Below are positions 1 to 64,000 of a DNA stretch of 64,000 nt, one piece after another. This DNA comes from Mesorhizobium sp. B1-1-8 (GTDB lineage: Bacteria > Pseudomonadota > Alphaproteobacteria > Rhizobiales > Rhizobiaceae): NCBI RefSeq assembly GCF_006442795.2, contig NZ_CP083956.1, forward strand, positions 5,061,501 to 5,125,500, in the 5' to 3' direction. The position numbers were made by a program, and so were the translations under genes. A model generated the notes under the pieces. That model worked only from the letters and a program-made list of their open reading frames with translations. It made no database searches and was not told the origin of the DNA. Position 1 is the first letter of the stretch; the number at the start of each line of letters is the position of its first letter.

Positions 1-1
1 G

Positions 2-3000
2 GCGATCGCCTATTTCCTGCTGCCGGTCTCGCAGTTTCCCGACGTCACGCCGCCTCAGGTCGTGGTCAGCGCCCATTATCCGGGCGCCAGCGCGCAGGTG
101 GTGGCCGATACGGTGACCACGCCGCTCGAACAGCAGATCAACGGCGTGCAAGGCATGACCTACATGTCGTCGACGAGCTCGAACGACGGCTCCTCGACGA
201 TCACCATCACCTTCGATGTCGGCTATCCGCTGAGCACCGCTGCCGTCGATGTGCAGAACCGCGTCAGCCAAGCGTCCTCCTCGTTGCCGGCGATCGTCAA
301 CCAGGGCGGCGTGACGATCAAGAAGCAGAACCCCAATTTCGTGCTGATCGTCGACCTCACCTCGCCGGACGGTTCGGTCGATCCGGTGGCGCTGAGCAAC
401 CTCGCCTATCTGCAGGTGGTCGATCCGCTGAAGCGGCTGCCCGGCGTCGGCGACGTGCAGATCTTCGGCGAGCGGCGCTATTCGATGCGCGTCTGGCTCG
501 ATCCGGACAAGCTAGCCAACCTCGGCATCACCGCCGTCGATGTGCAGAACGCGATCGCCGAGCAGAACGTCCAGGTCGCCGCCGGCAAGATCGGCCAGTC
601 GCCGGCCCCCGCCGGCACGGCGTTCGAAATGCAGGTCAACGCAGTCGGCCGATTGAGCGATCCCAAGGAATTCGGCGACATCGTCGTGCGCGCCGACTCG
701 GCCAATGGCTCGCTCGTGCGGCTGCGCGACGTCGCCCGCATCGAGTTAGGCGCGCTGCAATATTCGTCGTCCGCCTTCTTCGGCAAGAACCCGACGGTGG
801 TGCTGGCCGTCTACCAGATGCCCGGCTCCAACGCGCTCGACCTGCAGCAGCGGGTCAAGGACAAGATGCAGGAACTGTCGGCGCGGTTCCCGAAGGGCGT
901 CGCCTACGCCATGCATTATGATACGACGCGCTTCGTCTCGGCCTCGATGCATGACGTGCTGATCACGCTCGGCGAGGCATTGGTGCTGGTCGTGGCGGTG
1001 GTGTTCGTTTTCCTGCAGAGCTGGCGCACCACCATCATCCCGACCATCGCCATCCCGGTGTCGCTGATCGCGACGCTGGCGGTGATGTATATGCTGGGCT
1101 TTTCGCTCAACATGCTGTCCCTGCTCGGCATGGTGCTGGCGATCGGCCTCGTCGTCGACGACGCCATCGTCGTGGTTGAAAATGTCGAGCGACAGCTCGA
1201 TGCCGGCCTCAAACCGCTCGCCGCGACGCGGGCGGCAATGGCCGAGGTGACGGGGCCGATCATCGCCACCACCGCCGTGCTGATGGCGGTGTTCGTTCCG
1301 GTCGCCTTCATCCCCGGCGTCTCGGGGCGGCTCTACAACCAGTTCGCGCTGACCGTCGCCATCTCGGTCGGCATCTCGGCCTTCAATTCATTGACTTTGA
1401 GCCCGGCGCTCAGCGCTGCCTTCCTGCGTCACCGCGGCGAAACGCAGTTCATCCCGTTCCGCTGGTTCAATGCCGGTTTCGACTGGCTGTCGCATGCCTA
1501 TGCGCATGGCGTGCGTATCCTCATCCGGCTGCGCTGGATCATGCTCGGCCTGTTCGCGGCCGGCCTGGTGGCGACCTATTTCGTCTGGCAGAAGCTGCCC
1601 TCGACCTTCCTGCCGGTCGAGGACCAGGGCTATTTCTTCGTCGTCATCCAGCTGCCCGACGGCGCTTCGCTGGAGCGCACCGACGCGGTGGCGCAGAAAG
1701 CGCGCGACATCCTGCAGAACACACCCGGCGTCGACATCGTCGGCTCGATCAGCGGCCTCAATTTCCTGACCAGCGCCGCGCAGTCGAATTCGGCGGTGGA
1801 GTTCGCGATCCTGAAGCCATGGGACCAACGCGGCCCCGACCAGAGCGCCTCGAAGCTCGTCGCCGACGTACGCAACAAGCTCTTGCAGATGCCGGAAGCC
1901 TTCGCGCTGTCCTTCGATCCGCCTTCAATCCCGGGCCTCGGCACCACCGGCGGCTTCGAGTTCCAGGTCGAGGATCTCACCGGCCGCGGCAGCGCCGCGC
2001 TCAACGACGTCACCCAGGCGCTGCTCGCCGAGGCGCGCAAGCAGCCGGAGCTCAACCCGCAGCAGCTGTTCTCGTCGTTCTCGACCTCGACGCCGCAGTT
2101 CAACTACGACCTCGACCGCAGCAAGGCGAAGCTTCTCGGCCTCAGCCTGCCGGACGTGTTCAACACGCTGCAGATCTATCTCGGCTCGCTCTACGTCAAC
2201 GACTTCAACCTGTTCGGCCGTACCTTCCGGGTGACGATCCAGGCCGACAAGGATGCGCGCGGCGATGCGACCGACATATCGCGGCTCTATGTGCGCAACG
2301 CCTCGGGCGGCATGGTGCCGCTGAGCACGCTGGGCAAGCTGGTGCCGATCGTCGGCCCGGAAACCGTGCCGCATTACAACAACAACGCTTCGGCGCTGAT
2401 CAATGGCGGCGCCGCCCCCGGCTTCTCGTCCGGACAGGCGGTGGCGGCCATGGAACGGGCAGCGGCGACGGCGTTGCCGCGCGATTTCGGCTATGAATGG
2501 ACCGGCATCACCTTTCAGGAGCTCAAGGCCGGATCGATCGCCTCGGTCGTGTTCGGACTGGCGATGGTCTTCGTGTTCCTGATCCTGGCGGCGCAGTATG
2601 AAAGCTGGGCGATGCCCTTCATGGTGCTGCTCGCCGTGCCGCTGGCCCTGTTCGGCGCCTTCATCGTGCTCCTGCTGCGCGGCATGCAGATCGACGTCTA
2701 CTCGCAGATCGGCTTCGTCATGCTGATCGGCCTGGCGGCGAAGAACGCCATCCTGATCGTCGAGTTCGCCCGGCGACGGCGCGAGGAGGGCCTCAGCATC
2801 GTCGAGGCGGCGATGGAAGCCGCGCGGCTCAGGCTGCGGCCGATCCTGATGACGGCCTTCGCCTTCATTCTCGGCGTGCTGCCGCTGATGTTCGCGACAG
2901 GCGCGGGTGCGGCCAGCCGGCAGTCGATCGGCACCACCGTCTTTGGCGGCATGGTGGCGGCGACGGTGCTGTCGCTGGTGTTCGTGCCGGTGTTCTACGC

Positions 3001-3115
3001 GGTGATCGAGCGGCTGCGCGAACGCGGCGGCGAGAGCGAGCCCGCGCCGTTTCATCAAGATAATGAACCGACCGCCGAGCTAGCACTTCAGTCGCTCGCC
3101 GACGCGGCCGAATAG
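2..3115 (+). CDS. RND-family (HAE1) efflux permease, 5' end cut by window
   Basis: This is the inner-membrane proton-driven pump subunit of a tripartite multidrug efflux system. The frame is open from base 2, so the start and about the first 20 residues lie outside the window; 1037 residues are visible, close to full length for AcrB-type pumps. Visible hallmarks are the N-terminal porter segment (PPQVVVSAHYPGA), the paired aspartates of the proton relay in GLVVDDAIVVVENVER (codons near 1157-1162), and the relay lysine in GLAAKNAILIVEF (codon near 2741). The C-terminal half repeats the porter plus membrane domain, as in the whole family. The adaptor gene follows 14 bases downstream, so permease-then-adaptor is the gene order here. 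Substrates cannot be read from sequence. Confidence 0.95.
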   Translation, partial: AIAYFLLPVSQFPDVTPPQVVVSAHYPGASAQVVADTVTTPLEQQINGVQGMTYMSSTSSNDGSSTITITFDVGYPLSTAAVDVQNRVSQASSSLPAIVNQGGVTIKKQNPNFVLIVDLTSPDGSVDPVALSNLAYLQVVDPLKRLPGVGDVQIFGERRYSMRVWLDPDKLANLGITAVDVQNAIAEQNVQVAAGKIGQSPAPAGTAFEMQVNAVGRLSDPKEFGDIVVRADSANGSLVRLRDVARIELGALQYSSSAFFGKNPTVVLAVYQMPGSNALDLQQRVKDKMQELSARFPKGVAYAMHYDTTRFVSASMHDVLITLGEALVLVVAVVFVFLQSWRTTIIPTIAIPVSLIATLAVMYMLGFSLNMLSLLGMVLAIGLVVDDAIVVVENVERQLDAGLKPLAATRAAMAEVTGPIIATTAVLMAVFVPVAFIPGVSGRLYNQFALTVAISVGISAFNSLTLSPALSAAFLRHRGETQFIPFRWFNAGFDWLSHAYAHGVRILIRLRWIMLGLFAAGLVATYFVWQKLPSTFLPVEDQGYFFVVIQLPDGASLERTDAVAQKARDILQNTPGVDIVGSISGLNFLTSAAQSNSAVEFAILKPWDQRGPDQSASKLVADVRNKLLQMPEAFALSFDPPSIPGLGTTGGFEFQVEDLTGRGSAALNDVTQALLAEARKQPELNPQQLFSSFSTSTPQFNYDLDRSKAKLLGLSLPDVFNTLQIYLGSLYVNDFNLFGRTFRVTIQADKDARGDATDISRLYVRNASGGMVPLSTLGKLVPIVGPETVPHYNNNASALINGGAAPGFSSGQAVAAMERAAATALPRDFGYEWTGITFQELKAGSIASVVFGLAMVFVFLILAAQYESWAMPFMVLLAVPLALFGAFIVLLLRGMQIDVYSQIGFVMLIGLAAKNAILIVEFARRRREEGLSIVEAAMEAARLRLRPILMTAFAFILGVLPLMFATGAGAASRQSIGTTVFGGMVAATVLSLVFVPVFYAVIERLRERGGESEPAPFHQDNEPTAELALQSLADAAE

Positions 3116-3129
3116 AATTGGAGACCATC

Positions 3130-4284
3130 ATGCGTAAATGGAAAATCGCTTTGGGAACGGCCGTCGCGCTGGGCGCGATCTCGGTGGCCAGCGTGCATCT
3201 GCTCGACATGGGTAATTTGAGCCTCAATGGCGGCACCGCGGGGGCGGCACCCGCGCCCGCGGCCTTCGTCATGCCGGTGCCGGTGGTGAACGTCGTCAAG
3301 AAGACCATTCCGATCTATCTCGACTACGCCGCGCGCGTCGAGTCGATCCGCAGCATCACGCTGCAGGCGCGCGTGCCGGGCTATCTTCAGGAGCAGACGG
3401 CGGCCGACGGCAGCGACGTCAAACAAGGCGACCTGCTCTATCGCATCGCGCCGGATGATTACCAGGCCGCGCTGGACCAGGCGAAGGCTCAAGTGCAACG
3501 CGATACCGCGACGCTCGAATATGCAAAGTCCAATCTTGGCCGCGGCACCGATCTTGCCAAGGCCGGCTATCTCGACAAGGACAGCTTCGACCAGCGCACG
3601 AGCAATTTGCGCTCGGCGCAAGCCGCCCTTGCCGTCGACCAGGCGGCGGTACGGACGGCCGAGCTCAATCTCGGCTATGCCGAGATCAAGGCGCCGTTCC
3701 CGGGCCGCATCGGCCGCAACCAGGCCTCGGTCGGCACGCTGGTCAGCGTCGCCGGCACGGTGCTCAACACGCTGGTGCAGCTCGACCCGATCTACGTCAC
3801 CTTCAATCCGAGCGAGACCGACCTCGTCCAGATCGAGCAGGCAAAGGCGGCCGGCCCGGTCGCGGTCGATGTGCTTTTGCCCGGCGAGACCGAGCCCAGC
3901 CAGAAGGGCGAGCTCACCTTCATCGACAACACGATCGACCATTCGACCGGCACGATCACCGCGCGGGCGACGATCGGCAATGCGAAGTTCACGCTGCTGC
4001 CCGGCCAGTATGTGCGGGTCCGGCTGCATGTGAAGCAGCAGCCCAACACGCTGATGGTGCCGCAGGTGGCGCTCGGCTCCAGCCAGCTCGGCAAATATGT
4101 TTATGTTCTCGGCAAGGGCAACACGGTCGACCAGAAGCTGGTCTCGCTCGGGCCGACCGAGGGCGACCTGATTTCCGTGACATCCGGCATTTCCGAGAGC
4201 GACCAGGTGATCACGGGCAATTTGCAGAAGATCGGACCCGGAATGCCGGTTTCTCCCTTGCCGCAACCGAAACCGGCCAGCTGA
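3130..4284 (+). CDS. RND efflux periplasmic adaptor (membrane fusion protein, HlyD/AcrA type)
   Basis: A 384-residue adaptor that links the inner-membrane RND pump to an outer-membrane channel. The N-terminus (MRKWKIALGTAVALG) is a short charged stretch and a hydrophobic signal anchor without a lipobox. Next come the biotinyl-lipoyl half (RVPGYLQEQTAADGSDVKQG), an alpha-helical hairpin of about 80 residues, the second lipoyl half (IKAPFPGRIGRNQASVG) and the beta-barrel region. An upstream TTG is in frame at 3118, but ATG 3130 is preceded by GGAG at 3120-3123 with ideal spacing. It is almost certainly cotranscribed with the permease ending at 3115. No outer-membrane factor gene follows, so the pump must recruit one encoded elsewhere. 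Confidence 0.93.
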   Translation: MRKWKIALGTAVALGAISVASVHLLDMGNLSLNGGTAGAAPAPAAFVMPVPVVNVVKKTIPIYLDYAARVESIRSITLQARVPGYLQEQTAADGSDVKQGDLLYRIAPDDYQAALDQAKAQVQRDTATLEYAKSNLGRGTDLAKAGYLDKDSFDQRTSNLRSAQAALAVDQAAVRTAELNLGYAEIKAPFPGRIGRNQASVGTLVSVAGTVLNTLVQLDPIYVTFNPSETDLVQIEQAKAAGPVAVDVLLPGETEPSQKGELTFIDNTIDHSTGTITARATIGNAKFTLLPGQYVRVRLHVKQQPNTLMVPQVALGSSQLGKYVYVLGKGNTVDQKLVSLGPTEGDLISVTSGISESDQVITGNLQKIGPGMPVSPLPQPKPAS

Positions 4285-4311
4285 TAACCCCCATCAGTTT
4301 TCCGGCCTGAC

Positions 4312-4348
4312 GGCGCTCTCGGCTCCCACGCCGAGGGCGCCGTTTTAT
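4312..4348 (+). terminator. Rho-independent terminator after the efflux operon
   Basis: A 12-bp stem, GGCGCTCTCGGC at 4312-4323 pairing with GCCGAGGGCGCC at 4330-4341 (one G-T pair, 6-nt loop), is followed by GTTTTATT. A second small hairpin, TACGGCG/CGCCGTA with a 7-nt loop, lies just after it at 4353-4373. Together they insulate the efflux genes from the next operon. Confidence 0.85.
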
Positions 4349-4533
4349 TATGTACGGCGTGGCAAGCGCCGTAATACCGGCCCCTAGCGATCGTACCCTC
4401 TAGCTTGCGCGGTGGTCATAGCGGTAAGATTGTTCGGAAAATGCGTCAGTATCGGCGCATCTCCCTATGCGCGTGGCCTCGAAAAGCGCGCGTCCAAGGG
4501 CGTCTGACCAACCCTGCCACAACGGACACAAAC

Positions 4534-5637
4534 GTGAAGATCAAGACCATAAAAGCCTATCATGTCGTGCAGCCCTTCGTGGACGGGCCGTACCGCATGT
4601 CGAAGGGGCGCATCGCCGACTGTTTCGACGCGGTGATCGTCGCCATCACCTCCGACAGCGGCGTGGCCGGCTGGGGCGAGATGGCGCCGCTCGGCAATTT
4701 CTACTCGGCCGCGTTTCCGGCGGGAACGCGCGCGGGCGTGCCGGAGATCGCGCCGCATCTGATCGGCCAGGATCCGCGCGGCCTGGCCGGCATCGGCAGG
4801 CTGATGGACACCGTCTTCAAGGGCCATCCCTACGTCAAGTCGGCGCTCGACATGGCCTGCTGGGATCTGGCGGCGCGTGCCGCCGACGTGCCGCTGGTGA
4901 CGATGCTCGGCGGCCGCGAGAGCGAGACGGCCGAGCTCTATAAGGTGGTCACCCACGGCACGGTCGACGAGATGGCCGCGCTTGCCGGGCGCATCGTTGC
5001 TGAAGGTTACCGGCGCCTGCAGGTCAAGGTCGGCGGCAATGTCCGCGACGACATCGAGCGCGTGACAGCAGTGGCCTCGGCCGTGCCGAACGGCACGGTG
5101 ATCTTCTGCGATGCGAATGCCGGCTGGACGCCTTACCAGGCGCGGCAGTTCGCCGATGCGACGCGCGGCATCGACTACACGTTCGAGCAGCCCTGCACGA
5201 CGATCGAGGAGAACATGTCGGTGCGCCGCATGCTCGACAAGCCGATGGTGCTGGATGAATCCGTCACCTCGCTGGAGGCGATGCTGGAAATTCATCGCCT
5301 GGGCGCGGCCGACGGGCTGACGCTGAAAATCTCGCGGCTGGGCGGCGTAACCCAGACCCGCTTGATCCGCGACGTTGCGGTCGGTCTCGGCTTCATGATC
5401 ACGGTCGAGGATACCGGCGGCGCCGAGATCGACACCGCAGCCATGGCGCATCTGTCGCTGTCGACGCCGGAAGAACGGCGGCTGCACGCGATCGCCTTCC
5501 ATGAATGGGTGACGGTGCGCACCGCCTCCAACGCGCCGCCGGCGACGGGCAGCCGCATGGGCATTCCGGACGGTCCCGGCCTTGGCATCGATGTCGTGCC
5601 GGACCTGCTCGGCACGCCCTTCTTCGAGATCGGCTGA
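4534..5637 (+). CDS. Enolase-superfamily (mandelate racemase/muconate lactonizing) dehydratase or epimerase
   Basis: A 367-residue protein with the N-terminal capping domain and C-terminal barrel of the MR/MLE group, which abstracts a proton alpha to a carboxylate. The magnesium ligands fit D193 (FCDANAGW), E218 (FEQP) and D241 (LDES). The candidate catalytic lysines are K165 (LQVKVGG) and K265 (LKISR). The usual K-x-K motif reads Q163-V-K165, so its first lysine is missing. The two retained lysines recall the proline-betaine epimerase and cis-3-hydroxyproline dehydratase branches, but I cannot assign a substrate. The start is GTG 4534; the frame is open further upstream without family-like sequence. 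The gene precedes a peptide-type ABC importer with a 218-base gap, suggesting the importer may bring in its substrate or a precursor. Confidence 0.85.
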   Translation: MKIKTIKAYHVVQPFVDGPYRMSKGRIADCFDAVIVAITSDSGVAGWGEMAPLGNFYSAAFPAGTRAGVPEIAPHLIGQDPRGLAGIGRLMDTVFKGHPYVKSALDMACWDLAARAADVPLVTMLGGRESETAELYKVVTHGTVDEMAALAGRIVAEGYRRLQVKVGGNVRDDIERVTAVASAVPNGTVIFCDANAGWTPYQARQFADATRGIDYTFEQPCTTIEENMSVRRMLDKPMVLDESVTSLEAMLEIHRLGAADGLTLKISRLGGVTQTRLIRDVAVGLGFMITVEDTGGAEIDTAAMAHLSLSTPEERRLHAIAFHEWVTVRTASNAPPATGSRMGIPDGPGLGIDVVPDLLGTPFFEIG

Positions 5638-5855
5638 GATCAGGCGTATCGGTCGGGACCGCGAGCCGAACGGACGAAAGCAATGCATCAAGAAAATCTG
5701 ACCCTTCCGGCTTAAGGAGCGGATGGACCAGATAAAACCGCATGCTACAGTCCGGCCGACTGATATTGATGAACGCCGGGACAGGAGAACTCCACGGAAC
5801 TCATCAACTGGAATGCATCCGCCAACCACAAGAACTGGGGAAAGGGGTCACACCC

Positions 5856-7520
5856 ATGAGCAAGGACTATCGCATTCTCGATCTTATCCGGCGCAGTCGC
5901 ACGCCACTCGAAAACCATCTCATCGACGGCCTGATCGACGGCCGCCTCAGCCGCCGCGAATTCGTGCGCCACGGCAGCCTGCTCGGCTTGTCGCTGCCGC
6001 TGCTCGGCCGCATCGGCATGGCCGCCGGTTTTGGCGCCGCGCCCTCGCTTGCCCGCGCAGCGGGCGCACCCGGCGCCACCATCCGCGTCGGCAGCAACGT
6101 GCCGTCCGCGGCGATCGACCCGGTCACCATCGCCGATGCCGGCGGGCTTCTCATCCTGCAGCAGGTCGCCGAATTCCTTTGCATCGACGGCCCGGACCTC
6201 GTGCTGAAGCCGGCGCTGGCGGAAAGCTGGAAGCCGAATGCTGACGGCACGGTGTGGACCTTCAAGCTGCGCAAGGGAGTGAAATTCCACTCGGGCGGCG
6301 AGATGAAGGCCGACGACGTGGTGGCCAGCATCGACCGGCTCGCCGATCCGGCCAACTCGTCCAACGCGCTGTCGGTGTTCACCGGCACTCTGCAGAAGGG
6401 CAACTCGAAGAAGGTCGACGACTACACGGTCGAATTCCACCTCGACGCGCCGAATGGCAACTTCCCCTACATGCTGTCGTCCGACAACTATAATGCCGTC
6501 ATCATTCCGGCCAGCTACAAGGGCGGCTACGAGCAGAGCTTCGACGGCACCGGGCCGTTCAAGCTCGAGAAATACACGCCCAAGGTCGGCGCCTCCTTCG
6601 TGCGCAACGACGACTATTGGGGCGAGAAGGCGCTGCCGGCACGCACCGAATTCACCTTCTTCTCCGACATGCAGGCGGAGATCCTGGCGCTGCAGGGCGG
6701 CCAGATCGACATCATCAACCAGATGCCGGTGCTGGCCGGCGTCGCCGTCCTCAACGATCCGAATGTTGAGGTCCTCAGCCTGAAATCGTCGGCGCATCAG
6801 CAGCTGCACCTGCGCTGCGACGACGGCCCGATGAAGGACCCGCGCGTGCGCCGAGCGATCGCGCTCTCAATCGACCGCGACAAGCTGGTCGCCGGCCTGA
6901 TGAAGGGGCGCGCCGTGCCTGGCAACGACAGCCCGTTCGCCCCGGTTTATCCCTCGACCGATCAAAGCGTGCCGCAGCGCAAGCAGGATATCGCGCAGGC
7001 CAAGCAGCTGATGGAAGCGGCGGGCGCCGGCAAGGGCTTCAAGGTGACGCTCACCACCGAGCGCTATCTGGAAATCCCGGAATACGCACAGCTCGTCCAG
7101 AACTGGGTCAAGGAAATCGGCATCGACCTCGAGCTCAACATCCTCGACCAGAGCGGTTACTACGGCGACGCCGTGTTCGGCAAATCGAACTGGCTGGATT
7201 CGGTGATGGGCATCACCGACTACGGCCACCGCGGCGTGCCGAACGTCTATCTTGCAGCGCCGCTGAAGAGCGACGGCACCTGGAACGCCGCGCATTTCAA
7301 GAACAAGGACTACGACCAGCTGGCGGCGAGCTACATCGCGGCCCTCGATCTCGAAGCGCAGAAGGCCACCGCCGGCAAGATCCAGAAGCTGCTGCTGGAG
7401 GAAACGCCGGTCATCTTCGGCTATTTCTACGATTTCCTGACGGCGACTGCGAAGGGCGTCACCGGCGCCCAGCCGACCGCCATGTCGCAGCTGTTCCTCG
7501 AGAAGGCGTCGAAAGGCTGA
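5856..7520 (+). CDS. Peptide/opine-type ABC transporter solute-binding protein (SBP_bac_5), Tat-exported
   Basis: A 554-residue periplasmic binding protein of the DppA/OppA family. The N-terminus carries a leader with a twin-arginine signal (SRREFVRHGS followed by a hydrophobic stretch), implying export in folded form. The body has the family blocks AESWKPNADGTVWTFKLRKG, GTGPFKLEKYTPK and RVRRAIALSIDRDKLV. ATG 5856 follows a purine-rich GGGGAAAGGGG. It heads the importer operon that runs through three further genes to 11452. A close paralogue is encoded at 12492-14147 with almost the same signal and many identical blocks. The ligand is not predictable; this subgroup binds peptides, opines and other amino-acid derivatives. 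Confidence 0.92.
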   Translation: MSKDYRILDLIRRSRTPLENHLIDGLIDGRLSRREFVRHGSLLGLSLPLLGRIGMAAGFGAAPSLARAAGAPGATIRVGSNVPSAAIDPVTIADAGGLLILQQVAEFLCIDGPDLVLKPALAESWKPNADGTVWTFKLRKGVKFHSGGEMKADDVVASIDRLADPANSSNALSVFTGTLQKGNSKKVDDYTVEFHLDAPNGNFPYMLSSDNYNAVIIPASYKGGYEQSFDGTGPFKLEKYTPKVGASFVRNDDYWGEKALPARTEFTFFSDMQAEILALQGGQIDIINQMPVLAGVAVLNDPNVEVLSLKSSAHQQLHLRCDDGPMKDPRVRRAIALSIDRDKLVAGLMKGRAVPGNDSPFAPVYPSTDQSVPQRKQDIAQAKQLMEAAGAGKGFKVTLTTERYLEIPEYAQLVQNWVKEIGIDLELNILDQSGYYGDAVFGKSNWLDSVMGITDYGHRGVPNVYLAAPLKSDGTWNAAHFKNKDYDQLAASYIAALDLEAQKATAGKIQKLLLEETPVIFGYFYDFLTATAKGVTGAQPTAMSQLFLEKASKG

Positions 7521-7591
7521 GCGAAAGAGAACCAGCTTATTCCTGACAGCCGGCTCTCCATGCAGAGCCGGCTCCAATCGGAGTATTCGCC

Positions 7592-8545
7592 ATTTTCTTT
7601 TTCCTTGTCCGGCGCCTGGCCCTGTCGCTCGTCACGCTGTTCCTGCTCAGCGTCATGGTTTTCCTGGGCGGCCAGGTGCTTCCCGGCAATGTCGGGCGGG
7701 CCATACTGGGTCCCTTTGCCGACCAGCGCGCCGTCGATGCGCTCAACCACTCGCTTGGCGTCGATCGGCCGCTGCTCGCCCAGTACGGAAGCTGGATCTG
7801 GAACTTCCTCCATGGCGATATGGGCACCTCCTACATCTTTCGCGCGCCGGTGGCGCCGTTCGTCATCGGCGCGCTCGGCCACTCGCTGAAGCTGGCCCTG
7901 GTCGCTTTCGTGCTGGTGGTGCCGATCGGCATCCTCGGCGGCGTCGTCGCCGCGCTCAACCTCAACCGGCCGCTCGACCGCATCATCAGCCTTGGCGGCC
8001 TGTCGGTGACGGTGCTGCCCGAATTCGTCACCGGCATCATCCTGATCCTGATCTTCGGGGTCTGGCTGCGCTGGCTGCCGATCGCCGCCTCATGGCCGCC
8101 CGGCGCCGGCTTCCTTACCCAGCTCTATTATCTGATCCTGCCGTCGCTGCCGCTGTTCCTGGTGCTGTTCGGCTATATCGCCCGCATGGCTCGCTCCGGC
8201 ATGATCGAGGCGCTGGATTCCGACTATACGCGCACCGCGGTGCTGAAGGGGCTGCCGTGGCGCACCGTGATCTGGCGGCACGTGCTGCGCAACGCGCTGC
8301 TGCCGACCATCACCGTCATCGCCACGCAGACCGGCTATCTGATCGGCGGCCTCGTCGTCATCGAAACGCTGTTTCGCTACCAGGGCATCGGCTCGCTGAT
8401 CTTCACCGCCGCGCGTGGCAAGGATTTCCCGATGCTGGAGGCCGGTATCCTTACCATCGGCATCGTCTATGCGGTGGCTACATTGATTGCCGATTTCCTT
8501 TATTCCGTGCTCAATCCACGCATCCGGCTGGGAGCAGAGCAATGA
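7592..8545 (+). CDS. ABC transporter permease, DppB type, with apparent ATT start
   Basis: The first membrane subunit of the peptide-type importer, 317 residues. The canonical N-terminus of this family (a hydrophobic stretch then L-V-R-R-L) is encoded from 7592 as FFFLVRRLALSLVTLFLLS, but no ATG, GTG or TTG lies between the upstream stop at 7544 and ATG 7655. The codon at 7592 is ATT, with GGAG at 7580-7583 eight bases before it, so I place the start there; starting at 7655 would delete most of the first membrane helix. The cytoplasmic coupling loop is near LDSDYTRTAVLKGLPWR. Its last four bases overlap the next permease (ATGA). Confidence 0.88.
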   Translation: MFFFLVRRLALSLVTLFLLSVMVFLGGQVLPGNVGRAILGPFADQRAVDALNHSLGVDRPLLAQYGSWIWNFLHGDMGTSYIFRAPVAPFVIGALGHSLKLALVAFVLVVPIGILGGVVAALNLNRPLDRIISLGGLSVTVLPEFVTGIILILIFGVWLRWLPIAASWPPGAGFLTQLYYLILPSLPLFLVLFGYIARMARSGMIEALDSDYTRTAVLKGLPWRTVIWRHVLRNALLPTITVIATQTGYLIGGLVVIETLFRYQGIGSLIFTAARGKDFPMLEAGILTIGIVYAVATLIADFLYSVLNPRIRLGAEQ

Positions 8546-9426
8546 GCGCCACGGAAACTCCCGCGAATCTGCCCGCGCCGGACGCCGCATCGCGGCGCAG
8601 CCCCTGGGGCGAGGTTGTGCATTCGCTCTCCAGGTCCGGCACCTTTCTGACCGGGCTTGCGATCGTCGTCTTCTGGATCGTTTGCGCGCTGTTCGGCCAG
8701 CAGTTCGTCCCCTACGATCCGCTGGCAAGCGACATCATCAACGCGCTGACGCCGCCTGCGGCCGATCACTGGTTCGGCACCGACCAGCTTGGCCGCGATG
8801 TCTTCTCGCGCGTCATTGTCGGCTCGCGCGACATCCTCACCGTGGCGCCGCTGGCGACGTTGCTTGCCACGGTCGCCGGCACCGCGCTCGGCCTGCTGAT
8901 CGGCTATTTCCGCGGCATCGTCGACGACGTCATCAGCCGCGTGCTGGAAGCCTTCATGGCGATCCCGGTGGTGATCATCGCGCTGCTCGCCATCGTCGCC
9001 CTCGGCACCTCGAAGATCACCGTCATCGTCGTCATCGGCCTGAGCTTCGCGCCGATCATTGCCCGCACCGTGCGCTCGGCGGTGCTGGCCGAACGCGAGC
9101 TCGACTATGTGGCCGCGGCAAAGCTGCGCCACGAAGGCGCCTTGCATACGATGTTCGTCGAGATCCTGCCCAACGTCATCCCGCCGATCCTGGTCGAGAC
9201 GACGGTGCGGCTGGGCTACGCCATCTTCGCGGTGGCCACGCTCTCCTTCATGGGCTTCGGCATCCAGCCGCCCTCGCCCGACTGGGGGCTCTCGATCTCC
9301 TCCAATTACGGCATGATCGGCGGCGGCTTCTGGTGGACGGTGCTGTTCGACGCGTTGGCGATCGCCTCGCTGGTGATCGGCGTCAACCTGGTGGCCGACG
9401 GCGTCCACGGAGCGTTCAATGACTGA
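8542..9426 (+). CDS. ABC transporter permease, DppC type
   Basis: The second membrane subunit of the importer, 294 residues. It has the N-terminal membrane helix and the DPLASD / HWFGTDQLGRDVFSRV block typical of DppC/OppC, followed by five further helices and the coupling loop around YVAAAKLRHEGA. The start overlaps the stop of the preceding permease by four bases and its own end overlaps the ATPase gene by eight, so the three genes are translationally coupled. Confidence 0.93.
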   Translation: MSATETPANLPAPDAASRRSPWGEVVHSLSRSGTFLTGLAIVVFWIVCALFGQQFVPYDPLASDIINALTPPAADHWFGTDQLGRDVFSRVIVGSRDILTVAPLATLLATVAGTALGLLIGYFRGIVDDVISRVLEAFMAIPVVIIALLAIVALGTSKITVIVVIGLSFAPIIARTVRSAVLAERELDYVAAAKLRHEGALHTMFVEILPNVIPPILVETTVRLGYAIFAVATLSFMGFGIQPPSPDWGLSISSNYGMIGGGFWWTVLFDALAIASLVIGVNLVADGVHGAFND

Positions 9427-11452
9427 GAAGAACGCGCTTGAACTGAAGGACCTCTCGGTCGCCTATCGCGTCGGCCGCCGTAACCGCGCAGTGCTGCGCA
9501 ACGTCAACCTAACAATCAAGGCCGGCGAGGCTTATGGGCTGGTCGGCGAATCCGGCTGCGGCAAGTCCACCGTGGCGCTCTCGGTGGTGCGCTATTTGCC
9601 GCGCAACGGCTCGATCACCGGTGGCTCGATTGCGCTCGACGGCCAAGACATTATGAGGCTCGATGCGGAAGCGCTGCGACGCGCCCGCGCCGAAAGCGTG
9701 TCGATGGTCTACCAGGATCCCGGCAAGGCGCTGAACCCGTCGCTGCGCATCGGCCGCCAGTTGACCGAGATCTTCGAGCTGGCAGGTGTTTCCGGACGGG
9801 CTGCCGCCGACAAGGCGATCGCCATGCTGAACCGGGTGCGCATCTCGGATCCGGCGAGCGTCATGCAACGCTATCCGCACCAGCTTTCCGGCGGCATGCA
9901 GCAGCGCGTGGCGATCGCCATGGCGCTTGCCAACGATCCATCGATGCTGATTCTCGACGAACCGACGACCGGCCTCGACGCCACGGTCGAAGCCGAAGTG
10001 CTCGATCTGATCGCGCAATTGCGGCGCGAGCTGTCGGCCTCGATCCTGTTCATCAGCCACAACCTCGCGGTCGTCTCCAACATGTGCGACCGCGTCGGCG
10101 TCCTCTATGCCGGCATGCTGGTCGAGGAAGGCCCAACCAAGGACGTGTTCAACGATCCGCGCCATCCCTACACTGTGGCGCTGCTGCGCTGCCTGCCGCG
10201 CGGCGGACAGCGCAAGGACCAGGGCCGGCTCGACACCATCCCGGGCTTCCTGCCCGGCATCGGCGCTACAATCGTCGGCTGCGCCTTCGCCGACCGCTGC
10301 GCCCTGGCGACCGAGCGCTGCCGCAAAGAGCCGCCGCCGCTCTACGAGATTAGTGACGATCATGGGGGCATCCGGCTGTCGCGCTGCCACTACCACGACA
10401 AGGCGCAGTCGCTGCCGCGCGCGACGCCCGCCGAGATTGCTGCCGCCCAGCCAAAACAAGCGCCGCCGGTGCTGCAGGTCGAAGGGTTGAGCAAAACCTA
10501 TGCCAGCCACGGCCGCCCCCTGAAGGCCGTCAAGGACGTCTCTGTCAGCCTGAGACCCGGCGAGACACTGGGCCTGGTTGGCGAATCCGGCAGCGGTAAG
10601 ACCACCTTCGCCAGACTGTTGCTTGGCCTTGTCCCGCCCGACGACGGCAGCTCGATCGAGCTCGAAGGCAAGAAGCTCGCGCCACGGCTCGCCAGCCGCT
10701 CGGAAGACCAGGTCAAGGCGCTGCAGATCGTCTTCCAGAACCCGGACTCCGCGCTCAACCGGTCGCATTCGATCCGGCATATCCTGAGCCGCGCCCTGAA
10801 GCGGCTGGGCGGGCTCACCGGCAAGACGCTGGACACACGCCTCGAAGAGCTTGTCCGCTCGGTGCGGCTTACCGACCGGCATCTTTCGGTCAAGCCGCGC
10901 CAGCTCTCGGGCGGGCTGAAGCAGCGCGTGGCGATCGCGCGCGCTTTTGCCGGCGATCCGCGCATCGTCGTCTGCGACGAGCCTACCTCGGCGCTCGACG
11001 TCTCGGTGCAGGCGGCGATCCTCAATTTGCTTGCCGACCTGCAGTCGAAGCAGGACGTCAGCTACATCTTCATCTCGCACGACCTCGGCGTGGTGCGCTA
11101 TCTGGCCGACAAGATCGCCGTGCTCTATCTCGGTCGCATCATGGAGTTCGGACCGTCGGAGGCGGTCTTCTCCGGCCCGCATCATCCCTACACCGAAGCG
11201 CTGCTGTCGGCCGTTCCGAAACTCGACCGGGCGGAGAGTTCGCGCATCCGCCTCGACGGCGAAATCCCGAGCGCTGCCAATCCGCCGACGGGCTGCGTCT
11301 TCCACACGCGCTGCCCACGCAAGATCGGCGCGATCTGCGAGACGCGGGAGCCGGAGCTAACCGAAGCACAGCCCGGCCACACGATCCGTTGCCACATCCC
11401 GTATCTGGAACTGGCGCGGCTGCAAAAGCAGAAAGAGGCCGAACCGGCCTGA
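9419..11452 (+). CDS. Fused double ATPase of the peptide-type ABC importer (DppD-DppF fusion)
   Basis: A 677-residue protein with two complete ATP-binding cassettes that replace separate D and F subunits. Cassette 1 has Walker A GESGCGKST (about residues 43-51), signature LSGGMQQR and Walker B LILDEPTTGLDA. Cassette 2 has GESGSGKTT, LSGGLKQR and IVVCDEPTSALDVS. Each cassette ends in the oligopeptide-transporter C-terminal domain with its cysteine clusters (CAFADRCALATERC and CVFHTRCPRKIGAIC), which in relatives bind an iron-sulfur cluster or metal. It closes the importer operon. Only one set of membrane and ATPase subunits exists here for two binding proteins. Confidence 0.94.
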   Translation: MTEKNALELKDLSVAYRVGRRNRAVLRNVNLTIKAGEAYGLVGESGCGKSTVALSVVRYLPRNGSITGGSIALDGQDIMRLDAEALRRARAESVSMVYQDPGKALNPSLRIGRQLTEIFELAGVSGRAAADKAIAMLNRVRISDPASVMQRYPHQLSGGMQQRVAIAMALANDPSMLILDEPTTGLDATVEAEVLDLIAQLRRELSASILFISHNLAVVSNMCDRVGVLYAGMLVEEGPTKDVFNDPRHPYTVALLRCLPRGGQRKDQGRLDTIPGFLPGIGATIVGCAFADRCALATERCRKEPPPLYEISDDHGGIRLSRCHYHDKAQSLPRATPAEIAAAQPKQAPPVLQVEGLSKTYASHGRPLKAVKDVSVSLRPGETLGLVGESGSGKTTFARLLLGLVPPDDGSSIELEGKKLAPRLASRSEDQVKALQIVFQNPDSALNRSHSIRHILSRALKRLGGLTGKTLDTRLEELVRSVRLTDRHLSVKPRQLSGGLKQRVAIARAFAGDPRIVVCDEPTSALDVSVQAAILNLLADLQSKQDVSYIFISHDLGVVRYLADKIAVLYLGRIMEFGPSEAVFSGPHHPYTEALLSAVPKLDRAESSRIRLDGEIPSAANPPTGCVFHTRCPRKIGAICETREPELTEAQPGHTIRCHIPYLELARLQKQKEAEPA

Positions 11453-11471
11453 TCGCGATCCTGGCGGGAGC

Positions 11472-12368
11472 TCAATCCGCCATGCTGAAGGCGCGGTCGC
11501 CTTCGGCGAAGCCCTGGCCCGCAGTCAAATTCAACGCCAGGGCGCGCAATCCTTCCAGCGCGACATCCAGCGTGTCCGACGAGACGGGGTTCGCGGGATA
11601 GGCAAGGTAGATCGGCCGCTGGAATACCGGCGCGCCGTCGATGCGCCGCAGTTCGCCGCGCTCGATATGGGCGCTGACGGCGCTGAGCGGCAGATAGGCG
11701 GCGGCCTGCTGCGACAAGACATGCTGCAGCCCGATGAACACCAGCCCGGCCGAGATCGCCGGCTTGACCATGCCGCCAAAGGCGCGGTCGTGCTCGACGC
11801 GGAACTCCAGACCCCAGTCCATCAGAATGTAGTTCTCGGTCCACGGTCCGGCCTGCGCCGTGTGCTGGACGAGAACCACCTGGTCGACCGCCAGCGTCTC
11901 ATAGGCGATGCCGGGATGCGGCCGCGGCAGATAGAGGATGCAGATGTCGAGCAGGCCCTCGGCCATCTGGTCGATCGCCAGATCCGGGAAACTGCCTTCG
12001 AGCCTCAGCGCCACGTTCGGCCGCCGGGCGCGCATCCATGAAATCCAGGGCGAGGTGATGCGGTCCCACAGATAGGCAGGTGCCGTGAGCCGCAGAAGCG
12101 TGTCGTAGCCATCGGGAACGGCGATGTCCTGCCGCGACTGCTCCCAGGTGCGGGTGATCGTCGAGGCATGCGGCAGGAACTGCCGGCCGGCCGGGGTCAG
12201 CGTGACGCCATCGCTGTCGCGCACGAAAAGCTTGCGCCCTAACTGCTCCTCCAGGCCGCGAATTCGTACGCTGACGGTCGATTGGGCGAGGTTCAGGCGG
12301 CTGGCGGCGACGGTGAAGCTGCCATGCGCCGCGACCTCCAGGAAGCTGCGCAGATTTTCGGTGTCCAT
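11472..12368 (-). CDS. LysR-family transcriptional regulator
   Basis: A 298-residue regulator with the N-terminal winged helix-turn-helix (MDTENLRSFLEVAAHGSFTV, then AASRLNLAQSTVSVRI) and the C-terminal periplasmic-binding-like effector domain. The chosen start, ATG at 12368, gives the standard LysR N-terminus; 45 further in-frame codons upstream look unlike the family. It is convergent to the importer operon (20-base gap) and divergent from the second binding-protein gene, with a LysR-type box between them. It probably controls the binding-protein/DUF427 pair, and perhaps the importer, in response to their substrate. Confidence 0.92.
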   Translation of the reverse strand: MDTENLRSFLEVAAHGSFTVAASRLNLAQSTVSVRIRGLEEQLGRKLFVRDSDGVTLTPAGRQFLPHASTITRTWEQSRQDIAVPDGYDTLLRLTAPAYLWDRITSPWISWMRARRPNVALRLEGSFPDLAIDQMAEGLLDICILYLPRPHPGIAYETLAVDQVVLVQHTAQAGPWTENYILMDWGLEFRVEHDRAFGGMVKPAISAGLVFIGLQHVLSQQAAAYLPLSAVSAHIERGELRRIDGAPVFQRPIYLAYPANPVSSDTLDVALEGLRALALNLTAGQGFAEGDRAFSMAD

Positions 12369-12392
12369 GCTTTCTGCCCCGGAGCGACGGCA

Positions 12393-12407
12393 ATCGAAAT
12401 TTTCGAT
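12393..12407. promoter_or_regulatory. Probable LysR operator (T-N11-A dyad)
   Basis: ATCGAAA-T-TTTCGAT is a perfect 7-bp inverted repeat around a single base and contains the T-N11-A spacing (T12394, A12406) typical of LysR-type boxes. It lies 24 bases upstream of the regulator start and 84 bases upstream of the divergent solute-binding-protein gene, the usual place for an autoregulatory and activating site. Confidence 0.6.
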
Positions 12408-12491
12408 GGCAATCATCAAAAAATATCGCTTTTCGACCCCGGTCAACAGTGAACTAGATGGCAAGCTCCACGAGACGCGAGGAATGCAGCC

Positions 12492-14147
12492 ATGCCGAAG
12501 CATTTCAGGACGATCGACGCCGCCCGCGGAAATCTCAGCGCAATCGAAAATTCCGCTATCGACGAATTGCTAGCCGGCAGGATCGGCCGGCGCGAATTCC
12601 TGCGCCACGGCAGCGTGCTCGGCCTGTCGCTGCCCTTGCTCGGCGGCATCGCCTCGGCGGTCGGTCTAGGCGCTCCGCAGGTGCGCGCCGAAGGCAAGCC
12701 GGGCGGCACGGTGCGCGCCGGCGTCGCCGTGCCCGGCGGTGCCATCGACCCGGTCACCTACTATGACAGCGGCAGCTATCAGCTGGTCTTCCAGACCGCC
12801 GAGTTCCTCTGCGTCACGCAGCCTGACCTGACGCTGAAGCCGGTGCTGGCGGAAAGCTGGTCGCCCAACGCCAACGGCAGCGTGTGGACCTTCAAGCTGC
12901 GCAAGGGCGTGAAATTCCACAATGGCGAGGAGTTCAAGGCCGACGACGTCGTCGCGACCTTCGACCGTCTCGCCGATCCGAGCGGCGCCTCCAACGCGCT
13001 GTCGGTGTTCAAGGGCCTGCTGTCGAAGGGCGGCACGCGCAAGGTCGACGACCACATCGTCGAATTCCATCTCGACGCGCCGAACGGCAGCTTCCCCTAT
13101 TCGGTATCTATCGACAACTACAACGCCGTCATCCTGCCGGCGAGCTACAAGAGCGACTACGAAAAAACCTTCGAAGGCACCGGCCCGTTCCGCCTAGAAA
13201 GCTACACGCCGAAGGTCGGCGCGAGCTTCGTGCGCAATCCCGACTATTGGGGCGAGAAGGCCCTGCCCGACCGGCTCGAATTCAAGTTCTATGGCGACGT
13301 GCAGCCGCGCATCCTGGCGCTGCAGGCGGGCGAGGTCGATGTGCTCGACGCCATCCCGCTCGACGTCAGCCAGGTGGTGCTCGGCAATCCCGACATCACG
13401 GTGCTGCGCGTCGCCTCGACCGCGCATCGCCAGCTGCACATGCGCTGCGACATGGCGCCTTTCACCGACAAGCGCGTGCGCCAGGCGCTGGCGCTCTCTA
13501 TCGACCGCTCCAAGCTGGTCGACGGGCTTTGCCACGGCATGGCGGCGACCGGCAATGACAGTCCGTTCGCGCCTGCCTTCCCGGCCACCGACAAGTCCGT
13601 GCCGCAGCGCGTGCAGGACATCGCCAAGGCCAAGCAATTAATGGAAGCGGCCGGTCTTGCCAACGGCTTCGACATGACGCTGACGACGCTGCGCTATTCC
13701 GACATCCCCGGCTATGCGCAATTGTTCCAGAATTTCGCCAAGGAGATCGGCGCCCGCATCTCGCTCAACGTCGAGGACCAGGACAAATATTATGGCAAGG
13801 CGGTGTTTGGCCAATCCGACTGGCTGGACAGCCCGCTCGGCATCACCGACTACGCGCACCGCAGCGTGCCGAACGTATTCCTGAAGAGCCCGCTGGTCAG
13901 CGATGGCCCGTGGAATGCGGCGCATTTCAAGAACAGCACCTATGACGGGCTGGTCTCCAGCTATCTGAAGGCGCTCGACCTCGACGCGCAGCGCAAGGCC
14001 GCCTCCGACATCCAGAAACTGCTGCTCGACGAGACGCCGGTGATCTTCAGCTATTTCCCCGACCTTCTGGTTCCGGTGCGCAAGACTGTCAGCGGCCTGC
14101 CGCCGATCGCCGCCGGCCTGCTGCTCGATCGCGTTTCCATAGGCTGA
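12492..14147 (+). CDS. Second peptide/opine-type ABC solute-binding protein, paralogue of 5856-7520
   Basis: A 551-residue Tat-exported binding protein (signal GRREFLRHGSVLGLSLPLLG). It shares long blocks with the first binding protein, for example AESW-P-A-G-VWTFKLRKGVKFH, GTGPF-LE-YTPKVGASFVR, and GNDSPFAP near the middle, so the two arose by duplication. GAGGA sits at 12480-12484, seven bases before ATG 12492. No permease or ATPase genes accompany it. It likely feeds the membrane complex encoded at 7592-11452 with a second ligand, under the divergent LysR regulator. Confidence 0.92.
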   Translation: MPKHFRTIDAARGNLSAIENSAIDELLAGRIGRREFLRHGSVLGLSLPLLGGIASAVGLGAPQVRAEGKPGGTVRAGVAVPGGAIDPVTYYDSGSYQLVFQTAEFLCVTQPDLTLKPVLAESWSPNANGSVWTFKLRKGVKFHNGEEFKADDVVATFDRLADPSGASNALSVFKGLLSKGGTRKVDDHIVEFHLDAPNGSFPYSVSIDNYNAVILPASYKSDYEKTFEGTGPFRLESYTPKVGASFVRNPDYWGEKALPDRLEFKFYGDVQPRILALQAGEVDVLDAIPLDVSQVVLGNPDITVLRVASTAHRQLHMRCDMAPFTDKRVRQALALSIDRSKLVDGLCHGMAATGNDSPFAPAFPATDKSVPQRVQDIAKAKQLMEAAGLANGFDMTLTTLRYSDIPGYAQLFQNFAKEIGARISLNVEDQDKYYGKAVFGQSDWLDSPLGITDYAHRSVPNVFLKSPLVSDGPWNAAHFKNSTYDGLVSSYLKALDLDAQRKAASDIQKLLLDETPVIFSYFPDLLVPVRKTVSGLPPIAAGLLLDRVSIG

Positions 14148-14150
14148 CCG

Positions 14151-15032
14151 ATGTCAAATCGCGTCGCCAAGACAAGTATCCGGGAGACCACCATTCGCAA
14201 GCCTCATTTGCGCGGCCGCGGGCCGCATTTTCCCCTGCTCGACAATATCGTGCAGTATGAGTTCGAGCCGGGCTATGTCGCCTTCACCATGCCTTCGCCC
14301 AAGCGAATCAGGGTGCAGGTCGGGCCGATGATCGTCGCGGACACCACCAAGGCGCTGGTGTTCCAGGAAAGCGATCACCTGCCGGTCTATTACTTCCCGA
14401 TGAGCGATGTGCGTGAGGAATTCCTGCTGCCGAGCAGGACGACGACCGAAGATCCGTTCAAGGGCGTCGCCACGCATTATTCGCTGAACACCGGCATCAC
14501 GCTGGTCGAGGACGGCGCCTGGCGCTATCTCGACCCGGTCAAGGGCTGCCCGCCAATAGCCGACTACATATCGTTCTACTGGCCGAAGATGACACACTGG
14601 TATGAAGAGGACGAGGAGATCTTCGTCCATGCCCGCGACCCGTTCCGCCGCGTCGACTGCCTGCCCTCGTCGCGGCGCGTGCAGGTCATCCTCGACGGCG
14701 AACAGGTCGCCGATTCACGGCGCGGCGTGTTCCTGTTCGAGACCGGCCATCCGGTTCGCCACTATCTGCCGATCTCGGACACGCGGCTCGATATGTTTGC
14801 GCCCAGCCGCTACATCTCGCGCTGTCCCTACAAGGGTATCTCCAATTACTATCACGTGACGACGCCCAAGAAGCGGCACGAGAACCTCGTCTGGTATTAT
14901 CCCGAGCCGGTGCACGAAGCCGAGCGCATCAAGGGCCTGGTGTGCTTCCACCACGAGCTGGTCGACAAGATCCTGGTCGACGGCGTCGAGATTCCGAAGG
15001 AAGCCACGGCGGCGTCGGACGGCTATTTCTGA
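14151..15032 (+). CDS. Tandem DUF427-domain protein
   Basis: A 293-residue soluble protein made of two DUF427 repeats, the first around residues 45-110 (KRIRVQVGPMIVADTTKALV, then YYFPMSDVREEFLLPS) and the second around residues 170-235 (RRVQVILDGEQVADSRRGV, then YLPISDTRLDMFAPSRY). Each repeat ends with a K-G-x-x-x-Y-like motif (FKGVATHYSL, YKGISNYYHV). The biochemical role of DUF427 is not established. The gene starts three bases after the second binding-protein gene, so the two form an operon and the protein probably acts on, or senses, the imported compound. There is no signal peptide. Confidence 0.88.
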   Translation: MSNRVAKTSIRETTIRKPHLRGRGPHFPLLDNIVQYEFEPGYVAFTMPSPKRIRVQVGPMIVADTTKALVFQESDHLPVYYFPMSDVREEFLLPSRTTTEDPFKGVATHYSLNTGITLVEDGAWRYLDPVKGCPPIADYISFYWPKMTHWYEEDEEIFVHARDPFRRVDCLPSSRRVQVILDGEQVADSRRGVFLFETGHPVRHYLPISDTRLDMFAPSRYISRCPYKGISNYYHVTTPKKRHENLVWYYPEPVHEAERIKGLVCFHHELVDKILVDGVEIPKEATAASDGYF

Positions 15033-15115
15033 GCCGGCTCTTAGCGTCTTCTCGAAGCAACGAAGCGGTGTGGAGTAGCAGCCGTAGCGTTTCCTTCGCG
15101 CCTCCCTCTGTCCTG

Positions 15116-15239
15116 CCGGACATCTCTCCCGCTTGAGGGAGATTGGCCGCTTTGGGCATTCCACTCACTCCTGCGATATTGAAAGTTGGCCAACACGGTC
15201 GCGGCGGCTGTTCTCCCCCACAGTGGGGGAGATGTCCGG
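15116..15239. repeat. Rhizobial-type palindromic intergenic repeat
   Basis: Outer arms CCGGACATCTCTCCC (from 15116) and GGGGGAGATGTCCGG (ending 15239) are nearly complementary. Each flank also contains its own small hairpin (CTCCCGCTTGAGGGAG; CTCCCCCACAGTGGGGGAG). The CTGTCCTGCCGGACATCTC type of sequence is familiar from intergenic mosaic elements of rhizobia (RIME-like). It can fold into a long structured transcript end behind the DUF427 gene. Confidence 0.65.
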
Positions 15240-15330
15240 TCTACCCTCCGCAGCTGCCGGCACCAGCAGCTAGCGTTCCGCCACGCGCGCCTCGGGCCGC
15301 TAATTCCTGATAAGACTGCCTAAATGTATG

Positions 15331-15365
15331 TTGAAATATTTTTCAAATAGAAATAGGAATGTTCA
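15331..15365. promoter_or_regulatory. Promoter-proximal palindrome and TGTTCA half-site before the carbohydrate operon
   Basis: TTGAAA-TATT-TTTCAA (15331-15346) is a perfect 6-4-6 palindrome in the A/T-rich region upstream of 15414. TGTTCA at 15360-15365 repeats the half-site found three times upstream of the SorC-type regulator (19318-19373), so the same regulator may control both operons. Confidence 0.4.
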
Positions 15366-15413
15366 AACGATCATCGCGGTGCGGCGGCGCGCCAAGGACC
15401 GGAGGAAAGCGAC

Positions 15414-16736
15414 ATGTCCCATCCGCAATTCGCAGCGGAACTCCTGCAGCGCGCTGAAAAACAGGGGCCGATCACCATCGGGCTCGCCGGCGCCGGGCAG
15501 ATGGGAACGGACATCGTCGTCCAGGTAGCACTCATGCCGGGCATGCGCATCGGCGCCATTTCCGAAGTCAGGCCGCAGGCGGCGATCGATGCCGCGCTTC
15601 TCGCCGGCCATGACAGGTCCGATATCGTGCAGGTGCCCAATGCGGCGGCCATCGACCGCGCCATCGAGGCCGGCAAGATCGCGGTCACCGAGGACCTGCA
15701 CGCGCTTGCCGCCGCCGGCCGCATCGACGTCATCATCGACGCGACAGGCAATCCCAACATCGGCACGCTGTTCGCGCTGGAAGTGATGAAGAACGGCAAG
15801 CATATCGTCATGCTCAATGTCGAGGCCGACATCACCATCGGCCGCTTCCTGAAAGACGAGGCGCGCAAGGCTGGCGTCGTCTACACCGGCGCGGCCGGCG
15901 ACGAGCCGGCCTGCACGCTGGAGATCATCGGGTTCGCCAAAAGCCTCGGCTTCACAATAGTGGCTGCGGGCAAGGGCAAGAACAATCCGTTGAATCTCGA
16001 TGCGGTGCCCGCCGATTACGCGAAGGAGGCGGCCGAGCGAAACATGAATGCGCGCATGCTGGTCGAATTCGTCGACGGCTCGAAAACGGCAATCGAGATG
16101 GTGGCGATCGCCAACGCCACCGGCCTGGTGCCCGACGTGCCCGGCATGCATGGCCCGACGGCGACGCTGGAGGAACTGGCCAGCGTGCTCTGCCCGCGCG
16201 AGGATGGCGGCGTGCTGCACCGCAAGGGCGTGGTCGATTATTCGATCGGCAAGGGCGTGGCGCCCGGCGTGTTCTGCATCATCGAGACCAGGCACCCGCG
16301 CGTCTTGGAGCGCATGATCGACCTCAAGGTCGGCAAGGGTCCCTATTTCACGATCTTCCGCCCCTACCACCTCACCAGCCTCGAAGTGCCGCTGTCGGCG
16401 GCGCGCGCCGTGGTCTACAAGCGCGCCGACATGGAGCCGCTGGACCATCCGGTGGCCGAAGCGGTGGCTGTCGCCAAGACCAATCTCGGCACCGGCCAGT
16501 CGCTCGGCATGATCGGCGAGAACGACTATCGCGGCTTCGCCATGACCTGGGAGGACGCGCGCGCCAAGGGCGCGCTGCCGCTCGGGCTCGCCGAGCGCGC
16601 CAAGGTGGTGAAGCCCGTCAAGGCTGGCGACTTCCTCACCTATGAAAATTGTGTACCCGACGATTCGATGGTGATAACCCAGATCCGCCGTCGGCTCGAC
16701 CAGTCGGACGGGCGGTTCGTAACCAACGCAGCCTGA
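15414..16736 (+). CDS. NAD(P)-dependent oxidoreductase with homoserine-dehydrogenase-like and SAF domains
   Basis: A 440-residue soluble enzyme. Residues about 18-140 form a Rossmann domain (TIGLAGAGQMGTDIVVQV, then IDVIIDATGNPNIG) like that of homoserine dehydrogenases. The middle region (GAAGDEPACTLEIIGFAKSL, AAGKGKNNPLN) resembles their catalytic core. The C-terminus (AKVVKPVKAGDFLTYENC) is an SAF domain. The family appears beside sugar kinases and ABC sugar importers in rhizobia, but its reaction is not known to me; oxidation or epimerisation of a polyol or sugar acid is the simplest guess. Its ATG is preceded by GGAGGAAAG. It is followed after 19 bases by the FGGY kinase gene, so both form one operon. 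Confidence 0.85.
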   Translation: MSHPQFAAELLQRAEKQGPITIGLAGAGQMGTDIVVQVALMPGMRIGAISEVRPQAAIDAALLAGHDRSDIVQVPNAAAIDRAIEAGKIAVTEDLHALAAAGRIDVIIDATGNPNIGTLFALEVMKNGKHIVMLNVEADITIGRFLKDEARKAGVVYTGAAGDEPACTLEIIGFAKSLGFTIVAAGKGKNNPLNLDAVPADYAKEAAERNMNARMLVEFVDGSKTAIEMVAIANATGLVPDVPGMHGPTATLEELASVLCPREDGGVLHRKGVVDYSIGKGVAPGVFCIIETRHPRVLERMIDLKVGKGPYFTIFRPYHLTSLEVPLSAARAVVYKRADMEPLDHPVAEAVAVAKTNLGTGQSLGMIGENDYRGFAMTWEDARAKGALPLGLAERAKVVKPVKAGDFLTYENCVPDDSMVITQIRRRLDQSDGRFVTNAA

Positions 16737-16755
16737 TCTTGCGGATACCCGCCTG

Positions 16756-18255
16756 ATGGACGATGTCGTAATCGGGATCGACGCCTCGACGACGGCCGTG
16801 AAGGCGATCGCTTTCGCGCGCGACGGCGCGGAGCTCTTCCAGGCACGCGAGACGTATCCCCTTTCCAATCCGGCGCCAGGCCATTTCGAGCAGGATGCCG
16901 AGCACTGGTGGGCGGCGCTGCTGTCGGCGCTGAAACAGGTCGCCGACAAGATCGGCGCATCGCGCGTGAAGGCGATTTCGATCGCCCACCAACGCGAGAG
17001 CTTCACGTTGATCGACGGCGCCGGCAAGCCGCTCATCCCCGCCATCCTGTGGCTCGACGAGCGCGCCCGCCGCCAGGTGACGCGGCTTTCAGAAGAGCTC
17101 GGCCGCGAGGCGATCCGCGACTGGAGCGGCAAGCCGCCGGACCCGACACCGGCGCTCTATGCCCTTGCCTGGCTGATGGAGCACAAGCCGAATGTACTGG
17201 CGGAAGCGGCTGCACTCGTCGACGTGCATGCTTTCTTCGCCCATCGCCTGACCGGGCGGCTCGTCACCAGCACGGCGAGCGCCGATCCGCTCGGCCTGCT
17301 CGACATCGCGAAAGGCACCTGGCATCCCAGGCTGGTTGAGGCGGCGGGATTGCGGCCGCAGCAATTGCCGGAATTGATAGTCCCCGGCGCAATCTGCGGC
17401 CTGCTTTCCGAAGATATCGCTGCGGCGACCGGCCTGAAGGCCGGCACGCCGGTCGTGGCCGGCGCCGGTGACGGCCAGGCGATGGGCCTCGGCATGGGAG
17501 TCGACGGACCCGGCAAGAGCTATCTGTCGCTCGGCTCGGGCGTCGTCAGCGGAAGCTATTCCGCCATGGTCACGACATCGGATGCATTCCGCACGCTGGT
17601 TTCGCCGACCGGTTCCGGATTCATGCTGGAGACGGTGCTGCGCTCAGGCATGCAACTTGTCGACTGGATCGTGCGCATCACCGGTTCGCCGTCGGCCGCC
17701 GTGCTGGAAAAGGCAGCGATGACGGCCGCCCCGGGCAGCGATGGGCTGCTCGTCATGCCCTATTGGGCCGGCGTGATGAGCCCCTATTGGGATGGTGCCG
17801 CGCGCGGCGCCGTCGTCGGCCTGTCGCTCGACCACGAGCCAAGACATCTCTTTCGCGCGGTGCTGGAAGGCATTGCCTTCGAGCAGGCGATCGCAACCGA
17901 TGCGATGGAGGAGCAGACCGGCAAGGCCGCCGCGATGATCGCAGCCGGCGGCGGAACGAATTGCGCATTGCTGATGGAAATTATGGCGAACGTGCTCGAG
18001 CGGCCGCTCTTCGTGTCGCCCGTCAACGAGGCGGCGGCACTCGGCGCCGCCATGCTGGCGGCCACCGCAATCGGTTGGTTCGCCTCGCCGGAAGACGCCG
18101 CAAAGGCTATGGCCGGGCCGCCGGCAAGGCGCGTCGATCCTGTCGAGGCCCTGATCCCGACTTACCGCGCCCGCAAGGCGATCTACCGCGACCTATATCA
18201 CGCAACACGCGACATCCACGCCCGCCTCGCCTCATTGCGGAAAACTAGCGGCTGA
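16756..18255 (+). CDS. FGGY-family carbohydrate kinase
   Basis: A 499-residue ATP-dependent sugar or polyol kinase. The N-terminal domain begins with the phosphate-binding GIDASTTAVKAIAFARDG and contains the AISIAHQRESFTL and ILWLDERARRQV blocks. The C-terminal domain has VVAGAGDGQAMGLGMG, LSLGSGVVSG and the adenosine-binding IAAGGGTNCALLMEI. It resembles xylulokinase and gluconokinase relatives, but substrate is not predictable inside this family. It is cotranscribed with the SAF oxidoreductase. Its 3' end overlaps the convergent SorC-type regulator by 11 bases. Confidence 0.92.
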   Translation: MDDVVIGIDASTTAVKAIAFARDGAELFQARETYPLSNPAPGHFEQDAEHWWAALLSALKQVADKIGASRVKAISIAHQRESFTLIDGAGKPLIPAILWLDERARRQVTRLSEELGREAIRDWSGKPPDPTPALYALAWLMEHKPNVLAEAAALVDVHAFFAHRLTGRLVTSTASADPLGLLDIAKGTWHPRLVEAAGLRPQQLPELIVPGAICGLLSEDIAAATGLKAGTPVVAGAGDGQAMGLGMGVDGPGKSYLSLGSGVVSGSYSAMVTTSDAFRTLVSPTGSGFMLETVLRSGMQLVDWIVRITGSPSAAVLEKAAMTAAPGSDGLLVMPYWAGVMSPYWDGAARGAVVGLSLDHEPRHLFRAVLEGIAFEQAIATDAMEEQTGKAAAMIAAGGGTNCALLMEIMANVLERPLFVSPVNEAAALGAAMLAATAIGWFASPEDAAKAMAGPPARRVDPVEALIPTYRARKAIYRDLYHATRDIHARLASLRKTSG

Positions 18256-19207
18256 GCAGCCCCTTGGCCGCGTCCTCGTCGGTGATCAGCACCGAAACTT
18301 TCGCATTGGCGAGGGCCGCGCGCATGACGGCGATCTTCTCCTGCCCTCCCGACACAAGAATGGTGGTCGGAATGTCGGAGAGGTCCTGCAACGGATAGGC
18401 GCAGACGCGGCGGTTGACCTCATGGTCCACAGTGCGACCTTCGGCATCGATGAAATGGCAGAGGATGTCGCCGACCGCGCCGGCCTCTTGCAATTCCTCC
18501 AATTCGCTCGGCTTGATGAAGCCGTAATTGGCGATCGGACTGTCGTTGGAGAAGGAGCCGACGCTGAGAACGGCGACGTTGGCGCGCCGCGCCCGCAAGA
18601 CAACGTCCTGGACGCTGCGCTGGCTCATGAAAGCATCGCGCTGCTCCGGCCGGTCGGCATAGACCGGCACCGGCAGGAGGTAGCATTCGGCACCGATCTT
18701 TTCGGCGAATTCCCAGGCGCTCTCGGTCGGGTTGAGCGGCTGCGCGTGGGTGAGGCCGCCAAGCATCGAGACCACCGCGGTCCTGGCGATCGGCCGTCTG
18801 GGCAATTCGTTGATGGCGAATTTCAGCGTGCGGCCCCAGCCCAGCGCAATCACGTCGCCGGGATTGACGTTGTCGGCGAGATAGGCGGCGGCAGCATGAC
18901 CGATCATCAGCGGCGTATTGCTGCGGTCGGCGGCCGACGGCACCACCACGGCGTGGCTGAGGCCGAAGCGCTGCTTCAGGCTTTGCTCCAGTTGCACGCA
19001 TTCGACGACGCTGTCGCGGATGCGAAACTGGACCACGCCTTCCTCACGCGCGGCCGACAGAATGCGATGCACTTTGATGCGGCCGATGCCGAGGATCTCG
19101 GAGATCCGCTCCTGCGTCAGGCCTTCGACATAGTAGTGCCAGGCGGCGCGGGCCTTGAGCTCGGTATCCGGAAAGCGCGAGGCCTTTTCGTTCTCGATCA
19201 CCGCCAT
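18245..19207 (-). CDS. SorC/DeoR-family sugar-binding transcriptional regulator
   Basis: A 320-residue regulator with an N-terminal helix-turn-helix (LTQERISEILGIGRIKVHRI) and a C-terminal sugar-phosphate-binding domain (VVPSAADRSNTPLMIGHAAA, IALGWGRTLKFAINELPRR). ATG 19207 is preceded by a GGGAGG-type ribosome site; 19 upstream in-frame codons do not match the family. It lies between the kinase operon and the divergent ABC/dehydrogenase operon, so a phosphorylated product of the kinase is the likely inducer of both. Confidence 0.92.
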   Translation of the reverse strand: MAVIENEKASRFPDTELKARAAWHYYVEGLTQERISEILGIGRIKVHRILSAAREEGVVQFRIRDSVVECVQLEQSLKQRFGLSHAVVVPSAADRSNTPLMIGHAAAAYLADNVNPGDVIALGWGRTLKFAINELPRRPIARTAVVSMLGGLTHAQPLNPTESAWEFAEKIGAECYLLPVPVYADRPEQRDAFMSQRSVQDVVLRARRANVAVLSVGSFSNDSPIANYGFIKPSELEELQEAGAVGDILCHFIDAEGRTVDHEVNRRVCAYPLQDLSDIPTTILVSGGQEKIAVMRAALANAKVSVLITDEDAAKGLLSR

Positions 19208-19317
19208 CCTTATGCCTCCCGCATGCGCTTGGCTTTCCCTATGGCAAACCGTTGGTTCGTGCAAACCGCCGCCGAATGCGTCGCGGCACTTGACAAGTTT
19301 CTGATGAACGTCTTAGC

Positions 19318-19373
19318 TGAACAAAATTGCATATCAAAGATAAATTGTTCACAAGGGAGGATACCTGTGAACA
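19318..19373. promoter_or_regulatory. Operator region of the SorC-type regulator
   Basis: Three half-sites are present: TGAACA (19318-19323), TGTTCACA (19346-19353) and TGTGAACA (19366-19373). The last two form a perfect 8-bp inverted repeat with a 12-base spacer, and the first pairs with the second as TGAACAA/TTGTTCA. They occupy the divergent promoter between the regulator (start 19207) and the importer (start 19419), which fits autoregulation and control of the importer. Confidence 0.65.
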
Positions 19374-19418
19374 GGGGCGGACGGCGAGGCACGCCGGCCC
19401 GCTGACGGAGGAGACGAA

Positions 19419-20432
19419 GTGGCCGTGAGCAATGAGACGAGCGAGTTGAAAGCCGGCACCGGCGCCGCGCAGGCCGCGTCGGGTGCAAGGCTTTCGGCCC
19501 TGTTTGCCGGAACGATGGGACCGCTGATCGGGCTGGCGCTTTTGTGCCTGGCGCTGGCTCTGACCACCGATACCTTCCTGACGGTCCGCAACATTCTCAA
19601 CGTGCTCGACCAGGTGACCGTGCTTGGCATCATGGCGATCGGCATGACGCTGGTCATCCTGATCGGTGGTATCGACCTTTCGGTCGGCTCGGTGCTGGCG
19701 CTGGCCTCGATGGTAATGGGCTATGTCGCCTACCCCGACTATCTCAATCTCGGCGTGCCGGTAGGCATCGCCGCGGCGCTCGTGGTCGCCGCGCTCTGCG
19801 GTCTGGTCTCAGGGCTGCTGGTGACGGTGACTAAGCTGCCGCCCTTCATCGCGACACTTGCCATGATGTCGGTGGCGCGCGGCCTCGCGAATATGATCAC
19901 CGACGGCTCGCAGATCGTTGGCTTTCCCGACTGGTTTACCAACCTGTCGATTGTGCGCCATTTCGGTTTCCTTTCGGTCACCGTCGGGCTGATGATCGTG
20001 CTGGCGATCGTCTTCGCCATCTTCCTCAACTATCGAGCCACCGGCCGCAGCCTCTATGCCATCGGCGGCAGCGCCGAGGTCGCCCGCCTTTCCGGCATCC
20101 CGGTGAAGTCGCTGACCAACTGGGTCTACGCGATCTGCGCCCTGCTGGCGGGGCTGGCCGGCATCGTGCTCGCCGCCCGGCTCGATTCCGTGCAGCCGAG
20201 CTCGGGCGTCGGCTACGAGCTCGACACGATCGCGGCGGTGGTGATCGGCGGCGCCAGCCTTTCGGGCGGCATCGGGTCGATCGGCGGCACGGCGATCGGC
20301 GTGCTCATCATCGGCGTGCTGCGCAACGGGCTCAACCTGCTCGGCGTCTCGCCCTTCATCCAGCAGGTGGTGATCGGCGTGGTGATCGCGCTCGCGGTTG
20401 CCACCGACACCTGGCGACGCCGCAGGCAATAG
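19419..20432 (+). CDS. Ribose-type ABC transporter permease (RbsC family)
   Basis: A 337-residue membrane subunit of a CUT2 sugar importer, with about nine to ten helices. Family blocks are MTLVILIGGIDLSVGSVLAL, VTKLPPFIATLAMMSVARGL and AVVIGGASLSGGIGSIGGTA. The start is GTG 19419 with GGAGGAGA upstream. It is the first gene of an operon that continues with the binding protein, the ATPase and two dehydrogenases; permease-first is unusual but seen in this family. Confidence 0.93.
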   Translation: MAVSNETSELKAGTGAAQAASGARLSALFAGTMGPLIGLALLCLALALTTDTFLTVRNILNVLDQVTVLGIMAIGMTLVILIGGIDLSVGSVLALASMVMGYVAYPDYLNLGVPVGIAAALVVAALCGLVSGLLVTVTKLPPFIATLAMMSVARGLANMITDGSQIVGFPDWFTNLSIVRHFGFLSVTVGLMIVLAIVFAIFLNYRATGRSLYAIGGSAEVARLSGIPVKSLTNWVYAICALLAGLAGIVLAARLDSVQPSSGVGYELDTIAAVVIGGASLSGGIGSIGGTAIGVLIIGVLRNGLNLLGVSPFIQQVVIGVVIALAVATDTWRRRRQ

Positions 20433-20435
20433 GGA

Positions 20436-20474
20436 TTCGCCCGGATGTCCGGGCGAAACGGATCGGTCGATCCG
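20436..20474 (+). promoter_or_regulatory. Two intercistronic hairpins between permease and binding-protein genes
   Basis: TTCGCCCGGA-TG-TCCGGGCGAA (20436-20457) is a perfect 10-bp stem and CGGATC-GGTC-GATCCG (20459-20474) a perfect 6-bp stem. Neither is followed by a T run, so they are more likely RNA processing or stability elements that allow more binding-protein than permease mRNA. Confidence 0.55.
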
Positions 20475-20547
20475 AGACTGGGACTGTCCGGCCGGGGGCG
20501 CCGCGATGCGCAGGCTGGACGGAATTGAACACCAACGGAGGAAAAAC

Positions 20548-21486
20548 ATGCTGACCAAACGTTCACTGCTGCTTGCTGCCGCGGCCATCGTCCCACTGCT
20601 CGGCCTGTCCGATGCCGCCTCGGCCAAGGACGCCAAAAAGCTCGGGCTCGCCGTCGCCAATCTGCAGGCGGATTTCTTCAACCAGATCAAGCAGTCGGTC
20701 GAAGCTTATGCCAAGGAGAAGGGCATCGAAATCATCACCGTCGACGCCAAGGGCGACTCGGCAACGCAGGTCAGCCAGGTACAGGACCTCGTCACGCAGA
20801 ATATCGACGCGCTGATCTACATTCCGGCCGGCGCCACCGCCGCCACCGTTCCAACCAAGACCGCGAAGGCCGCCGACATTCCGGTGGTCAATGTCGACCG
20901 CAATGCCGACGGCGCGCCCGGCGACACTTTCATCGCCACCGACAGCGTCAACTCGGCCAAGGGCGTGTGCGACTACATCGCCAAGCAGGCCGGCGGCAAG
21001 GGCGAGATGGTGATCATTCATGGCCAAAAAGGCACGACCCCTGAGGTCGACCGCTCCAAGGGCTGCGGCGAGGCGCTGAAAGCCTATCCGGACATCAAGG
21101 TGGTCGGCGAGCTCTGGAGCGACCAATGGCACCAGGACGAGGGCTTCAAGCTGGCCCAGGACCTGCTGCAGGCCCATCCCAATGTCTCGATCATCTTCGG
21201 CCAAGCCGACGCGCTGGCGCTGGGCGCAGCACAGGCGGTCAAGGTCGCCAACCCCGATCACAAGATCTGGATCGCCGGTTTCGATGGCGACGTGGCGGCG
21301 CTGAAGGCGCTGAAGGACGGCGTGTTCGATGTGACCGCGACACAGCAGACGCAGGGCATGGGCCGGCTCGCCGTCGACTCGGCGATCAAGCTCGTGGCCG
21401 GCGAGAAGCTGCCCGCCAACCAGTTGCAGGACGCGACGCTGACGACCAAGGACAATGTCGCTCAGTTCATCGAGAAGCATCCCTGA
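20548..21486 (+). CDS. Ribose-type ABC transporter periplasmic sugar-binding protein
   Basis: A 312-residue periplasmic binding protein (Peripla_BP_4). The N-terminus is a Sec signal peptide (MLTKRSLLLAAAAIVPLLG) with a likely cleavage after DAASA. The body has the RbsB blocks LGLAVANLQADFFNQIKQSV, ALIYIPAGATAATVPTKTAK, NVDRNADGAPGDTFIATDS and AGFDGDVAALKALKDGVFD. ATG 20548 follows GGAGGAAAAAC at ideal spacing. It receives the sugar for the permease at 19419 and the ATPase at 21516. Confidence 0.94.
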   Translation: MLTKRSLLLAAAAIVPLLGLSDAASAKDAKKLGLAVANLQADFFNQIKQSVEAYAKEKGIEIITVDAKGDSATQVSQVQDLVTQNIDALIYIPAGATAATVPTKTAKAADIPVVNVDRNADGAPGDTFIATDSVNSAKGVCDYIAKQAGGKGEMVIIHGQKGTTPEVDRSKGCGEALKAYPDIKVVGELWSDQWHQDEGFKLAQDLLQAHPNVSIIFGQADALALGAAQAVKVANPDHKIWIAGFDGDVAALKALKDGVFDVTATQQTQGMGRLAVDSAIKLVAGEKLPANQLQDATLTTKDNVAQFIEKHP

Positions 21487-21515
21487 GGGCTGGCTAAGAC
21501 CTGAAGAGCGCCACG

Positions 21516-23024
21516 ATGTCCCTTGATCCTCACACTGGCGAGAGCCCGCATAACGGGCTCTTCGTCAACGGCCTCTGCAAGAGCTACGGACCGGTGCAGG
21601 TCCTGGCCGATGCGAGCTTCGAGGTGCGGCCGGGCGAGGTCGTGGCGCTGCTCGGCGAGAACGGCGCCGGCAAGTCTACGGTGTCCAACATCATCGCCGG
21701 CTCGACCAAGCCCGATGCCGGCACCATCATCTGGCGGGGGAGGCCCTATTCCCCCGCCAATCCTGCCGCGGCCATCGAGGCCGGCGTCGGCATGATCCAC
21801 CAGGAATTGAAGCTGCTGCCGGACCTGTCGGTGGCGGAGAACGTCTATGTCGGGCGCCTGCCGATGCGCGGCGGCCGCATCGACCGCGCGACCATGAACG
21901 CCAAGGCCTCGGCGCAGTTGAAACGTCTCGGCCTGGACGTCTCGCCGGAGCGCAAGGTGCGCACGCTGCGCGTCGCCGCCCAGCAGCAGGTCGAGATCGC
22001 CAAGGCGCTGACGCTGAATGCCGAGCTTTTGATCCTCGACGAGCCGACCGCAGCGCTCGGCGGCGAGGAGACGGAACTGCTGTTCAAGCAGATCCGCAAG
22101 CTCAAGGCCGAAGGCATGTCCTTCATCTATATCAGCCACCGTCTCGACGAGATCGCGCAGATAGCCGACCGCGTGGTGGTAATGCGCGACGGCCGCATCG
22201 TCGCCCGGCATGAGCGCGCCGACATCCCGGTGCGCACCGTGGTCGAGCAGATGGTCGGCCGCAGCGTCGAACGCATGTTTCCGAAGCTGTCGGCGCCGGG
22301 CACGGAGACAGTGCTCGAAGTCGAGAACCTGTCCTCCCCGGAGCGCAGCTTCAACAACGTTTCGTTCTCGGTGAAGTCGGGCGAGATCCTCGGCATCGCC
22401 GGACTGATCGGCGCCGGCCGCACGGAGCTGGTGCGGGCGATCGCCGGCGCCGATCCGATCTCATCCGGTGCGGTGCGCGTCGCCGGCCAACCGGTCCACC
22501 TCAGCGGTCCGGCGGCGGCGATCAGGGCCGGCGTCGTGCTGGTGCCGGAGGACCGCAAGGAACAGGGCGTGGTGCTGGAACAGACGATCGGCGAGAACCT
22601 CGCCATCGGCAATTTCGACCATGTCGCGCCGAAGGGCTGGGTTTTTCCCAACGCCGTGCAGAGGTTCGCCGAGGCCGGCATCTCGAGGCTTGGCGTCAAG
22701 GGCAAGCCGAACCAGGCCGTCTCAAAGCTCTCCGGTGGTAACCAGCAGAAGGTGATCATCGCCAAATGGGTGTCGCGGCCACCCAAGGTGTTCATCCTCG
22801 ACGAGCCGACGCGCGGCATCGATGTTGGAGCCCGCGCGGCAATCTACGACGTCATCGCCGAGCTCGCTCGCTCGGGCATGGCGGTGGTGGTGGTGAGCTC
22901 GGATCTGGAGGAAGTGCTGGGGCTCTCGCACCGCGTGCTGGTGCTGAGCCGCGGCCGCCAGCGCGGCATCCTCGATCGCGATGAAGCAAGCAATGTCGCC
23001 GTGATGGAGCTCGCGACGAGCTGA
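21516..23024 (+). CDS. Ribose-type ABC transporter double ATPase (RbsA family)
   Basis: A 502-residue protein with two fused cassettes. The first is canonical (Walker A GENGAGKST, residues 47-55; Walker B LLILDEPTAALGG), although the signature before it reads LRVAAQQQVEIAKAL. The second has the degenerate Walker A GLIGAGRTE usual for this family, the signature LSGGNQQKVIIAKWV, and VFILDEPTRGIDVG. It powers the CUT2 importer. The gene follows the binding-protein gene by 29 bases. Confidence 0.94.
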   Translation: MSLDPHTGESPHNGLFVNGLCKSYGPVQVLADASFEVRPGEVVALLGENGAGKSTVSNIIAGSTKPDAGTIIWRGRPYSPANPAAAIEAGVGMIHQELKLLPDLSVAENVYVGRLPMRGGRIDRATMNAKASAQLKRLGLDVSPERKVRTLRVAAQQQVEIAKALTLNAELLILDEPTAALGGEETELLFKQIRKLKAEGMSFIYISHRLDEIAQIADRVVVMRDGRIVARHERADIPVRTVVEQMVGRSVERMFPKLSAPGTETVLEVENLSSPERSFNNVSFSVKSGEILGIAGLIGAGRTELVRAIAGADPISSGAVRVAGQPVHLSGPAAAIRAGVVLVPEDRKEQGVVLEQTIGENLAIGNFDHVAPKGWVFPNAVQRFAEAGISRLGVKGKPNQAVSKLSGGNQQKVIIAKWVSRPPKVFILDEPTRGIDVGARAAIYDVIAELARSGMAVVVVSSDLEEVLGLSHRVLVLSRGRQRGILDRDEASNVAVMELATS

Positions 23025-23131
23025 GCCACGGCGGATGGGAACAAAGCGCAGCAGGTGATACCCTCCCAGGCACCGGACCGCGCGGGGCGCCAGCAGGACT
23101 GGCGCCCTTTGTTTCAGGGAGAGCGAGAGAC

Positions 23132-23896
23132 ATGAAACTGTTCGATCTTCATGGCGACGTGGCGCTGGTGACGGGCGCCGGCAGCGGCATCGGCCAGGCG
23201 ATCGCCATCGGACTGGCGGAAGCCGGCGCCGACCTCGCCTGCTTCGGCCACAGCTCGAAAGGCGGGCTGGAAGAAACGGCCGGCAAGATCAGGGCGCTCG
23301 GCCGCAAGCCGCTGGTGCTGACCGGCACGGTGACGTCCGAAAGCGATCTCGCGGCGGCAATTGAACGTATCGAAAAGGAACTCGGCGCGCTGACGATTGC
23401 CGTCAACAATGCCGGCGTTGCCGGGGCAGAGCCCGCCGAGACGCTGCCGATGGAAAAGTGGCAGAAGATCTACGACGTTAACGTCAGCGGCGTGTTCCTG
23501 TCGTGCCAGGCTGAGGCGCGGGTCATGCTGCCCCGCCGCAAAGGCTCGATCATCAACATCGCATCGATGTCAGGTTCGATCGTCAACCGGGGCCTGACGC
23601 AAGCACACTACAATTCGTCGAAGGCGGCGGTGATCCATATGTCGAAAAGCCTTGCCATGGAGTGGGCCGACCGCGGGCTGCGCGTCAATGTGGTGAGCCC
23701 CGGCTACACGCTGACGCCGATGAACAAGCGGCCGGAGGTCGCCGACCAGGTCAAGATCTTCGAGCGTGACACGCCGATGGGCCGCATGGCGACGCCGGAG
23801 GAGATGGTCGGCCCGACCGTGTTCCTGGCGAGCCGGGCCGCAAGTTTCGTCACCGGCATCGACCTTATCGTCGATGGCGGCTTCGTCTGTTGGTAG
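23132..23896 (+). CDS. Short-chain dehydrogenase/reductase
   Basis: A 254-residue classical SDR. The nucleotide-binding motif is TGAGSGIG (residues 14-21), NNAG is at 92-95, and the catalytic pair is Y160 and K164 (YNSSK). The C-terminus shows the usual V-T-G-x-x-L-x-V-D-G-G block. Position in the importer operon suggests oxidation of the imported sugar or polyol. It lies 107 bases after the ATPase gene and 12 bases before a second SDR. Confidence 0.92.
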   Translation: MKLFDLHGDVALVTGAGSGIGQAIAIGLAEAGADLACFGHSSKGGLEETAGKIRALGRKPLVLTGTVTSESDLAAAIERIEKELGALTIAVNNAGVAGAEPAETLPMEKWQKIYDVNVSGVFLSCQAEARVMLPRRKGSIINIASMSGSIVNRGLTQAHYNSSKAAVIHMSKSLAMEWADRGLRVNVVSPGYTLTPMNKRPEVADQVKIFERDTPMGRMATPEEMVGPTVFLASRAASFVTGIDLIVDGGFVCW

Positions 23897-23908
23897 GAGA
23901 AGCTTGAC

Positions 23909-24694
23909 GTGCAGAAGCGTTTTGAAGGAAAGACAGCGGTCGTCACCGGCGCCAGCGGCGGTATCGGTGCCGCCATGGCAAAACGCTTCGCCGCGGAAGG
24001 TGCTGCCGTCGTCGTCAGCGCCATCGATCCGCGCGTCGACGAGGTCGCCGCCAGCCTGAAAGCTGCTGGCGCGAGGATCGCCTCGATGCGCATGGACGTG
24101 ACCAAGAAGGACGAGGTTGCGGCACTCTATGACCTCGCCGAGAAGGAATTCGGCCGCGTCGATATCTCAGTGCAAAATGCCGGCGTCATCACCATCGCCA
24201 GGATCGAGGCGATGACGGAAGCCGAGTGGGACAAGGTGATGGCGGTCAACACCAAGGGCGTGTTCCTGTGCTGCCAGGAAGCGATCGCCCGGATGCGCAA
24301 GCATGGCGAAGGTGGCCGGCTAATCAACACCGCCTCCGGCCAGGCGCGGCAGGGCTTTGTCTTCACGCCGCACTATGCCGCATCGAAGTTCGGTGTCATC
24401 GGCATCACGCAGAGCCTGGCCAAGGAAGTTGCCAAGGAGAAGATCACCGTGAACGCGATCTGCCCCGGCATCATCGATACCGACATGTGGGCCTACAACG
24501 ACGCCGCATGGGGCAAGCTGCTGGGCGACTACAAGCCCGGCGAGCTGATGGCGGAATGGGTGGAGAACATTCCGATGGGCCGCGCCGGCAGCGGCGAGGA
24601 TGTCTCCGGCCTGGTCAGCTTCCTTGCCAGCGACGACGCAGCCTACATCACCGGCCAGACCATCAATGTCGATGGCGGCCTGATCATGTCCTGA
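23909..24694 (+). CDS. Short-chain dehydrogenase/reductase
   Basis: A 261-residue classical SDR with TGASGGIG at residues 13-20, QNAG near 89-92 and catalytic Y156/K160 (YAASK). It starts at GTG 23909 behind TAGGAGAAGC. The protein resembles acetoin- and sorbitol-type dehydrogenases (the CPGIIDTDMW stretch is typical). It is the last gene of the operon, so two different dehydrogenases and a kinase may oxidise and phosphorylate the same substrate in sequence. Confidence 0.92.
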   Translation: MQKRFEGKTAVVTGASGGIGAAMAKRFAAEGAAVVVSAIDPRVDEVAASLKAAGARIASMRMDVTKKDEVAALYDLAEKEFGRVDISVQNAGVITIARIEAMTEAEWDKVMAVNTKGVFLCCQEAIARMRKHGEGGRLINTASGQARQGFVFTPHYAASKFGVIGITQSLAKEVAKEKITVNAICPGIIDTDMWAYNDAAWGKLLGDYKPGELMAEWVENIPMGRAGSGEDVSGLVSFLASDDAAYITGQTINVDGGLIMS

Positions 24695-25148
24695 GCAGAC
24701 CGATCACACCTTGAGCGATGCGTGGCGGGCATGCTCCGGTGGGCGGCCTGAGCGTGTCCGAAAATGCGCAAGTCACGCGGCTTTATGCGTTGCGCGGCAT
24801 GAACCTTAGTATATATAATTTCATCCCATGAAACGGTTGCGGTGAGCGCCTGGCTTGCCGCGCTGGTGGCCGGGAATTGTGGGACCACCTCGATGGTTGG
24901 ACGTTTCGGAGCTGCGCAAGCAGCGATCGATCCGTGGATGACTGCTTCGCCGGCAGTCTGCCCGCAATCATGACGGCGTCCTTTCCGTCACGATCCAATT
25001 CGAGTTTTCATCCACCTCCCGCGCCTGCCCGCGACAATGCAAATGTCGACGGCCTTGCGCATGGGCCAGCTTATCCAACACAATCAGAAAAACAGAAAGA
25101 ACACGGGAACGAACGACAATTTCCACATCGCTTGACAGGAGAACGGGC
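24695..25148. other. Intergenic region before the tmo genes, no gene recognised
   Basis: No convincing coding frame is present in these 454 bases; the open frames here have no family-like sequence. GCGCAA (24766-24771) and TTGCGC (24790-24795) could form a weak terminator stem for the sugar operon. An A/T-rich stretch near 24808-24823 overlaps TTTCA-TCCCA-TGAAA (24819-24833), a palindrome resembling sites near tmm and dmmD. AGGAG at about 25137 serves the gene at 25149. Confidence 0.6.
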
Positions 25149-26123
25149 ATGTTACTTCGCAGCGTGATTTCGAAATTCTCAATGGGAGCTCTGGCACTTG
25201 CCGCGGCAGGCGCCCTGACACCGACGGCACGGGCCGCGGCACCGGAATCCAACGACCCGATCAAGATCGCGCTGTTCGACTGGACCAGCGTCAACCTCAA
25301 CGCCAAGATCCTCGGCGGCATTCTCGAAAAACTCGGCTACACGGTCGAATATCCGACCGCCGACTACCTCTCCAGCCTGACCACCGGCCTCACCAACGGC
25401 GACCTCGATGTCGGCCTGGAATTCTGGGACACCACCGCCGGCGAAGCGATGAAAGCCTCCGACGCCACCGGCCAGACCGAACGGCTCGGCAAGCTCGGCC
25501 CGAAAGCCAAGGAAGAGTGGTGGTTTCCCGAATATATGAAGGAAAAGTGCCCGACCTTGCCGGACTGGCACGCGCTGCTCGACGCTACCTGCGCGGCCTC
25601 GTTCTCGACGGCGGAGACCGCACCGAAGGGCCGTTATCTCGGCGGCCCAGTAACTTGGGAAGGCTTTGACGACGAGCGCGTCGCGGCGCTGAAACTGCCC
25701 TTCACCGTTATCCATGCCGGCACCGACGCGGCGATGTTCGCCGAGCTCGATTCCGCCTATCAGCGCAAGGCGCCGATCATGCTGTGGATCTATTCGCCGC
25801 ACTGGGCGCCGGCCAAGTACAAGGGCGAGTGGGTGCAATTCCCCGAATACACGCCGGAGTGCTACACCGATCCGAAATGGGGCACGAACCCCGACGCCAA
25901 ATACGACTGCGGCAAGCCGCACGGCGAAATCTGGAAATATTCCTGGTCCGGCATGAAGGACAAGTGGCCGGTCGCCTACAAGGTGGCCAAGGCCTATACG
26001 ATCGACACTGACGAGCTCAACAGGATGAGCGGCGAGATCGATCTCGATGGCAAAACGCCGGAAGACGTCGCCGCCGCCTGGATCGCCGCGCATGAGGCCG
26101 ACTGGAAAGCCTGGGCGCAGTGA
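25149..26123 (+). CDS. tmoX: TMAO/betaine-type ABC transporter solute-binding protein (TmoX-like)
   Basis: A 324-residue periplasmic binding protein of the OpuAC/ProX group, with a signal peptide ending near PTARAAA. Many tryptophans suited to an aromatic cage for a quaternary or N-oxide ammonium group are visible (EFWDTT, KEEWWFPEYM, VTWEGF, SPHWAP). From family alone it could bind glycine betaine, choline or proline betaine. I call it TmoX because the operon ends next to trimethylamine monooxygenase, the arrangement described for TMAO uptake in marine Roseobacter bacteria. AGGAG precedes ATG 25149 at good spacing. Confidence 0.8.
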   Translation: MLLRSVISKFSMGALALAAAGALTPTARAAAPESNDPIKIALFDWTSVNLNAKILGGILEKLGYTVEYPTADYLSSLTTGLTNGDLDVGLEFWDTTAGEAMKASDATGQTERLGKLGPKAKEEWWFPEYMKEKCPTLPDWHALLDATCAASFSTAETAPKGRYLGGPVTWEGFDDERVAALKLPFTVIHAGTDAAMFAELDSAYQRKAPIMLWIYSPHWAPAKYKGEWVQFPEYTPECYTDPKWGTNPDAKYDCGKPHGEIWKYSWSGMKDKWPVAYKVAKAYTIDTDELNRMSGEIDLDGKTPEDVAAAWIAAHEADWKAWAQ

Positions 26124-26146
26124 CCATTCCAACTGGAAAATGCGGG

Positions 26147-26168
26147 ACCCGGTCGTGAACGGCCGGGT
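26147..26168 (+). promoter_or_regulatory. Intercistronic hairpin tmoX-tmoV
   Basis: ACCCGG and CCGGGT flank a 10-base loop and are followed by a T-containing stretch (TTCTGGCTTTTG). In this place, behind a binding-protein gene, it probably acts as a partial terminator or 3' stabiliser. Confidence 0.45.
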
Positions 26169-26201
26169 TTCTGGCTTTTGCCATTCCAGAAGGACGCGTG
26201 A

Positions 26202-27278
26202 GTGACGGATTTGACTGAACAGGCATCACGCGTGGCGGGCAAGGAAGCCCCTGTCAAGCTTGCCTGCCGCAATGTCTGGAAGCTGTTCGGGGCAAACGCC
26301 GCCGGCTTCATCCGCGAGCGCGCCGGCAAGGCCAGCGCCGCCGAGATCGCCACGGCCGGGCTGGTGGGCGCGGTCCGTTCGGTCGACCTCGAAATCCGCC
26401 AGGGCGAGATCTTCATCATCATGGGCCTGTCAGGGTCCGGCAAGTCGACACTGGTGCGCTGCATGTCGCGTCTGGTCGAGCCGACGCATGGCAAGGTCGA
26501 ATTCGAAGGCAAGGACCTGCTCAAGATATCGGATGGCGAGCTGATCGAGCTCAGGCGCCATCGCATGGGCATGGTGTTCCAGAATTTCGCGCTGCTGCCG
26601 CATCTCAGCGTGATCGACAACATCGCCTTCCCGCTCAGCATCCAGGGGCAGGACCGGGCGACGCGCGAGAAGCGCGCGCAGGAAGTGATCGAGCTCGTCG
26701 GCTTGAGCGGACGCGAGCATTTCTATCCGCGCGAACTTTCCGGCGGCCAGCAGCAGCGCGTCGGCATCGCCCGCAGCCTCGCCACCAAGCCGGAGATCTG
26801 GTTCCTCGACGAGCCGTTCTCGGCGCTCGATCCGCTGATCCGGCGCGAGATGCAGGACGAATTGATGCGGCTGCAGACCATGCTGCACAAGACCGTCGTC
26901 TTCATCACGCATGATTTCGACGAGGCGATAAGGCTGGCCGACCGCATCGCCATCATGAAGGACGGCGAGATCATCCAGATCGGCACGCCGGAGGAATTGG
27001 TGGTCAAGCCGGCGACCGACTATGTTGCCGAGTTCACCCGTGACGTCGACCGCGCCAAGGTGATCTCGGCAAGGAGCCTGATGCGCGCCTGCGACGGCGC
27101 CGACCATGGCGGCAGCGTTTCGCCGGAGGCCAAGATCGCCAGCTTCTCGGCCGGCATCGTCGCCGCCGGCAAGCCCTTCGCCGTGGTCAACGGCAGCGGC
27201 AAGCCGATCGGCGAGGTGACGCCGCAGGCGGTGATCGAGCTTCTTGCCGGCATCGAACGCGCGCGAGCCGGTGCATGA
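26202..27278 (+). CDS. tmoV: TMAO/betaine-type ABC transporter ATPase (TmoV-like)
   Basis: A 358-residue ATPase of the ProV/OpuAA group. Walker A is GLSGSGKST (residues 75-83), the signature LSGGQQQR and Walker B IWFLDEPFSALDP. The N-terminal extension (KLFG, then the helical ERAGKASAAEI) is typical of betaine-type ATPases. About 90 residues follow the cassette, where ProV carries CBS domains. The start is GTG 26202 with AAGGA eight bases upstream. The last four bases overlap the permease start (ATGA), so the two are coupled. Confidence 0.85.
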   Translation: MTDLTEQASRVAGKEAPVKLACRNVWKLFGANAAGFIRERAGKASAAEIATAGLVGAVRSVDLEIRQGEIFIIMGLSGSGKSTLVRCMSRLVEPTHGKVEFEGKDLLKISDGELIELRRHRMGMVFQNFALLPHLSVIDNIAFPLSIQGQDRATREKRAQEVIELVGLSGREHFYPRELSGGQQQRVGIARSLATKPEIWFLDEPFSALDPLIRREMQDELMRLQTMLHKTVVFITHDFDEAIRLADRIAIMKDGEIIQIGTPEELVVKPATDYVAEFTRDVDRAKVISARSLMRACDGADHGGSVSPEAKIASFSAGIVAAGKPFAVVNGSGKPIGEVTPQAVIELLAGIERARAGA

Positions 27279-29254
27279 CGGTAACGGCCAGCGCCAGCCA
27301 AACGAGGCCGCCGGTTCAACGCTGGCTGGCGGTCTGGGCCGCGGCGCTTGCGGTCGTGCTCATCGTATTCCTGATGCAGAACCGCATGCCCTGGGCGGTG
27401 AACTATCCGGCCGATGCCGTCATTCCGGTCGCCGATTGGGTCAGCGCGTTGATGGGCTGGATAAAGGTGAACCTGTCCTGGCTGACCCGCTCGATCACGG
27501 CAGTGCTCGGCGTGCCGCTCGATTTCGCGCTCAATCTTCTGGCCAAGAATTTCAAGATCGGCCATGGCACAGAAGCCTTCACCTTGCCGCGCCTGTCCTG
27601 GGTCGGCGTCTGCGCGGCGGCGTACCTCGCCGGGCGCGCCGCTGGCGGCTGGAAACTCGGCGCGCTGGTCGGCGGCTGCTTTCTCTACATCGCGTTGTTC
27701 GGCCAATGGACCAGCGCCATGCTGACGCTGGCGCTGATCTCGATCGCGGTGCCGTTCTGCATCGTCACCGGCCTGTTGGTTGGCATCTGGGCGTGGCGCA
27801 AGCCCTGGGCCGAGCGGCTGGTGGTCTCCCCTGCCCTCGATTTGATGCAGACGATCCCGACCTTCGCCTACCTGATCCCGATGCTGCTTCTGTTCGGCAA
27901 CAGCCCGGTGTCGGCGATGATCGCCACCGCCATCTTCGCCACGCCGCCGATGGTGCGCGCGACCATGCTCGGGCTGGCGCGGGTGCCGGCCGAGATCGGC
28001 GAGTTCAGCGAGATGGCCGGCTGCACAGCCAGACAGAAACTGTGGCGGGTGCTGCTGCCGTCGGCGCGGCCGACGCTGATGGTCGGCGTCAACCAGGTGA
28101 TCATGCTGGCGCTCAATATGGTGATCATCGCCTCGATGATCGGCGCCGGCGGCCTTGGCTACGACGTGCTATTGGCGCTACGCGCGCTGAAGGTTGGCGA
28201 AGCGATGGAAGCGGGCCTTGCCATCGTGGCGCTCGCCATCGCGCTCGACCGGCTGAGCCAGGCAATGGCGCAGAATCAGGCGAAAGGCCGCGCCCATCGC
28301 CAGGCCAGCCTGCAATTCTGGCGGCGCTATCCCAACCTGACGCTGGCGCTCGCCATCCTTGTCGCCGCGACGCTGCTCAGCCTCTATGTGCCGGCCTTCG
28401 CGGCGGTGCCGAAGGCGATCACCTTCACCACCGCGCCGCTTTGGAAGGCGGCGGTGAACTGGGTGACGATCAATTTCTTCGACACCATCGAAGCCTTCCG
28501 CGTCGCGCTGATCCTCAACGTGCTCAACCCGGTGCGTGCCTTCTGCGAGGGCTTTCCATGGCTTGGCGCGGTGTTCCTGCTCGGCCTGGCCGGCTACCAG
28601 TTGGGGGGCTTACGCCTTGCCGCGCTGGTTGCTGCACTAACCGCCTTTTGCGCCGTCACCGGCCTCTGGGAAAAGACCATGGCGACGGTCTATCTTTGCG
28701 GCATCTCGGCCTTCATCGCTTGCCTGATCGGCATCCCGATCGGGCTGATGGCGGCGCGCAGCGACCGTTTCGAGAAGACCGTCACGCCGATCATCGACAC
28801 GCTGCAGGTGCTGCCGTCCTTCTGCTTCATCATTCCGGTGGTGATGCTGTTCCGCGTCGGCGACGTCACGGCGATGATCGCCACAGTCGCCTTCGCCGTG
28901 GTGCCGGCGATCCGCTACACCAATCACGGCATCAGGCAGGTGCCGCCGGCGCTGATCGAGGCGGCCAAGGTGTCGGGCTGCACGCCGCGCCAGACCTTCT
29001 TTCGCGTGCAGATGCCGCTGGCGCTTCCCGAAATCATGCTCGGCGTCAACCAGACGATCCTGATGGCGCTGGCGATGATCATCATCTGTGCCATGGTCGG
29101 CACGCGCGACCTCGGCCAGGAAGTGTTCATCGCGTTGTCCAAGGCCGATTCCGGCCGCGGCATCGTCGCGGGGCTGGCGATAGCCTTCATCGGCATCGTC
29201 GCCGACCGGCTGTTCAATGCCTGGACGGCGAAGGCTCGGGCAAGATTGGGTTAG
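27275..29254 (+). CDS. tmoW: TMAO/betaine-type ABC transporter permease, duplicated-domain form (TmoW-like)
   Basis: A 659-residue membrane protein about twice the usual ProW length. It holds two copies of the permease domain. Matching segments are LDLMQTIPTFAYLIPMLLLF with MAGCTARQKLWRVLLPSA in the first copy, and IDTLQVLPSFCFIIPVVMLF with VSGCTPRQTFFRVQMPLA in the second. One polypeptide may thus supply both halves of the membrane pore. The gene is convergent with tmm, ten bases away. Confidence 0.88.
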   Translation: MTVTASASQTRPPVQRWLAVWAAALAVVLIVFLMQNRMPWAVNYPADAVIPVADWVSALMGWIKVNLSWLTRSITAVLGVPLDFALNLLAKNFKIGHGTEAFTLPRLSWVGVCAAAYLAGRAAGGWKLGALVGGCFLYIALFGQWTSAMLTLALISIAVPFCIVTGLLVGIWAWRKPWAERLVVSPALDLMQTIPTFAYLIPMLLLFGNSPVSAMIATAIFATPPMVRATMLGLARVPAEIGEFSEMAGCTARQKLWRVLLPSARPTLMVGVNQVIMLALNMVIIASMIGAGGLGYDVLLALRALKVGEAMEAGLAIVALAIALDRLSQAMAQNQAKGRAHRQASLQFWRRYPNLTLALAILVAATLLSLYVPAFAAVPKAITFTTAPLWKAAVNWVTINFFDTIEAFRVALILNVLNPVRAFCEGFPWLGAVFLLGLAGYQLGGLRLAALVAALTAFCAVTGLWEKTMATVYLCGISAFIACLIGIPIGLMAARSDRFEKTVTPIIDTLQVLPSFCFIIPVVMLFRVGDVTAMIATVAFAVVPAIRYTNHGIRQVPPALIEAAKVSGCTPRQTFFRVQMPLALPEIMLGVNQTILMALAMIIICAMVGTRDLGQEVFIALSKADSGRGIVAGLAIAFIGIVADRLFNAWTAKARARLG

Positions 29255-29276
29255 CGGCCGATCGCTACTCGGCCGC
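29254..29276. terminator. Compact stem-loop between convergent tmoW and tmm
   Basis: GCGGCCGA (29254-29261) and TCGGCCGC (29269-29276) form a perfect 8-bp stem with a 7-base loop that overlaps both gene ends. It lacks a long T run on either side, so termination efficiency is uncertain. Confidence 0.45.
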
Positions 29277-30623
29277 CACGCCTTTCATCTCGAGATAGCT
29301 CTCCATGGAATCGTCGAGCGCCTGCAGCCAGGGCGTATGGTGCAGCGGCGCCATGGTGCCGGTCATCAGTGAGCGGTAGGCGTTGTCGCGGAAGCCCATG
29401 ATGTTCTCCATCTTGTGGTGCTCCCACTCCATGAAGGTCCGGTTCACCGCCTCGACGTCAAAGCCGGGATAGTCGGTCTGGTCCATCAGCTCCTTGGTGT
29501 AGTCGCCCTGGAACCAGATCATCTGCTCGGCGTCTTCCAGCGTCTCCTCGCGTGCCCGCCATTTCGCGCTGTGCTCGGCCATCGCCGCGGCGGAGGGCAG
29601 CTTGATGCGGCCCATGATGACGTCGCGCGCGTACCAGGCCTGCGCGTCGAACATGTTGAAGGTGTAGAACTGGTCCTGCATGCCGATGTAGAACAGTTTC
29701 GGATTCTTCTCCCAGACGACGCCCTCATAAAGGTCGAGCGGCCACATGCGGTTGGCGGTCTTCAGCTTGAGGTCGTCGGTGAGGAAGGGGAAGGAATGCA
29801 GATAGCCGGTGCACAGGATGATCGCGTCGACATCTTTGGTGCTGCCGTCCTTGAAATGCGCGGTCTTGCCGACGACCTTCTGCAGCAGCGGCACCTCTTT
29901 CCAGTTCTCCGGCCATTTGAAGCCCATCGGCTTCGAGCGGTAGCTGGAGGTGATCGATTTGGCGCCGTATTTATAGCACTGCGAGCCGATGTCCTCGGCG
30001 GAGTAAGAACGGCCGATGATCAATATGTCCTTACCCTTGAATTCCATCGCGTCGCGGAAGTCGTGGCTGTGCAGGATGCGGCCGTTGAAGGTCGGGAAGC
30101 CTTCGAAATAAGGCACGTTGGGCACCGAGAAATGACCCGAGGCGACGACGACATTGTCGAACTCTTCCGAATAGGTGACGTCGTTGCTGCGGTCATGCGC
30201 GGTGACGGTGAACTTCTTGCTCTCATCCGAATAGGTGACCATGCGCACCGGGCTGTTGAAGCGAACCCATTCGCGCAGGCCCGATTTCTCGACCCGGCCC
30301 TTGATGTAGTCCCACAGCACGGCGCGCGGCGGGTATGAGCCGATCGGCCGGCCGAAATGTTCCTCAAATGTGTAGTCGGCGAATTCGAGGCATTCCTTCG
30401 GCCCGTTCGACCAGAGGTAGCGGTACATCGAGCCGTGCACCGGGTCGCCATGCTCGTCGAGGCCGGTGCGCCAGGTGTAGTTCCACAGGCCGCCCCAGTC
30501 GGACTGTTTTTCGAAGCAGACGATCTCCGGAATCTCGGCGCCCTTGTCGGCAGCCGACTTGAATGCCCGCAGCTGCGCCAGACCGGACGGTCCGGCTCCG
30601 ATGACGGCAACACGAGTTTTCAT
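29265..30623 (-). CDS. tmm: Trimethylamine monooxygenase (flavin-containing, oxidises TMA to TMAO)
   Basis: A 452-residue flavin monooxygenase that uses NADPH and O2 to convert trimethylamine to TMAO. FAD site GAGPSG is at residues 9-14. The FMO fingerprint F-x-G-x-x-x-H-x-x-x-F is [11 protein letters not shown], and the NADPH site is GRSYSAED. The blocks [22 protein letters not shown] and [20 protein letters not shown] match bacterial Tmm as I remember it much better than other FMOs. ATG 30623 has GGAGG six bases upstream; 26 additional in-frame codons look spurious. The XRE-cupin regulator is divergent from it. Confidence 0.93.
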
Positions 30624-30651
30624 TGCGGGCCTCCTTTTTGATTTCCCCAGC

Positions 30652-30860
30652 GAAACAAATTTCACTGACAGTGACAGTAATTGGCGCTCCTGTGCTGTCA
30701 ACTGCCTTGCGGCGAAACAGCGTTGCGCAGAATCAATTTTCAGGGAAAGCGATTGGGGGCCGGTCTCTCAAAAACAAGCCGATCCGCCATGGAAGACTTG
30801 TTGAGACAGTTGCGCTTCTGTATCGGCAACGAATATGTTCACCGAGAGTGAAAAAAATTC
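30652..30860. promoter_or_regulatory. tmm / XRE-cupin divergent control region
   Basis: GAAACAAATTTCACT (30652-30666) differs at one base from GAAAAAAATTTCACT at 35757-35771 in the dmmD divergent promoter. An overlapping dyad reads TTCAC-TGACA-GTGAC (30661-30675), and a second dyad TTCAC-CGAGA-GTGAA (30838-30852) lies 30 bases before the regulator start and runs into AGTGAAAAAAATTC. These are good candidates for binding sites of the regulator at 30882. Confidence 0.55.
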
Positions 30861-30881
30861 GCGGATCCCCGGGGTGGCGAC

Positions 30882-31610
30882 ATGACGAAAAAAACTTCCG
30901 GCCCCAAGCCTGGCGCGGATCCCGTCGCGGTTAAAACCAGGCCATCGCCGAAGGGCATTGGTCCGAACGGACGAACGATCCGCACGCCGCTGACTCAAGA
31001 CCCGCACGCCATTCGCGACACGCGCGAAAAAGTGCTGGAAGTGGCGATCGGCCGCGAAGTGCGGGCGTTCCGCAAGAAGCTCGGCATCACCGTCGCCGAC
31101 CTCGCCGCCGCCACCGACATTTCGCTCGGCATGCTGTCGAAAATCGAGAACGGCATCACCTCGCCGTCGCTGACGACGCTGCAGGCGCTGTCCAGAGCGC
31201 TTGGCGTTCCCGTCACCGCCTTCTTCCGCCGTTTCGAGGAGGAACGCAGCGCCGTCTTCGTCAAGGCCGGCGAAGGGCTCGACGTCGAGCGGCGCGGCAC
31301 GCGCGCCGGGCACCAATACAATCTGCTCGGCCATATCGGTTCCAACACCAGCGGGGTCATCGTCGAGCCTTACCTGATCACGCTGACCGAGGATTCGGAT
31401 GTGTTCCCGACCTTCCAGCACGAAGGCATGGAGTTCCTCTATATGCTGGAGGGCGAGGTCGTGTACCGGCATGGCAGCAACCTCTACCCGATGAAGCCGG
31501 GCGACAGCCTGTTCTTCGATGCCGACGCGCCGCACGGACCGGAAGAGCTGACAAAGCTGCCGATGCGCTATCTGTCGATTATCTGCTATCCGCAGAAAAG
31601 CGCAGGGTGA
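30882..31610 (+). CDS. XRE-family regulator with C-terminal cupin sensor domain
   Basis: A 242-residue regulator. After a basic, lysine/proline-rich tail of about 45 residues comes an XRE helix-turn-helix (VADLAAATDISLGMLSKIEN, SPSLTTLQALSRALG). A cupin_2 domain follows near the C-terminus (FLYMLEGEVVYRHGSNLYPM, then KPGDSLFFDADAPHG). Such regulators sense small metabolites through the cupin barrel. Placement divergent from tmm and convergent to the dmm operon makes it the obvious local regulator of methylated-amine use. Whether it activates or represses is not visible. Confidence 0.9.
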   Translation: MTKKTSGPKPGADPVAVKTRPSPKGIGPNGRTIRTPLTQDPHAIRDTREKVLEVAIGREVRAFRKKLGITVADLAAATDISLGMLSKIENGITSPSLTTLQALSRALGVPVTAFFRRFEEERSAVFVKAGEGLDVERRGTRAGHQYNLLGHIGSNTSGVIVEPYLITLTEDSDVFPTFQHEGMEFLYMLEGEVVYRHGSNLYPMKPGDSLFFDADAPHGPEELTKLPMRYLSIICYPQKSAG

Positions 31611-31625
31611 GGCGCTCGACGAAGG

Positions 31626-31762
31626 CCCCCTCACCCGGATTGCCAAGGCCGAATTGCGAAGGGCAATTCGGGGCAATCCGACCTCTCCCCGAGGGGAGAG
31701 GAGACGCCAGCCCCTTCTCCCCCGCGGGGAGAAGGTGGCCGCGAAGCGGCCGGATGAGGGGG
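31626..31762. repeat. Mosaic palindromic intergenic repeat (rhizobial type)
   Basis: Outer arms CCCCCTCACCCGG (31626-31638) and CCGGATGAGGGGG (31750-31762) match at 12 of 13 positions. Inside are several further hairpins: GAATTGC/GCAATTC, CTCTCCCC/GGGGAGAG, CTTCTCCCC/GGGGAGAAG, and GGCCGC/GCGGCC. The element fills the whole gap between the convergent regulator and dmmC and may end transcription from both sides. Confidence 0.65.
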
Positions 31763-31769
31763 AGTCGCG

Positions 31770-32810
31770 CTAATCCGGCCCGAACCCCGGGCTCGTCGGG
31801 CTGCCGTCGTCGAGCTTCGACAGCCATTCGATCAGCGTCGGCCTATATCGTGTCAGGCCCTTATAGGTGGCGAGCTCTTCCGGCAGGTCGCGGATGACGC
31901 GGTGCAGGCGACGCGCCCATTTCGGCTGCGTGACCAGCTCATCCATCTTGATCAGATAGCAGCGGATCGGAAAGACGATGCCGTTCGAGCGCGGCAGGCG
32001 CCAGAAGCTCTGCAGCTCGACGCGCAGATGCACCTTCTGGCCGACATTCTCGGGTGTTACGGTGGCGCGGTCCGGACCCCATTTGTGATAGTTCTCGGGG
32101 CTGGTGTCCAGGCGCGGGTTGATGGTCATCGTCCAGTTGAGGCGTCTTGCCGGCTTACCCTGCTGGATGTTGGTGAGGAACTTCAGCGCACGAATGAAAA
32201 TGCCTTTCTCGTGCGCCAGCGGCACCGGCGCGTGCCACTCGAAGAAGTTCATGCCGATGTCGAAATCGAGCGACCAGTCGGCCTGGGTGGTGACCATGCC
32301 GGCATCCATCCACAGATTGCCGTCGCGCTGGTCGAGGATGCAGAAATCGCCCTGGCTCTGGCGGGTGATGTATTCCATCGGCCCGTAAGGCAGCGTCGAG
32401 GTGTCTCCGAAGGTGAAGGTGTCGTCGATGCCGAGCGGCCGGTTGATCCAGCGCCAGCGGTCGCCGTCGCGGGTCAGCGTGAAATGCTCGGGATAGCCGA
32501 GCGCCTGCTGCTCCATCAGAAGCTCGAGCAGGTCCCAGCCAGCCAGCGTCATGTGCGGCAGCGACTGACAGCGCAGCGGATCCTCGGCCAGCACCAAAGC
32601 GCGGTCCTGCATCTCGGCGACATAGTGTTCGTCGACGTCGATCAGGTTCTCCAGCACGCTGCCTTTCGGGCCGACGACATGCGGCTCGATGTTGACGGCG
32701 TACATGTAGCTGTCTTCGTTGAACGGAAACGGAAAGCGCCTGATGTGATCCGGGCTATTCCTGAACGTATAGTCGTCGCGAAACGTTTCCTTGCGAAAGG
32801 TGATGCCCAA
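31770..32810 (-). CDS. dmmC: Heme-dependent oxidative N-demethylase family protein (DUF3445), dimethylamine monooxygenase subunit
   Basis: A 346-residue DUF3445 protein, probably the heme-bearing catalytic subunit of dimethylamine monooxygenase, which converts dimethylamine to methylamine and formaldehyde. Family-like blocks include FPFPFNEDSYMYAVNI, GWDLLELLMEQQALGYPE, GMNFFEWHAPVPLAHEKGIF and QSFWRLPRSNGIVFPIRCYL. It starts at TTG 32810, since GGAGG sits six bases upstream and the next in-frame ATG would cut off the conserved N-terminus. It is last in the order D-A-B-C, nine bases after dmmB. The letter follows that order; subunit naming varies between publications. Confidence 0.85.
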   Translation of the reverse strand: MGITFRKETFRDDYTFRNSPDHIRRFPFPFNEDSYMYAVNIEPHVVGPKGSVLENLIDVDEHYVAEMQDRALVLAEDPLRCQSLPHMTLAGWDLLELLMEQQALGYPEHFTLTRDGDRWRWINRPLGIDDTFTFGDTSTLPYGPMEYITRQSQGDFCILDQRDGNLWMDAGMVTTQADWSLDFDIGMNFFEWHAPVPLAHEKGIFIRALKFLTNIQQGKPARRLNWTMTINPRLDTSPENYHKWGPDRATVTPENVGQKVHLRVELQSFWRLPRSNGIVFPIRCYLIKMDELVTQPKWARRLHRVIRDLPEELATYKGLTRYRPTLIEWLSKLDDGSPTSPGFGPD

Positions 32811-32819
32811 GCTCGCCTC

Positions 32820-33785
32820 CTATCTTTCCAAGACCAGCGATTTGCCCTCGAAGCGCGACACGCAGGGCATGATCTTGCAGCCGGAACGATGGTCTTCCTC
32901 GCTCAGCCAGTGGTCGTTGTGGATGAACTTGCCGTCATATGAAATGACGTTGGTCTCGCATTGGCCGCAGACGCCGCCGCGGCAGAGATATGGCGGATCG
33001 ACGCCGGCCGCCTCGATGGCTTCGAGCAGACTCTGCTGCTCGCCGACACGGATCGTTTTGCCGCTGACGGCCAAGGTCACGTCGAAAGGGGCCCCGGGCT
33101 GAGGCGCGGCGAAATGCTCGAAATGCACGGTCTCCGATGGCCAGCCCAGCACGGCAGCGCGGTCGCGCACCCAGTTGATCATGCCGGCCGGCCCGCAGAC
33201 ATAGAGATGCGTGCCGAGCGGCTGCGAGGACAACAACCGGTCGAGATCTACGCGCTCGTTACGGTCGTCGTGATATAGCCGGACCCGGCGGCCGTAGCGC
33301 TGCTGCAGGAGATCGGCGTAGGTGCCGAGCGAGGCGGTGCGACAAGTGTAGTGCAGCTCGAAATTGCCGCCGGAGCCGGCGAGCTGGGCGGTCTGCGCCA
33401 TGAACGGCGTGATGCCGATGCCCCCGGCCAGCATCAGGTGCTTCTTCGCCCTCAGGTCGAGCGAGAACAGATTGACCGGATAGCTGATCACCATCTCGAG
33501 GCCGGCGTGGACGCTCCGATGCATGAACAGCGAGCCGCCGCGGCCGATATCGTCGCGGCGCACCGAAATCGTGTATTCGCGCGTGTCGAGCGGCGAGCCC
33601 ATCAGCGAATACGGATTGAGCCTGGTGCGGTTGCCGTCGCGCATCTCGACCACGACATGGGCGCCGCCCGAAAACGTCGGCAGCAACTCGCCGTCGCGCC
33701 GGCGGAAATGAAAGCGGGTGACCAGTTCATTGACCGGGACGACGTCGCTGACGACGACATCCAATTTGGTGGTGCCGGTGCTCAT
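32820..33785 (-). CDS. dmmB: Ferredoxin reductase-type oxidoreductase (PDR/VanB type), dimethylamine monooxygenase electron-transfer subunit
   Basis: A 321-residue reductase with a flavin-binding barrel (NPYSLMGSPLDTREYTISVR), an NAD(P)H domain (LMLAGGIGITPFMAQTAQL, YVCGPAGMI) and a C-terminal plant-type 2Fe-2S domain (C-x4-C-x2-C in CRGGVCGQC plus a distal cysteine in CKIMPC). It passes electrons from NAD(P)H to the oxygenase. ATG 33785 overlaps the stop of dmmA by four bases and follows GGAGGAGA. The frame extends 59 codons upstream, inside dmmA, and that part is a shadow. Confidence 0.9.
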   Translation of the reverse strand: MSTGTTKLDVVVSDVVPVNELVTRFHFRRRDGELLPTFSGGAHVVVEMRDGNRTRLNPYSLMGSPLDTREYTISVRRDDIGRGGSLFMHRSVHAGLEMVISYPVNLFSLDLRAKKHLMLAGGIGITPFMAQTAQLAGSGGNFELHYTCRTASLGTYADLLQQRYGRRVRLYHDDRNERVDLDRLLSSQPLGTHLYVCGPAGMINWVRDRAAVLGWPSETVHFEHFAAPQPGAPFDVTLAVSGKTIRVGEQQSLLEAIEAAGVDPPYLCRGGVCGQCETNVISYDGKFIHNDHWLSEEDHRSGCKIMPCVSRFEGKSLVLER

Positions 33786-34378
33786 CGGAAAATCTCCTCC
33801 ATCGGAGGAATTTCTGAGCGGTCCTCGGCATTGATGCAGACGCCCTGAAACGCCGCCAGCCGCCGCGAATAATGATCGCGCACCAGAAGCAGCAGGCCGC
33901 AATGCGAACAGAGCGCCGGCTGCGTCGTCACGTTCTCGGTGATGCCCTTGCAGTGCACGCACTGCATGCGTCGGGCCAGCGAGCCGCGATGCTCGGTCTC
34001 GATCGAAGTGTGGTCGATGCCGGCTTCGAGCGCCACCTGCATGGCCTGGCCGATCAGCCCTTCAGTGCCGCAGAGATAGAGGCGCAGGCCCATATGGGCG
34101 TTGGTCAGCGTCTGCTTGAGCCTTGGCAGCAGGCTGGCGAAGGACGGCGGCAAATGGAGCTGCGCCGGCTTCAGCGCTTCGAGGGCGGCAATGTGCTTGC
34201 CCTCAGGGCCGGCGATGAAGACGATCTCGGCTCCGTCGAAAAAACCGTCCGGAGCTTTCCCGGCCATATCGATGATCGCGAGCGCGCCTTCCGCATCCGC
34301 GACGAAAAGATGATGCTTGCCGGGCTGTGGGGACAAGGTTCCGTAAACGGGCCGGCTGATGATCGTCTTGGCTGCCAT
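33782..34378 (-). CDS. dmmA: Dimethylamine monooxygenase subunit (DmmA family)
   Basis: A 198-residue protein of the small subunit family found with DUF3445 demethylases. The N-terminal two thirds look like a nucleotide- or flavin-binding fold of a reductase (LRLYLCGTEGLIGQAMQVAL). The C-terminus has a four-cysteine metal site (MQCVHCKGITENV, then LCSHCGLLLLVRDHYSRRL). The exact role in electron transfer is not established by this sequence. It is translationally coupled to dmmB and lies 39 bases after dmmD. Confidence 0.85.
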   Translation of the reverse strand: MAAKTIISRPVYGTLSPQPGKHHLFVADAEGALAIIDMAGKAPDGFFDGAEIVFIAGPEGKHIAALEALKPAQLHLPPSFASLLPRLKQTLTNAHMGLRLYLCGTEGLIGQAMQVALEAGIDHTSIETEHRGSLARRMQCVHCKGITENVTTQPALCSHCGLLLLVRDHYSRRLAAFQGVCINAEDRSEIPPMEEIFR

Positions 34379-34417
34379 TCTCTTTTAGTGCCTTAAACCC
34401 TCGCTGTTGATGATGCC

Positions 34418-35551
34418 TCAGCCCCTGGCGGTGCGCTTGGACTTTTTCGGATCGTCGAACGGCAATGGCTGCGCTGTCGCCTTGATCGAGCCGCTCCTGT
34501 TGCGGATCTCGAGCCTGGTGTCCTTGACGGCGCAGTCGACGTCGAGCCGGGCGATGCCCATCGATTTCTCGACCAGCGGCGAATACATGGCGCAGGTCAC
34601 CACGCCGACCTTTTTGCCGTCGCGATAGACCGGCGCGCCTTCGTCCGCCGGCTCCTTGCCGTCGAGCAGCACGCCATAGATCTTGAAGCGCTCCTTGCCC
34701 TTCAGCCGATAATGCTCCTCGGCGCCGCGGAAGCCGGTCTTGCCGGGGCTGACGGTGAAGTCGAGGCCGAGCTCCCACAGCGTGTCGCCGGGGCCTTCAT
34801 TCTCGAACGGATATTTTTGCGAATTGTCATAGGGGTAGAACAGCAGGTAGCTTTCGACGCGCAGCATGTCGAGCGTGGTGAAGCGGCACGGGATGATGCC
34901 GGCGCTCTTGCCCTCGTCGAGGATCCGGTCCCAGATCGTGCCGGCATCCTGGCCGCGGCAGAAGATCTCATAGCCGCGCTCGCCGGTATAGCCGGTGCGC
35001 GAAATCATCACCGGCAAGCCGAACAGCTGCGTCTGCATGTGGTGAAAATAGTTGAGATCGCGGATGCCCGGCACGTGCTTGGCCAGATAGTCGACGGCTG
35101 TCGGGCCCTGCAGCGACAGGTCGTGCAGATTGTCGTCGAAGCGCAGCGAGACGTCGCGCCCGACGGAGGCGCGCTGCAATTCCTCGTGACCGGTGCCCGA
35201 GCCGTGCACGACCATCCAGGAGTTCGGGCTGATGCGGTAGATGATGCAGTCGTCGGTGAACTTGCCGGCCTCGTTCAGCATGCAGGCATAGGCCGACTTG
35301 CCGGGATAGATCTTCTCGACATCGCGCGTGGTGGCGAGGTCGATCAGATGCGCGGCGTGCGGCCCGGTGATGTGGACCTTCTTCAGGCCCGACACATCCA
35401 TCAGGCCGGCCCTGGTGCGGATGGCGATATATTCCTCGTCGGCGTCCTTGTTGTAGGTCCAGGCGGTGCCCATGCCGCTCCAGTCCTCGAGCTTCGAGCC
35501 GAGCGTGCGATGGCGATCCGCCAAGGTCGAAAATCTCCAGGATGCCGTCAT
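34418..35551 (-). CDS. dmmD: GcvT-like aminomethyltransferase associated with dimethylamine oxidation
   Basis: A 377-residue folate-binding protein of the glycine-cleavage T-protein family. Characteristic segments are RTRAGLMDVSGLKKVHITGP, VMISRTGYTGERGYEIFCRG and GKTGFRGAEEHYRL. In the dmmDABC arrangement it is expected to transfer the formaldehyde released by demethylation onto tetrahydrofolate. ATG 35551 has GGAGG eight bases upstream; the frame remains open for 40 more codons that do not match the family. It is the first gene of the minus-strand dmm operon, divergent from the small membrane proteins. Confidence 0.85.
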   Translation of the reverse strand: MTASWRFSTLADRHRTLGSKLEDWSGMGTAWTYNKDADEEYIAIRTRAGLMDVSGLKKVHITGPHAAHLIDLATTRDVEKIYPGKSAYACMLNEAGKFTDDCIIYRISPNSWMVVHGSGTGHEELQRASVGRDVSLRFDDNLHDLSLQGPTAVDYLAKHVPGIRDLNYFHHMQTQLFGLPVMISRTGYTGERGYEIFCRGQDAGTIWDRILDEGKSAGIIPCRFTTLDMLRVESYLLFYPYDNSQKYPFENEGPGDTLWELGLDFTVSPGKTGFRGAEEHYRLKGKERFKIYGVLLDGKEPADEGAPVYRDGKKVGVVTCAMYSPLVEKSMGIARLDVDCAVKDTRLEIRNRSGSIKATAQPLPFDDPKKSKRTARG

Positions 35552-35755
35552 CCGATCGTCCTCCATGCGATAGCGTTGATGTTCCCTGCTCCTGCTCGGT
35601 GGCGGAGCTTGGGCTGAATATTGATCGCAAACGAGGAAGCGCCGCAATCCCCTTGAAGCAAATAATTTCATTGTCAGGCAAAATTTTTTACATGAAACGA
35701 ACGGTTCACAAGCCGTAAATTCGTCTTGACAATTGCGAAACTCGGGCGGAATTTA

Positions 35756-35785
35756 TGAAAAAAATTTCACTCTCTTGAAAGAGTG
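35756..35785. promoter_or_regulatory. Operator-like dyads in the dmmD / membrane-protein divergent region
   Basis: GAAAAAAATTTCACT (35757-35771) repeats the tmm-upstream 15-mer with one mismatch. It is part of TGAAA-AAAA-TTTCA (35756-35769) and runs into a perfect dyad CACTCT-CTTGAA-AGAGTG (35768-35785). The element is 47 bases before the small membrane protein and 205 bases before dmmD. Joint control of dmm and tmm by the XRE-cupin regulator is the simplest reading. Confidence 0.5.
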
Positions 35786-35831
35786 GCGCCCGGTCGTTTC
35801 GGGACCGGACGTCGAGCGAAGGGGAAAACCG

Positions 35832-36119
35832 ATGTCCGACCTGCAGCAGCGCATCGAAGCGCTGTACCGTTCCGACGTGCGTGGATCCGTGCTCCTGATC
35901 GTCTGCCTGTGGGCGACGATCCTGTTCGTCCTCCTGATGACCTGGGCCTACATCCCCGACAGTGGGATCAAGCTCGTGGTGGCGGTCGCCGCCGCGGCGG
36001 TGCTGATCTTCAACACCGCCGCCATCCTGGCGATGCTCAACCACTACAAGGAGGACAAGGATTTCATCTACGGGCTCGACATCAAGAACGCCGACGCGTC
36101 TCGCAACCGCCAGTCCTGA
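35832..36119 (+). CDS. Small membrane protein of unknown function (95 aa, two helices)
   Basis: I do not recognise this family. It has a short charged N-terminus (MSDLQQRIEALYRSD), two predicted membrane helices (about residues 18-40 and 45-68) and a polar tail ending NADASRNRQS. ATG 35832 follows AGGGGAAAACC. It is the first of four tightly spaced genes (gaps of 10, 15 and 14 bases) that end with an APC permease, so it is probably a subunit or chaperone of that permease. It sits inside the methylated-amine locus, divergent from dmmD. Confidence 0.8.
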   Translation: MSDLQQRIEALYRSDVRGSVLLIVCLWATILFVLLMTWAYIPDSGIKLVVAVAAAAVLIFNTAAILAMLNHYKEDKDFIYGLDIKNADASRNRQS

Positions 36120-36129
36120 GGGGAAAATC

Positions 36130-36507
36130 ATGTCTCGCTACATCCCACCCGAGCAAAGCAGGGCCGGACAGATCTTCGACATCGCCGTCGTCGTCGTCGC
36201 CATTTTCGTCGCGCTTTGGCTGCCGCTGAAACTGGGACTTGCCGGAGCGGCGAAATCCATCGACGCGCTCGACGCCAAGACCTGGGAAGCGCTCGGCCAG
36301 AACCCGACAATGGCCTCAATCTGGGAGAAGCTCGGCTATACGCCGGAGACCGCGCACGACGTCATCCAGAACCGCTTCCACTACATCATCGACTGGCCGA
36401 CCCTGATCATCATGGCGGTCGTGATTATCGCCTATTTCGTTTTCCTGTTCCGCGCCTCCGATCGCGAGTATCGCGAGGTCATCAACGAGAAGTTCGAAGA
36501 CAAGTAA
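36130..36507 (+). CDS. Small membrane protein of unknown function (125 aa, two helices)
   Basis: I do not recognise this family. A short basic N-terminus is followed by a helix at about residues 14-36 (FDIAVVVVAIFVALWLPL). A polar segment of about 50 residues comes next (DAKTWEALGQNPTMASIWEK). A second helix at about 88-110 (PTLIIMAVVIIAYFVFLF) is followed by an acidic tail (EVINEKFEDK). With both helices crossing the membrane, the central segment would be on the outside or the inside as a defined loop. It follows the 95-residue protein by ten bases. Confidence 0.8.
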   Translation: MSRYIPPEQSRAGQIFDIAVVVVAIFVALWLPLKLGLAGAAKSIDALDAKTWEALGQNPTMASIWEKLGYTPETAHDVIQNRFHYIIDWPTLIIMAVVIIAYFVFLFRASDREYREVINEKFEDK

Positions 36508-36522
36508 CCGGGGACAAGACCC

Positions 36523-36684
36523 ATGTGGATGGCGCTCAATTACGCATGCTGGGGTATCTCGATCGTGCTGGCGTTGTGGATGCTCTACGACTGGTTCCAG
36601 GTCGACACGACCTATTCCGAAGAGACGCTGACCTCGTCGCGCGAAGGCGAGCTCGAAGCCGTTTCCGAAAAACACCGGATCTGA
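36523..36684 (+). CDS. Very small single-helix membrane protein (53 aa)
   Basis: A short but convincing gene. ATG 36523 follows GGGGA, and the protein has one helix (residues about 6-25, including WGISIVLALWMLYDWFQ) and an acidic C-terminal tail (TYSEETLTSSREGELEAVSE). Coding bias agrees with neighbours. It stands 15 bases after one small membrane protein and 14 bases before the APC permease, in the same direction. Function unknown; an accessory subunit of the permease is likely. Confidence 0.75.
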   Translation: MWMALNYACWGISIVLALWMLYDWFQVDTTYSEETLTSSREGELEAVSEKHRI

Positions 36685-36698
36685 GTGGAGATTGAACG

Positions 36699-38102
36699 AT
36701 GACGGCCGCGGTTGATTCGGCAGGTATGGCAGTAAATGGCGAGCGGGTCTCGCTGCTCAGGGTGCTCGGCCCCGCCCATGTCTGGGCGCTCGGCGTCGGC
36801 ATCGTACTGGTCGGCGAATTCACCGGCTGGAATTTCTCCGCCGACAAGGGCGGCGCGCTTGCCGCGCTGATCGTCTGCTGGATCGTCGGGCTGCTCTACA
36901 CATCGGTCGCCATGATCGATTCCGAGGTAACCTCGACGGTTGCCGCCGCCGGCGGTCAATATGCGCAGGCCAAGCATATCGTCGGACCGCTGATGGCCTT
37001 CAACGTCGCGCTGTTCCTGGTGTTCGCCTACACGATGCTCGAAGTATCGGACGCGATCCTGCTCGGCGACACCATCGTCGCCAAGGCCGGCGTCGAAGGG
37101 CTGACCCACAACTCCTTTATCGCCGCCACCATCGTGGTGCTGGCATGGCTGAACTATCGCGGCGTGCTGATGACGCTCAACGTCAACTTCATCATCACCG
37201 CCATCGCCTATGTCTCGATCGTCATCCTGTTCTTCTCGGTCAGCCCGTGGACGCAAGGGGCGGTGCTGAAGCTCAACGTGCTGGTGACCCCCGCCAACGC
37301 GCTGCCTTATGGCTGGATCGGCGTCATCGCCGCCTTCCAGTTCGGCATCTGGTATTATCTCGGCATCGAAGGCACCACGCAGGCGGCAGAGGAAGTGCGC
37401 TCTCCGGCGCGCTCGCTGCCCTACGGCACGATGGCCGGAATGATCACGCTTTTGATCGCCGCCGCCATGACCTGGTATGTCTGCGCCTCGCTGATGCCCT
37501 GGGAATATCTCGGCATCACCTATTATCCGCTGTGGGATGCGGGCAAATTGACCGGCAGCCCGCTGCTCGAGAACCTGCTCTTCATCGCGACCCTGCTGGC
37601 GGCCCTCGCCTCGGCCAATGGCTGTATCAACGATGCGGCGCGCGCCTGGTTCTCGCTCGGCCGCGACCGCTACCTGCCGAGCTGGTTCTCGGCGGTGCAT
37701 CCGAGATACCGCACACCTTACCGCTCGATCCTGTTCCTGCTGCCGATCGCGCTGGCTTTCGCCTTCATCGCCGACCTCAACCAGGCGATCACCTTCTCGA
37801 TCCTGTCCGGCGTGCTGCAATACACCTTCATGAGCATCAACATCATCATGTTCCGGAAGAAATGGCCGCTCGGCTCGATCCGCAGGGGCTATACCCATCC
37901 CTTCCATCCGCTGCCGGCGATCGTGCTGTTCTGCCTGTGCGTGGTCACCTTCTTCGCCATCTTCCTCGGCTTCGGCTCGCAGCTCAGCGCAATGGTGCTG
38001 TTCTATTTCTTGATCTCGGTGTGGTTCCATTTCTACCGCTACAAGTTCGTGCGCCGCGGCGACCAGTTCACCATGCCGTGGCCGAAGCCGCAGGGCTATT
38101 GA
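36699..38102 (+). CDS. APC-family amino acid/amine permease
   Basis: A 467-residue secondary transporter with about twelve membrane helices. Family blocks are VGIVLVGEFTGWNFSADKGG (helix 1 unwound region), GQYAQAKHIVGPLMAFNVAL and IEGTTQAAEEVRSPARSLPY. It is preceded by three tiny membrane proteins in the same operon, which is not usual for APC permeases. In this setting methylamine, dimethylamine or a glutamate derivative is a plausible substrate, but nothing in the sequence proves it. A strong hairpin at 38112-38137 follows. Confidence 0.9.
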   Translation: MTAAVDSAGMAVNGERVSLLRVLGPAHVWALGVGIVLVGEFTGWNFSADKGGALAALIVCWIVGLLYTSVAMIDSEVTSTVAAAGGQYAQAKHIVGPLMAFNVALFLVFAYTMLEVSDAILLGDTIVAKAGVEGLTHNSFIAATIVVLAWLNYRGVLMTLNVNFIITAIAYVSIVILFFSVSPWTQGAVLKLNVLVTPANALPYGWIGVIAAFQFGIWYYLGIEGTTQAAEEVRSPARSLPYGTMAGMITLLIAAAMTWYVCASLMPWEYLGITYYPLWDAGKLTGSPLLENLLFIATLLAALASANGCINDAARAWFSLGRDRYLPSWFSAVHPRYRTPYRSILFLLPIALAFAFIADLNQAITFSILSGVLQYTFMSINIIMFRKKWPLGSIRRGYTHPFHPLPAIVLFCLCVVTFFAIFLGFGSQLSAMVLFYFLISVWFHFYRYKFVRRGDQFTMPWPKPQGY

Positions 38103-38111
38103 GCAGAGAGA

Positions 38112-38137
38112 AAGCCCGCCGGGATGACGGCGGGCTT
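38112..38137 (+). terminator. Terminator-like hairpin after the APC permease
   Basis: AAGCCCGCCG and CGGCGGGCTT form a perfect 10-bp stem with a 6-base loop, ten bases after the permease stop. No T run follows, so it may attenuate rather than fully stop transcription into the gene at 38150. Confidence 0.65.
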
Positions 38138-38149
38138 CGGCGTGTCGAG

Positions 38150-38839
38150 ATGTCCGAACTGACGTCAGCTTTGCTTACCGGGGCGATCGCACTTGCCGTC
38201 GTCCTTCACGTCGCATGGCTTGCGCGCGCCAGCCGCAACCGGGCCAGGGCGGCGCTTGCCGCCGACGGGGCCGGCATCCGCGCCGTCATTCCCGATGCTG
38301 TCGATGTCTCCGACGGCACGGCCGGCGTCATCACCTGGGCCGGTTCATGGAACGGCCGACGCGCGCAGGTGCGCACCATCGTCGACACGCTGGCAACCAG
38401 AAAGCTGCCGACGCGCTGGCTGAGCGTCTCGATCACCGAGCCGGTCGCCGTGCCCGGCACGTTCGACATGATGATGCGGCCGGGATCGCCGACCACCTTC
38501 TCCAATTTCGATCATCTCGATCACACACTGCACAAGGGCGCCGGCTTCCCGGCGGAGGCGGTGCTGCGCACGGACCGCAAGGGCGTTGCCTTCCCGCTGG
38601 ATGTGATTGCCGCGCATACCGAGATCTTTGCCGAAGGACGCGCCAAGGAGCTGCTGATCACGCCGAAAGGCGTACGCATCGTCTGGCTGCTGGCCGAGGC
38701 CGAGCGGGCGCGCTACGGCGTGTTCCGGCAGGCAGCGTTCGGCAACGCCAGACTGGAACCGGCGCTGATCGAAAGGCTGCTCACGGCTGCATCCTCGCTG
38801 CGCGACGCGATCAACCAGCGCGAACAGCAGGCAGCATGA
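38150..38839 (+). CDS. Protein of unknown function with N-terminal membrane anchor (229 aa)
   Basis: Not recognised. One N-terminal helix (ALLTGAIALAVVLHVAWLA) is followed by a soluble domain of about 200 residues with a beta-rich start (SDGTAGVITWAGSWNGRRAQ) and a helical end (ERLLTAASSLRDAINQREQQ). No catalytic or metal motif stands out. ATG 38150 lies just past the hairpin that follows the APC permease. It overlaps the next gene by four bases, so the two proteins are made together. Confidence 0.75.
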   Translation: MSELTSALLTGAIALAVVLHVAWLARASRNRARAALAADGAGIRAVIPDAVDVSDGTAGVITWAGSWNGRRAQVRTIVDTLATRKLPTRWLSVSITEPVAVPGTFDMMMRPGSPTTFSNFDHLDHTLHKGAGFPAEAVLRTDRKGVAFPLDVIAAHTEIFAEGRAKELLITPKGVRIVWLLAEAERARYGVFRQAAFGNARLEPALIERLLTAASSLRDAINQREQQAA

Positions 38840-39153
38840 CCGATACACATACATCCGCCCCGCCCTCCAACCCCTATCTGGTGCTCGGTGCCGCCATCGT
38901 GCTGCCGGGCAGCGGGCATGTCATGCTCGGCCTGCCGGCGCGCGGTCTGCAGTTTCTGTTCTTCATGGTTATCCTTGGCTGGGTCACCACCAAAGTGGCG
39001 CCGCCGGATGCAACCTTCATCGGCCGCCATGCCGGCGGCTTCCTGATCTATGCGCTGTCGGTCCTTGACGCCTACAGGATAGCGCGCATTCGCCATGCCC
39101 TATGGGTTCACAAAGCCCGCCCGGACGGCGATAGTGCCGGCTCCGACGCATAG
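38836..39153 (+). CDS. Small polytopic membrane protein of unknown function (105 aa)
   Basis: A 105-residue protein with two or three hydrophobic helices. The segment PGSGHVMLGLPARGLQFLFF resembles the glycine-rich P-G-x-G-x-x-x-x-G motif of short TM2-like proteins, and the tail is basic (RIRHALWVHKARP). It is coupled to the preceding unknown protein by an ATGA overlap. It ends 95 bases before mgsA. Confidence 0.75.
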   Translation: MTDTHTSAPPSNPYLVLGAAIVLPGSGHVMLGLPARGLQFLFFMVILGWVTTKVAPPDATFIGRHAGGFLIYALSVLDAYRIARIRHALWVHKARPDGDSAGSDA

Positions 39154-39248
39154 GCGACATATAATCAGAGGAAAATTTCTTTCATACCAATTGAATTCGG
39201 CTTACGCATTCGATACATCATTTGGAGCCATAAACGTCGGAGGCTGAC

Positions 39249-40145
39249 ATGTGCGGAATCGTCGGACTTTTCTTGAAGGACAAGACGCTGGAGCCCAGGC
39301 TCGGCTCGATGCTGTCGGAGATGCTGATTTCGCTCAGCGATCGCGGCCCGGACAGCGCCGGCATCGCCATCTATGGCGCGGCCACCGGCAATGAAGCCAA
39401 GATCACCCTTCAGTCGCCGAAGCCGGAGCGCGATTTCCGCGGCCTCGACGCCGAGCTCGCCAAGGCGATCAGCGCGCCGGTGAGCATTGCTGTGAAGTCG
39501 ACGCATGCCGTGGTCAGGACCACGCCCGACAAGGTCGATGCGGCCCGCGAAGCTCTCCAGACACTTCGGCCCGACATCCGCATCATGGGCGCCGGCGAAG
39601 CGGTAGAGATCTACAAGGAGGTCGGCCTGCCGGAAGCCGTCGTCGAGCGGTTCAACGTGCGCGCGATGACCGGCACGCATGGCATCGGCCACACCCGCAT
39701 GGCTACGGAATCTGCGGTGACGACGATGGGCGCGCATCCCTTCTCGACCGGCGCCGACCAGTGCCTGGTGCACAACGGCTCGCTCTCCAACCACAACAAT
39801 GTGCGGCGCGAGCTGGTGCGCGACGGCATGACCTTCGAGACCGAGAACGACACCGAGGTGGCGGCCGCCTATCTTTCGCACCGGATGGCGCATGGCAAGA
39901 ATCTCGGCGAGGCGCTGGAAGGCACGCTGTCCGACCTTGACGGCTTCTTCACCTTCGTCGTCGGCACCAAGAACGGTTTTGGCGTGGTGCGCGATCCGAT
40001 CGCCTGCAAGCCCGCGGTGATGGCCGAGACCGACCAGTATGTCGCCTTCGGCTCGGAGTATCGCGCGCTCACCAAGCTGCCGGGCATAGACAATGCGAGG
40101 GTCTGGGAACCGGAGCCCGCAACCGTCTATTTCTGGGAGCATTGA
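39249..40145 (+). CDS. mgsA: N-methylglutamate synthase subunit A (class II glutamine amidotransferase-like)
   Basis: A 298-residue class II glutamine amidotransferase domain with the nucleophile Cys2 exposed after removal of Met1 (MCGIVGLF). Other family blocks are LSDRGPDSAGIAIYG, GIGHTRMATES and LVHNGSLSNHNNVRREL. The three mgs genes split one glutamate-synthase fold into separate chains. The product releases methylamine from gamma-glutamylmethylamide and transfers it to 2-oxoglutarate, giving N-methylglutamate. The same gene set is called glxB in some rhizobia. CGGAGG precedes the ATG. It starts an eight-gene operon to 48794. Confidence 0.87.
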   Translation: MCGIVGLFLKDKTLEPRLGSMLSEMLISLSDRGPDSAGIAIYGAATGNEAKITLQSPKPERDFRGLDAELAKAISAPVSIAVKSTHAVVRTTPDKVDAAREALQTLRPDIRIMGAGEAVEIYKEVGLPEAVVERFNVRAMTGTHGIGHTRMATESAVTTMGAHPFSTGADQCLVHNGSLSNHNNVRRELVRDGMTFETENDTEVAAAYLSHRMAHGKNLGEALEGTLSDLDGFFTFVVGTKNGFGVVRDPIACKPAVMAETDQYVAFGSEYRALTKLPGIDNARVWEPEPATVYFWEH

Positions 40146-40149
40146 GCTC

Positions 40150-40881
40150 ATGCCGGCAACCACCGTGTCGAAAGCGCTGCGCGATCAGAGCCATGCAAGG
40201 GTCTTCGACCTTGGCGAAATGTCGCTGCGCGAGCTCAACCAGGCGCTGCACAAGCTTACTTCGGGCTCGAACGAGACCGCCTGGGAGGTGCTCAACCCGA
40301 AAGGCAGCCATTCGGTCGCCGTCGGCGTCGACCAGCCGATCAGCATCGATGTGCGCGGCAGCGTCGGCTATTATTGCGGCGGCATGAATGACGGCGGCGC
40401 GATCACCGTGCATGGCTCGGCCGGGCCCGGCGTCGGCGAGAACATGATGTCGGGCTCGATCGTGATCAAAGGCGACGCCAGCCAGTATGCCGGCGCCACC
40501 GGACGCGGCGGCCTGCTGGTCATCGAGGGCAACGCCTCGTCGCGCTGCGGCATCTCGATGAAAGGCATCGACATTGTTGTGCACGGCAACATCGGCCACA
40601 TGTCGGCCTTCATGGCGCAGTCCGGCAATCTGGTCGTGCTCGGCGACGCCGGCGATGCGCTGGGCGATTCCATCTACGAAGCGCGGCTCTTCGTGCGCGG
40701 CAAGATCGGCAGCCTCGGCGCCGACTGCATCGCCAAGGAGATGCGGCCCGAGCACATCGAATTGCTGCAGGGCTTGCTTGACCGCGCCGGCGTCACCGGC
40801 GTCAAGCCGTCGGAGTTCAAGCGCTATGGCTCGGCCCGCACACTCTATAATTTCAATATCGACAACGCCGATGCGTATTGA
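40150..40881 (+). CDS. mgsB: N-methylglutamate synthase subunit B (GXGXG domain)
   Basis: A 243-residue protein equal to the GXGXG beta-helix domain of glutamate synthase. Its repeating glycine pattern is visible in YYCGGMNDGGAITVHGSAGP and in TGRGGLLVIEGNASSRCGIS. It has no catalytic residues of its own in the large enzyme but helps hold the domains and tunnel together. ATG 40150 is four bases after the mgsA stop. In S. meliloti-type annotation the homologue is glxC. Confidence 0.87.
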   Translation: MPATTVSKALRDQSHARVFDLGEMSLRELNQALHKLTSGSNETAWEVLNPKGSHSVAVGVDQPISIDVRGSVGYYCGGMNDGGAITVHGSAGPGVGENMMSGSIVIKGDASQYAGATGRGGLLVIEGNASSRCGISMKGIDIVVHGNIGHMSAFMAQSGNLVVLGDAGDALGDSIYEARLFVRGKIGSLGADCIAKEMRPEHIELLQGLLDRAGVTGVKPSEFKRYGSARTLYNFNIDNADAY

Positions 40882-40887
40882 GGCAGC

Positions 40888-42216
40888 ATGACTTATCGCA
40901 ACCCGCCGACGACGCCACGCAAATCCGCGACCTTCGACGACTACACGCTTTCCGAAATCCGTCGTGCCGCCGCCACCGGCATCTATGACATCCGCGGCGC
41001 CGGCGCCAAGCGCAAGCTGCCGCATTTCGACGACCTTTTGTTCCTCGGCGCCTCGATCTCGCGCTATCCGCTCGAAGGCTATCGCGAGCGCTGCGACACT
41101 TCAGTGGTGCTGGGCTCGCGTCACGCCAAGAAGCCGATCGAGCTGAAGATTCCGATCACCATTGCCGGCATGAGTTTTGGGTCACTCTCCGGCCCGGCGA
41201 AGGAAGCACTTGGGCGCGGCGCAACGCTCTCCGGCACATCGACCACCACCGGCGACGGCGGCATGACCGAGGAAGAGCGCGGCCATTCCAAGACGCTGGT
41301 CTATCAGTATCTGCCGTCACGCTACGGCATGAACCCGCGCGACCTGCGCCGCGCCGACGCCATCGAAGTGGTCGTCGGCCAGGGCGCCAAGCCCGGCGGC
41401 GGCGGCATGCTGCTCGGCCAGAAGATCTCCGACCGTGTCGCCGAGATGCGCACGCTGCCCAAGGGCATCGACCAGCGCTCTGCCTCGCGCCATCCCGACT
41501 GGACCGGGCCGGACGATCTCGAGATCAAGATCCTCGAACTGCGCGAAATCACCGATTGGGAAAAGCCGATCTACGTCAAGGTCGGCGGCGCCCGCCCCTA
41601 TTACGATACAGCGCTTGCGGTGAAGGCCGGCGCCGACGTCGTCGTGGTCGATGGCATGCAGGGCGGCACGGCCGCCACCCAGGAAGTGTTTATCGAGAAT
41701 GTCGGCCAGCCGACGCTTGCCTGTATCAGGCCGGCGGTGCAGGCGCTGCAGGACCTCGGTATGCACCGCAAGGTGCAATTGATCGTCTCCGGCGGCATCC
41801 GCAACGGCGCCGACGTCGCCAAGGCGCTGGCGCTCGGCGTCGACGCGGTGTCGATCGGCACGGCGGCGCTCGTCGCGCTCGGCGACAACGATCCGCGCTG
41901 GGAGGCGGAATACAATGCGCTCGGCACCACGGCGGGCGCCTATGACGACTGGCACGAGGGCCGCGACCCCGCCGGCATCACCACGCAGGATCCCGAACTG
42001 ATGCAGCGGGTCGATCCGATCGCCGCCGGGCGGCGGCTCGCGAATTATCTCAAGGTGATGACGCTGGAGGCGCAGACGATCGCCCGCGCTTGCGGCAAGA
42101 ACAGCCTGCACAATCTCGAGCCCGAGGATCTCGTCGCGCTCACCATCGAAGCCGCCGCGATGGCCGGCGTGCCGCTCGCCGGCACCAACTGGATACCGGG
42201 GAAGAACGGCTTCTGA
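40888..42216 (+). CDS. mgsC: N-methylglutamate synthase subunit C (FMN-binding synthase domain)
   Basis: A 442-residue glutamate-synthase central domain, the barrel that binds FMN and, in relatives, a 3Fe-4S cluster. Hallmarks are ITIAGMSFGSLSGPAKEALG, GQGAKPGGGGMLLGQKIS, KVGGARPYYDTALAVKAGAD, VVDGMQGGTAATQEVFIE and SGGIRNGADVAKALALGVDA. It joins the amine to 2-oxoglutarate with reducing equivalents. It follows mgsB by six bases. Homologues are glxD in some rhizobia. Confidence 0.88.
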   Translation: MTYRNPPTTPRKSATFDDYTLSEIRRAAATGIYDIRGAGAKRKLPHFDDLLFLGASISRYPLEGYRERCDTSVVLGSRHAKKPIELKIPITIAGMSFGSLSGPAKEALGRGATLSGTSTTTGDGGMTEEERGHSKTLVYQYLPSRYGMNPRDLRRADAIEVVVGQGAKPGGGGMLLGQKISDRVAEMRTLPKGIDQRSASRHPDWTGPDDLEIKILELREITDWEKPIYVKVGGARPYYDTALAVKAGADVVVVDGMQGGTAATQEVFIENVGQPTLACIRPAVQALQDLGMHRKVQLIVSGGIRNGADVAKALALGVDAVSIGTAALVALGDNDPRWEAEYNALGTTAGAYDDWHEGRDPAGITTQDPELMQRVDPIAAGRRLANYLKVMTLEAQTIARACGKNSLHNLEPEDLVALTIEAAAMAGVPLAGTNWIPGKNGF

Positions 42217-42252
42217 CACAAACTAGCAATGCCACATAAGCGAGGAACTATA

Positions 42253-43560
42253 ATGGGGAACGATCTCGCCGCCTTCGCCAAAGAGAACGGCGTCAAATAT
42301 TTCATGATTTCCTACACCGACCTGTTCGGTGGGCAGCGCGCCAAGCTGGTGCCGACGCAAGCGATCGCCGACATGCAGAAGGACGGCGCCGGCTTTGCCG
42401 GTTTCGCCACATGGCTCGACCTGACGCCGGCGCATCCCGACATGCTGGCGGTGCCGGATCCGGCTTCGGTGATTCAGCTGCCGTGGAAGCGCGATGTCGC
42501 CTGGGTGGCCGCCAATTGCATCATGGACGACAAGGAGGTCGACCAGGCGCCGCGCAACACGCTGAAGCGTGTCATCGCGGAAGCCGCCGGCGACGGCATG
42601 CACATCAAGACCGGCGTCGAGGCGGAGTTCTTCCTGATCTCGCCCGACGGCAGCGTGATCTCCGACAAATACGACACGGCGTCGAAGCCATGCTACGACC
42701 AGCAGGCGGTGATGCGCCGCTATGATGTCATCGCCGAAATCTGCGATCACATGCTGGCGCTCGGCTGGGGCCCGTACCAGAACGACCATGAAGACGCCAA
42801 CGGCCAGTTCGAGATGAACTGGACCTTCGACGACGCGCTGGCGACCGCCGACAAGCATTCCTTCTTCAAGTTCATGGTCAAATCCGTGGCGGAGAAACAT
42901 GGTCTGCGCGCGACTTTCATGCCAAAACCCTTCCAAGGCCTGACCGGCAATGGCTGCCACGCCCATATCTCGGTGTGGGACAAGGCCGGCGAGACCAACG
43001 TCTTTGCCGACAAAGCGATGGAACTCGGCCTTTCCGCCAAGGGCCGGAACTTCCTCGGCGGCATCATGAAGCATGCCTCCGCGCTTGCCGCGATCACCAA
43101 CCCGACGGTCAATTCCTACAAGCGCATCAATGCGCCGCGCACCATTTCGGGCGCGACCTGGGCGCCGAACACGGTGACCTGGACCGGCAACAACCGCACC
43201 CACATGGTGCGCGTGCCCGGCCCCGGCCGCTTCGAACTGCGCCTGCCCGATGGCGCGGCCAACCCGTATCTTTTGCAGGCTGTAATCATCGCCGCCGGCC
43301 TCGACGGCATCCGCTCGAAAGCCGATCCGGGCAGGCGCTACGACATCGACATGTACCAGCTCGGCCATACCGTGACGGATGCGCCGAAGCTGCCGCTCAA
43401 CCTGCTCGACGCGCTGCGCGAATTCGACAATGACAAATCGCTGAAGGCGGCGCTGGGTGAGGAATTTTCGTCGGCATACCTAAAGCTGAAGCAGCAGGAA
43501 TGGAATTCCTATGCTTCGCACTTCACGCAGTGGGAGCGCGACCACACGCTGGACATCTGA
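42253..43560 (+). CDS. gmaS: Gamma-glutamylmethylamide synthetase (glutamine synthetase family, GmaS/GlnT)
   Basis: A 435-residue glutamine-synthetase-fold enzyme that ligates methylamine to glutamate with ATP. Active-site blocks are GVEAEFFLISPDG, DANGQFEMNWTFDDAL, TGNGCHAHISVWDKAG and RVPGPGRFELRLPDGAANPY. ATG 42253 is chosen because GAGGA lies six bases upstream; the ATG at 42229 would add eight residues. In rhizobia this family is also annotated glnT. The surrounding mgs and mgd genes favour GmaS, but activity with ammonia cannot be excluded from sequence. Confidence 0.85.
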   Translation: MGNDLAAFAKENGVKYFMISYTDLFGGQRAKLVPTQAIADMQKDGAGFAGFATWLDLTPAHPDMLAVPDPASVIQLPWKRDVAWVAANCIMDDKEVDQAPRNTLKRVIAEAAGDGMHIKTGVEAEFFLISPDGSVISDKYDTASKPCYDQQAVMRRYDVIAEICDHMLALGWGPYQNDHEDANGQFEMNWTFDDALATADKHSFFKFMVKSVAEKHGLRATFMPKPFQGLTGNGCHAHISVWDKAGETNVFADKAMELGLSAKGRNFLGGIMKHASALAAITNPTVNSYKRINAPRTISGATWAPNTVTWTGNNRTHMVRVPGPGRFELRLPDGAANPYLLQAVIIAAGLDGIRSKADPGRRYDIDMYQLGHTVTDAPKLPLNLLDALREFDNDKSLKAALGEEFSSAYLKLKQQEWNSYASHFTQWERDHTLDI

Positions 43561-43596
43561 TGTTCCGCGTGGGGCGAGCGGCCTTGGAATGATTTT

Positions 43597-44850
43597 ATGA
43601 AATACTCGATCTTCTCGCTCGCCCGCGCCGCCCTTTCCGGCCACCAGAACTGGCAACGCACCTGGCGCGATGCCGCACCGAAGGACCGCTATGACGTGGT
43701 GATCATCGGCGGCGGCGGCCATGGGCTGGCGACCGCCTGGTTCCTGGCCAGCGAGTTCGGTATCCGCAACGTCGCCGTGCTCGAAAAGGGCTGGATCGGC
43801 TCGGGCAATGCCGGCCGCAACACCACCATCATCCGCTCCAATTACGGCCTGCCCGGCAACACCGGTTTCTACGAACTTTCGATGAAGCTGTGGGAGCGGA
43901 TGGAGCAGGACCTCAACTACAATTCCATGGTCAGCCAGCGCGGCGTCATCAACCTCTACCATTCCGACGCGCAGCGCGACGCCTATGCGCGGCGCGGCAA
44001 CACCATGCGCATCAACGGCATCGATGCCGAACTGCTCGACCAGCCGGCACTCAAGAAGATGATGCCGTTCCTGAATTTCGATCATGCGCGCTTTCCCGTG
44101 CAGGGCGGGCTGTTGCAGCGGCGCGGCGGCACGGCACGCCACGACGCCGTCGTGTGGGGCTATGCGCATGCGGCAAGCGGCCTCGGTGTTGACATCATCC
44201 AGAATTGCGAAGTCAGCGGCTTCACTCGCGACGCCAACGGCAAGGTGACCGGCGTCGAGACCTCGCGCGGCAAGATCGGCGCCGGCAAGGTCGGCATGGC
44301 GGTGGCCGGCTCCTCGTCGCGCGTCGCGGCGATGGCGGGCTTAAGATTGCCTATCGAAAGCCATGTGCTGCAGGCCTTCGTTTCCGAGGCAATCAAGCCG
44401 CTGCTGCCCAACGTCATGACCTTCGGCGCCGGACATTTCTACGTCAGCCAGTCGGACAAGGGTGGGCTGGTGTTCGGCGGCGACATCGACGGCTACAATT
44501 CCTACGCCCAGCGCGGCAATCTGCCGGTGGTCGAGGATGTCTGCGAGGGCGGCATGGCGTTGATCCCGATGATCGGCCGCGTGCGGCTCTTGCGCCAGTG
44601 GGGCGGCATCATGGACATGTCGATGGACGGCTCGCCGATTATCGATAAGAGCCCGGTCGAAGGCCTCTATCTCAATGCCGGCTGGTGCTATGGCGGCTTC
44701 AAGGCGACGCCTGGTTCCGGCTTCGTCTTTGCCCATCTTCTGGCCCGCGACGAATCGCACAAGGAAGCGGCACTGTTCCGCCTCGATCGGTTTCGGCGCG
44801 GTGCGATGATCGACGAAAAGGGCCAGGGCGCCCAACCGAACCTGCATTAG
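43597..44850 (+). CDS. mgdA: N-methylglutamate dehydrogenase subunit A (sarcosine oxidase beta-like)
   Basis: A 417-residue FAD-dependent amine dehydrogenase of the DAO family. The dinucleotide-binding motif is VVIIGGGGHGLATAW near residue 30. Also visible are RNTTIIRSNYGLPGN, which contains the conserved stretch around the flavin-linking site in sarcosine oxidase beta chains, and NAGWCYGGFKATPGSG near the C-terminus. With MgdBCD it oxidises N-methylglutamate to glutamate and formaldehyde equivalents. It could equally be called soxB; neighbouring mgs/gmaS genes decide the name. Confidence 0.86.
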   Translation: MKYSIFSLARAALSGHQNWQRTWRDAAPKDRYDVVIIGGGGHGLATAWFLASEFGIRNVAVLEKGWIGSGNAGRNTTIIRSNYGLPGNTGFYELSMKLWERMEQDLNYNSMVSQRGVINLYHSDAQRDAYARRGNTMRINGIDAELLDQPALKKMMPFLNFDHARFPVQGGLLQRRGGTARHDAVVWGYAHAASGLGVDIIQNCEVSGFTRDANGKVTGVETSRGKIGAGKVGMAVAGSSSRVAAMAGLRLPIESHVLQAFVSEAIKPLLPNVMTFGAGHFYVSQSDKGGLVFGGDIDGYNSYAQRGNLPVVEDVCEGGMALIPMIGRVRLLRQWGGIMDMSMDGSPIIDKSPVEGLYLNAGWCYGGFKATPGSGFVFAHLLARDESHKEAALFRLDRFRRGAMIDEKGQGAQPNLH

Positions 44851-44857
44851 TGAGATA

Positions 44858-44906
44858 GAGCATGATGTCGTCCGAAAACCGCTCCACACTTTTCGGCATC
44901 ATGCTC
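44858..44906. repeat. Palindromic rhizobial repeat inside the mgd operon
   Basis: GAGCATGATG (44858-44867) and CATCATGCTC (44897-44906) form a perfect 10-bp outer stem, with an inner stem CCGAAAA/TTTTCGG (7 bp). This GAGCATGATG...CCGAAAA form is a very common intergenic repeat in Rhizobiales as I know it. It has inserted in the 74-base gap between mgdA and mgdB, so it will be transcribed as a stable hairpin within the operon mRNA. Confidence 0.75.
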
Positions 44907-44924
44907 TGAGGCGGCCTGGAAACC

Positions 44925-45200
44925 ATGCGCATAGTCTGTCCCTTCTGCGGCGAACGTGAACTCGGCGAGTTCACCTATCTCGGCGACGCCAAGCCGCAAC
45001 GCCCCGCGGCGGATGCCGGCGAAGACGCCGTCTACGATTACGTCTATCTGCGCGACAACATCGCCGGCGTGATGAGCGAGCACTGGTATCATGGCGGCGG
45101 CTGCCGGGCCTGGCTGAAGGTCACCCGCAACACGCTGACGCATGAGATTACGGCGGTAGAGCCGGCGGCTGGCGCAGGCGCCGCCAAGGTTGGTGCGTGA
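44925..45200 (+). CDS. mgdB: N-methylglutamate dehydrogenase subunit B (sarcosine oxidase delta-like)
   Basis: A 91-residue small subunit with the zinc-binding N-terminus MRIVCPFCGERELGEF, a later histidine/cysteine cluster (EHWYHGGGCRAWLKV), and the pattern of SoxD. It is a structural zinc-containing chain in heterotetrameric sarcosine oxidases. Its stop codon shares one base with the mgdC start (TGATG). Confidence 0.87.
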   Translation: MRIVCPFCGERELGEFTYLGDAKPQRPAADAGEDAVYDYVYLRDNIAGVMSEHWYHGGGCRAWLKVTRNTLTHEITAVEPAAGAGAAKVGA

Positions 45201-48181
45201 TGGTCGGCGATCAGGCAAACCGTCTCGCATCCGGCGGCCTCATCGACCGCTCGGCCGCGCTCAGTTTCCGTTTCGACGGCAAGACGTTTTTGGGCTTCAA
45301 GGGCGACACGCTGGCTTCCGCGCTGGTCGCCAACGGCGTCACGCTCGTCGGCCGTTCATTCAAATATCACCGCCCGCGCGGCATTCTCACCGCCGGGTCG
45401 GAAGAGCCCAACGCACTGGTCGAACTGCGTAGCGGCGCCAGGCGCGAGCCGAACACCAAGGCGACCACGGCCGAGCTCTATGAAGGCCTCGAAGCCGCCA
45501 GCCAGAACCGCTGGCCGTCGCTGCGCCACGATGTGATGGCGGTCAACCAGCTGTTCGCGCCGATCTTCGTCGCCGGCTTCTACTACAAGACCTTCATGTG
45601 GCCGGCGAAGTTCTGGGAAGCGATCTACGAGCCGGCGATCCGCCGCGCCGCCGGCCTCGGCCGCGCTGCCGGCATTGCCGATCCGGATCACTACGACAAG
45701 GCCTGGGCGCATTGCGACGTGCTGATCGCTGGCTCCGGCCCGGCGGGTCTGGCGGCGGCACTTGCAGCGGGCCGGAGCGGCGCGCGGGTCATCCTGTGCG
45801 AAGAAGATTTTGTCCCCGGCGGCCGCCTGCTGGCCGATGGCGGCACCATCGACGGACTGCCGGCCGCTGAGTGGGTTGCACGCGCGCTCGGCGAACTCGC
45901 CGCGATGCCCGATGTGCGCATCATGACGCGCACGACTTTGTTCGGCGTCTATGATAGTGGCATCTATGGTGCGATCGAGCGGGTCAACGACCATCTGCCG
46001 ACGCCGCCCGAACACCAGGTGCGGCAGCGCCTATGGCGCATCGTGGCCAGGCGCTGCGTCGTCGCGGCCGGCTCCATCGAACGGCCGATCGTCTTTGCCG
46101 GCAACGACACGCCGGGCGTGATGATGGCGTCCGCCATGCGCAGCTATATCGGGCGTTATGCGGCGGCGCCGGCAAAGCGCATGGCGCTGTTCACCAACAA
46201 CGAGGATGGCTGGCGCACCGTGGAGATGGCGCTGGGTGCTGGACTGCAGGTCGCGGCGGTGATCGACGCCCGGCCGGACATTTCGGCTGCTCATCGCTCG
46301 CTCGCCTCCAAGAACGGCTTCACGGTCCTGCATGGCTCGGTCAGCGGCGTCGACGGCGGCAAGGACGGCGTGCGCAAGATCGCCGTGTCGCTCATCGGCG
46401 GCGCCCGGGCCGAGGTCGAGGCCGACGGGCTTGCCATCTCCGGCGGCTGGAACCCGGCGGTCGGGCTGACCTCCTACCATCGCGGCCGGCCCAAATGGCG
46501 CGACGACATCGCCGCCTTCGTGCCTGATGGCGCACCGCCCGGCATGGTCGCGGCGGGCGCCGCCAACGGTGCCTTCGGTCTTGGCGCCTGCCTGCGCGAA
46601 GGTTTTGAGGCGGGTGCAGCAGCTGCGCATAACGCCGGACGCGGCGGCAATGTCGGGTCCATGCCTGTCGCGGACGATGAAGCCTTTTCGCTGACGCCGC
46701 TCTGGCATGTGAAAAGCAAGGGCAAGGCCTTCGTCGACCAGCAGCACGACGTCACTGCATCCGACATCGAACTGGCGCAGCGCGAGGGGTTTGAATCGGT
46801 CGAGCACCTGAAGCGCTACACCACGCTCGGCATGGCCACCGACCAGGGCAAGACCTCCAACGTCGCCGGCCTCGCCATCATGGCTGCGGTCACCGGTAAG
46901 TCGATCCCCGAGACCGGCACGACGATCTACCGGCCGCCCTATGTGCCGGTCGCGATCGGCGCCTTCGCCGGCCATCACCGCGACGAGACTTTCCATGCGA
47001 CGCGGCTGACGCCGTCGCATCACTGGGCCGCCGAGCAAGGTGCTGTTTTTGTCGACACCGGCTTATGGAAACGCGCGCAGTGGTACCCCCGCGCCGGCGA
47101 GAAGGACTGGCTGGAATCGGTTACCCGCGAGGTCAAGACGGTGCGCTCGGGCGTTGGCTTTTGCGATGTCTCGACGCTCGGCAAGATCGACGTGCACGGC
47201 CCTGACGCGGGCGCCTTCCTCGACCGCGTCTACATCAACACCTTCTCCACCCTTGCCGTCGGTAAGGCGCGCTATGGGCTGATGCTGCGCGAGGACGGCA
47301 TCGTCTATGACGACGGCACCACGTCGCGGCTGGCCGATGACCATTATTTCCTGACCACCACCACCGCCAAGGCCGGGCTGGTGATGCAGCACCTGGAATT
47401 CTGCCGGCAGGTGCTGTTTGCGGAACTCGATGTGCAGCTGACCTCGGTCTCCGACCAGTGGGCGCAATTCTCCATCGCCGGACCGAAGACCCGCGACCTG
47501 CTGAAGGAAATCGTCGATCCGGCCGAGGACCTTTCCAACGAAGGCTTTCCGTTCATGGGCGCGCGGGAAGTCGCGTTGCGCGGCGGCATCAGGGCAAGGC
47601 TGTTCCGCATCTCCTTCTCCGGCGAGATGGCCTTCGAGATTTCCGTGCCGGCGCGCTATGGCGAAGCGCTGGTGCGCAATCTGATGATCGCCGGCAAGCA
47701 ATTTGGCGTCACGCCCTACGGCACCGAGGCGCTTGGCGTGATGCGCATCGAGAAGGGCCATGTCGCGGGGCCGGAATTGAGCGGCACCACGACGGCCGCC
47801 GATCTCGGCCTCGGCAAGATGATGTCGACCAAGAAGGATTTCATCGGCCGCGTCATGGCCGGCCGCGAGGCGCTGGTGGCACCGAACCGGCAGGTCGTGG
47901 TCGGCATCAAGCCGACCGACAAGGCGCGCCGCCTGCGCTCCGGTGCGCACATCATTCCGAAGGGCGAGACACCCGGTCCCGACAACGACCAGGGCTATGT
48001 CACGTCGGTCTGCTTCTCGCCGGTGCTCGACCAGTGGATCGGACTCGGCCTTGTCGAACGCGGCCGCGAGCGCATCGGCGAGATCGTGCGCGCGCACGAT
48101 CCGCTGCGCGGCGAGGAGTATGATGTCGAGCTCTGCAATTCCGTCTTCTACGATCCCGATGGAGAGCGCCAGCGTGGCTGA
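45200..48181 (+). CDS. mgdC: N-methylglutamate dehydrogenase subunit C (sarcosine oxidase alpha-like)
   Basis: A 993-residue multidomain chain. Residues about 15-100 are a 2Fe-2S-like small domain (GRSFKYHRPRGILTAGSEEP). They are followed by an NAD-binding FAD-type reductase (LIAGSGPAGLAAALAAGRSG) and a C-terminal aminomethyltransferase (GcvT-like) domain (TLGKIDVHGPDAGAFLDRVY, GVTPYGTEALGVMRIEKGHV). The folate domain captures the one-carbon unit. ATG 45200 is preferred to GTG 45197. Its end overlaps mgdD by eight bases. Confidence 0.88.
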   Translation: MVGDQANRLASGGLIDRSAALSFRFDGKTFLGFKGDTLASALVANGVTLVGRSFKYHRPRGILTAGSEEPNALVELRSGARREPNTKATTAELYEGLEAASQNRWPSLRHDVMAVNQLFAPIFVAGFYYKTFMWPAKFWEAIYEPAIRRAAGLGRAAGIADPDHYDKAWAHCDVLIAGSGPAGLAAALAAGRSGARVILCEEDFVPGGRLLADGGTIDGLPAAEWVARALGELAAMPDVRIMTRTTLFGVYDSGIYGAIERVNDHLPTPPEHQVRQRLWRIVARRCVVAAGSIERPIVFAGNDTPGVMMASAMRSYIGRYAAAPAKRMALFTNNEDGWRTVEMALGAGLQVAAVIDARPDISAAHRSLASKNGFTVLHGSVSGVDGGKDGVRKIAVSLIGGARAEVEADGLAISGGWNPAVGLTSYHRGRPKWRDDIAAFVPDGAPPGMVAAGAANGAFGLGACLREGFEAGAAAAHNAGRGGNVGSMPVADDEAFSLTPLWHVKSKGKAFVDQQHDVTASDIELAQREGFESVEHLKRYTTLGMATDQGKTSNVAGLAIMAAVTGKSIPETGTTIYRPPYVPVAIGAFAGHHRDETFHATRLTPSHHWAAEQGAVFVDTGLWKRAQWYPRAGEKDWLESVTREVKTVRSGVGFCDVSTLGKIDVHGPDAGAFLDRVYINTFSTLAVGKARYGLMLREDGIVYDDGTTSRLADDHYFLTTTTAKAGLVMQHLEFCRQVLFAELDVQLTSVSDQWAQFSIAGPKTRDLLKEIVDPAEDLSNEGFPFMGAREVALRGGIRARLFRISFSGEMAFEISVPARYGEALVRNLMIAGKQFGVTPYGTEALGVMRIEKGHVAGPELSGTTTAADLGLGKMMSTKKDFIGRVMAGREALVAPNRQVVVGIKPTDKARRLRSGAHIIPKGETPGPDNDQGYVTSVCFSPVLDQWIGLGLVERGRERIGEIVRAHDPLRGEEYDVELCNSVFYDPDGERQRG

Positions 48182-48794
48182 TTTTTCCTGGGAAGTCCGC
48201 AGCCCGCTGCAACACGCGCTCGTCGCGGGGCCGTATGGGGCACGGGGCGAAGCCGGCGTGACGCTGACCGAGATCCGCAATTTCGGCCTCGTCCAGGTGA
48301 TGGCGCGACGCGGCAAGGCCGGCGAGATGGTCAAGGCCGCGCAGGCGCGGTTCGGCGTCGCGGCTCCGGAAACGCCGAAGGCGGTGGGCACGGCGGACGC
48401 AATGCTGATCTGGTCGGGACCGGACCAGTTCTTCGTCCTGTCGAAGGGTGGCAGGCACGGGATTGAAGCGCTCGCTCCTGTCTTTGCAGGGTCGGCTTCG
48501 CTTTCCGACCAGTCACATGCGCGGGCTCTGATCAGCGTTTCAGGTGAGAAGGCGCGGGCGATGCTTGCGAAGCTGTCGTCTATCGACCTGCATCCCGATG
48601 TGTTCGCGATTAACTCAGCGGCGGCGACCTCGGTGGATCACACCAGCGTCACGCTTTGGCGAGGTAGTGATCGCAACGGACAGGCGGTGTTCAATCTGCT
48701 CGTGTTCGCGACTTTCGCTGAGAGCCTGTGGCACACGATGCTGGATTCGGCTGCGGAGTATGGCGTCGTTATCCGGCATTCTGAAGAATTGTAG
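48174..48794 (+). CDS. mgdD: N-methylglutamate dehydrogenase subunit D (sarcosine oxidase gamma-like)
   Basis: A 206-residue SoxG-like chain (MADFSWEVRSPLQHAL, ARGEAGVTLTEIRNFGLVQV, WSGPDQFFVL, LSDQSHARALISVSG). GTG 48174 is favoured because GGAGAG (48161-48166) stands seven bases ahead of it and the product then begins in the family style; the ATG at 48159 would add five residues. It is the last gene of the mgsABC-gmaS-mgdABCD operon. Confidence 0.85.
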   Translation: MADFSWEVRSPLQHALVAGPYGARGEAGVTLTEIRNFGLVQVMARRGKAGEMVKAAQARFGVAAPETPKAVGTADAMLIWSGPDQFFVLSKGGRHGIEALAPVFAGSASLSDQSHARALISVSGEKARAMLAKLSSIDLHPDVFAINSAAATSVDHTSVTLWRGSDRNGQAVFNLLVFATFAESLWHTMLDSAAEYGVVIRHSEEL

Positions 48795-48911
48795 CTGGAT
48801 AGTTTTCGGGCCCGGAGTGATGGGCACCTTGCTGTAACAGATTGCATCTCCGTAGACGGAGCAGCCCAGCGCGACTTCCAGGGGGTCAAGTTACGCAATA
48901 TCCTCTTAAAA

Positions 48912-49577
48912 CTACCAAGGACGACGAACGCAGTGGTTCGGGCTGTATGTGGTCGGGACTGCGTCCATGGCTTTACTATATTCGGAAAAGCTTGGAATGA
49001 GCCCCAAATTGATGGCCTGGGCAACGCATCTGTCACCAACGTTCGAGGCGTTTGCCTGAGAAAGGCAATTTTCCAACTTTGTGATTGAAATTGGCGGGGG
49101 AGCCTTGATTGAGCTATAACTGATCCGGCCGGAGCGAATGGATACGACCGTTATATCGCCCTTCCTCCATCTAGCAGGGTCAAAGATGTAGTAGAGATTG
49201 CGCTTATCAGGATATTCTGACGCTGTCGCAGCGTAGATTGTCATGACAAGCACGTTGGCAAATGACCTAACTCCCATATCAACTTTCATATCCGAATCAG
49301 AGGCGGGGAGTTCGAGCCTCCCCCCGAGCTCAGAGGCAAGTTCTGAAAGCGCTTCGCCATCGCCTTCTCGCGCCATTGGCCAAAGCAGCGCCCACTGTTT
49401 TTGACATTGGTTATTGTAGTAGGCGTCTGCGGCAACCTTCAGACGCTCCTCACGGGTCAAAGTCGACGTAAGGCTTGATTTACCTGTGAGATCACATCCG
49501 CAGAGAAAGGAAGAGACCAGAAGACCGCAACATACTTTCACTGTAAACCGGGTCGGTAGGCTCATGAAAAGCCCCAT
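48912..49577 (-). CDS. Putative lipoprotein of unknown function, lower GC than neighbours
   Basis: A 221-residue protein without recognised relatives. ATG 49577 has GGAG eight bases upstream (an alternative start is 49565). The N-terminus is a hydrophobic signal ending in a lipobox-like LCGC, then a polar region. The mature part includes several cysteines (NNQCQKQWALLW, ENCLSQANASNVGDRC), which suggest disulfides in the periplasm. Base composition is clearly lower in GC than the flanking mgd and tdm genes, a sign of recent acquisition. It is on the opposite strand to both neighbours and does not look related to amine metabolism. Confidence 0.65.
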   Translation of the reverse strand: MGLFMSLPTRFTVKVCCGLLVSSFLCGCDLTGKSSLTSTLTREERLKVAADAYYNNQCQKQWALLWPMAREGDGEALSELASELGGRLELPASDSDMKVDMGVRSFANVLVMTIYAATASEYPDKRNLYYIFDPARWRKGDITVVSIRSGRISYSSIKAPPPISITKLENCLSQANASNVGDRCVAQAINLGLIPSFSEYSKAMDAVPTTYSPNHCVRRPW

Positions 49578-49846
49578 TCCGTCATCTCCATCAAAGGGCC
49601 GAGTCTCGGCACCCACCGGTTGTATCAGCACCTTGTCGTCGAGTGTATTGTATTGTGGGAGCGCGAAAGCCTCGGATGAGGGGCAGTGCCGACGTTCGGG
49701 ATCAGGGTAGTCGGCAAGAACCTACCTGAACGAGCAGCCCCAATGACGGCACCGCAGCCTTGCCAAATCCATCTCCACTGCTATTCTCCCGGCTAAAATA
49801 ATTTTACACACAGGCAAACTGTTTCTCCCTCGGAGGAGGGTTTGAG

Positions 49847-52216
49847 ATGAGCCAGTCGCCCTACCCCGAAGTCGCTGCCGGCCCGCCGCGGCCGAGCCTG
49901 ATCCTGCGGCCCGGCCAGATCGCGCTGCCGCCCGGCATGGAGCGCTATACCGTACAGGGCAATGGCGCGGTGCTGATCGATGTCGAGGCCGGCGATACGG
50001 TCAGCGTACGCAATGTCGAGGGCGGACAGCCTTGCGAGCTGCTCGCCTGGGACAAGGCCGGCGTCACCGATCCCGGCATTTTCGGCGAACGGGCCAACAG
50101 CAATGCCGCCGGCATCAAGGCGATGCTGATCGATGGCGACGACAGCCTTTCGGCACTGCGCCGTGGCCTCGAGCGCCGCCAGGTTCAGCTTGACCAGCCG
50201 AAAGCCGTGCGCGTCTTCGGTGGCGCCACGCCGGCCGGCACCGAGCAGACATTCGCAATACAGCGCGACGGCGCGATGCTGATTGCCGCGCCCGGCGGGC
50301 CGATGCTGGTCGACGGCCATAACACCGCGACGCCACTCACGGTGATCGTGCGCCGCGCCACAATCCGCCTGAAGGCGAAGTCGGAGCTGCCAGATCCGCT
50401 CACCGATCCGGTGCTTGATCTCAGAGTGCATTCGGCGACGGCGGAATCCTACTTCGTCAAGGCCGGCGACTATCTGCAGATCATCGATGTCGACGGCCGC
50501 CAATGCACCGACTTCCAGTGTTTTTCGGCGCGCAAGCTGGACAAGGGACGCGACCACCCGCTCGACGTGACGACAACCCGCACGCTGATGGGCACCGCTT
50601 ATCCGCTGCCCGGCCTGCATTCCAAATACTACGACCAGGACATGGAGCCGCTGGTCGAGGTGGTGCAGGACACATGCGGGCGGCACGATGCCTTCGCGCT
50701 CGCCTGCGCGGCCAAATATTACGACGACATCGGCTATCCCGGCCACATCAACTGCTCGGAGAATTTCAACCGGGCGCTGGACGGCAAAGGCGTCAACCCG
50801 CGCGCGGGCTGGATGGCGATCAACTTCTTCTTCAACACGGCAATCGACGCGCATGGCGTAATGGTCTCGGACGAGCCATGGTCGCGCCCGGGCGACTATG
50901 TGCTGCTCAGGGCGCTGACCGACATCGTCTGCGTGTCGTCGGCCTGCCCGGACGACACGACGCCCGCCAATGGCTGGAATCTTACCGACATCCATGTGCG
51001 CACCTATTCCGGCCAGCACAAGTTCTCGCGAGCGATCGCCAGACGCATGACGCCCGATTCGGAACCGAAAATGACCCGCGAGACAGCCTTTCATTCGAGT
51101 TTTGCCAAGCACACGCGCGACTTCGTCGAGTACAGGGGCTATTGGCTCGCCAACTCCTTCGCCAAGGAAGGCGCCATCGCCGAATACTGGGCCTGCCGCC
51201 AAGCAGCCGTGATTATGGACCTGTCGCCGCTGCGCAAATTCGAGGTCACCGGTCCGGACGCCGAAGCGCTGCTGCAATACACGCTGACCCGCGATGTCAA
51301 GAAACTCGGCGTCGGTCAGGTCGTCTATTCGGCGATGTGCTACGGGCATGGCGGCATGATCGACGACGGCACGTTGCTGCGGCTCGGCAAGGACAATTTC
51401 CGCTGGGTCGGCGGCGACGATCTTTCCGGCGAGTGGCTGCGCGACACGGCAACGAAGCTCGGGCTCAACGTGCTGGTGCGCTCTTCCACCGACCAGATGC
51501 ACAACATCGCCGTGCAAGGGCCGAAGAGCCGCGATATCCTGAAGGAGGTCGTCTGGACCTCGCCGGTGCAGCCCTCGATCGGCGAACTCGAATGGTTCCG
51601 TTTCGCGATCGGCCGCATCGGCGGCGGCAACGGCATTCCCGTCGTCGTCTCGCGCACCGGCTATACCGGCGAGCTCGGTTACGAGATCTGGTGCCATCCG
51701 CGCGACGCCGAAAAAGTGTTCGACGCCGTCTGGGAGGCGGGCCAGCCGCACGGGCTGAAACCGATGGGGCTGCAGGCGCTCGACATGGTGCGCATCGAAG
51801 CCGGCCTGATCTTCGCCGGCTACGAGTTCTCCGACCAGACCGATCCCTTCGAGGCCGGCATCGGCTTCACCGTACCGCTGAAGACCAAGGCCGACGACTT
51901 CATCGGCCGCGAGGCGCTGATCCGGCGTAAGGAGCATCCGCAAACCAAGCTGGTCGGCCTCGACATCGACGCCAATATCCCGGTCGGCCATGGCGACTGC
52001 GTGCATGTCGGGCGTGCCCAGATCGGCGTCGTCACCTCCGGCATGCGCTCGCCCCTGCTTGGAAAGACCATCGCACTGGCAAGGCTCGATGTTATCCATG
52101 CCGAGATCGGCACGGAGGTCGAGATCGGCAAGCTCGACGGACATGCCAAGCGGCTGCCGGCGCGCGTCGTCGCCTTCGCCCATTACGATCCGCAAAAGAC
52201 AAGGCCGCGCTCCTGA
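49847..52216 (+). CDS. tdm: Trimethylamine N-oxide demethylase (DUF1989 plus GcvT domains)
   Basis: A 789-residue two-domain enzyme that demethylates TMAO to dimethylamine and passes the formaldehyde to tetrahydrofolate. After an N-terminal cupin-like part, the catalytic DUF1989 domain spans about residues 190-370, with cysteines suited to a zinc site (VDGRQCTDFQCFS, DTCGRHDAFALACAAKYYDD, GHINCSENFNRAL). The C-terminal GcvT domain begins near residue 425 (AVIMDLSPLRKFEVTGPDAE, VVVSRTGYTGELGYEIWCHP). The domain pair matches Tdm of Methylocella and Roseobacter. GGAGGAG lies about eight bases before ATG 49847. Confidence 0.9.
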   Translation: MSQSPYPEVAAGPPRPSLILRPGQIALPPGMERYTVQGNGAVLIDVEAGDTVSVRNVEGGQPCELLAWDKAGVTDPGIFGERANSNAAGIKAMLIDGDDSLSALRRGLERRQVQLDQPKAVRVFGGATPAGTEQTFAIQRDGAMLIAAPGGPMLVDGHNTATPLTVIVRRATIRLKAKSELPDPLTDPVLDLRVHSATAESYFVKAGDYLQIIDVDGRQCTDFQCFSARKLDKGRDHPLDVTTTRTLMGTAYPLPGLHSKYYDQDMEPLVEVVQDTCGRHDAFALACAAKYYDDIGYPGHINCSENFNRALDGKGVNPRAGWMAINFFFNTAIDAHGVMVSDEPWSRPGDYVLLRALTDIVCVSSACPDDTTPANGWNLTDIHVRTYSGQHKFSRAIARRMTPDSEPKMTRETAFHSSFAKHTRDFVEYRGYWLANSFAKEGAIAEYWACRQAAVIMDLSPLRKFEVTGPDAEALLQYTLTRDVKKLGVGQVVYSAMCYGHGGMIDDGTLLRLGKDNFRWVGGDDLSGEWLRDTATKLGLNVLVRSSTDQMHNIAVQGPKSRDILKEVVWTSPVQPSIGELEWFRFAIGRIGGGNGIPVVVSRTGYTGELGYEIWCHPRDAEKVFDAVWEAGQPHGLKPMGLQALDMVRIEAGLIFAGYEFSDQTDPFEAGIGFTVPLKTKADDFIGREALIRRKEHPQTKLVGLDIDANIPVGHGDCVHVGRAQIGVVTSGMRSPLLGKTIALARLDVIHAEIGTEVEIGKLDGHAKRLPARVVAFAHYDPQKTRPRS

Positions 52217-52469
52217 CGGCCGCCTCGCAGGCTTGATAAGACCGCTTTGCTGGCTATCACTGGTGATGGGCGAGGCCCCTGTTCACAACCGTGATGTGCA
52301 CAGCGCGACAAAACGCTTGACGTGAAAGCGCGCCGGATCGATCTTCACTCTTAAGAAAAAAATACGACTGAGTGGAAACACGACGGTCGGACCATGATGG
52401 CCGGGGAGCAAGCTTCGCAAGAGCCGAAGCGTCGCCGGCGGGGAACTGAAAAAAGGGGAAGACAATCAT

Positions 52470-54179
52470 ATGAGCACGATAAGCACCGTCCTGGAGCAGC
52501 CTGCCGAAAGCAAGCTGCTCAGGCACATCGACTGGCGCGGCGCCTTCTGGGTGGCGAGCGGCGTTCCCGCTCTCGTCCTGTTCTCGATCGGCGGCATTGC
52601 CGGCACGACGGGAAAGCTGGCCTTCCTGATCTGGACGGTGTCCATGATCATGGGTTTCCTGCAATCCTTCACCTATGCCGAGATCGCCGGCCTGTTCCCG
52701 AACAAGTCGGGCGGCGCCTCGATCTACGGCGCTACCGCCTGGCTGCGCTACTCGAAATTCATCGCGCCGCTGTCTGTCTGGTGCAACTGGTTCGCCTGGT
52801 CGCCAGTGCTGTCGCTCGGCTGCTCGATCGCCGCCGCCTATATCCTCAACGCACTGGCGCCGGTACCGATCTTCACCGAGACCTCGCCGGACGTCGTTGC
52901 CTATATCGCCGCGCATGCCGGAACGGCGCCCGCCGACGCCATCACCGCCGTCACGGCCGCCGCGACGCCGGCAATCCGCACCTGGTCGCTGTGGAGCCAT
53001 ACGCTGGGGCCGGTGTCCTTCACCTTCAACGCCACTTTCTTCATCGGCGCGGTGCTGATGCTGGTCATCTTCTCGATCCAGCATCGCGGCATCCTCGGCA
53101 CCGCCAGCGTGCAGAAATACATCGGCCTCCTGGTCATCATCCCGATGCTGATCGTCGGCGTGGTGCCGATCTTCACGGGGCAGATCGACTGGGCGAATTT
53201 CTCGCCGCTGGTGCCGCTGGCGGCCGCCTATGCACCCGAACCCGGCTCCTGGAACATCGCCGGCTGGACACTGGCGCTCGGCGGCATGTTCATCGCGGCC
53301 TGGTCGACCTACGGCTTCGAGACCGCGGTGTGCTACACGTCGGAGTTCAAGAACCCCGGCACCGACACCTTCAAGGCGATCTTCTATTCCGGCCTGCTCT
53401 GCATGCTCTTGTTCATCCTCGTGCCCTTCACCTTCCAGGGCGTGCTGGGCTTGAACGGCATGCTGGCGACGCCGATCGTCGACGGCTCCGGCGTGGCCGA
53501 TGCCTTGGCCGGCATGGTCGGCGGCGGCAACATCATCCACAGTCTTCTGGTGATGCTGATGATCCTGGCGCTGGTGCTGTGCATCATGACTGCGATGGCC
53601 GGCTCCTCGCGCACGCTCTACCAGGGCTCGGTCGACGGCTGGCTGCCGCGCTATCTCAGCCATGTCAACGAGCATGGTGCCCCGACGCGGGCCATGTGGA
53701 CCGACCTCTGCTTCAACCTAATCGTGCTGGCCATTGCCTCGGCCGATGCGACGAGCTTCTTCTTCATCCTCGCCGTGTCGAACTGCGGCTACATCATCTT
53801 CAACTTCCTCAACCTCAACGCCGGCTGGATCCACCGCATCGACAACGGCCACATCAACCGGCCGTGGCGGGCGCCGAGCTGGCTCTTGGGGATCGGGGCA
53901 ATCTTCGCCTACGTCAATGCGATTTTCATGGGCGCCGGCGCCAAGGTGTGGAACCCGATGGCGCTGTGGGCCGGGCTGATCACCGCCGCGCTGATCATCC
54001 CGGTGTTCTGCTTCCGCCACTACATCCAGGACGGCGGCAAGTTTCCCGACCACATGCTGGCCGATCTCGGCATGAGTTCGGCCGATCTCAAGGTCAAGAA
54101 GGCGGGAATGCTGCCCTATCTGACGCTGGCGGCCGGCGTGGCGGTGATGCTGATCGCCAACTGGGTGTTCGTCATCTGA
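52470..54179 (+). CDS. APC-family permease, second in the locus
   Basis: A 569-residue secondary transporter with about twelve to fourteen helices, larger than the one at 36699. Family features are VLFSIGGIAGTTGKLAFLIW, GLFPNKSGGASIYGATAWLR and YGFETAVCYTSEFKNPGTDT. The long loop between early helices (FTETSPDVVAYIAAHAGTAP) is an insertion compared with common APC proteins. It is 253 bases downstream of tdm and likely moves a methylated amine, but the substrate cannot be read. The upstream region contains TTCACTCTTAAGAAA, similar to the dmmD-region dyad. Confidence 0.9.
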   Translation: MSTISTVLEQPAESKLLRHIDWRGAFWVASGVPALVLFSIGGIAGTTGKLAFLIWTVSMIMGFLQSFTYAEIAGLFPNKSGGASIYGATAWLRYSKFIAPLSVWCNWFAWSPVLSLGCSIAAAYILNALAPVPIFTETSPDVVAYIAAHAGTAPADAITAVTAAATPAIRTWSLWSHTLGPVSFTFNATFFIGAVLMLVIFSIQHRGILGTASVQKYIGLLVIIPMLIVGVVPIFTGQIDWANFSPLVPLAAAYAPEPGSWNIAGWTLALGGMFIAAWSTYGFETAVCYTSEFKNPGTDTFKAIFYSGLLCMLLFILVPFTFQGVLGLNGMLATPIVDGSGVADALAGMVGGGNIIHSLLVMLMILALVLCIMTAMAGSSRTLYQGSVDGWLPRYLSHVNEHGAPTRAMWTDLCFNLIVLAIASADATSFFFILAVSNCGYIIFNFLNLNAGWIHRIDNGHINRPWRAPSWLLGIGAIFAYVNAIFMGAGAKVWNPMALWAGLITAALIIPVFCFRHYIQDGGKFPDHMLADLGMSSADLKVKKAGMLPYLTLAAGVAVMLIANWVFVI

Positions 54180-54195
54180 TGGCCTGACAGGCTGG

Positions 54196-54255
54196 GCGGC
54201 TTCTGCCGCCAAAAACCAGAAGCCGGCCGATCGAAAAAACGAGCGGCCGGCTTCT
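54196..54255. terminator. Double bidirectional terminator between convergent operons
   Basis: Hairpin 1 is GGCGGC-TTCT-GCCGCC followed by five A/T-rich bases. Hairpin 2 is AGAAGCCGGCCG (54218-54229) with CGGCCGGCTTCT (54244-54255), a perfect 12-bp stem followed by TTC. A-runs on one side and T-runs on the other serve transcription from both directions (APC permease and efflux pump). Confidence 0.85.
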
Positions 54256-54260
54256 TTCAT

Positions 54261-57200
54261 TCATTCAGCCGCCAGCGCCAGTTGGGGCTGTTCGATGCCC
54301 TCCACGGCTTCCGGCTCGGGCGTCTGCTCGTCCGCCGGCACCTTCTTCGGCTCGCGGCCGAAGAACAGGGCGTAGCCGGCCGGCAGCACCAGGATGGTGA
54401 GCACGGTGGCGACCAGGATACCGCCCATCATCGCGTAGGCCAGCGGCCCCCAGAAGACGCCGCGCGAGATCGGGATCAGCGCCAGCACCGCCGTCATCGC
54501 CGTAAGCATGATCGGGCGGAAGCGGCGGACAGCCGAGCCGACGATCGCCTCCGAGCGTTCCATGCCCCTGGCTATATCCTGGTCTATCTGGTCGACCAGG
54601 ATGATCGAGTTGCGCATGATGATGCCGAGCAGCGCGATGACGCCGAGGATGGCGACGAAGCCGAACGGCGCGCCGCTGATCAAAAGGGCCGCCGCAGCAC
54701 CGATGATGCCGAGCGGGCCGGTTGCCAGCACCAGCATCGCCTTGCCGAAGTTCTGCAGCTGGACCATCAGCAGCACGACGATGACTGCCAGCATGATCGG
54801 CGCCTTGGCGGCGATCGAAGCCTGGCTTTCGGCCGAGTCCTCGGCGCCGCCCTGGATCTCGATCTTGTAGCCGGGGGCGAGGCCGTCACGCAGGGTCTTC
54901 ATGTCGTTGTACATCTTGGTGACGACATCGTTCGACTGCACGCCGTCCGGCAGCGTGGCGCGCACCGAGATGGTCGGCAGGCGGTCGCGCCGCCATTCGA
55001 CGCCCTGCTCCATCACCGGCACGACCTTGGCCACCTGCGACAGCGGCACCGAGCCGCCGAAGTCGGTCGGGATGTAGACGGAATCGACCGAGGACAGGAG
55101 GTGGCGGGTCGCCTCCGGTTCGCGGGCGACGATGGAAACGGTCTCCTCGCCGTCGCGGAAGTCGTCGAGCGGCGCGCCGGACATCGTGGCCTGCAGCATC
55201 TGGCGGATGCGCTGCGAGGTGACGCCGAGCGCGCGGGCGCGGTCCTGGTCGATCACCAGCTTCATCGCCGGCACCGGCTCCAGCCAGTCGTCATGGACAG
55301 CGCCGAGCAGCGGATTGGCCTGGAATTTCGCCTTCACCTCGTCGGCGATGCGACGCACTTCCTGACGATCCGGGCCCATGACCCGCATCTGCACCGGCCA
55401 GCCGGTCGGCGGACCGAGGAACAGGCGATCGACCTTGGCGCGGATCGAGGGGAAGTCCTTAGCAAGGATAGAGCGCAGCTTGACGATCAGCCGCTCACGC
55501 GCCGGCTCGTCCTTGGCCATCACCAGGAGCTGGGCGAAGTTCGGGTTCCTGAGCTGCTGGTCGAGCGGCAGGAAGAAGCGCGGCGCGCCCTCGCCGATGT
55601 AAGTGGCGATGAAGCGCTTGTCCTGATCATCCATCATTTTGGCTTCGAGCGCCTTGGCCTGCGTCTCGACCTCCCTGATCGAGGTGCCTTCCGGCAGCCA
55701 CAGGTCGACCAGGATCTCCGGTCGTGACGACTGCGGGAAGAAGTTCTGCGGAATGAACTGGAAAGCCCACAGGCTGGTTGCGAAAGTGACCAGCGTCATC
55801 ACCAGAACGATGATGCGGTGACGCACGGCCCAGGTGACCGTCGCGCGCAGCCGCCGGTAGAAGCGCGTGTCGAAGACATCGTGATGGGTGCCGGCATGCT
55901 TGCGCTGCTTCAGGATCATGTAGCCCAGCCACGGTGTGAAATAGACCGCCACGAACCACGACACGACCAGCGCTATGCCGACGACGTAGAATAGCGTGCG
56001 CACATATTCGCCGGCAGTGGAGGCCGCGAAACCGACGGGGATGAAGCCGGCCGTGGTGATCAGCGTGCCGGTGAGCATCGGGAAGGCGGTCGAGGAATAG
56101 GCGAAGCTTGCCGCCTCGATCTTGACCAACCCCTCCTCCAGCTTTCGCTCCATCATCTCGACGACGATCATGGCATCATCGACCAGCAGGCCCAGCGCGA
56201 TGATCAGCGCGCCGAGCGAGATACGCTGCAGGTCGATGCCGATTTCGTACATGATGGCAAAGGTGGCGGCGAGCACCAGCGGAATGGCGATCGCGATCAC
56301 CAGGCCCGAACGCCAGCCGATCGACAGGAAGGAGACGACAAGCACGATCAGCAGCGCTTCGCCGAGCGCCTCCATGAATTCGTTGACAGCATCCTTGACG
56401 ACCTCGGGCTGGTCGGAGATCTGGTCGACAACAACGCCGTAGGGCAGGCCTTCCTCGAAACGCTTGTAGGTCGCCTCGACGTCCTTGCCGACGTCCCTGA
56501 CGTTGAAGCCCTTGGCCATGACGACGCCGACCTGGACGCTATCGTGGCCGTTGAAGCGGTACTTGCGCTGGTAAGGATCCTCGAGACCTGAGGTGACGGT
56601 GGCGATATCGCCGAGCCGCGTCACCTGGTTGCCGGAACGCAGCCTGAGCTCGCGGATGTCGGCGGCCCTGGTCACATCGCCTTCGACCGAGATGCGCACC
56701 GAGCGCAGGCCGGTGTCGACGGAACCCGCCGGATCGACATTGTTCTGACCCTTGATGGCGTTCTGCAGGTCGACCATCGTCAGGCCGCGCTCGGCCAGCG
56801 CCTTGGACGAGACGTCGACATAGATCTTCTCCGGCTGGTCGCCGATGATGACGGCCTTCTCGACACCCGGCGTCGTCAACAGCATGTCGCGCGCCTGGAT
56901 GGCGAACTTCTTCAGCTCCGGATAGCTGTAGCCGTCGCCGCTGATCGAATGCAGCGTGATGAAGGTGTCGCCGAACTCATCGTTGAAATAAGGGCCGAGC
57001 AGGCCTTGCGGCAATTCGTTGGCGATGTCGCCGACCTTCTTGCGCACCTGGTAGAAGGCGTCCTTGACCTCGGCGGTGTTGGTGTCGCCCTTCACCTGAA
57101 GCGTGATGATGGCGCTGCCGGCGCGGGTGTAGGAACGGACGAAATCGAGATGCGGCGTTTCCTGCAGCTTGCGCTCGATCTTGTTGACGACCTGGTCCTC

Positions 57201-57413
57201 CATGTCCTTGATCGAGGCGCCGGGCCACACCGCCTGCACGACCATGACGCGGAAGGTGAAATCGGGGTCTTCCTTCTGGCCCATGCGCATCAGGCCGAGG
57301 GCGCCGGCAAGGATGATCAGGCCGAACAGGAAGCGCGCGATGCTCGGATGTCCGATCGCCCAGCGCGAGAGGTTGAAAGGCCGCTTTTCAGTGGTGCTGC
57401 TGTCGGTGGTCAT
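54261..57413 (-). CDS. RND-family efflux permease
   Basis: A 1050-residue inner-membrane RND pump. The paired aspartates are in LGLLVDDAMIVVEMMERK. At the position of the relay lysine the sequence reads GIIMRNSIILVDQI, so arginine replaces lysine, a change seen in a separate RND branch. Two porter repeats and twelve helices are recognisable. ATG 57413 is chosen over TTG 57431. It is the last gene of the TetR-adaptor-pump set, 251 bases after the adaptor; that gap holds no gene I can support. Confidence 0.93.
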   Translation of the reverse strand: MTTDSSTTEKRPFNLSRWAIGHPSIARFLFGLIILAGALGLMRMGQKEDPDFTFRVMVVQAVWPGASIKDMEDQVVNKIERKLQETPHLDFVRSYTRAGSAIITLQVKGDTNTAEVKDAFYQVRKKVGDIANELPQGLLGPYFNDEFGDTFITLHSISGDGYSYPELKKFAIQARDMLLTTPGVEKAVIIGDQPEKIYVDVSSKALAERGLTMVDLQNAIKGQNNVDPAGSVDTGLRSVRISVEGDVTRAADIRELRLRSGNQVTRLGDIATVTSGLEDPYQRKYRFNGHDSVQVGVVMAKGFNVRDVGKDVEATYKRFEEGLPYGVVVDQISDQPEVVKDAVNEFMEALGEALLIVLVVSFLSIGWRSGLVIAIAIPLVLAATFAIMYEIGIDLQRISLGALIIALGLLVDDAMIVVEMMERKLEEGLVKIEAASFAYSSTAFPMLTGTLITTAGFIPVGFAASTAGEYVRTLFYVVGIALVVSWFVAVYFTPWLGYMILKQRKHAGTHHDVFDTRFYRRLRATVTWAVRHRIIVLVMTLVTFATSLWAFQFIPQNFFPQSSRPEILVDLWLPEGTSIREVETQAKALEAKMMDDQDKRFIATYIGEGAPRFFLPLDQQLRNPNFAQLLVMAKDEPARERLIVKLRSILAKDFPSIRAKVDRLFLGPPTGWPVQMRVMGPDRQEVRRIADEVKAKFQANPLLGAVHDDWLEPVPAMKLVIDQDRARALGVTSQRIRQMLQATMSGAPLDDFRDGEETVSIVAREPEATRHLLSSVDSVYIPTDFGGSVPLSQVAKVVPVMEQGVEWRRDRLPTISVRATLPDGVQSNDVVTKMYNDMKTLRDGLAPGYKIEIQGGAEDSAESQASIAAKAPIMLAVIVVLLMVQLQNFGKAMLVLATGPLGIIGAAAALLISGAPFGFVAILGVIALLGIIMRNSIILVDQIDQDIARGMERSEAIVGSAVRRFRPIMLTAMTAVLALIPISRGVFWGPLAYAMMGGILVATVLTILVLPAGYALFFGREPKKVPADEQTPEPEAVEGIEQPQLALAAE

Positions 57414-57664
57414 GGCGTCAGTCCAGTCCAATTAATCGGCAAAGCACGTTCGTCATGCCGCGTATGAATTTCTGTCTGGCTTCCGGGCGGCGAGGCTCCC
57501 CGAGCGGAGAGACACTCATCGCGGTGGGACGCTGCATCGATGCGCGGGGGGAACATCGACCCGGCGTCTCCACGAACGGGCGCCTGCCGCCCGGAAACCA
57601 TGACCTGCCTGACCTCGCGTCTTAGCGGAGCGACGTCAGACTGGATTTGTATTTCGCTCGGCCG

Positions 57665-58828
57665 TCAGCGCAGGCTGCTGGTGGCCGCGACATCATCGTC
57701 CGCCGAGGCGGACTGCAAGGCATTGTCGCCGGAGAGCTTGACCTTCAGGTTCTCGGTCATGAACTGGGTGCCCGCCGCAACCACCACGTCGCCCTGCTTC
57801 AGGCCGTCGGCCACCGCGACGCCGTCGGCGGTGAAGTTCGCAACCTTGATCGGGCGCGGATGAACCGTGTCGCTGCCGCGGTCGACCGTCCAGACGATCT
57901 GCTTGCCGTCCTTCTCAGCCATCGCGCTCAGCGGGATCGAGACCAGTTGCGCCTTGCTGCCGACGGTCGCCTGCACATTGGCGGTCATGCCGAGCAGCAC
58001 GCGCGGGTCGTTGGGGAGCGAGACGCGGACGGCGAAGGTGCGCGACTGCGGGTCGGCGCTGCCGGCAACCTCGCGGACCTTGCCGTCGAGGGTCAGCGCA
58101 TCGTCGGACCAGAAGCTCGCCTTGACTTCCTTGCCGGGCTTGAAGCCGGCAATGTCCATCTCCGGCACGGCGATCAGCACTTCCTTCTCGCCGTCGACCG
58201 CAACCGTCATCACCGGCGTGCCGGCGCCGACCACCTGGCCGACATCGGCGCTGACCGCGGTGACGATGCCGTCCTGGGTTGCCTTGAGATCGGTGTAATG
58301 GACTTGGTTCTGCGCCTGGGCCAGCGTCGAGCGGGCGGCGTCGCGGGTCGCCACCGCCTGGTCATAGGTCAGGTTCGCCTGATCGAGCTGGGATTTCGGG
58401 GCGAAGTTCTTGGCGTAAAGCTGCTCGGCGCGCTTCTTGGCGAGATCGACCGTCTCGACCTGCCGTTCGGCGGCATCGAGACTGGCCGTGGCGCTCTTCA
58501 CGGAGAGCTCGTAATCGGAAGGATCGACGCGGGCCAGAACGTCGCCCGAGTTTACATGCTGGCCGATGTCGACGAGCCGCTCGGTGACCTTGCCGGCGAT
58601 GCGGAAGCCGAGATTCATTTCGATGCGGGCGCGCACCGAGCCGGAGTAGTCGAGCTGGCGGGTGGTCTGCGCCTCCCCGATCTCGACGACCTTGACCGGC
58701 CGGAGAACTTCCTGGACGACCGCCGCCTTCTCCTGGCTGCAGCCGGCAAGGCCGAGCGCCACAATGAGGCCGGCGACTGGGAGGCCGGCGGCTGGCAGCC
58801 TGCGGAGGATGGAACTGGACAAAGACAC
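57665..58828 (-). CDS. RND efflux periplasmic adaptor lipoprotein
   Basis: A 387-residue membrane fusion protein. The N-terminus is a lipoprotein signal (VAGLIVALGLAGCSQE, cysteine in an L-A-G-C box). Then come lipoyl and barrel-sandwich parts (YSGSVRARIEMNLGFRIAGK, TDLKATQDGIVTAVSADVGQ) around a helical hairpin. It starts at GTG 58828 with GGGAG upstream; 49 upstream in-frame codons are not family-like. It lies between the TetR gene and the pump, in one transcription direction. Confidence 0.92.
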   Translation of the reverse strand: MSLSSSILRRLPAAGLPVAGLIVALGLAGCSQEKAAVVQEVLRPVKVVEIGEAQTTRQLDYSGSVRARIEMNLGFRIAGKVTERLVDIGQHVNSGDVLARVDPSDYELSVKSATASLDAAERQVETVDLAKKRAEQLYAKNFAPKSQLDQANLTYDQAVATRDAARSTLAQAQNQVHYTDLKATQDGIVTAVSADVGQVVGAGTPVMTVAVDGEKEVLIAVPEMDIAGFKPGKEVKASFWSDDALTLDGKVREVAGSADPQSRTFAVRVSLPNDPRVLLGMTANVQATVGSKAQLVSIPLSAMAEKDGKQIVWTVDRGSDTVHPRPIKVANFTADGVAVADGLKQGDVVVAAGTQFMTENLKVKLSGDNALQSASADDDVAATSSLR

Positions 58829-58881
58829 GTTAGCACTCCCGAACTGGAGATGATCGTCGACCGGCACCCGGCGGGCGGCGG

Positions 58882-59487
58882 CTATTTCAAGGCTCTGATT
58901 GCGTAGTCGATGAGATCGTCGGGCATCGCCCGGTTGGTCTTGGCAAGGCACTGCGCGACCATCTGCGGATGGCACAGGATAACGGTGGCGGCGCCGAAAC
59001 AGCGCGAGGCGATCACCGGATCCTGCTCTCTGAACTCGCCGGCCGCGATGCCGTCGCGTATCACATCGGCGAACAGGTCGTGGATGCTGTCGATATGCTT
59101 GTCGATGACGCCCCAGTCGCGTTCCAGCGCGACGATGACCATCTCATGCACCTTCTGGTCGTCGAGCATGACTTCCATTGTCATCTTGTACTGGGCATGC
59201 ACGTAGCGACGCAGCCGTTCCTCGGCGCTGATCGGCAGGCGCGAAATCTCGTAGGCCATCCTGTAGCTGGCGCCGAGCAGACGGGCGCAGACTGCCTGGT
59301 GGATTTCGACCTTGGAAGCGAAGAAACGGTAGATATTGGCCGGCGACATGCCGAGCTCGCGGGCGATGTCGGCGACGTTGGTCTTGCCGTAACCATAGTG
59401 ACGGAACAGGCGTTCGGCACAGTCGAGAATGCGCGTCACATTCTCCTGGCGGGCGGGGTCTGCCACTATGTTGGCGGCTTCGGACAT
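58882..59487 (-). CDS. TetR-family repressor of the efflux operon
   Basis: A 201-residue regulator with the TetR helix-turn-helix (TNVADIARELGMSPANIYRF) and a helical ligand-binding C-terminal domain of the AcrR/TetR_C type. A nearly perfect inverted repeat lies 14 bases upstream of its start. The adaptor gene follows 53 bases downstream, so repressor, adaptor and pump can be controlled together by pump substrates. Confidence 0.93.
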   Translation of the reverse strand: MSEAANIVADPARQENVTRILDCAERLFRHYGYGKTNVADIARELGMSPANIYRFFASKVEIHQAVCARLLGASYRMAYEISRLPISAEERLRRYVHAQYKMTMEVMLDDQKVHEMVIVALERDWGVIDKHIDSIHDLFADVIRDGIAAGEFREQDPVIASRCFGAATVILCHPQMVAQCLAKTNRAMPDDLIDYAIRALK

Positions 59488-59500
59488 GGCTCTCTGTCGT

Positions 59501-59538
59501 TTTACGAATGACGAATTTCAACTTTCGTCACTCGTAAA
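59501..59538. promoter_or_regulatory. TetR operator
   Basis: TTTACGAATGACGAA (59501-59515) and TTCGTCACTCGTAAA (59524-59538) are complementary at 14 of 15 positions with an 8-base spacer. The dyad lies just upstream of the TetR gene and overlaps its likely promoter, as expected for autorepression. Confidence 0.8.
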
Positions 59539-59879
59539 TCGAAAAATGTTCGATGTCAACGCGGAATCGACGTACGCGTACAAATGATGACAGATGGTGA
59601 CAGTGAGCGGGTGCCATAAACGACGTCAGCGGTCGGGTACAGGTGCTTGTGCCGTCGTCATCTACGGGCGAAGCAAGGAGCGAAGCGACGCGCGCAGACC
59701 CGAGGATCTATTCCGTGACGCTTACCGAAGAATGAGGCGGATCAAAATGGTACGCCGATTTTGTGCAGTGCCCGCTGGCGGCTATTCTCGGCCGCCGGAG
59801 CGCTGCCGCGAGGTAACGGCATGGATCCTAGGATTTCCGCGACGTCGCTTCGCGACTGCTCCACCCTAGGATGACGAAG
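59539..59879. other. Intergenic region with degenerate repeat sequence
   Basis: No gene is seen. The stretch from about 59653 (GTCGTCATCTACGGGCG, GACCCGAGGATCTATTCCG) and the part from 59817 resemble copies of the rhizobial repeat with CGTCATCCT-GG and CCGAGGATCCATGCCG segments. The latter forms a stem-loop at 59825-59872: ATCCTAGG/CCTAGGAT outer stem and GTCGC/GCGAC inner stem. Being next to the 3' end of the acyl-CoA synthetase gene, it may also act as its terminator. Confidence 0.55.
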
Positions 59880-61520
59880 TCAGGCGCCCTTCGCCATCTC
59901 CCGCAGCCGGAACTTCTGGATCTTCCCGGTCGAGGTTTTCGGAATCTCGGCGAATACCACCGCCTTCGGCACCTTGAAGCGGGCTAGCAGGCCACGGCAG
60001 TGCTCGATGATCTCCGCCTCCGTCGCCGCCTTGCCGGGCTTCAGCTCAATATAGGCGACCGGCACCTCGCCCCATTTGTCGTCCGCGCGGGCGACGACAC
60101 CACACGAAGCGACGGCCGGATGCTTGTAGAGCGCGTCCTCGACCTCGATCGACGAGATGTTCTCGCCGCCGGAGATGATGATGTCCTTGGAGCGGTCCTT
60201 GAGCTGGATGTAGCCGTCGGGATGCATGACGCCGAGGTCGCCGGAGTGGAACCAGCCGCCGGCGAAGGCTTCGTCGCTCGCTTTCCTGTTCTTCAGATAG
60301 CCCTTCATGACGATGTTGCCGCGGAACATGACCTCTCCGATGGTCTCGCCGTCGGCGGGCGTCTCCGTCATCGTCTCGGGGTTCATCACCTTCAGCCCCT
60401 CGAGCGCGGCGTAGCGAACGCCCTGGCGCGCCTTTTTCGCCGCCCTCGGCCCCCTCTCCAACTCGTCCCACTCATTGTGCCACTCGTTGACCACCGCAGG
60501 CCCATAGGTCTCGGTCAGGCCGTAGAGATGGGTGACGGCAAAGCCGGCATCGGCCATGCCGGAGAGCACGGCCTCCGGCGGCGGTGCGGCGGCAGTGTTG
60601 AAGGTGACGGTCTGCGGAAACTGGCGCTTGTCCTCATCCTTCGCGTTGATCAGCACAGACATGACGATCGGCGCGCCGCAGAGGTGGGTGACGCCATGGT
60701 CGGCGATGGCGTCGTAGATCGGCTTCGGCCGCACCCAGCGCAGGCAGACATGGGTGCCGGCCTGCACCGCGAGCGTCCACGGAAAGCACCAGCCGTTGCA
60801 GTGGAACATCGGCAGCGTCCACAGATAGACCGCGTGCTTGGCCATGCCGGCATGAATGGTGTTGGTATAGGCCATCAGCGCAGCACCGCGATGGTGGTAG
60901 ACGACACCCTTCGGGTTGCCGGTGGTGCCGGAGGTGTAATTGAGCGAGATGGCGTCCCACTCGTCGTCGGGCATCGACCAGGCGAAATCCGCATCGCCGC
61001 AGGCGAGAAAATCCTTATAGTCGATCGAGCCGATCCGCTCGCCTTTCGGATAGGGCGCGTCGGCGGCATAATCGGGGTCGTCATAGTCGATGAGCAAAGG
61101 CCTGGCCTTCGCCAATGCCAGCGCTTCCCTGACCACGCCGGAGAATTCGCGGTCGACGATCAGCACCCTGGTTTCGGCATGGTCGAGCTGGAACGCGATG
61201 ACGGCCGCGTCGAGGCGGGTGTTCAGCGAATGCAGCACCGCTTTGGTCATCGGCACACCGAAATGCGCTTCCAGCATCGGCGGCGTGTTCGACAGCATCA
61301 CCGTCACCGTGTCGCCCTTGCCGATGCCGTGCTTCGACAATGCCGAGGCGAGCTTCAGCGAGCACCGCCAGAATTCGCGATAGGTGATGCGCTGGCTGCC
61401 ATGGATGATGGCGACATGGTCGGGATAGGTCTTTGCCGCCCGCTCGAGGTAGGTGAGCGGCGTCAGCGGCTGGTGGTTGGCGGCATTCCTGTCGAGATTC
61501 TGTTCGTAGGGATTGGCCAT
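59880..61520 (-). CDS. Acyl-CoA synthetase (AMP-forming, ANL superfamily)
   Basis: A 546-residue adenylating enzyme that activates a carboxylic acid with ATP and joins it to CoA. Core motifs are YTSGTTGNPKG (phosphate loop), HLYGLTETYG, GWFHSGDLGVMHPDGYIQL and the C-terminal lysine motif PKTSTGKIQKFRLRE. Overall it looks like medium-chain or methylmercaptopropionate-type ligases (DmdB-like), but substrate is uncertain. It is divergent from the SorC-type regulator at 61725, with no metabolic partner gene visible next to it. Confidence 0.92.
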   Translation of the reverse strand: MANPYEQNLDRNAANHQPLTPLTYLERAAKTYPDHVAIIHGSQRITYREFWRCSLKLASALSKHGIGKGDTVTVMLSNTPPMLEAHFGVPMTKAVLHSLNTRLDAAVIAFQLDHAETRVLIVDREFSGVVREALALAKARPLLIDYDDPDYAADAPYPKGERIGSIDYKDFLACGDADFAWSMPDDEWDAISLNYTSGTTGNPKGVVYHHRGAALMAYTNTIHAGMAKHAVYLWTLPMFHCNGWCFPWTLAVQAGTHVCLRWVRPKPIYDAIADHGVTHLCGAPIVMSVLINAKDEDKRQFPQTVTFNTAAAPPPEAVLSGMADAGFAVTHLYGLTETYGPAVVNEWHNEWDELERGPRAAKKARQGVRYAALEGLKVMNPETMTETPADGETIGEVMFRGNIVMKGYLKNRKASDEAFAGGWFHSGDLGVMHPDGYIQLKDRSKDIIISGGENISSIEVEDALYKHPAVASCGVVARADDKWGEVPVAYIELKPGKAATEAEIIEHCRGLLARFKVPKAVVFAEIPKTSTGKIQKFRLREMAKGA

Positions 61521-61724
61521 CCCATCCTCCCCAAAGTCTTTTCGAGCTTTCTAACCGCTGGTCGGCGATCATGCCATCCCCCTGAACGCCCGGGAAATGC
61601 TATCATATGCGTGCCCCCTGGAATGGCCGTCTCGATCAGATCGCAACCGGTAGGCGTTTGCACTAACTTGCCCCGATTTGACTTTTGTCGAGAGCCGTGA
61701 CTAATGTCAGCCTCAGGAGGCGGC

Positions 61725-62690
61725 ATGGCAATCCGACCGGCAGAACAGCTCATTCACAAGGCCGCCTGGCTCTACTATGCGCATGGCCTGCGCCAGGACC
61801 AAGTGGCGAGCCAGCTCAACATTTCCCGCGCTTCGGTCGCCATGTATCTGCGCAAGGCGCGCGAGACCGGCATCGTCAACATCTCGACCTCGACGCAGCT
61901 GTTCACCGATGACGTCATGGCGCGCCGGCTGGAGGACGCCCTTAAGCTCGACGTCGTCTGGATCGCGCCGGAAAACGCCTATGTCACTGATGCCTCGACC
62001 GACATCGCGGTGCTCGCGGCGAGCGTCTTTCTCGAGCTGGTGAAGAAGGGCGACCGCATCGGCGTCGCCTGGGGCCGCACCGTCTACACCATCGCCGACA
62101 TCATGTCCTATGCCGATCTTCAGGACGTCACCGTGGTGCAGCTTTGCGGCAATCTCGGAGCGCCCTATTCCTACCGGCCGGACCAGTGCACGATGGAGAT
62201 TGCGCGGCGGCTCAACGCCAAGGGCCTGAATTTCTATGCGCCGCTGGTGCTGTCGAGCGAAGAGCTGGCGCAAGGCCTGCGCGCCGAGCCGGTGATCCGT
62301 GACCAGCTTGCCGGCATCAGCGATTGCGATCTGGCGCTCTACTCCGTCGGCGCGGTCGATGCCGACAGCCATCTGGTCAAATGCGGCGCGCTGACCGCCG
62401 ACGAAATGGCGGCGCTGCGCAGGCAAGGCGCGGCCGGCGTCATCGCCGGGCAGATCATCGACGCCAAGGGCGAGGTGCTCGACTGCAGTTACAACAGGCG
62501 GGTGATTTCCGCCGAGCTCACCTCGCTGCGCGCCATCGACAAGCGCCTGATGGTGGTGCAGGAAGACAGCAAGTTCGAGCCGCTGCTGGCAGCGATCGCC
62601 GGCGGGCTCTGCACGCATCTGGTGATCGGCGCGCACATGGCCGGGCGCCTTCTCGACCACGCCGGGGCGGCGAACAAGAAGGCATCCTAG
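61725..62690 (+). CDS. SorC/DeoR-family sugar-binding transcriptional regulator
   Basis: A 321-residue regulator with an N-terminal helix-turn-helix (LRQDQVASQLNISRASVAMY, LRKARETG) and a sugar-phosphate-binding domain (GDRIGVAWGRTVYTIADIMS, GEVLDCSYNRRVISAELTSL). ATG 61725 has GGAGG five bases upstream; ATG 61704 would add seven residues. It probably controls the aldolase/dehydrogenase gene that begins 84 bases after it. It is a separate gene from the regulator at 18245 and shares only the family. Confidence 0.92.
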   Translation: MAIRPAEQLIHKAAWLYYAHGLRQDQVASQLNISRASVAMYLRKARETGIVNISTSTQLFTDDVMARRLEDALKLDVVWIAPENAYVTDASTDIAVLAASVFLELVKKGDRIGVAWGRTVYTIADIMSYADLQDVTVVQLCGNLGAPYSYRPDQCTMEIARRLNAKGLNFYAPLVLSSEELAQGLRAEPVIRDQLAGISDCDLALYSVGAVDADSHLVKCGALTADEMAALRRQGAAGVIAGQIIDAKGEVLDCSYNRRVISAELTSLRAIDKRLMVVQEDSKFEPLLAAIAGGLCTHLVIGAHMAGRLLDHAGAANKKAS

Positions 62691-62774
62691 AAACCATCCT
62701 CGCCGCGTCTGTCATAAGAGCGTCGCGGCTTCCTGTTCATGAGCAACAAAAAGACGGACATCGGACGGAACGAC

Positions 62775-64000
62775 ATGAAGAACCTTTGGAACGACGCCGA
62801 CGCGGAAAAGATGGTTGCCGACTATGCCAAAAAGGGCGTCGGCCGCGACCTGGCGCTGCGCGTCTACACGACGCGCCTGCTCGGCGGAGAGCCGCGGCTG
62901 GTGTTGCATGGCGGCGGCAACACTTCGTGCAAGACCAAGGCCACCGATCTCGTCGGCGACGAGTGGGACGTGCTCTGCGTCAAGGGCAGCGGCTGGGACA
63001 TGGCGGTCATCGAGCCGCAGGGCCTGCCGGCGGTGAAGATGGGCGCGCTGCTCAAGGCGCGCGCGCTCGACACGCTCTCCGACGAGGACATGGTGGCGCT
63101 GCAGCGCGCCAACCTCATCGATCCCGCCTCGCCCAACCCGTCGGTCGAGACGCTGCTGCACGCCTTCCTGCCGCACAAATTCGTCGACCACACGCATTCG
63201 ACCGCGATCCTTGCCATCGTCGATCAGGAAGACAGCAAGGCGCTGGTTGCAAAGGTGTTCGGCAGCAAAATGGGCTACGTGCCCTACATCAAGCCGGGTT
63301 TCGACCTCGCCAAGGTCGCGGCGGAAGTCTTTGATGCCGATCCAAGCGTCGAAGGCCTGATCCTCGACAAGCACGGCATCTTCACCTTCGGCGACGACGC
63401 CAGGCAAGCTTATGACCGCATGATCCACTATGTGAATGCGGCCGAAGATTATGTCGCCAAGAACGGCAAGCCGCAGACGGCCAAGGCGGCGCTGCCGGCA
63501 AAGCTGGCCAAAGCCGGCGACATCGCGCCGATGCTGCGCGGCGCGGTGGCCGTGGCGCGCGGCGAAGGCCGTTTCGACCGCATGATCAGCGATTTCCGCA
63601 CCTCGGCTGCGATCATCGATTTCATCAATTCGGCCAAGATTTCCGACTATGCCAAGCGTGGCGTGTCGACGCCGGATCTGTCGATCCGCATCAAGACCGG
63701 CCCGATGGCGTTGCCGGCCCCGGACGCCGAGAAGCTCGGCGATTACAAGAGCGCGATCCGCGACCATGTCGAGGCCTTCGCCAAGGATTACACCGCCTAT
63801 TTCGAGACGAATGACACGCTGGACGATGTCAAACGTACCATGCTCGACCCGATGCCGCGGCTGACGCTGGTTCCCGGCCTCGGCATGTTCGGCCACGGCC
63901 GCACGCTCAAGGACGCCAGGATCGCTTCCGACGTCGGCGAGATGTGGATCGAGGCGGTGCGCGGCGCCGAGGCCATCGGCAATTTCCAGCCGCTGTCCAA
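62775..64000 (+). CDS. Bifunctional class II aldolase/short-chain dehydrogenase, 3' end outside window
   Basis: The N-terminal 408 codons of a protein normally near 700 residues, like bifunctional rhamnulose-1-phosphate aldolase/dehydrogenases of rhizobia. The aldolase half has LVLHGGGNTSCKTK, LCVKGSGWDMA, the zinc-site histidines in DHTHSTA, and LDKHGIFTFGDDARQAYDRM. The linker PMPRLTLVPGLGMFGHGRTL leads to the dehydrogenase half beyond the window. ATG 62775 is preferred over ATG 62739. The exact sugar phosphate is unknown; the SorC-type regulator just upstream suggests an inducible carbon source. Confidence 0.87.
   Translation, partial: MKNLWNDADAEKMVADYAKKGVGRDLALRVYTTRLLGGEPRLVLHGGGNTSCKTKATDLVGDEWDVLCVKGSGWDMAVIEPQGLPAVKMGALLKARALDTLSDEDMVALQRANLIDPASPNPSVETLLHAFLPHKFVDHTHSTAILAIVDQEDSKALVAKVFGSKMGYVPYIKPGFDLAKVAAEVFDADPSVEGLILDKHGIFTFGDDARQAYDRMIHYVNAAEDYVAKNGKPQTAKAALPAKLAKAGDIAPMLRGAVAVARGEGRFDRMISDFRTSAAIIDFINSAKISDYAKRGVSTPDLSIRIKTGPMALPAPDAEKLGDYKSAIRDHVEAFAKDYTAYFETNDTLDDVKRTMLDPMPRLTLVPGLGMFGHGRTLKDARIASDVGEMWIEAVRGAEAIGNFQPLS

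Follow-up and report, generated by a model that had tools for sequence, protein, structure and literature searches.

A predicted TMA/TMAO-to-glutamate cluster of Mesorhizobium and the conserved membrane-protein block within it

Does a single 29-kb locus of a Mesorhizobium-type genome encode the whole route from trimethylamine (TMA) or TMAO to glutamate, and is such an arrangement exceptional? In the window (the whole stretch of DNA analysed, 64,000 nucleotides), positions 25149-54179 contain open frames for each step that leads from TMA/TMAO to glutamate and C1-folate. The complete one-locus route proposed in the preliminary description was borne out at the sequence level: the genes are open, and key enzymes passed curated cut-offs and residue checks. 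Every gene that it named was found, in its place and as an open frame, but its list lacked tmoP (52470-54179) and a block of six membrane-protein genes (35832-39153). A chance origin of the gene set can be excluded. The genes for import and for the enzymes are listed below.

25149..26123, +, tmoX-like, substrate-binding component of an ABC importer (PF04069)
26202..27278, +, tmoW-like ATPase (TIGR01186, 344 bits; cut-off, 326.6)
27275..29254, +, tmoV-like permease (two permease domains; PF00528 in two stretches)
29265..30623, -, tmm, trimethylamine monooxygenase (NF058570)
31770..32810, -, dmmC, haem-dependent N-demethylase alpha subunit (PF11927)
32820..33785, -, dmmB, reductase with a 2Fe-2S domain (PF22290 and Fer2; likely start, 33785)
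33782..34378, -, dmmA (PF22290 and PF22289, both above cut-off)
34418..35671, -, dmmD, GcvT-like folate protein (PF01571 and PF08669)
39249..40145, +, mgsA (GATase_6/7)
40150..40881, +, mgsB (GXGXG; the ORF opens at 40093, likely start 40150)
40888..42216, +, mgsC (Glu_synthase, PF01645)
42229..43560, +, gmaS, gamma-glutamylmethylamide synthetase (TIGR03105)
43597..44850, +, mgdA, SoxB-like (TIGR01373)
44925..45200, +, mgdB, SoxD-like (PF04267, above cut-off)
45197..48181, +, mgdC, SoxA-like (TIGR01372)
48159..48794, +, mgdD, SoxG-like (PF04268, above cut-off; start at 48159 or 48174)
49847..52216, +, tdm, TMAO demethylase (NF053776)
52470..54179, +, tmoP, TMAO permease, the last gene (NF053774, 892.2 bits; cut-off, 690)

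Tmm, whose ORF opens at 30701 with the likely start at 30623, scored 854.6 bits against NF058570, above the curated equivalog cut-off of 675, and shares 70.5% identity over 447 residues with the solved bacterial FMO/Tmm 8b2d (the alignment begins at residue 27). Eight of the nine positions that we take to form its active site are identical, including Tyr207; the remaining one, Ser321, is Thr here. Tdm scored 1268.4 bits against NF053776 (curated equivalog cut-off, 1100) and 1193 bits against its solved relative 9q59. All six residues described for Tdm of M. silvestris (Zn Cys263/279/343, His276, Asp346 and Asp198; PMC12560246) are present, with their spacing preserved at one constant offset. 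At the same offset Leu618 agrees, and Phe487 in the GcvT domain falls on Leu, a position that an indel could displace. The four DMA monooxygenase genes are linked, in D-A-B-C order, on the minus strand and include one for a HODM-type catalytic subunit; DmmC matches PF11927 with 239 bits and shares 64% identity with 5lte over 334 residues, and DmmB and DmmD were assigned by domain match.

For the N-methylglutamate (NMG) genes, GmaS scored 670.3 bits against TIGR03105 (cut-off, 469.6). All 14 RhGmaS positions checked are identical, and the markers of GmaS, namely Asp177, Glu186, Arg312 and an Ala at the position of Asp50 in GS (PMC7948447), are all found. MgdA and MgdC scored 690.9 bits against TIGR01373 (cut-off, 529.45) and 1524.5 bits against TIGR01372 (cut-off, 1164), respectively, whereas MgdB (115.0; cut-off, 116.5) and MgdD (85.3; cut-off, 143.95) fall below the NCBIfam cut-offs yet pass the Pfam gathering scores. 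The SoxB-, SoxD-, SoxA- and SoxG-like subunits are encoded in one operon adjoining gmaS, and because of this linkage to gmaS and mgsABC, MgdABCD probably acts on N-methylglutamate rather than sarcosine. Profile scores, solved relatives and residues thus support, at the sequence level, the grouping of Tmm, Tdm, DmmC and GmaS with the characterised enzymes.

Publications describe the pathway in Ruegeria, Paracoccus, Methylocella and Aminobacter, and both genetics (PMC5520151, PMC4543880 and PMC13390433) and genomics (PMC8235418) of the same gene set are available. In Ruegeria pomeroyi DSS-3, the same enzymes and overall route, together with tmoXWV, are encoded in the cluster SPO1548-1588 (PMC13390433, PMC5520151), and Paracoccus sp. 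N5 has one island (PMC4543880). In a stretch of about 27 kb, plasmid pRlvB of the pea-nodule strain Rhizobium leguminosarum UPM791 carries tmoP, tdm, tmm, dmmDABC, gmaS, mgsABC, regX and mgdABCD; purU, min genes and a GlxA regulator are interspersed among them, and no match to the membrane block or tmoXWV was found in the 32.8 kb examined. Aminobacter shares tmm, tdm, tmoP, dmmDABC and the NMG genes, but A. aminovorans KCTC 2477 has its demethylation genes on the chromosome and the NMG genes, with most genes of the serine cycle, on a plasmid (PMC8235418). Within the genus, Mesorhizobium sp. 1M-11 has tmm and the NMG genes and grows on TMA, but additionally possesses a methylamine dehydrogenase (PMC4653772); a search with PF06433 for the latter gave no match here, and none in its controls either. 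Of the 62 Mesorhizobium-type loci with full flanks, all located through a block gene, 60 share the collinear order tmm-regX-dmmDABC-[membrane block]-mgsABC-gmaS-mgdA, and Tdm was found in 45 of the 47 Mesorhizobium genomes searched. The notion that a gathering of all steps at one locus is unusual or rare did not hold against this common order and the clusters of R. pomeroyi, Paracoccus sp. N5 and R. leguminosarum, and we reject it. Given these distributions, the scores of Tmm, Tdm, TmoP, GmaS, MgdA and MgdC above curated cut-offs, the close solved relatives of Tmm, Tdm, DmmC and GmaS, the conserved catalytic and metal residues of GmaS and Tdm, the published genetics and genomics of the same gene set, and the growth of 1M-11 on TMA, the locus is very probably a complete cluster for methylated-amine catabolism of a kind ordinary in Mesorhizobium.

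A regulator gene, regX, is divergent from tmm, and three conserved elements were found by footprinting (sequence numbers include the window).

30882..31610, +, regX, XRE helix-turn-helix and cupin regulator (PF01381 and PF07883)
30655..30675, no strand, conserved element upstream of tmm, AATTTCACTGAC (61 distinct sequences; exact match)
35660..35680, no strand, conserved element upstream of dmmD, AATTTCATTGTC (69 distinct sequences; exact match)
35757..35785, no strand, conserved element upstream of mp1, AATTTCACTCTC with the palindrome CACTCT..AGAGTG (69 distinct sequences)

The regulator described earlier as dedicated to this locus is a real gene, but regX accompanies the NMG genes rather than tmm, and in other lineages it is associated with gmaS clusters. 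Its HTH_3-cupin architecture rules out identity with either of the R. pomeroyi regulators, TmaR (AraC type) and TmoR (GntR type) (PMC13390433). Because the RegX box motif was defined from sites in the window, its count there is circular. In other lineages, the box was found upstream of mgsA (p <= 0.05) in 6 of 27 regX-positive versus 0 of 13 regX-negative loci (Fisher p = 0.15), and at gmaS in 2/27 versus 0/24; regX itself has it in 2/27. The corresponding numbers were 1/5 versus 0/8 for mp1, 1/4 versus 1/3 for dmmD and 0/1 versus 0/2 for tmoP, and regX-negative loci gave 1/2 for both tmm and tdm. One of the best matches outside the collinear Mesorhizobium-type loci lies between tdm and tmm in locus L135, where no regX adjoins, which counts against the link between motif and RegX. 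That link is weak outside Mesorhizobium, and the box as a RegX site in other lineages is only suggestive.

The six genes of the membrane block, which lies between dmm and mgs (35832-39153), are as follows.

35832..36119, +, mp1, small protein with two TM segments, at the start of the block (no family above cut-off)
36130..36507, +, mp2, small two-TM protein (no Pfam match above cut-off)
36523..36684, +, mp3, 53-residue one-TM protein (no family)
36699..38102, +, APC permease (PF00324/PF13520)
38150..38839, +, hyp229, N-terminal TM helix and soluble domain (no family)
38836..39153, +, mp105, small membrane protein that closes the block (no family above cut-off)

The block is intact in all 66 loci with full flanks, mp3 is present in 22/22 representative loci, and gmaS was found in 24 of the 25 genomes carrying mp2, for which 979 homologues were detected at E <= 1e-3. 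Mp1 has a conserved tail, HYxxDKxxIY, and the APC permease shows 78% mean column identity over 15 loci. For the latter, the nearest NCBIfam model was the ethanolamine permease TIGR00908, an assignment dismissed at 169.1 bits (cut-off, 381.75). The genes for hyp229 and mp105 overlap by 4 bases; the ORF at 38215-39153 is not one gene, as its 3' part is 38836-39153 and its 5' part overlaps 38150-38839 in another frame. Hyp229 was modelled by AlphaFold with a mean pLDDT of 89.2, and TtfA (6t84) was the top match of its soluble domain in both fold comparisons, although the match is weak (8-9% identity; TM 0.35/0.42). TtfA is an accessory protein of MmpL3 (PMC6593404), whereas the neighbouring transporter here belongs to a different family.

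The neighbourhood and the APC family match make a multi-subunit methylamine importer the leading guess for the block. A fuller version, in which a LeuT-type APC permease, three dedicated small membrane subunits and a TtfA-like accessory protein anchored in the membrane form a new kind of methylammonium transporter spread as a unit among methylglutamate-pathway Alpha- and Gammaproteobacteria, is put forward tentatively, at a little short of even chances. Replacement of Amt near gmaS by the block found no support: Amt occurs in 2/10 block-positive and 8/40 block-negative regions (Fisher p = 1; some regions end at contig ends, and block-positive L134 and L135 stop short of gmaS), and the two are not mutually exclusive, both being found in the same 2 of 10. 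The block travels with the NMG genes, two mp2 homologues bear oxidase annotations (P0116 as 'cbb3-type cytochrome oxidase subunit 3' and P0095 as 'cytochrome oxidase assembly protein ShyY1') and mp2 has a sub-threshold FixQ match (E 0.093), all of which would fit a module that, instead of transporting, serves electron transfer or assembly on the membrane side of N-methylglutamate dehydrogenase. This is improbable, however: in the alignments no His or Cys is invariant in mp2 and a single His is in mp1, so neither has obvious cofactor ligands; the largest member of the block is the highly conserved APC permease; and L086, L089 and L093 have no NMG gene within 10 kb of the block.

The import of TMAO and the purpose of the pathway also admit other readings. 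TmoX is by far the best solved relative of the tmoX-like protein (4xz6, 231 bits, with 40% identity in an alignment of 303 residues; the next chain reached 40.8 bits). Of the seven residues of the TMAO pocket (Trp55, Trp102, Phe106, Glu131, Trp177, Phe220 and Trp222; PMC8918994), four are identical to those of R. pomeroyi TmoX, Glu131 and three of the four box tryptophans being conserved, but F106 is replaced by A and two aromatic residues are swapped (F220 to W and W222 to Y). As these three positions differ, TmoP is also encoded at the locus and tmoV was found in only 34 of the 62 full-flank loci (the spacing in the window would place it inside the 10-kb flank, from which wider spacing would let it escape), the ABC system at 25149-29254 might take up choline, betaine or carnitine rather than TMAO, a minority possibility, and its predicted TMAO specificity is uncertain. 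Whether the pathway serves nitrogen supply only, and not growth on methyl groups as carbon, is evenly balanced: M. loti has gmaS and is reported without methylotrophic growth (PMC4653772, citing others), and the hprA homologue of this genome is split over two frames, but the genome has a serine-cycle cluster (mcl, mtkA at 85%, mtkB and ppc), and Mesorhizobium 1M-11 can draw all its carbon and nitrogen from methylated amines (PMC4653772).

In the proposed scheme, TMAO would enter through TmoP and possibly also through the ABC system, Tmm would oxidise TMA to TMAO, and Tdm would split TMAO into DMA and formaldehyde. DmmABC would demethylate DMA to MMA, with DmmD probably handing the C1 unit to folate. 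GmaS would then form gamma-glutamylmethylamide and MgsABC N-methylglutamate, from which MgdABCD would regenerate glutamate and yield methylene-folate. The membrane block most likely imports methylamine, and the NMG genes and those upstream are most likely under the control of RegX via AATTTCAYTSWC-type sites.

A literature search found no experimental test of the membrane block or RegX, and the six linked membrane-protein genes may form an unstudied methylamine uptake system. The locus draws attention to a membrane module of wide conservation and to a regulator, both associated with the use of methylamine. Judging from the genomes sampled, many soil and nodule rhizobia carry the full TMA/TMAO gene set as a regular component, and it is not a marine speciality.

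Gene calling combined with family searches gave the following order, from left to right, for the methylated-amine locus at 25149-54179 of the window (G000:C1:5061501-5125500) in the 6.19-Mb, two-contig genome of Mesorhizobium sp. B1-1-8.

tmoX-like, tmoW-like and tmoV-like genes; + strand; leftmost in the locus
tmm; - strand; right of the tmoV-like gene
regX, XRE-cupin regulator, 30882..31610; + strand; right of tmm
dmmC, dmmB, dmmA and dmmD; - strand, hence transcribed in the order D-A-B-C; right of regX
six-gene membrane block, 35832-39153; + strand; right of dmmD
mgsABC, gmaS and mgdABCD; + strand; right of the block
weak, unassigned open reading frame (ORF), 48912-49631; - strand; between mgdD and tdm
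tdm and tmoP; + strand; rightmost in the locus

The locus is flanked by short-chain dehydrogenase genes on the left and by RND efflux genes and a TetR gene on the right. The weak ORF (239 aa) has a low coding score, belongs to no family and lies in a region of low GC content (0.587 at 48001-50000); it is possibly a foreign insert or no gene. The gap between regX and dmmC (31611-31769) contains GC-rich, hairpin-like inverted repeats that resemble repeated intergenic elements.

All steps from TMA or TMAO to glutamate are predicted to be encoded in this one locus, as the preliminary description had proposed. The profile scores of Tmm (854.6; cut-off, 675), Tdm (1268.4; 1100), TmoP (892.2; 690), GmaS (670.3; 469.6), MgdA (690.9; 529.45) and MgdC (1524.5; 1164) all exceed their cut-offs, and the SoxD- and SoxG-like proteins fall below the NCBIfam cut-offs and above those of Pfam. 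Solved relatives include 8b2d for Tmm (70.5% identity over 447 residues), the haem-dependent N-demethylase 5lte for DmmC (64%, 334 residues), 7cql for GmaS (65%, 433 residues) and 9q59 for Tdm (1193 bits). All 14 RhGmaS positions checked are identical in GmaS, which carries Ala where glutamine synthetase has its ammonia-binding Asp (residues from the available part of PMC7948447). In Tdm, the zinc cysteines, His276, Asp346 and Asp198 are conserved with matching spacing; when this constant offset is extended, Leu618 is also matched and the Phe487 position is occupied by Leu (residues from the available part of PMC12560246). In the TmoX-like protein, Trp55, Trp102, Glu131 and Trp177 are conserved, whereas Phe106, Phe220 and Trp222 are replaced by Ala, Trp and Tyr, respectively (pocket positions from the available part of PMC8918994). 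Because the pocket is partly kept and three positions are changed, TMAO is a likely but not secure substrate.

The pathway claim itself is ordinary, because, according to the available text of the respective papers, the same gene set is clustered in Ruegeria pomeroyi (PMC13390433; PMC5520151), Paracoccus (PMC4543880) and Aminobacter (PMC8235418), and growth of Mesorhizobium 1M-11 on TMA has been reported (PMC4653772). The Rhizobium leguminosarum plasmid pRlvB, from a pea nodule, likewise carries tmoP, tdm, tmm, dmmDABC, gmaS, mgsABC, an XRE regulator gene and mgdABCD in ~27 kb. minCDE lie within the methylated-amine region of this plasmid (L181:6172-8050). A plasmid search returned 523 matching records, pRlvB among them; 304 were from Rhizobium, and no record covered 80% of the query.

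From the 104 loci confirmed by a profile search of genome contigs with mp2 (the second gene of the block), the best 80 were retained. Seventy-four of these 80 were of Mesorhizobium type (70 so named and four relatives), 62 with full 10-kb flanks; since loci were sampled via a block gene, the counts speak only for block-bearing Mesorhizobium. Collinearity with the window extended to 16 or more of the 17 genes between tmm and mgdA, inclusive, in 60 of the 62. L087 and L088, the remaining two, have neither tmm nor dmm and keep regX, the block and the N-methylglutamate pathway (NMG) genes; their genomes yielded no Tdm at E <= 1e-100, and they apparently represent methylamine-only lineages. Tdm was found in 45 of the 47 genomes searched (drawn from 48 of the best 80 of 104 loci). 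In three of the 45 (those of L033, L039 and L049), Tdm is divergent (72-77%), and neither tmm nor dmm was matched next to regX. Within the family, 30 of 151 genomes contain Tdm at E <= 1e-100. The arrangement is thus ordinary in the synteny comparison, and the view that finding all steps in one locus is unusual does not hold, given the collinear order, the frequency of Tdm and the R. leguminosarum plasmid. In the phylum sample, the mp2 profile matched the genome under study and eight genomes of the same genus, and no same-genus genome was among the 20 non-matching genomes listed (a further 364 non-matching genomes lie outside that list). In G753 and G756, which belong to the eight, the block is more divergent (mp2, 53-54%) and its setting is different (L134 and L135, respectively); the arrangement is thus widespread in the genus without being universal. 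In L135, tdm, tmm and the divergent block adjoin, an alternative arrangement.

The block genes follow one another in the same direction, spaced by -4 to 47 bases, and no Pfam family exceeded the cut-off for any block protein except the permease. TM segments are from a simple hydropathy scan.

mp1; 95 aa; two TM segments
mp2; 125 aa; two TM segments
mp3; 53 aa; one TM segment
APC permease; fourth block gene
hyp229; one N-terminal TM segment and a soluble domain
mp105; last block gene

All six genes were present in 66/66 full-flank loci and in 78 of the best 80 of 104 loci, the two exceptions (L020 and L080) lying on short contig ends. In distant lineages (L091, L129, L131, L132, L133 and L136-L138), the block is whole and its position relative to the NMG genes varies; exceptions are L130 (hyp229 not detected), L134 (which stops shortly past the permease gene) and L139 (a fragment). 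No NMG genes were found within 10 kb of the block in L086, L089 and L093, with gmaS located elsewhere in those genomes. In these three loci, the block adjoins a gene whose start, in a translation read by eye, resembles a topoisomerase/gyrase B subunit.

The mp2 profile matched 6/385 genomes of the class and 14/398 of the phylum sample. Among 25 distinct mp2 genomes (both samples plus seven reached from loci), 24 contain a gmaS match; the sole exception, G221, has a completeness of 82%. The background gmaS rate comes from the class sample, where 68/385 genomes have the gene and it co-occurs with mp2 (Fisher p = 0.0008), although four of the six mp2 genomes belong to one genus. Outside the class, the gmaS matches of G538, G539 and G864 are only 42-43% identical, which makes their putative substrate less certain.

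RegX consists of HTH_3 and cupin domains and thereby differs from TmaR (AraC) and TmoR (GntR). Its gene was found in 21 of 40 block-negative gmaS regions and 5 of 10 block-positive regions and is retained in L087 and L088 despite the absence of tmm and dmm; regX is therefore tied to the NMG genes. The 'dedicated regulator' described previously is thus present, but it goes with the NMG genes. In Rhodobacteraceae, the presence of XRE, GlxA and amt genes next to clusters of this kind has already been noted (available text of PMC7574528). Footprinting (61, 69 and 76 distinct sequences) revealed TTTCA-type elements conserved upstream of tmm, regX, dmmD and mp1 and, less strictly, of mgsA. Exact copies of the 12-base form number three in the 64 kb, all in intergenic regions. 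We infer that RegX may bind these elements, with weak support from other lineages; L135 has a good element match without regX beside it.

A serine-cycle cluster is also present in the genome and includes mcl, mtkA (85%), mtkB and ppc. Its hprA homologue is matched in two different frames (L185:7075-8039; G000:C1, about 2821574-2822538) and is possibly a broken gene or the product of a sequencing error; no gck was found in the 20 kb examined there. With serine-cycle genes present, hprA split and gck not found in that 20 kb, growth of this strain on methyl carbon may be possible.
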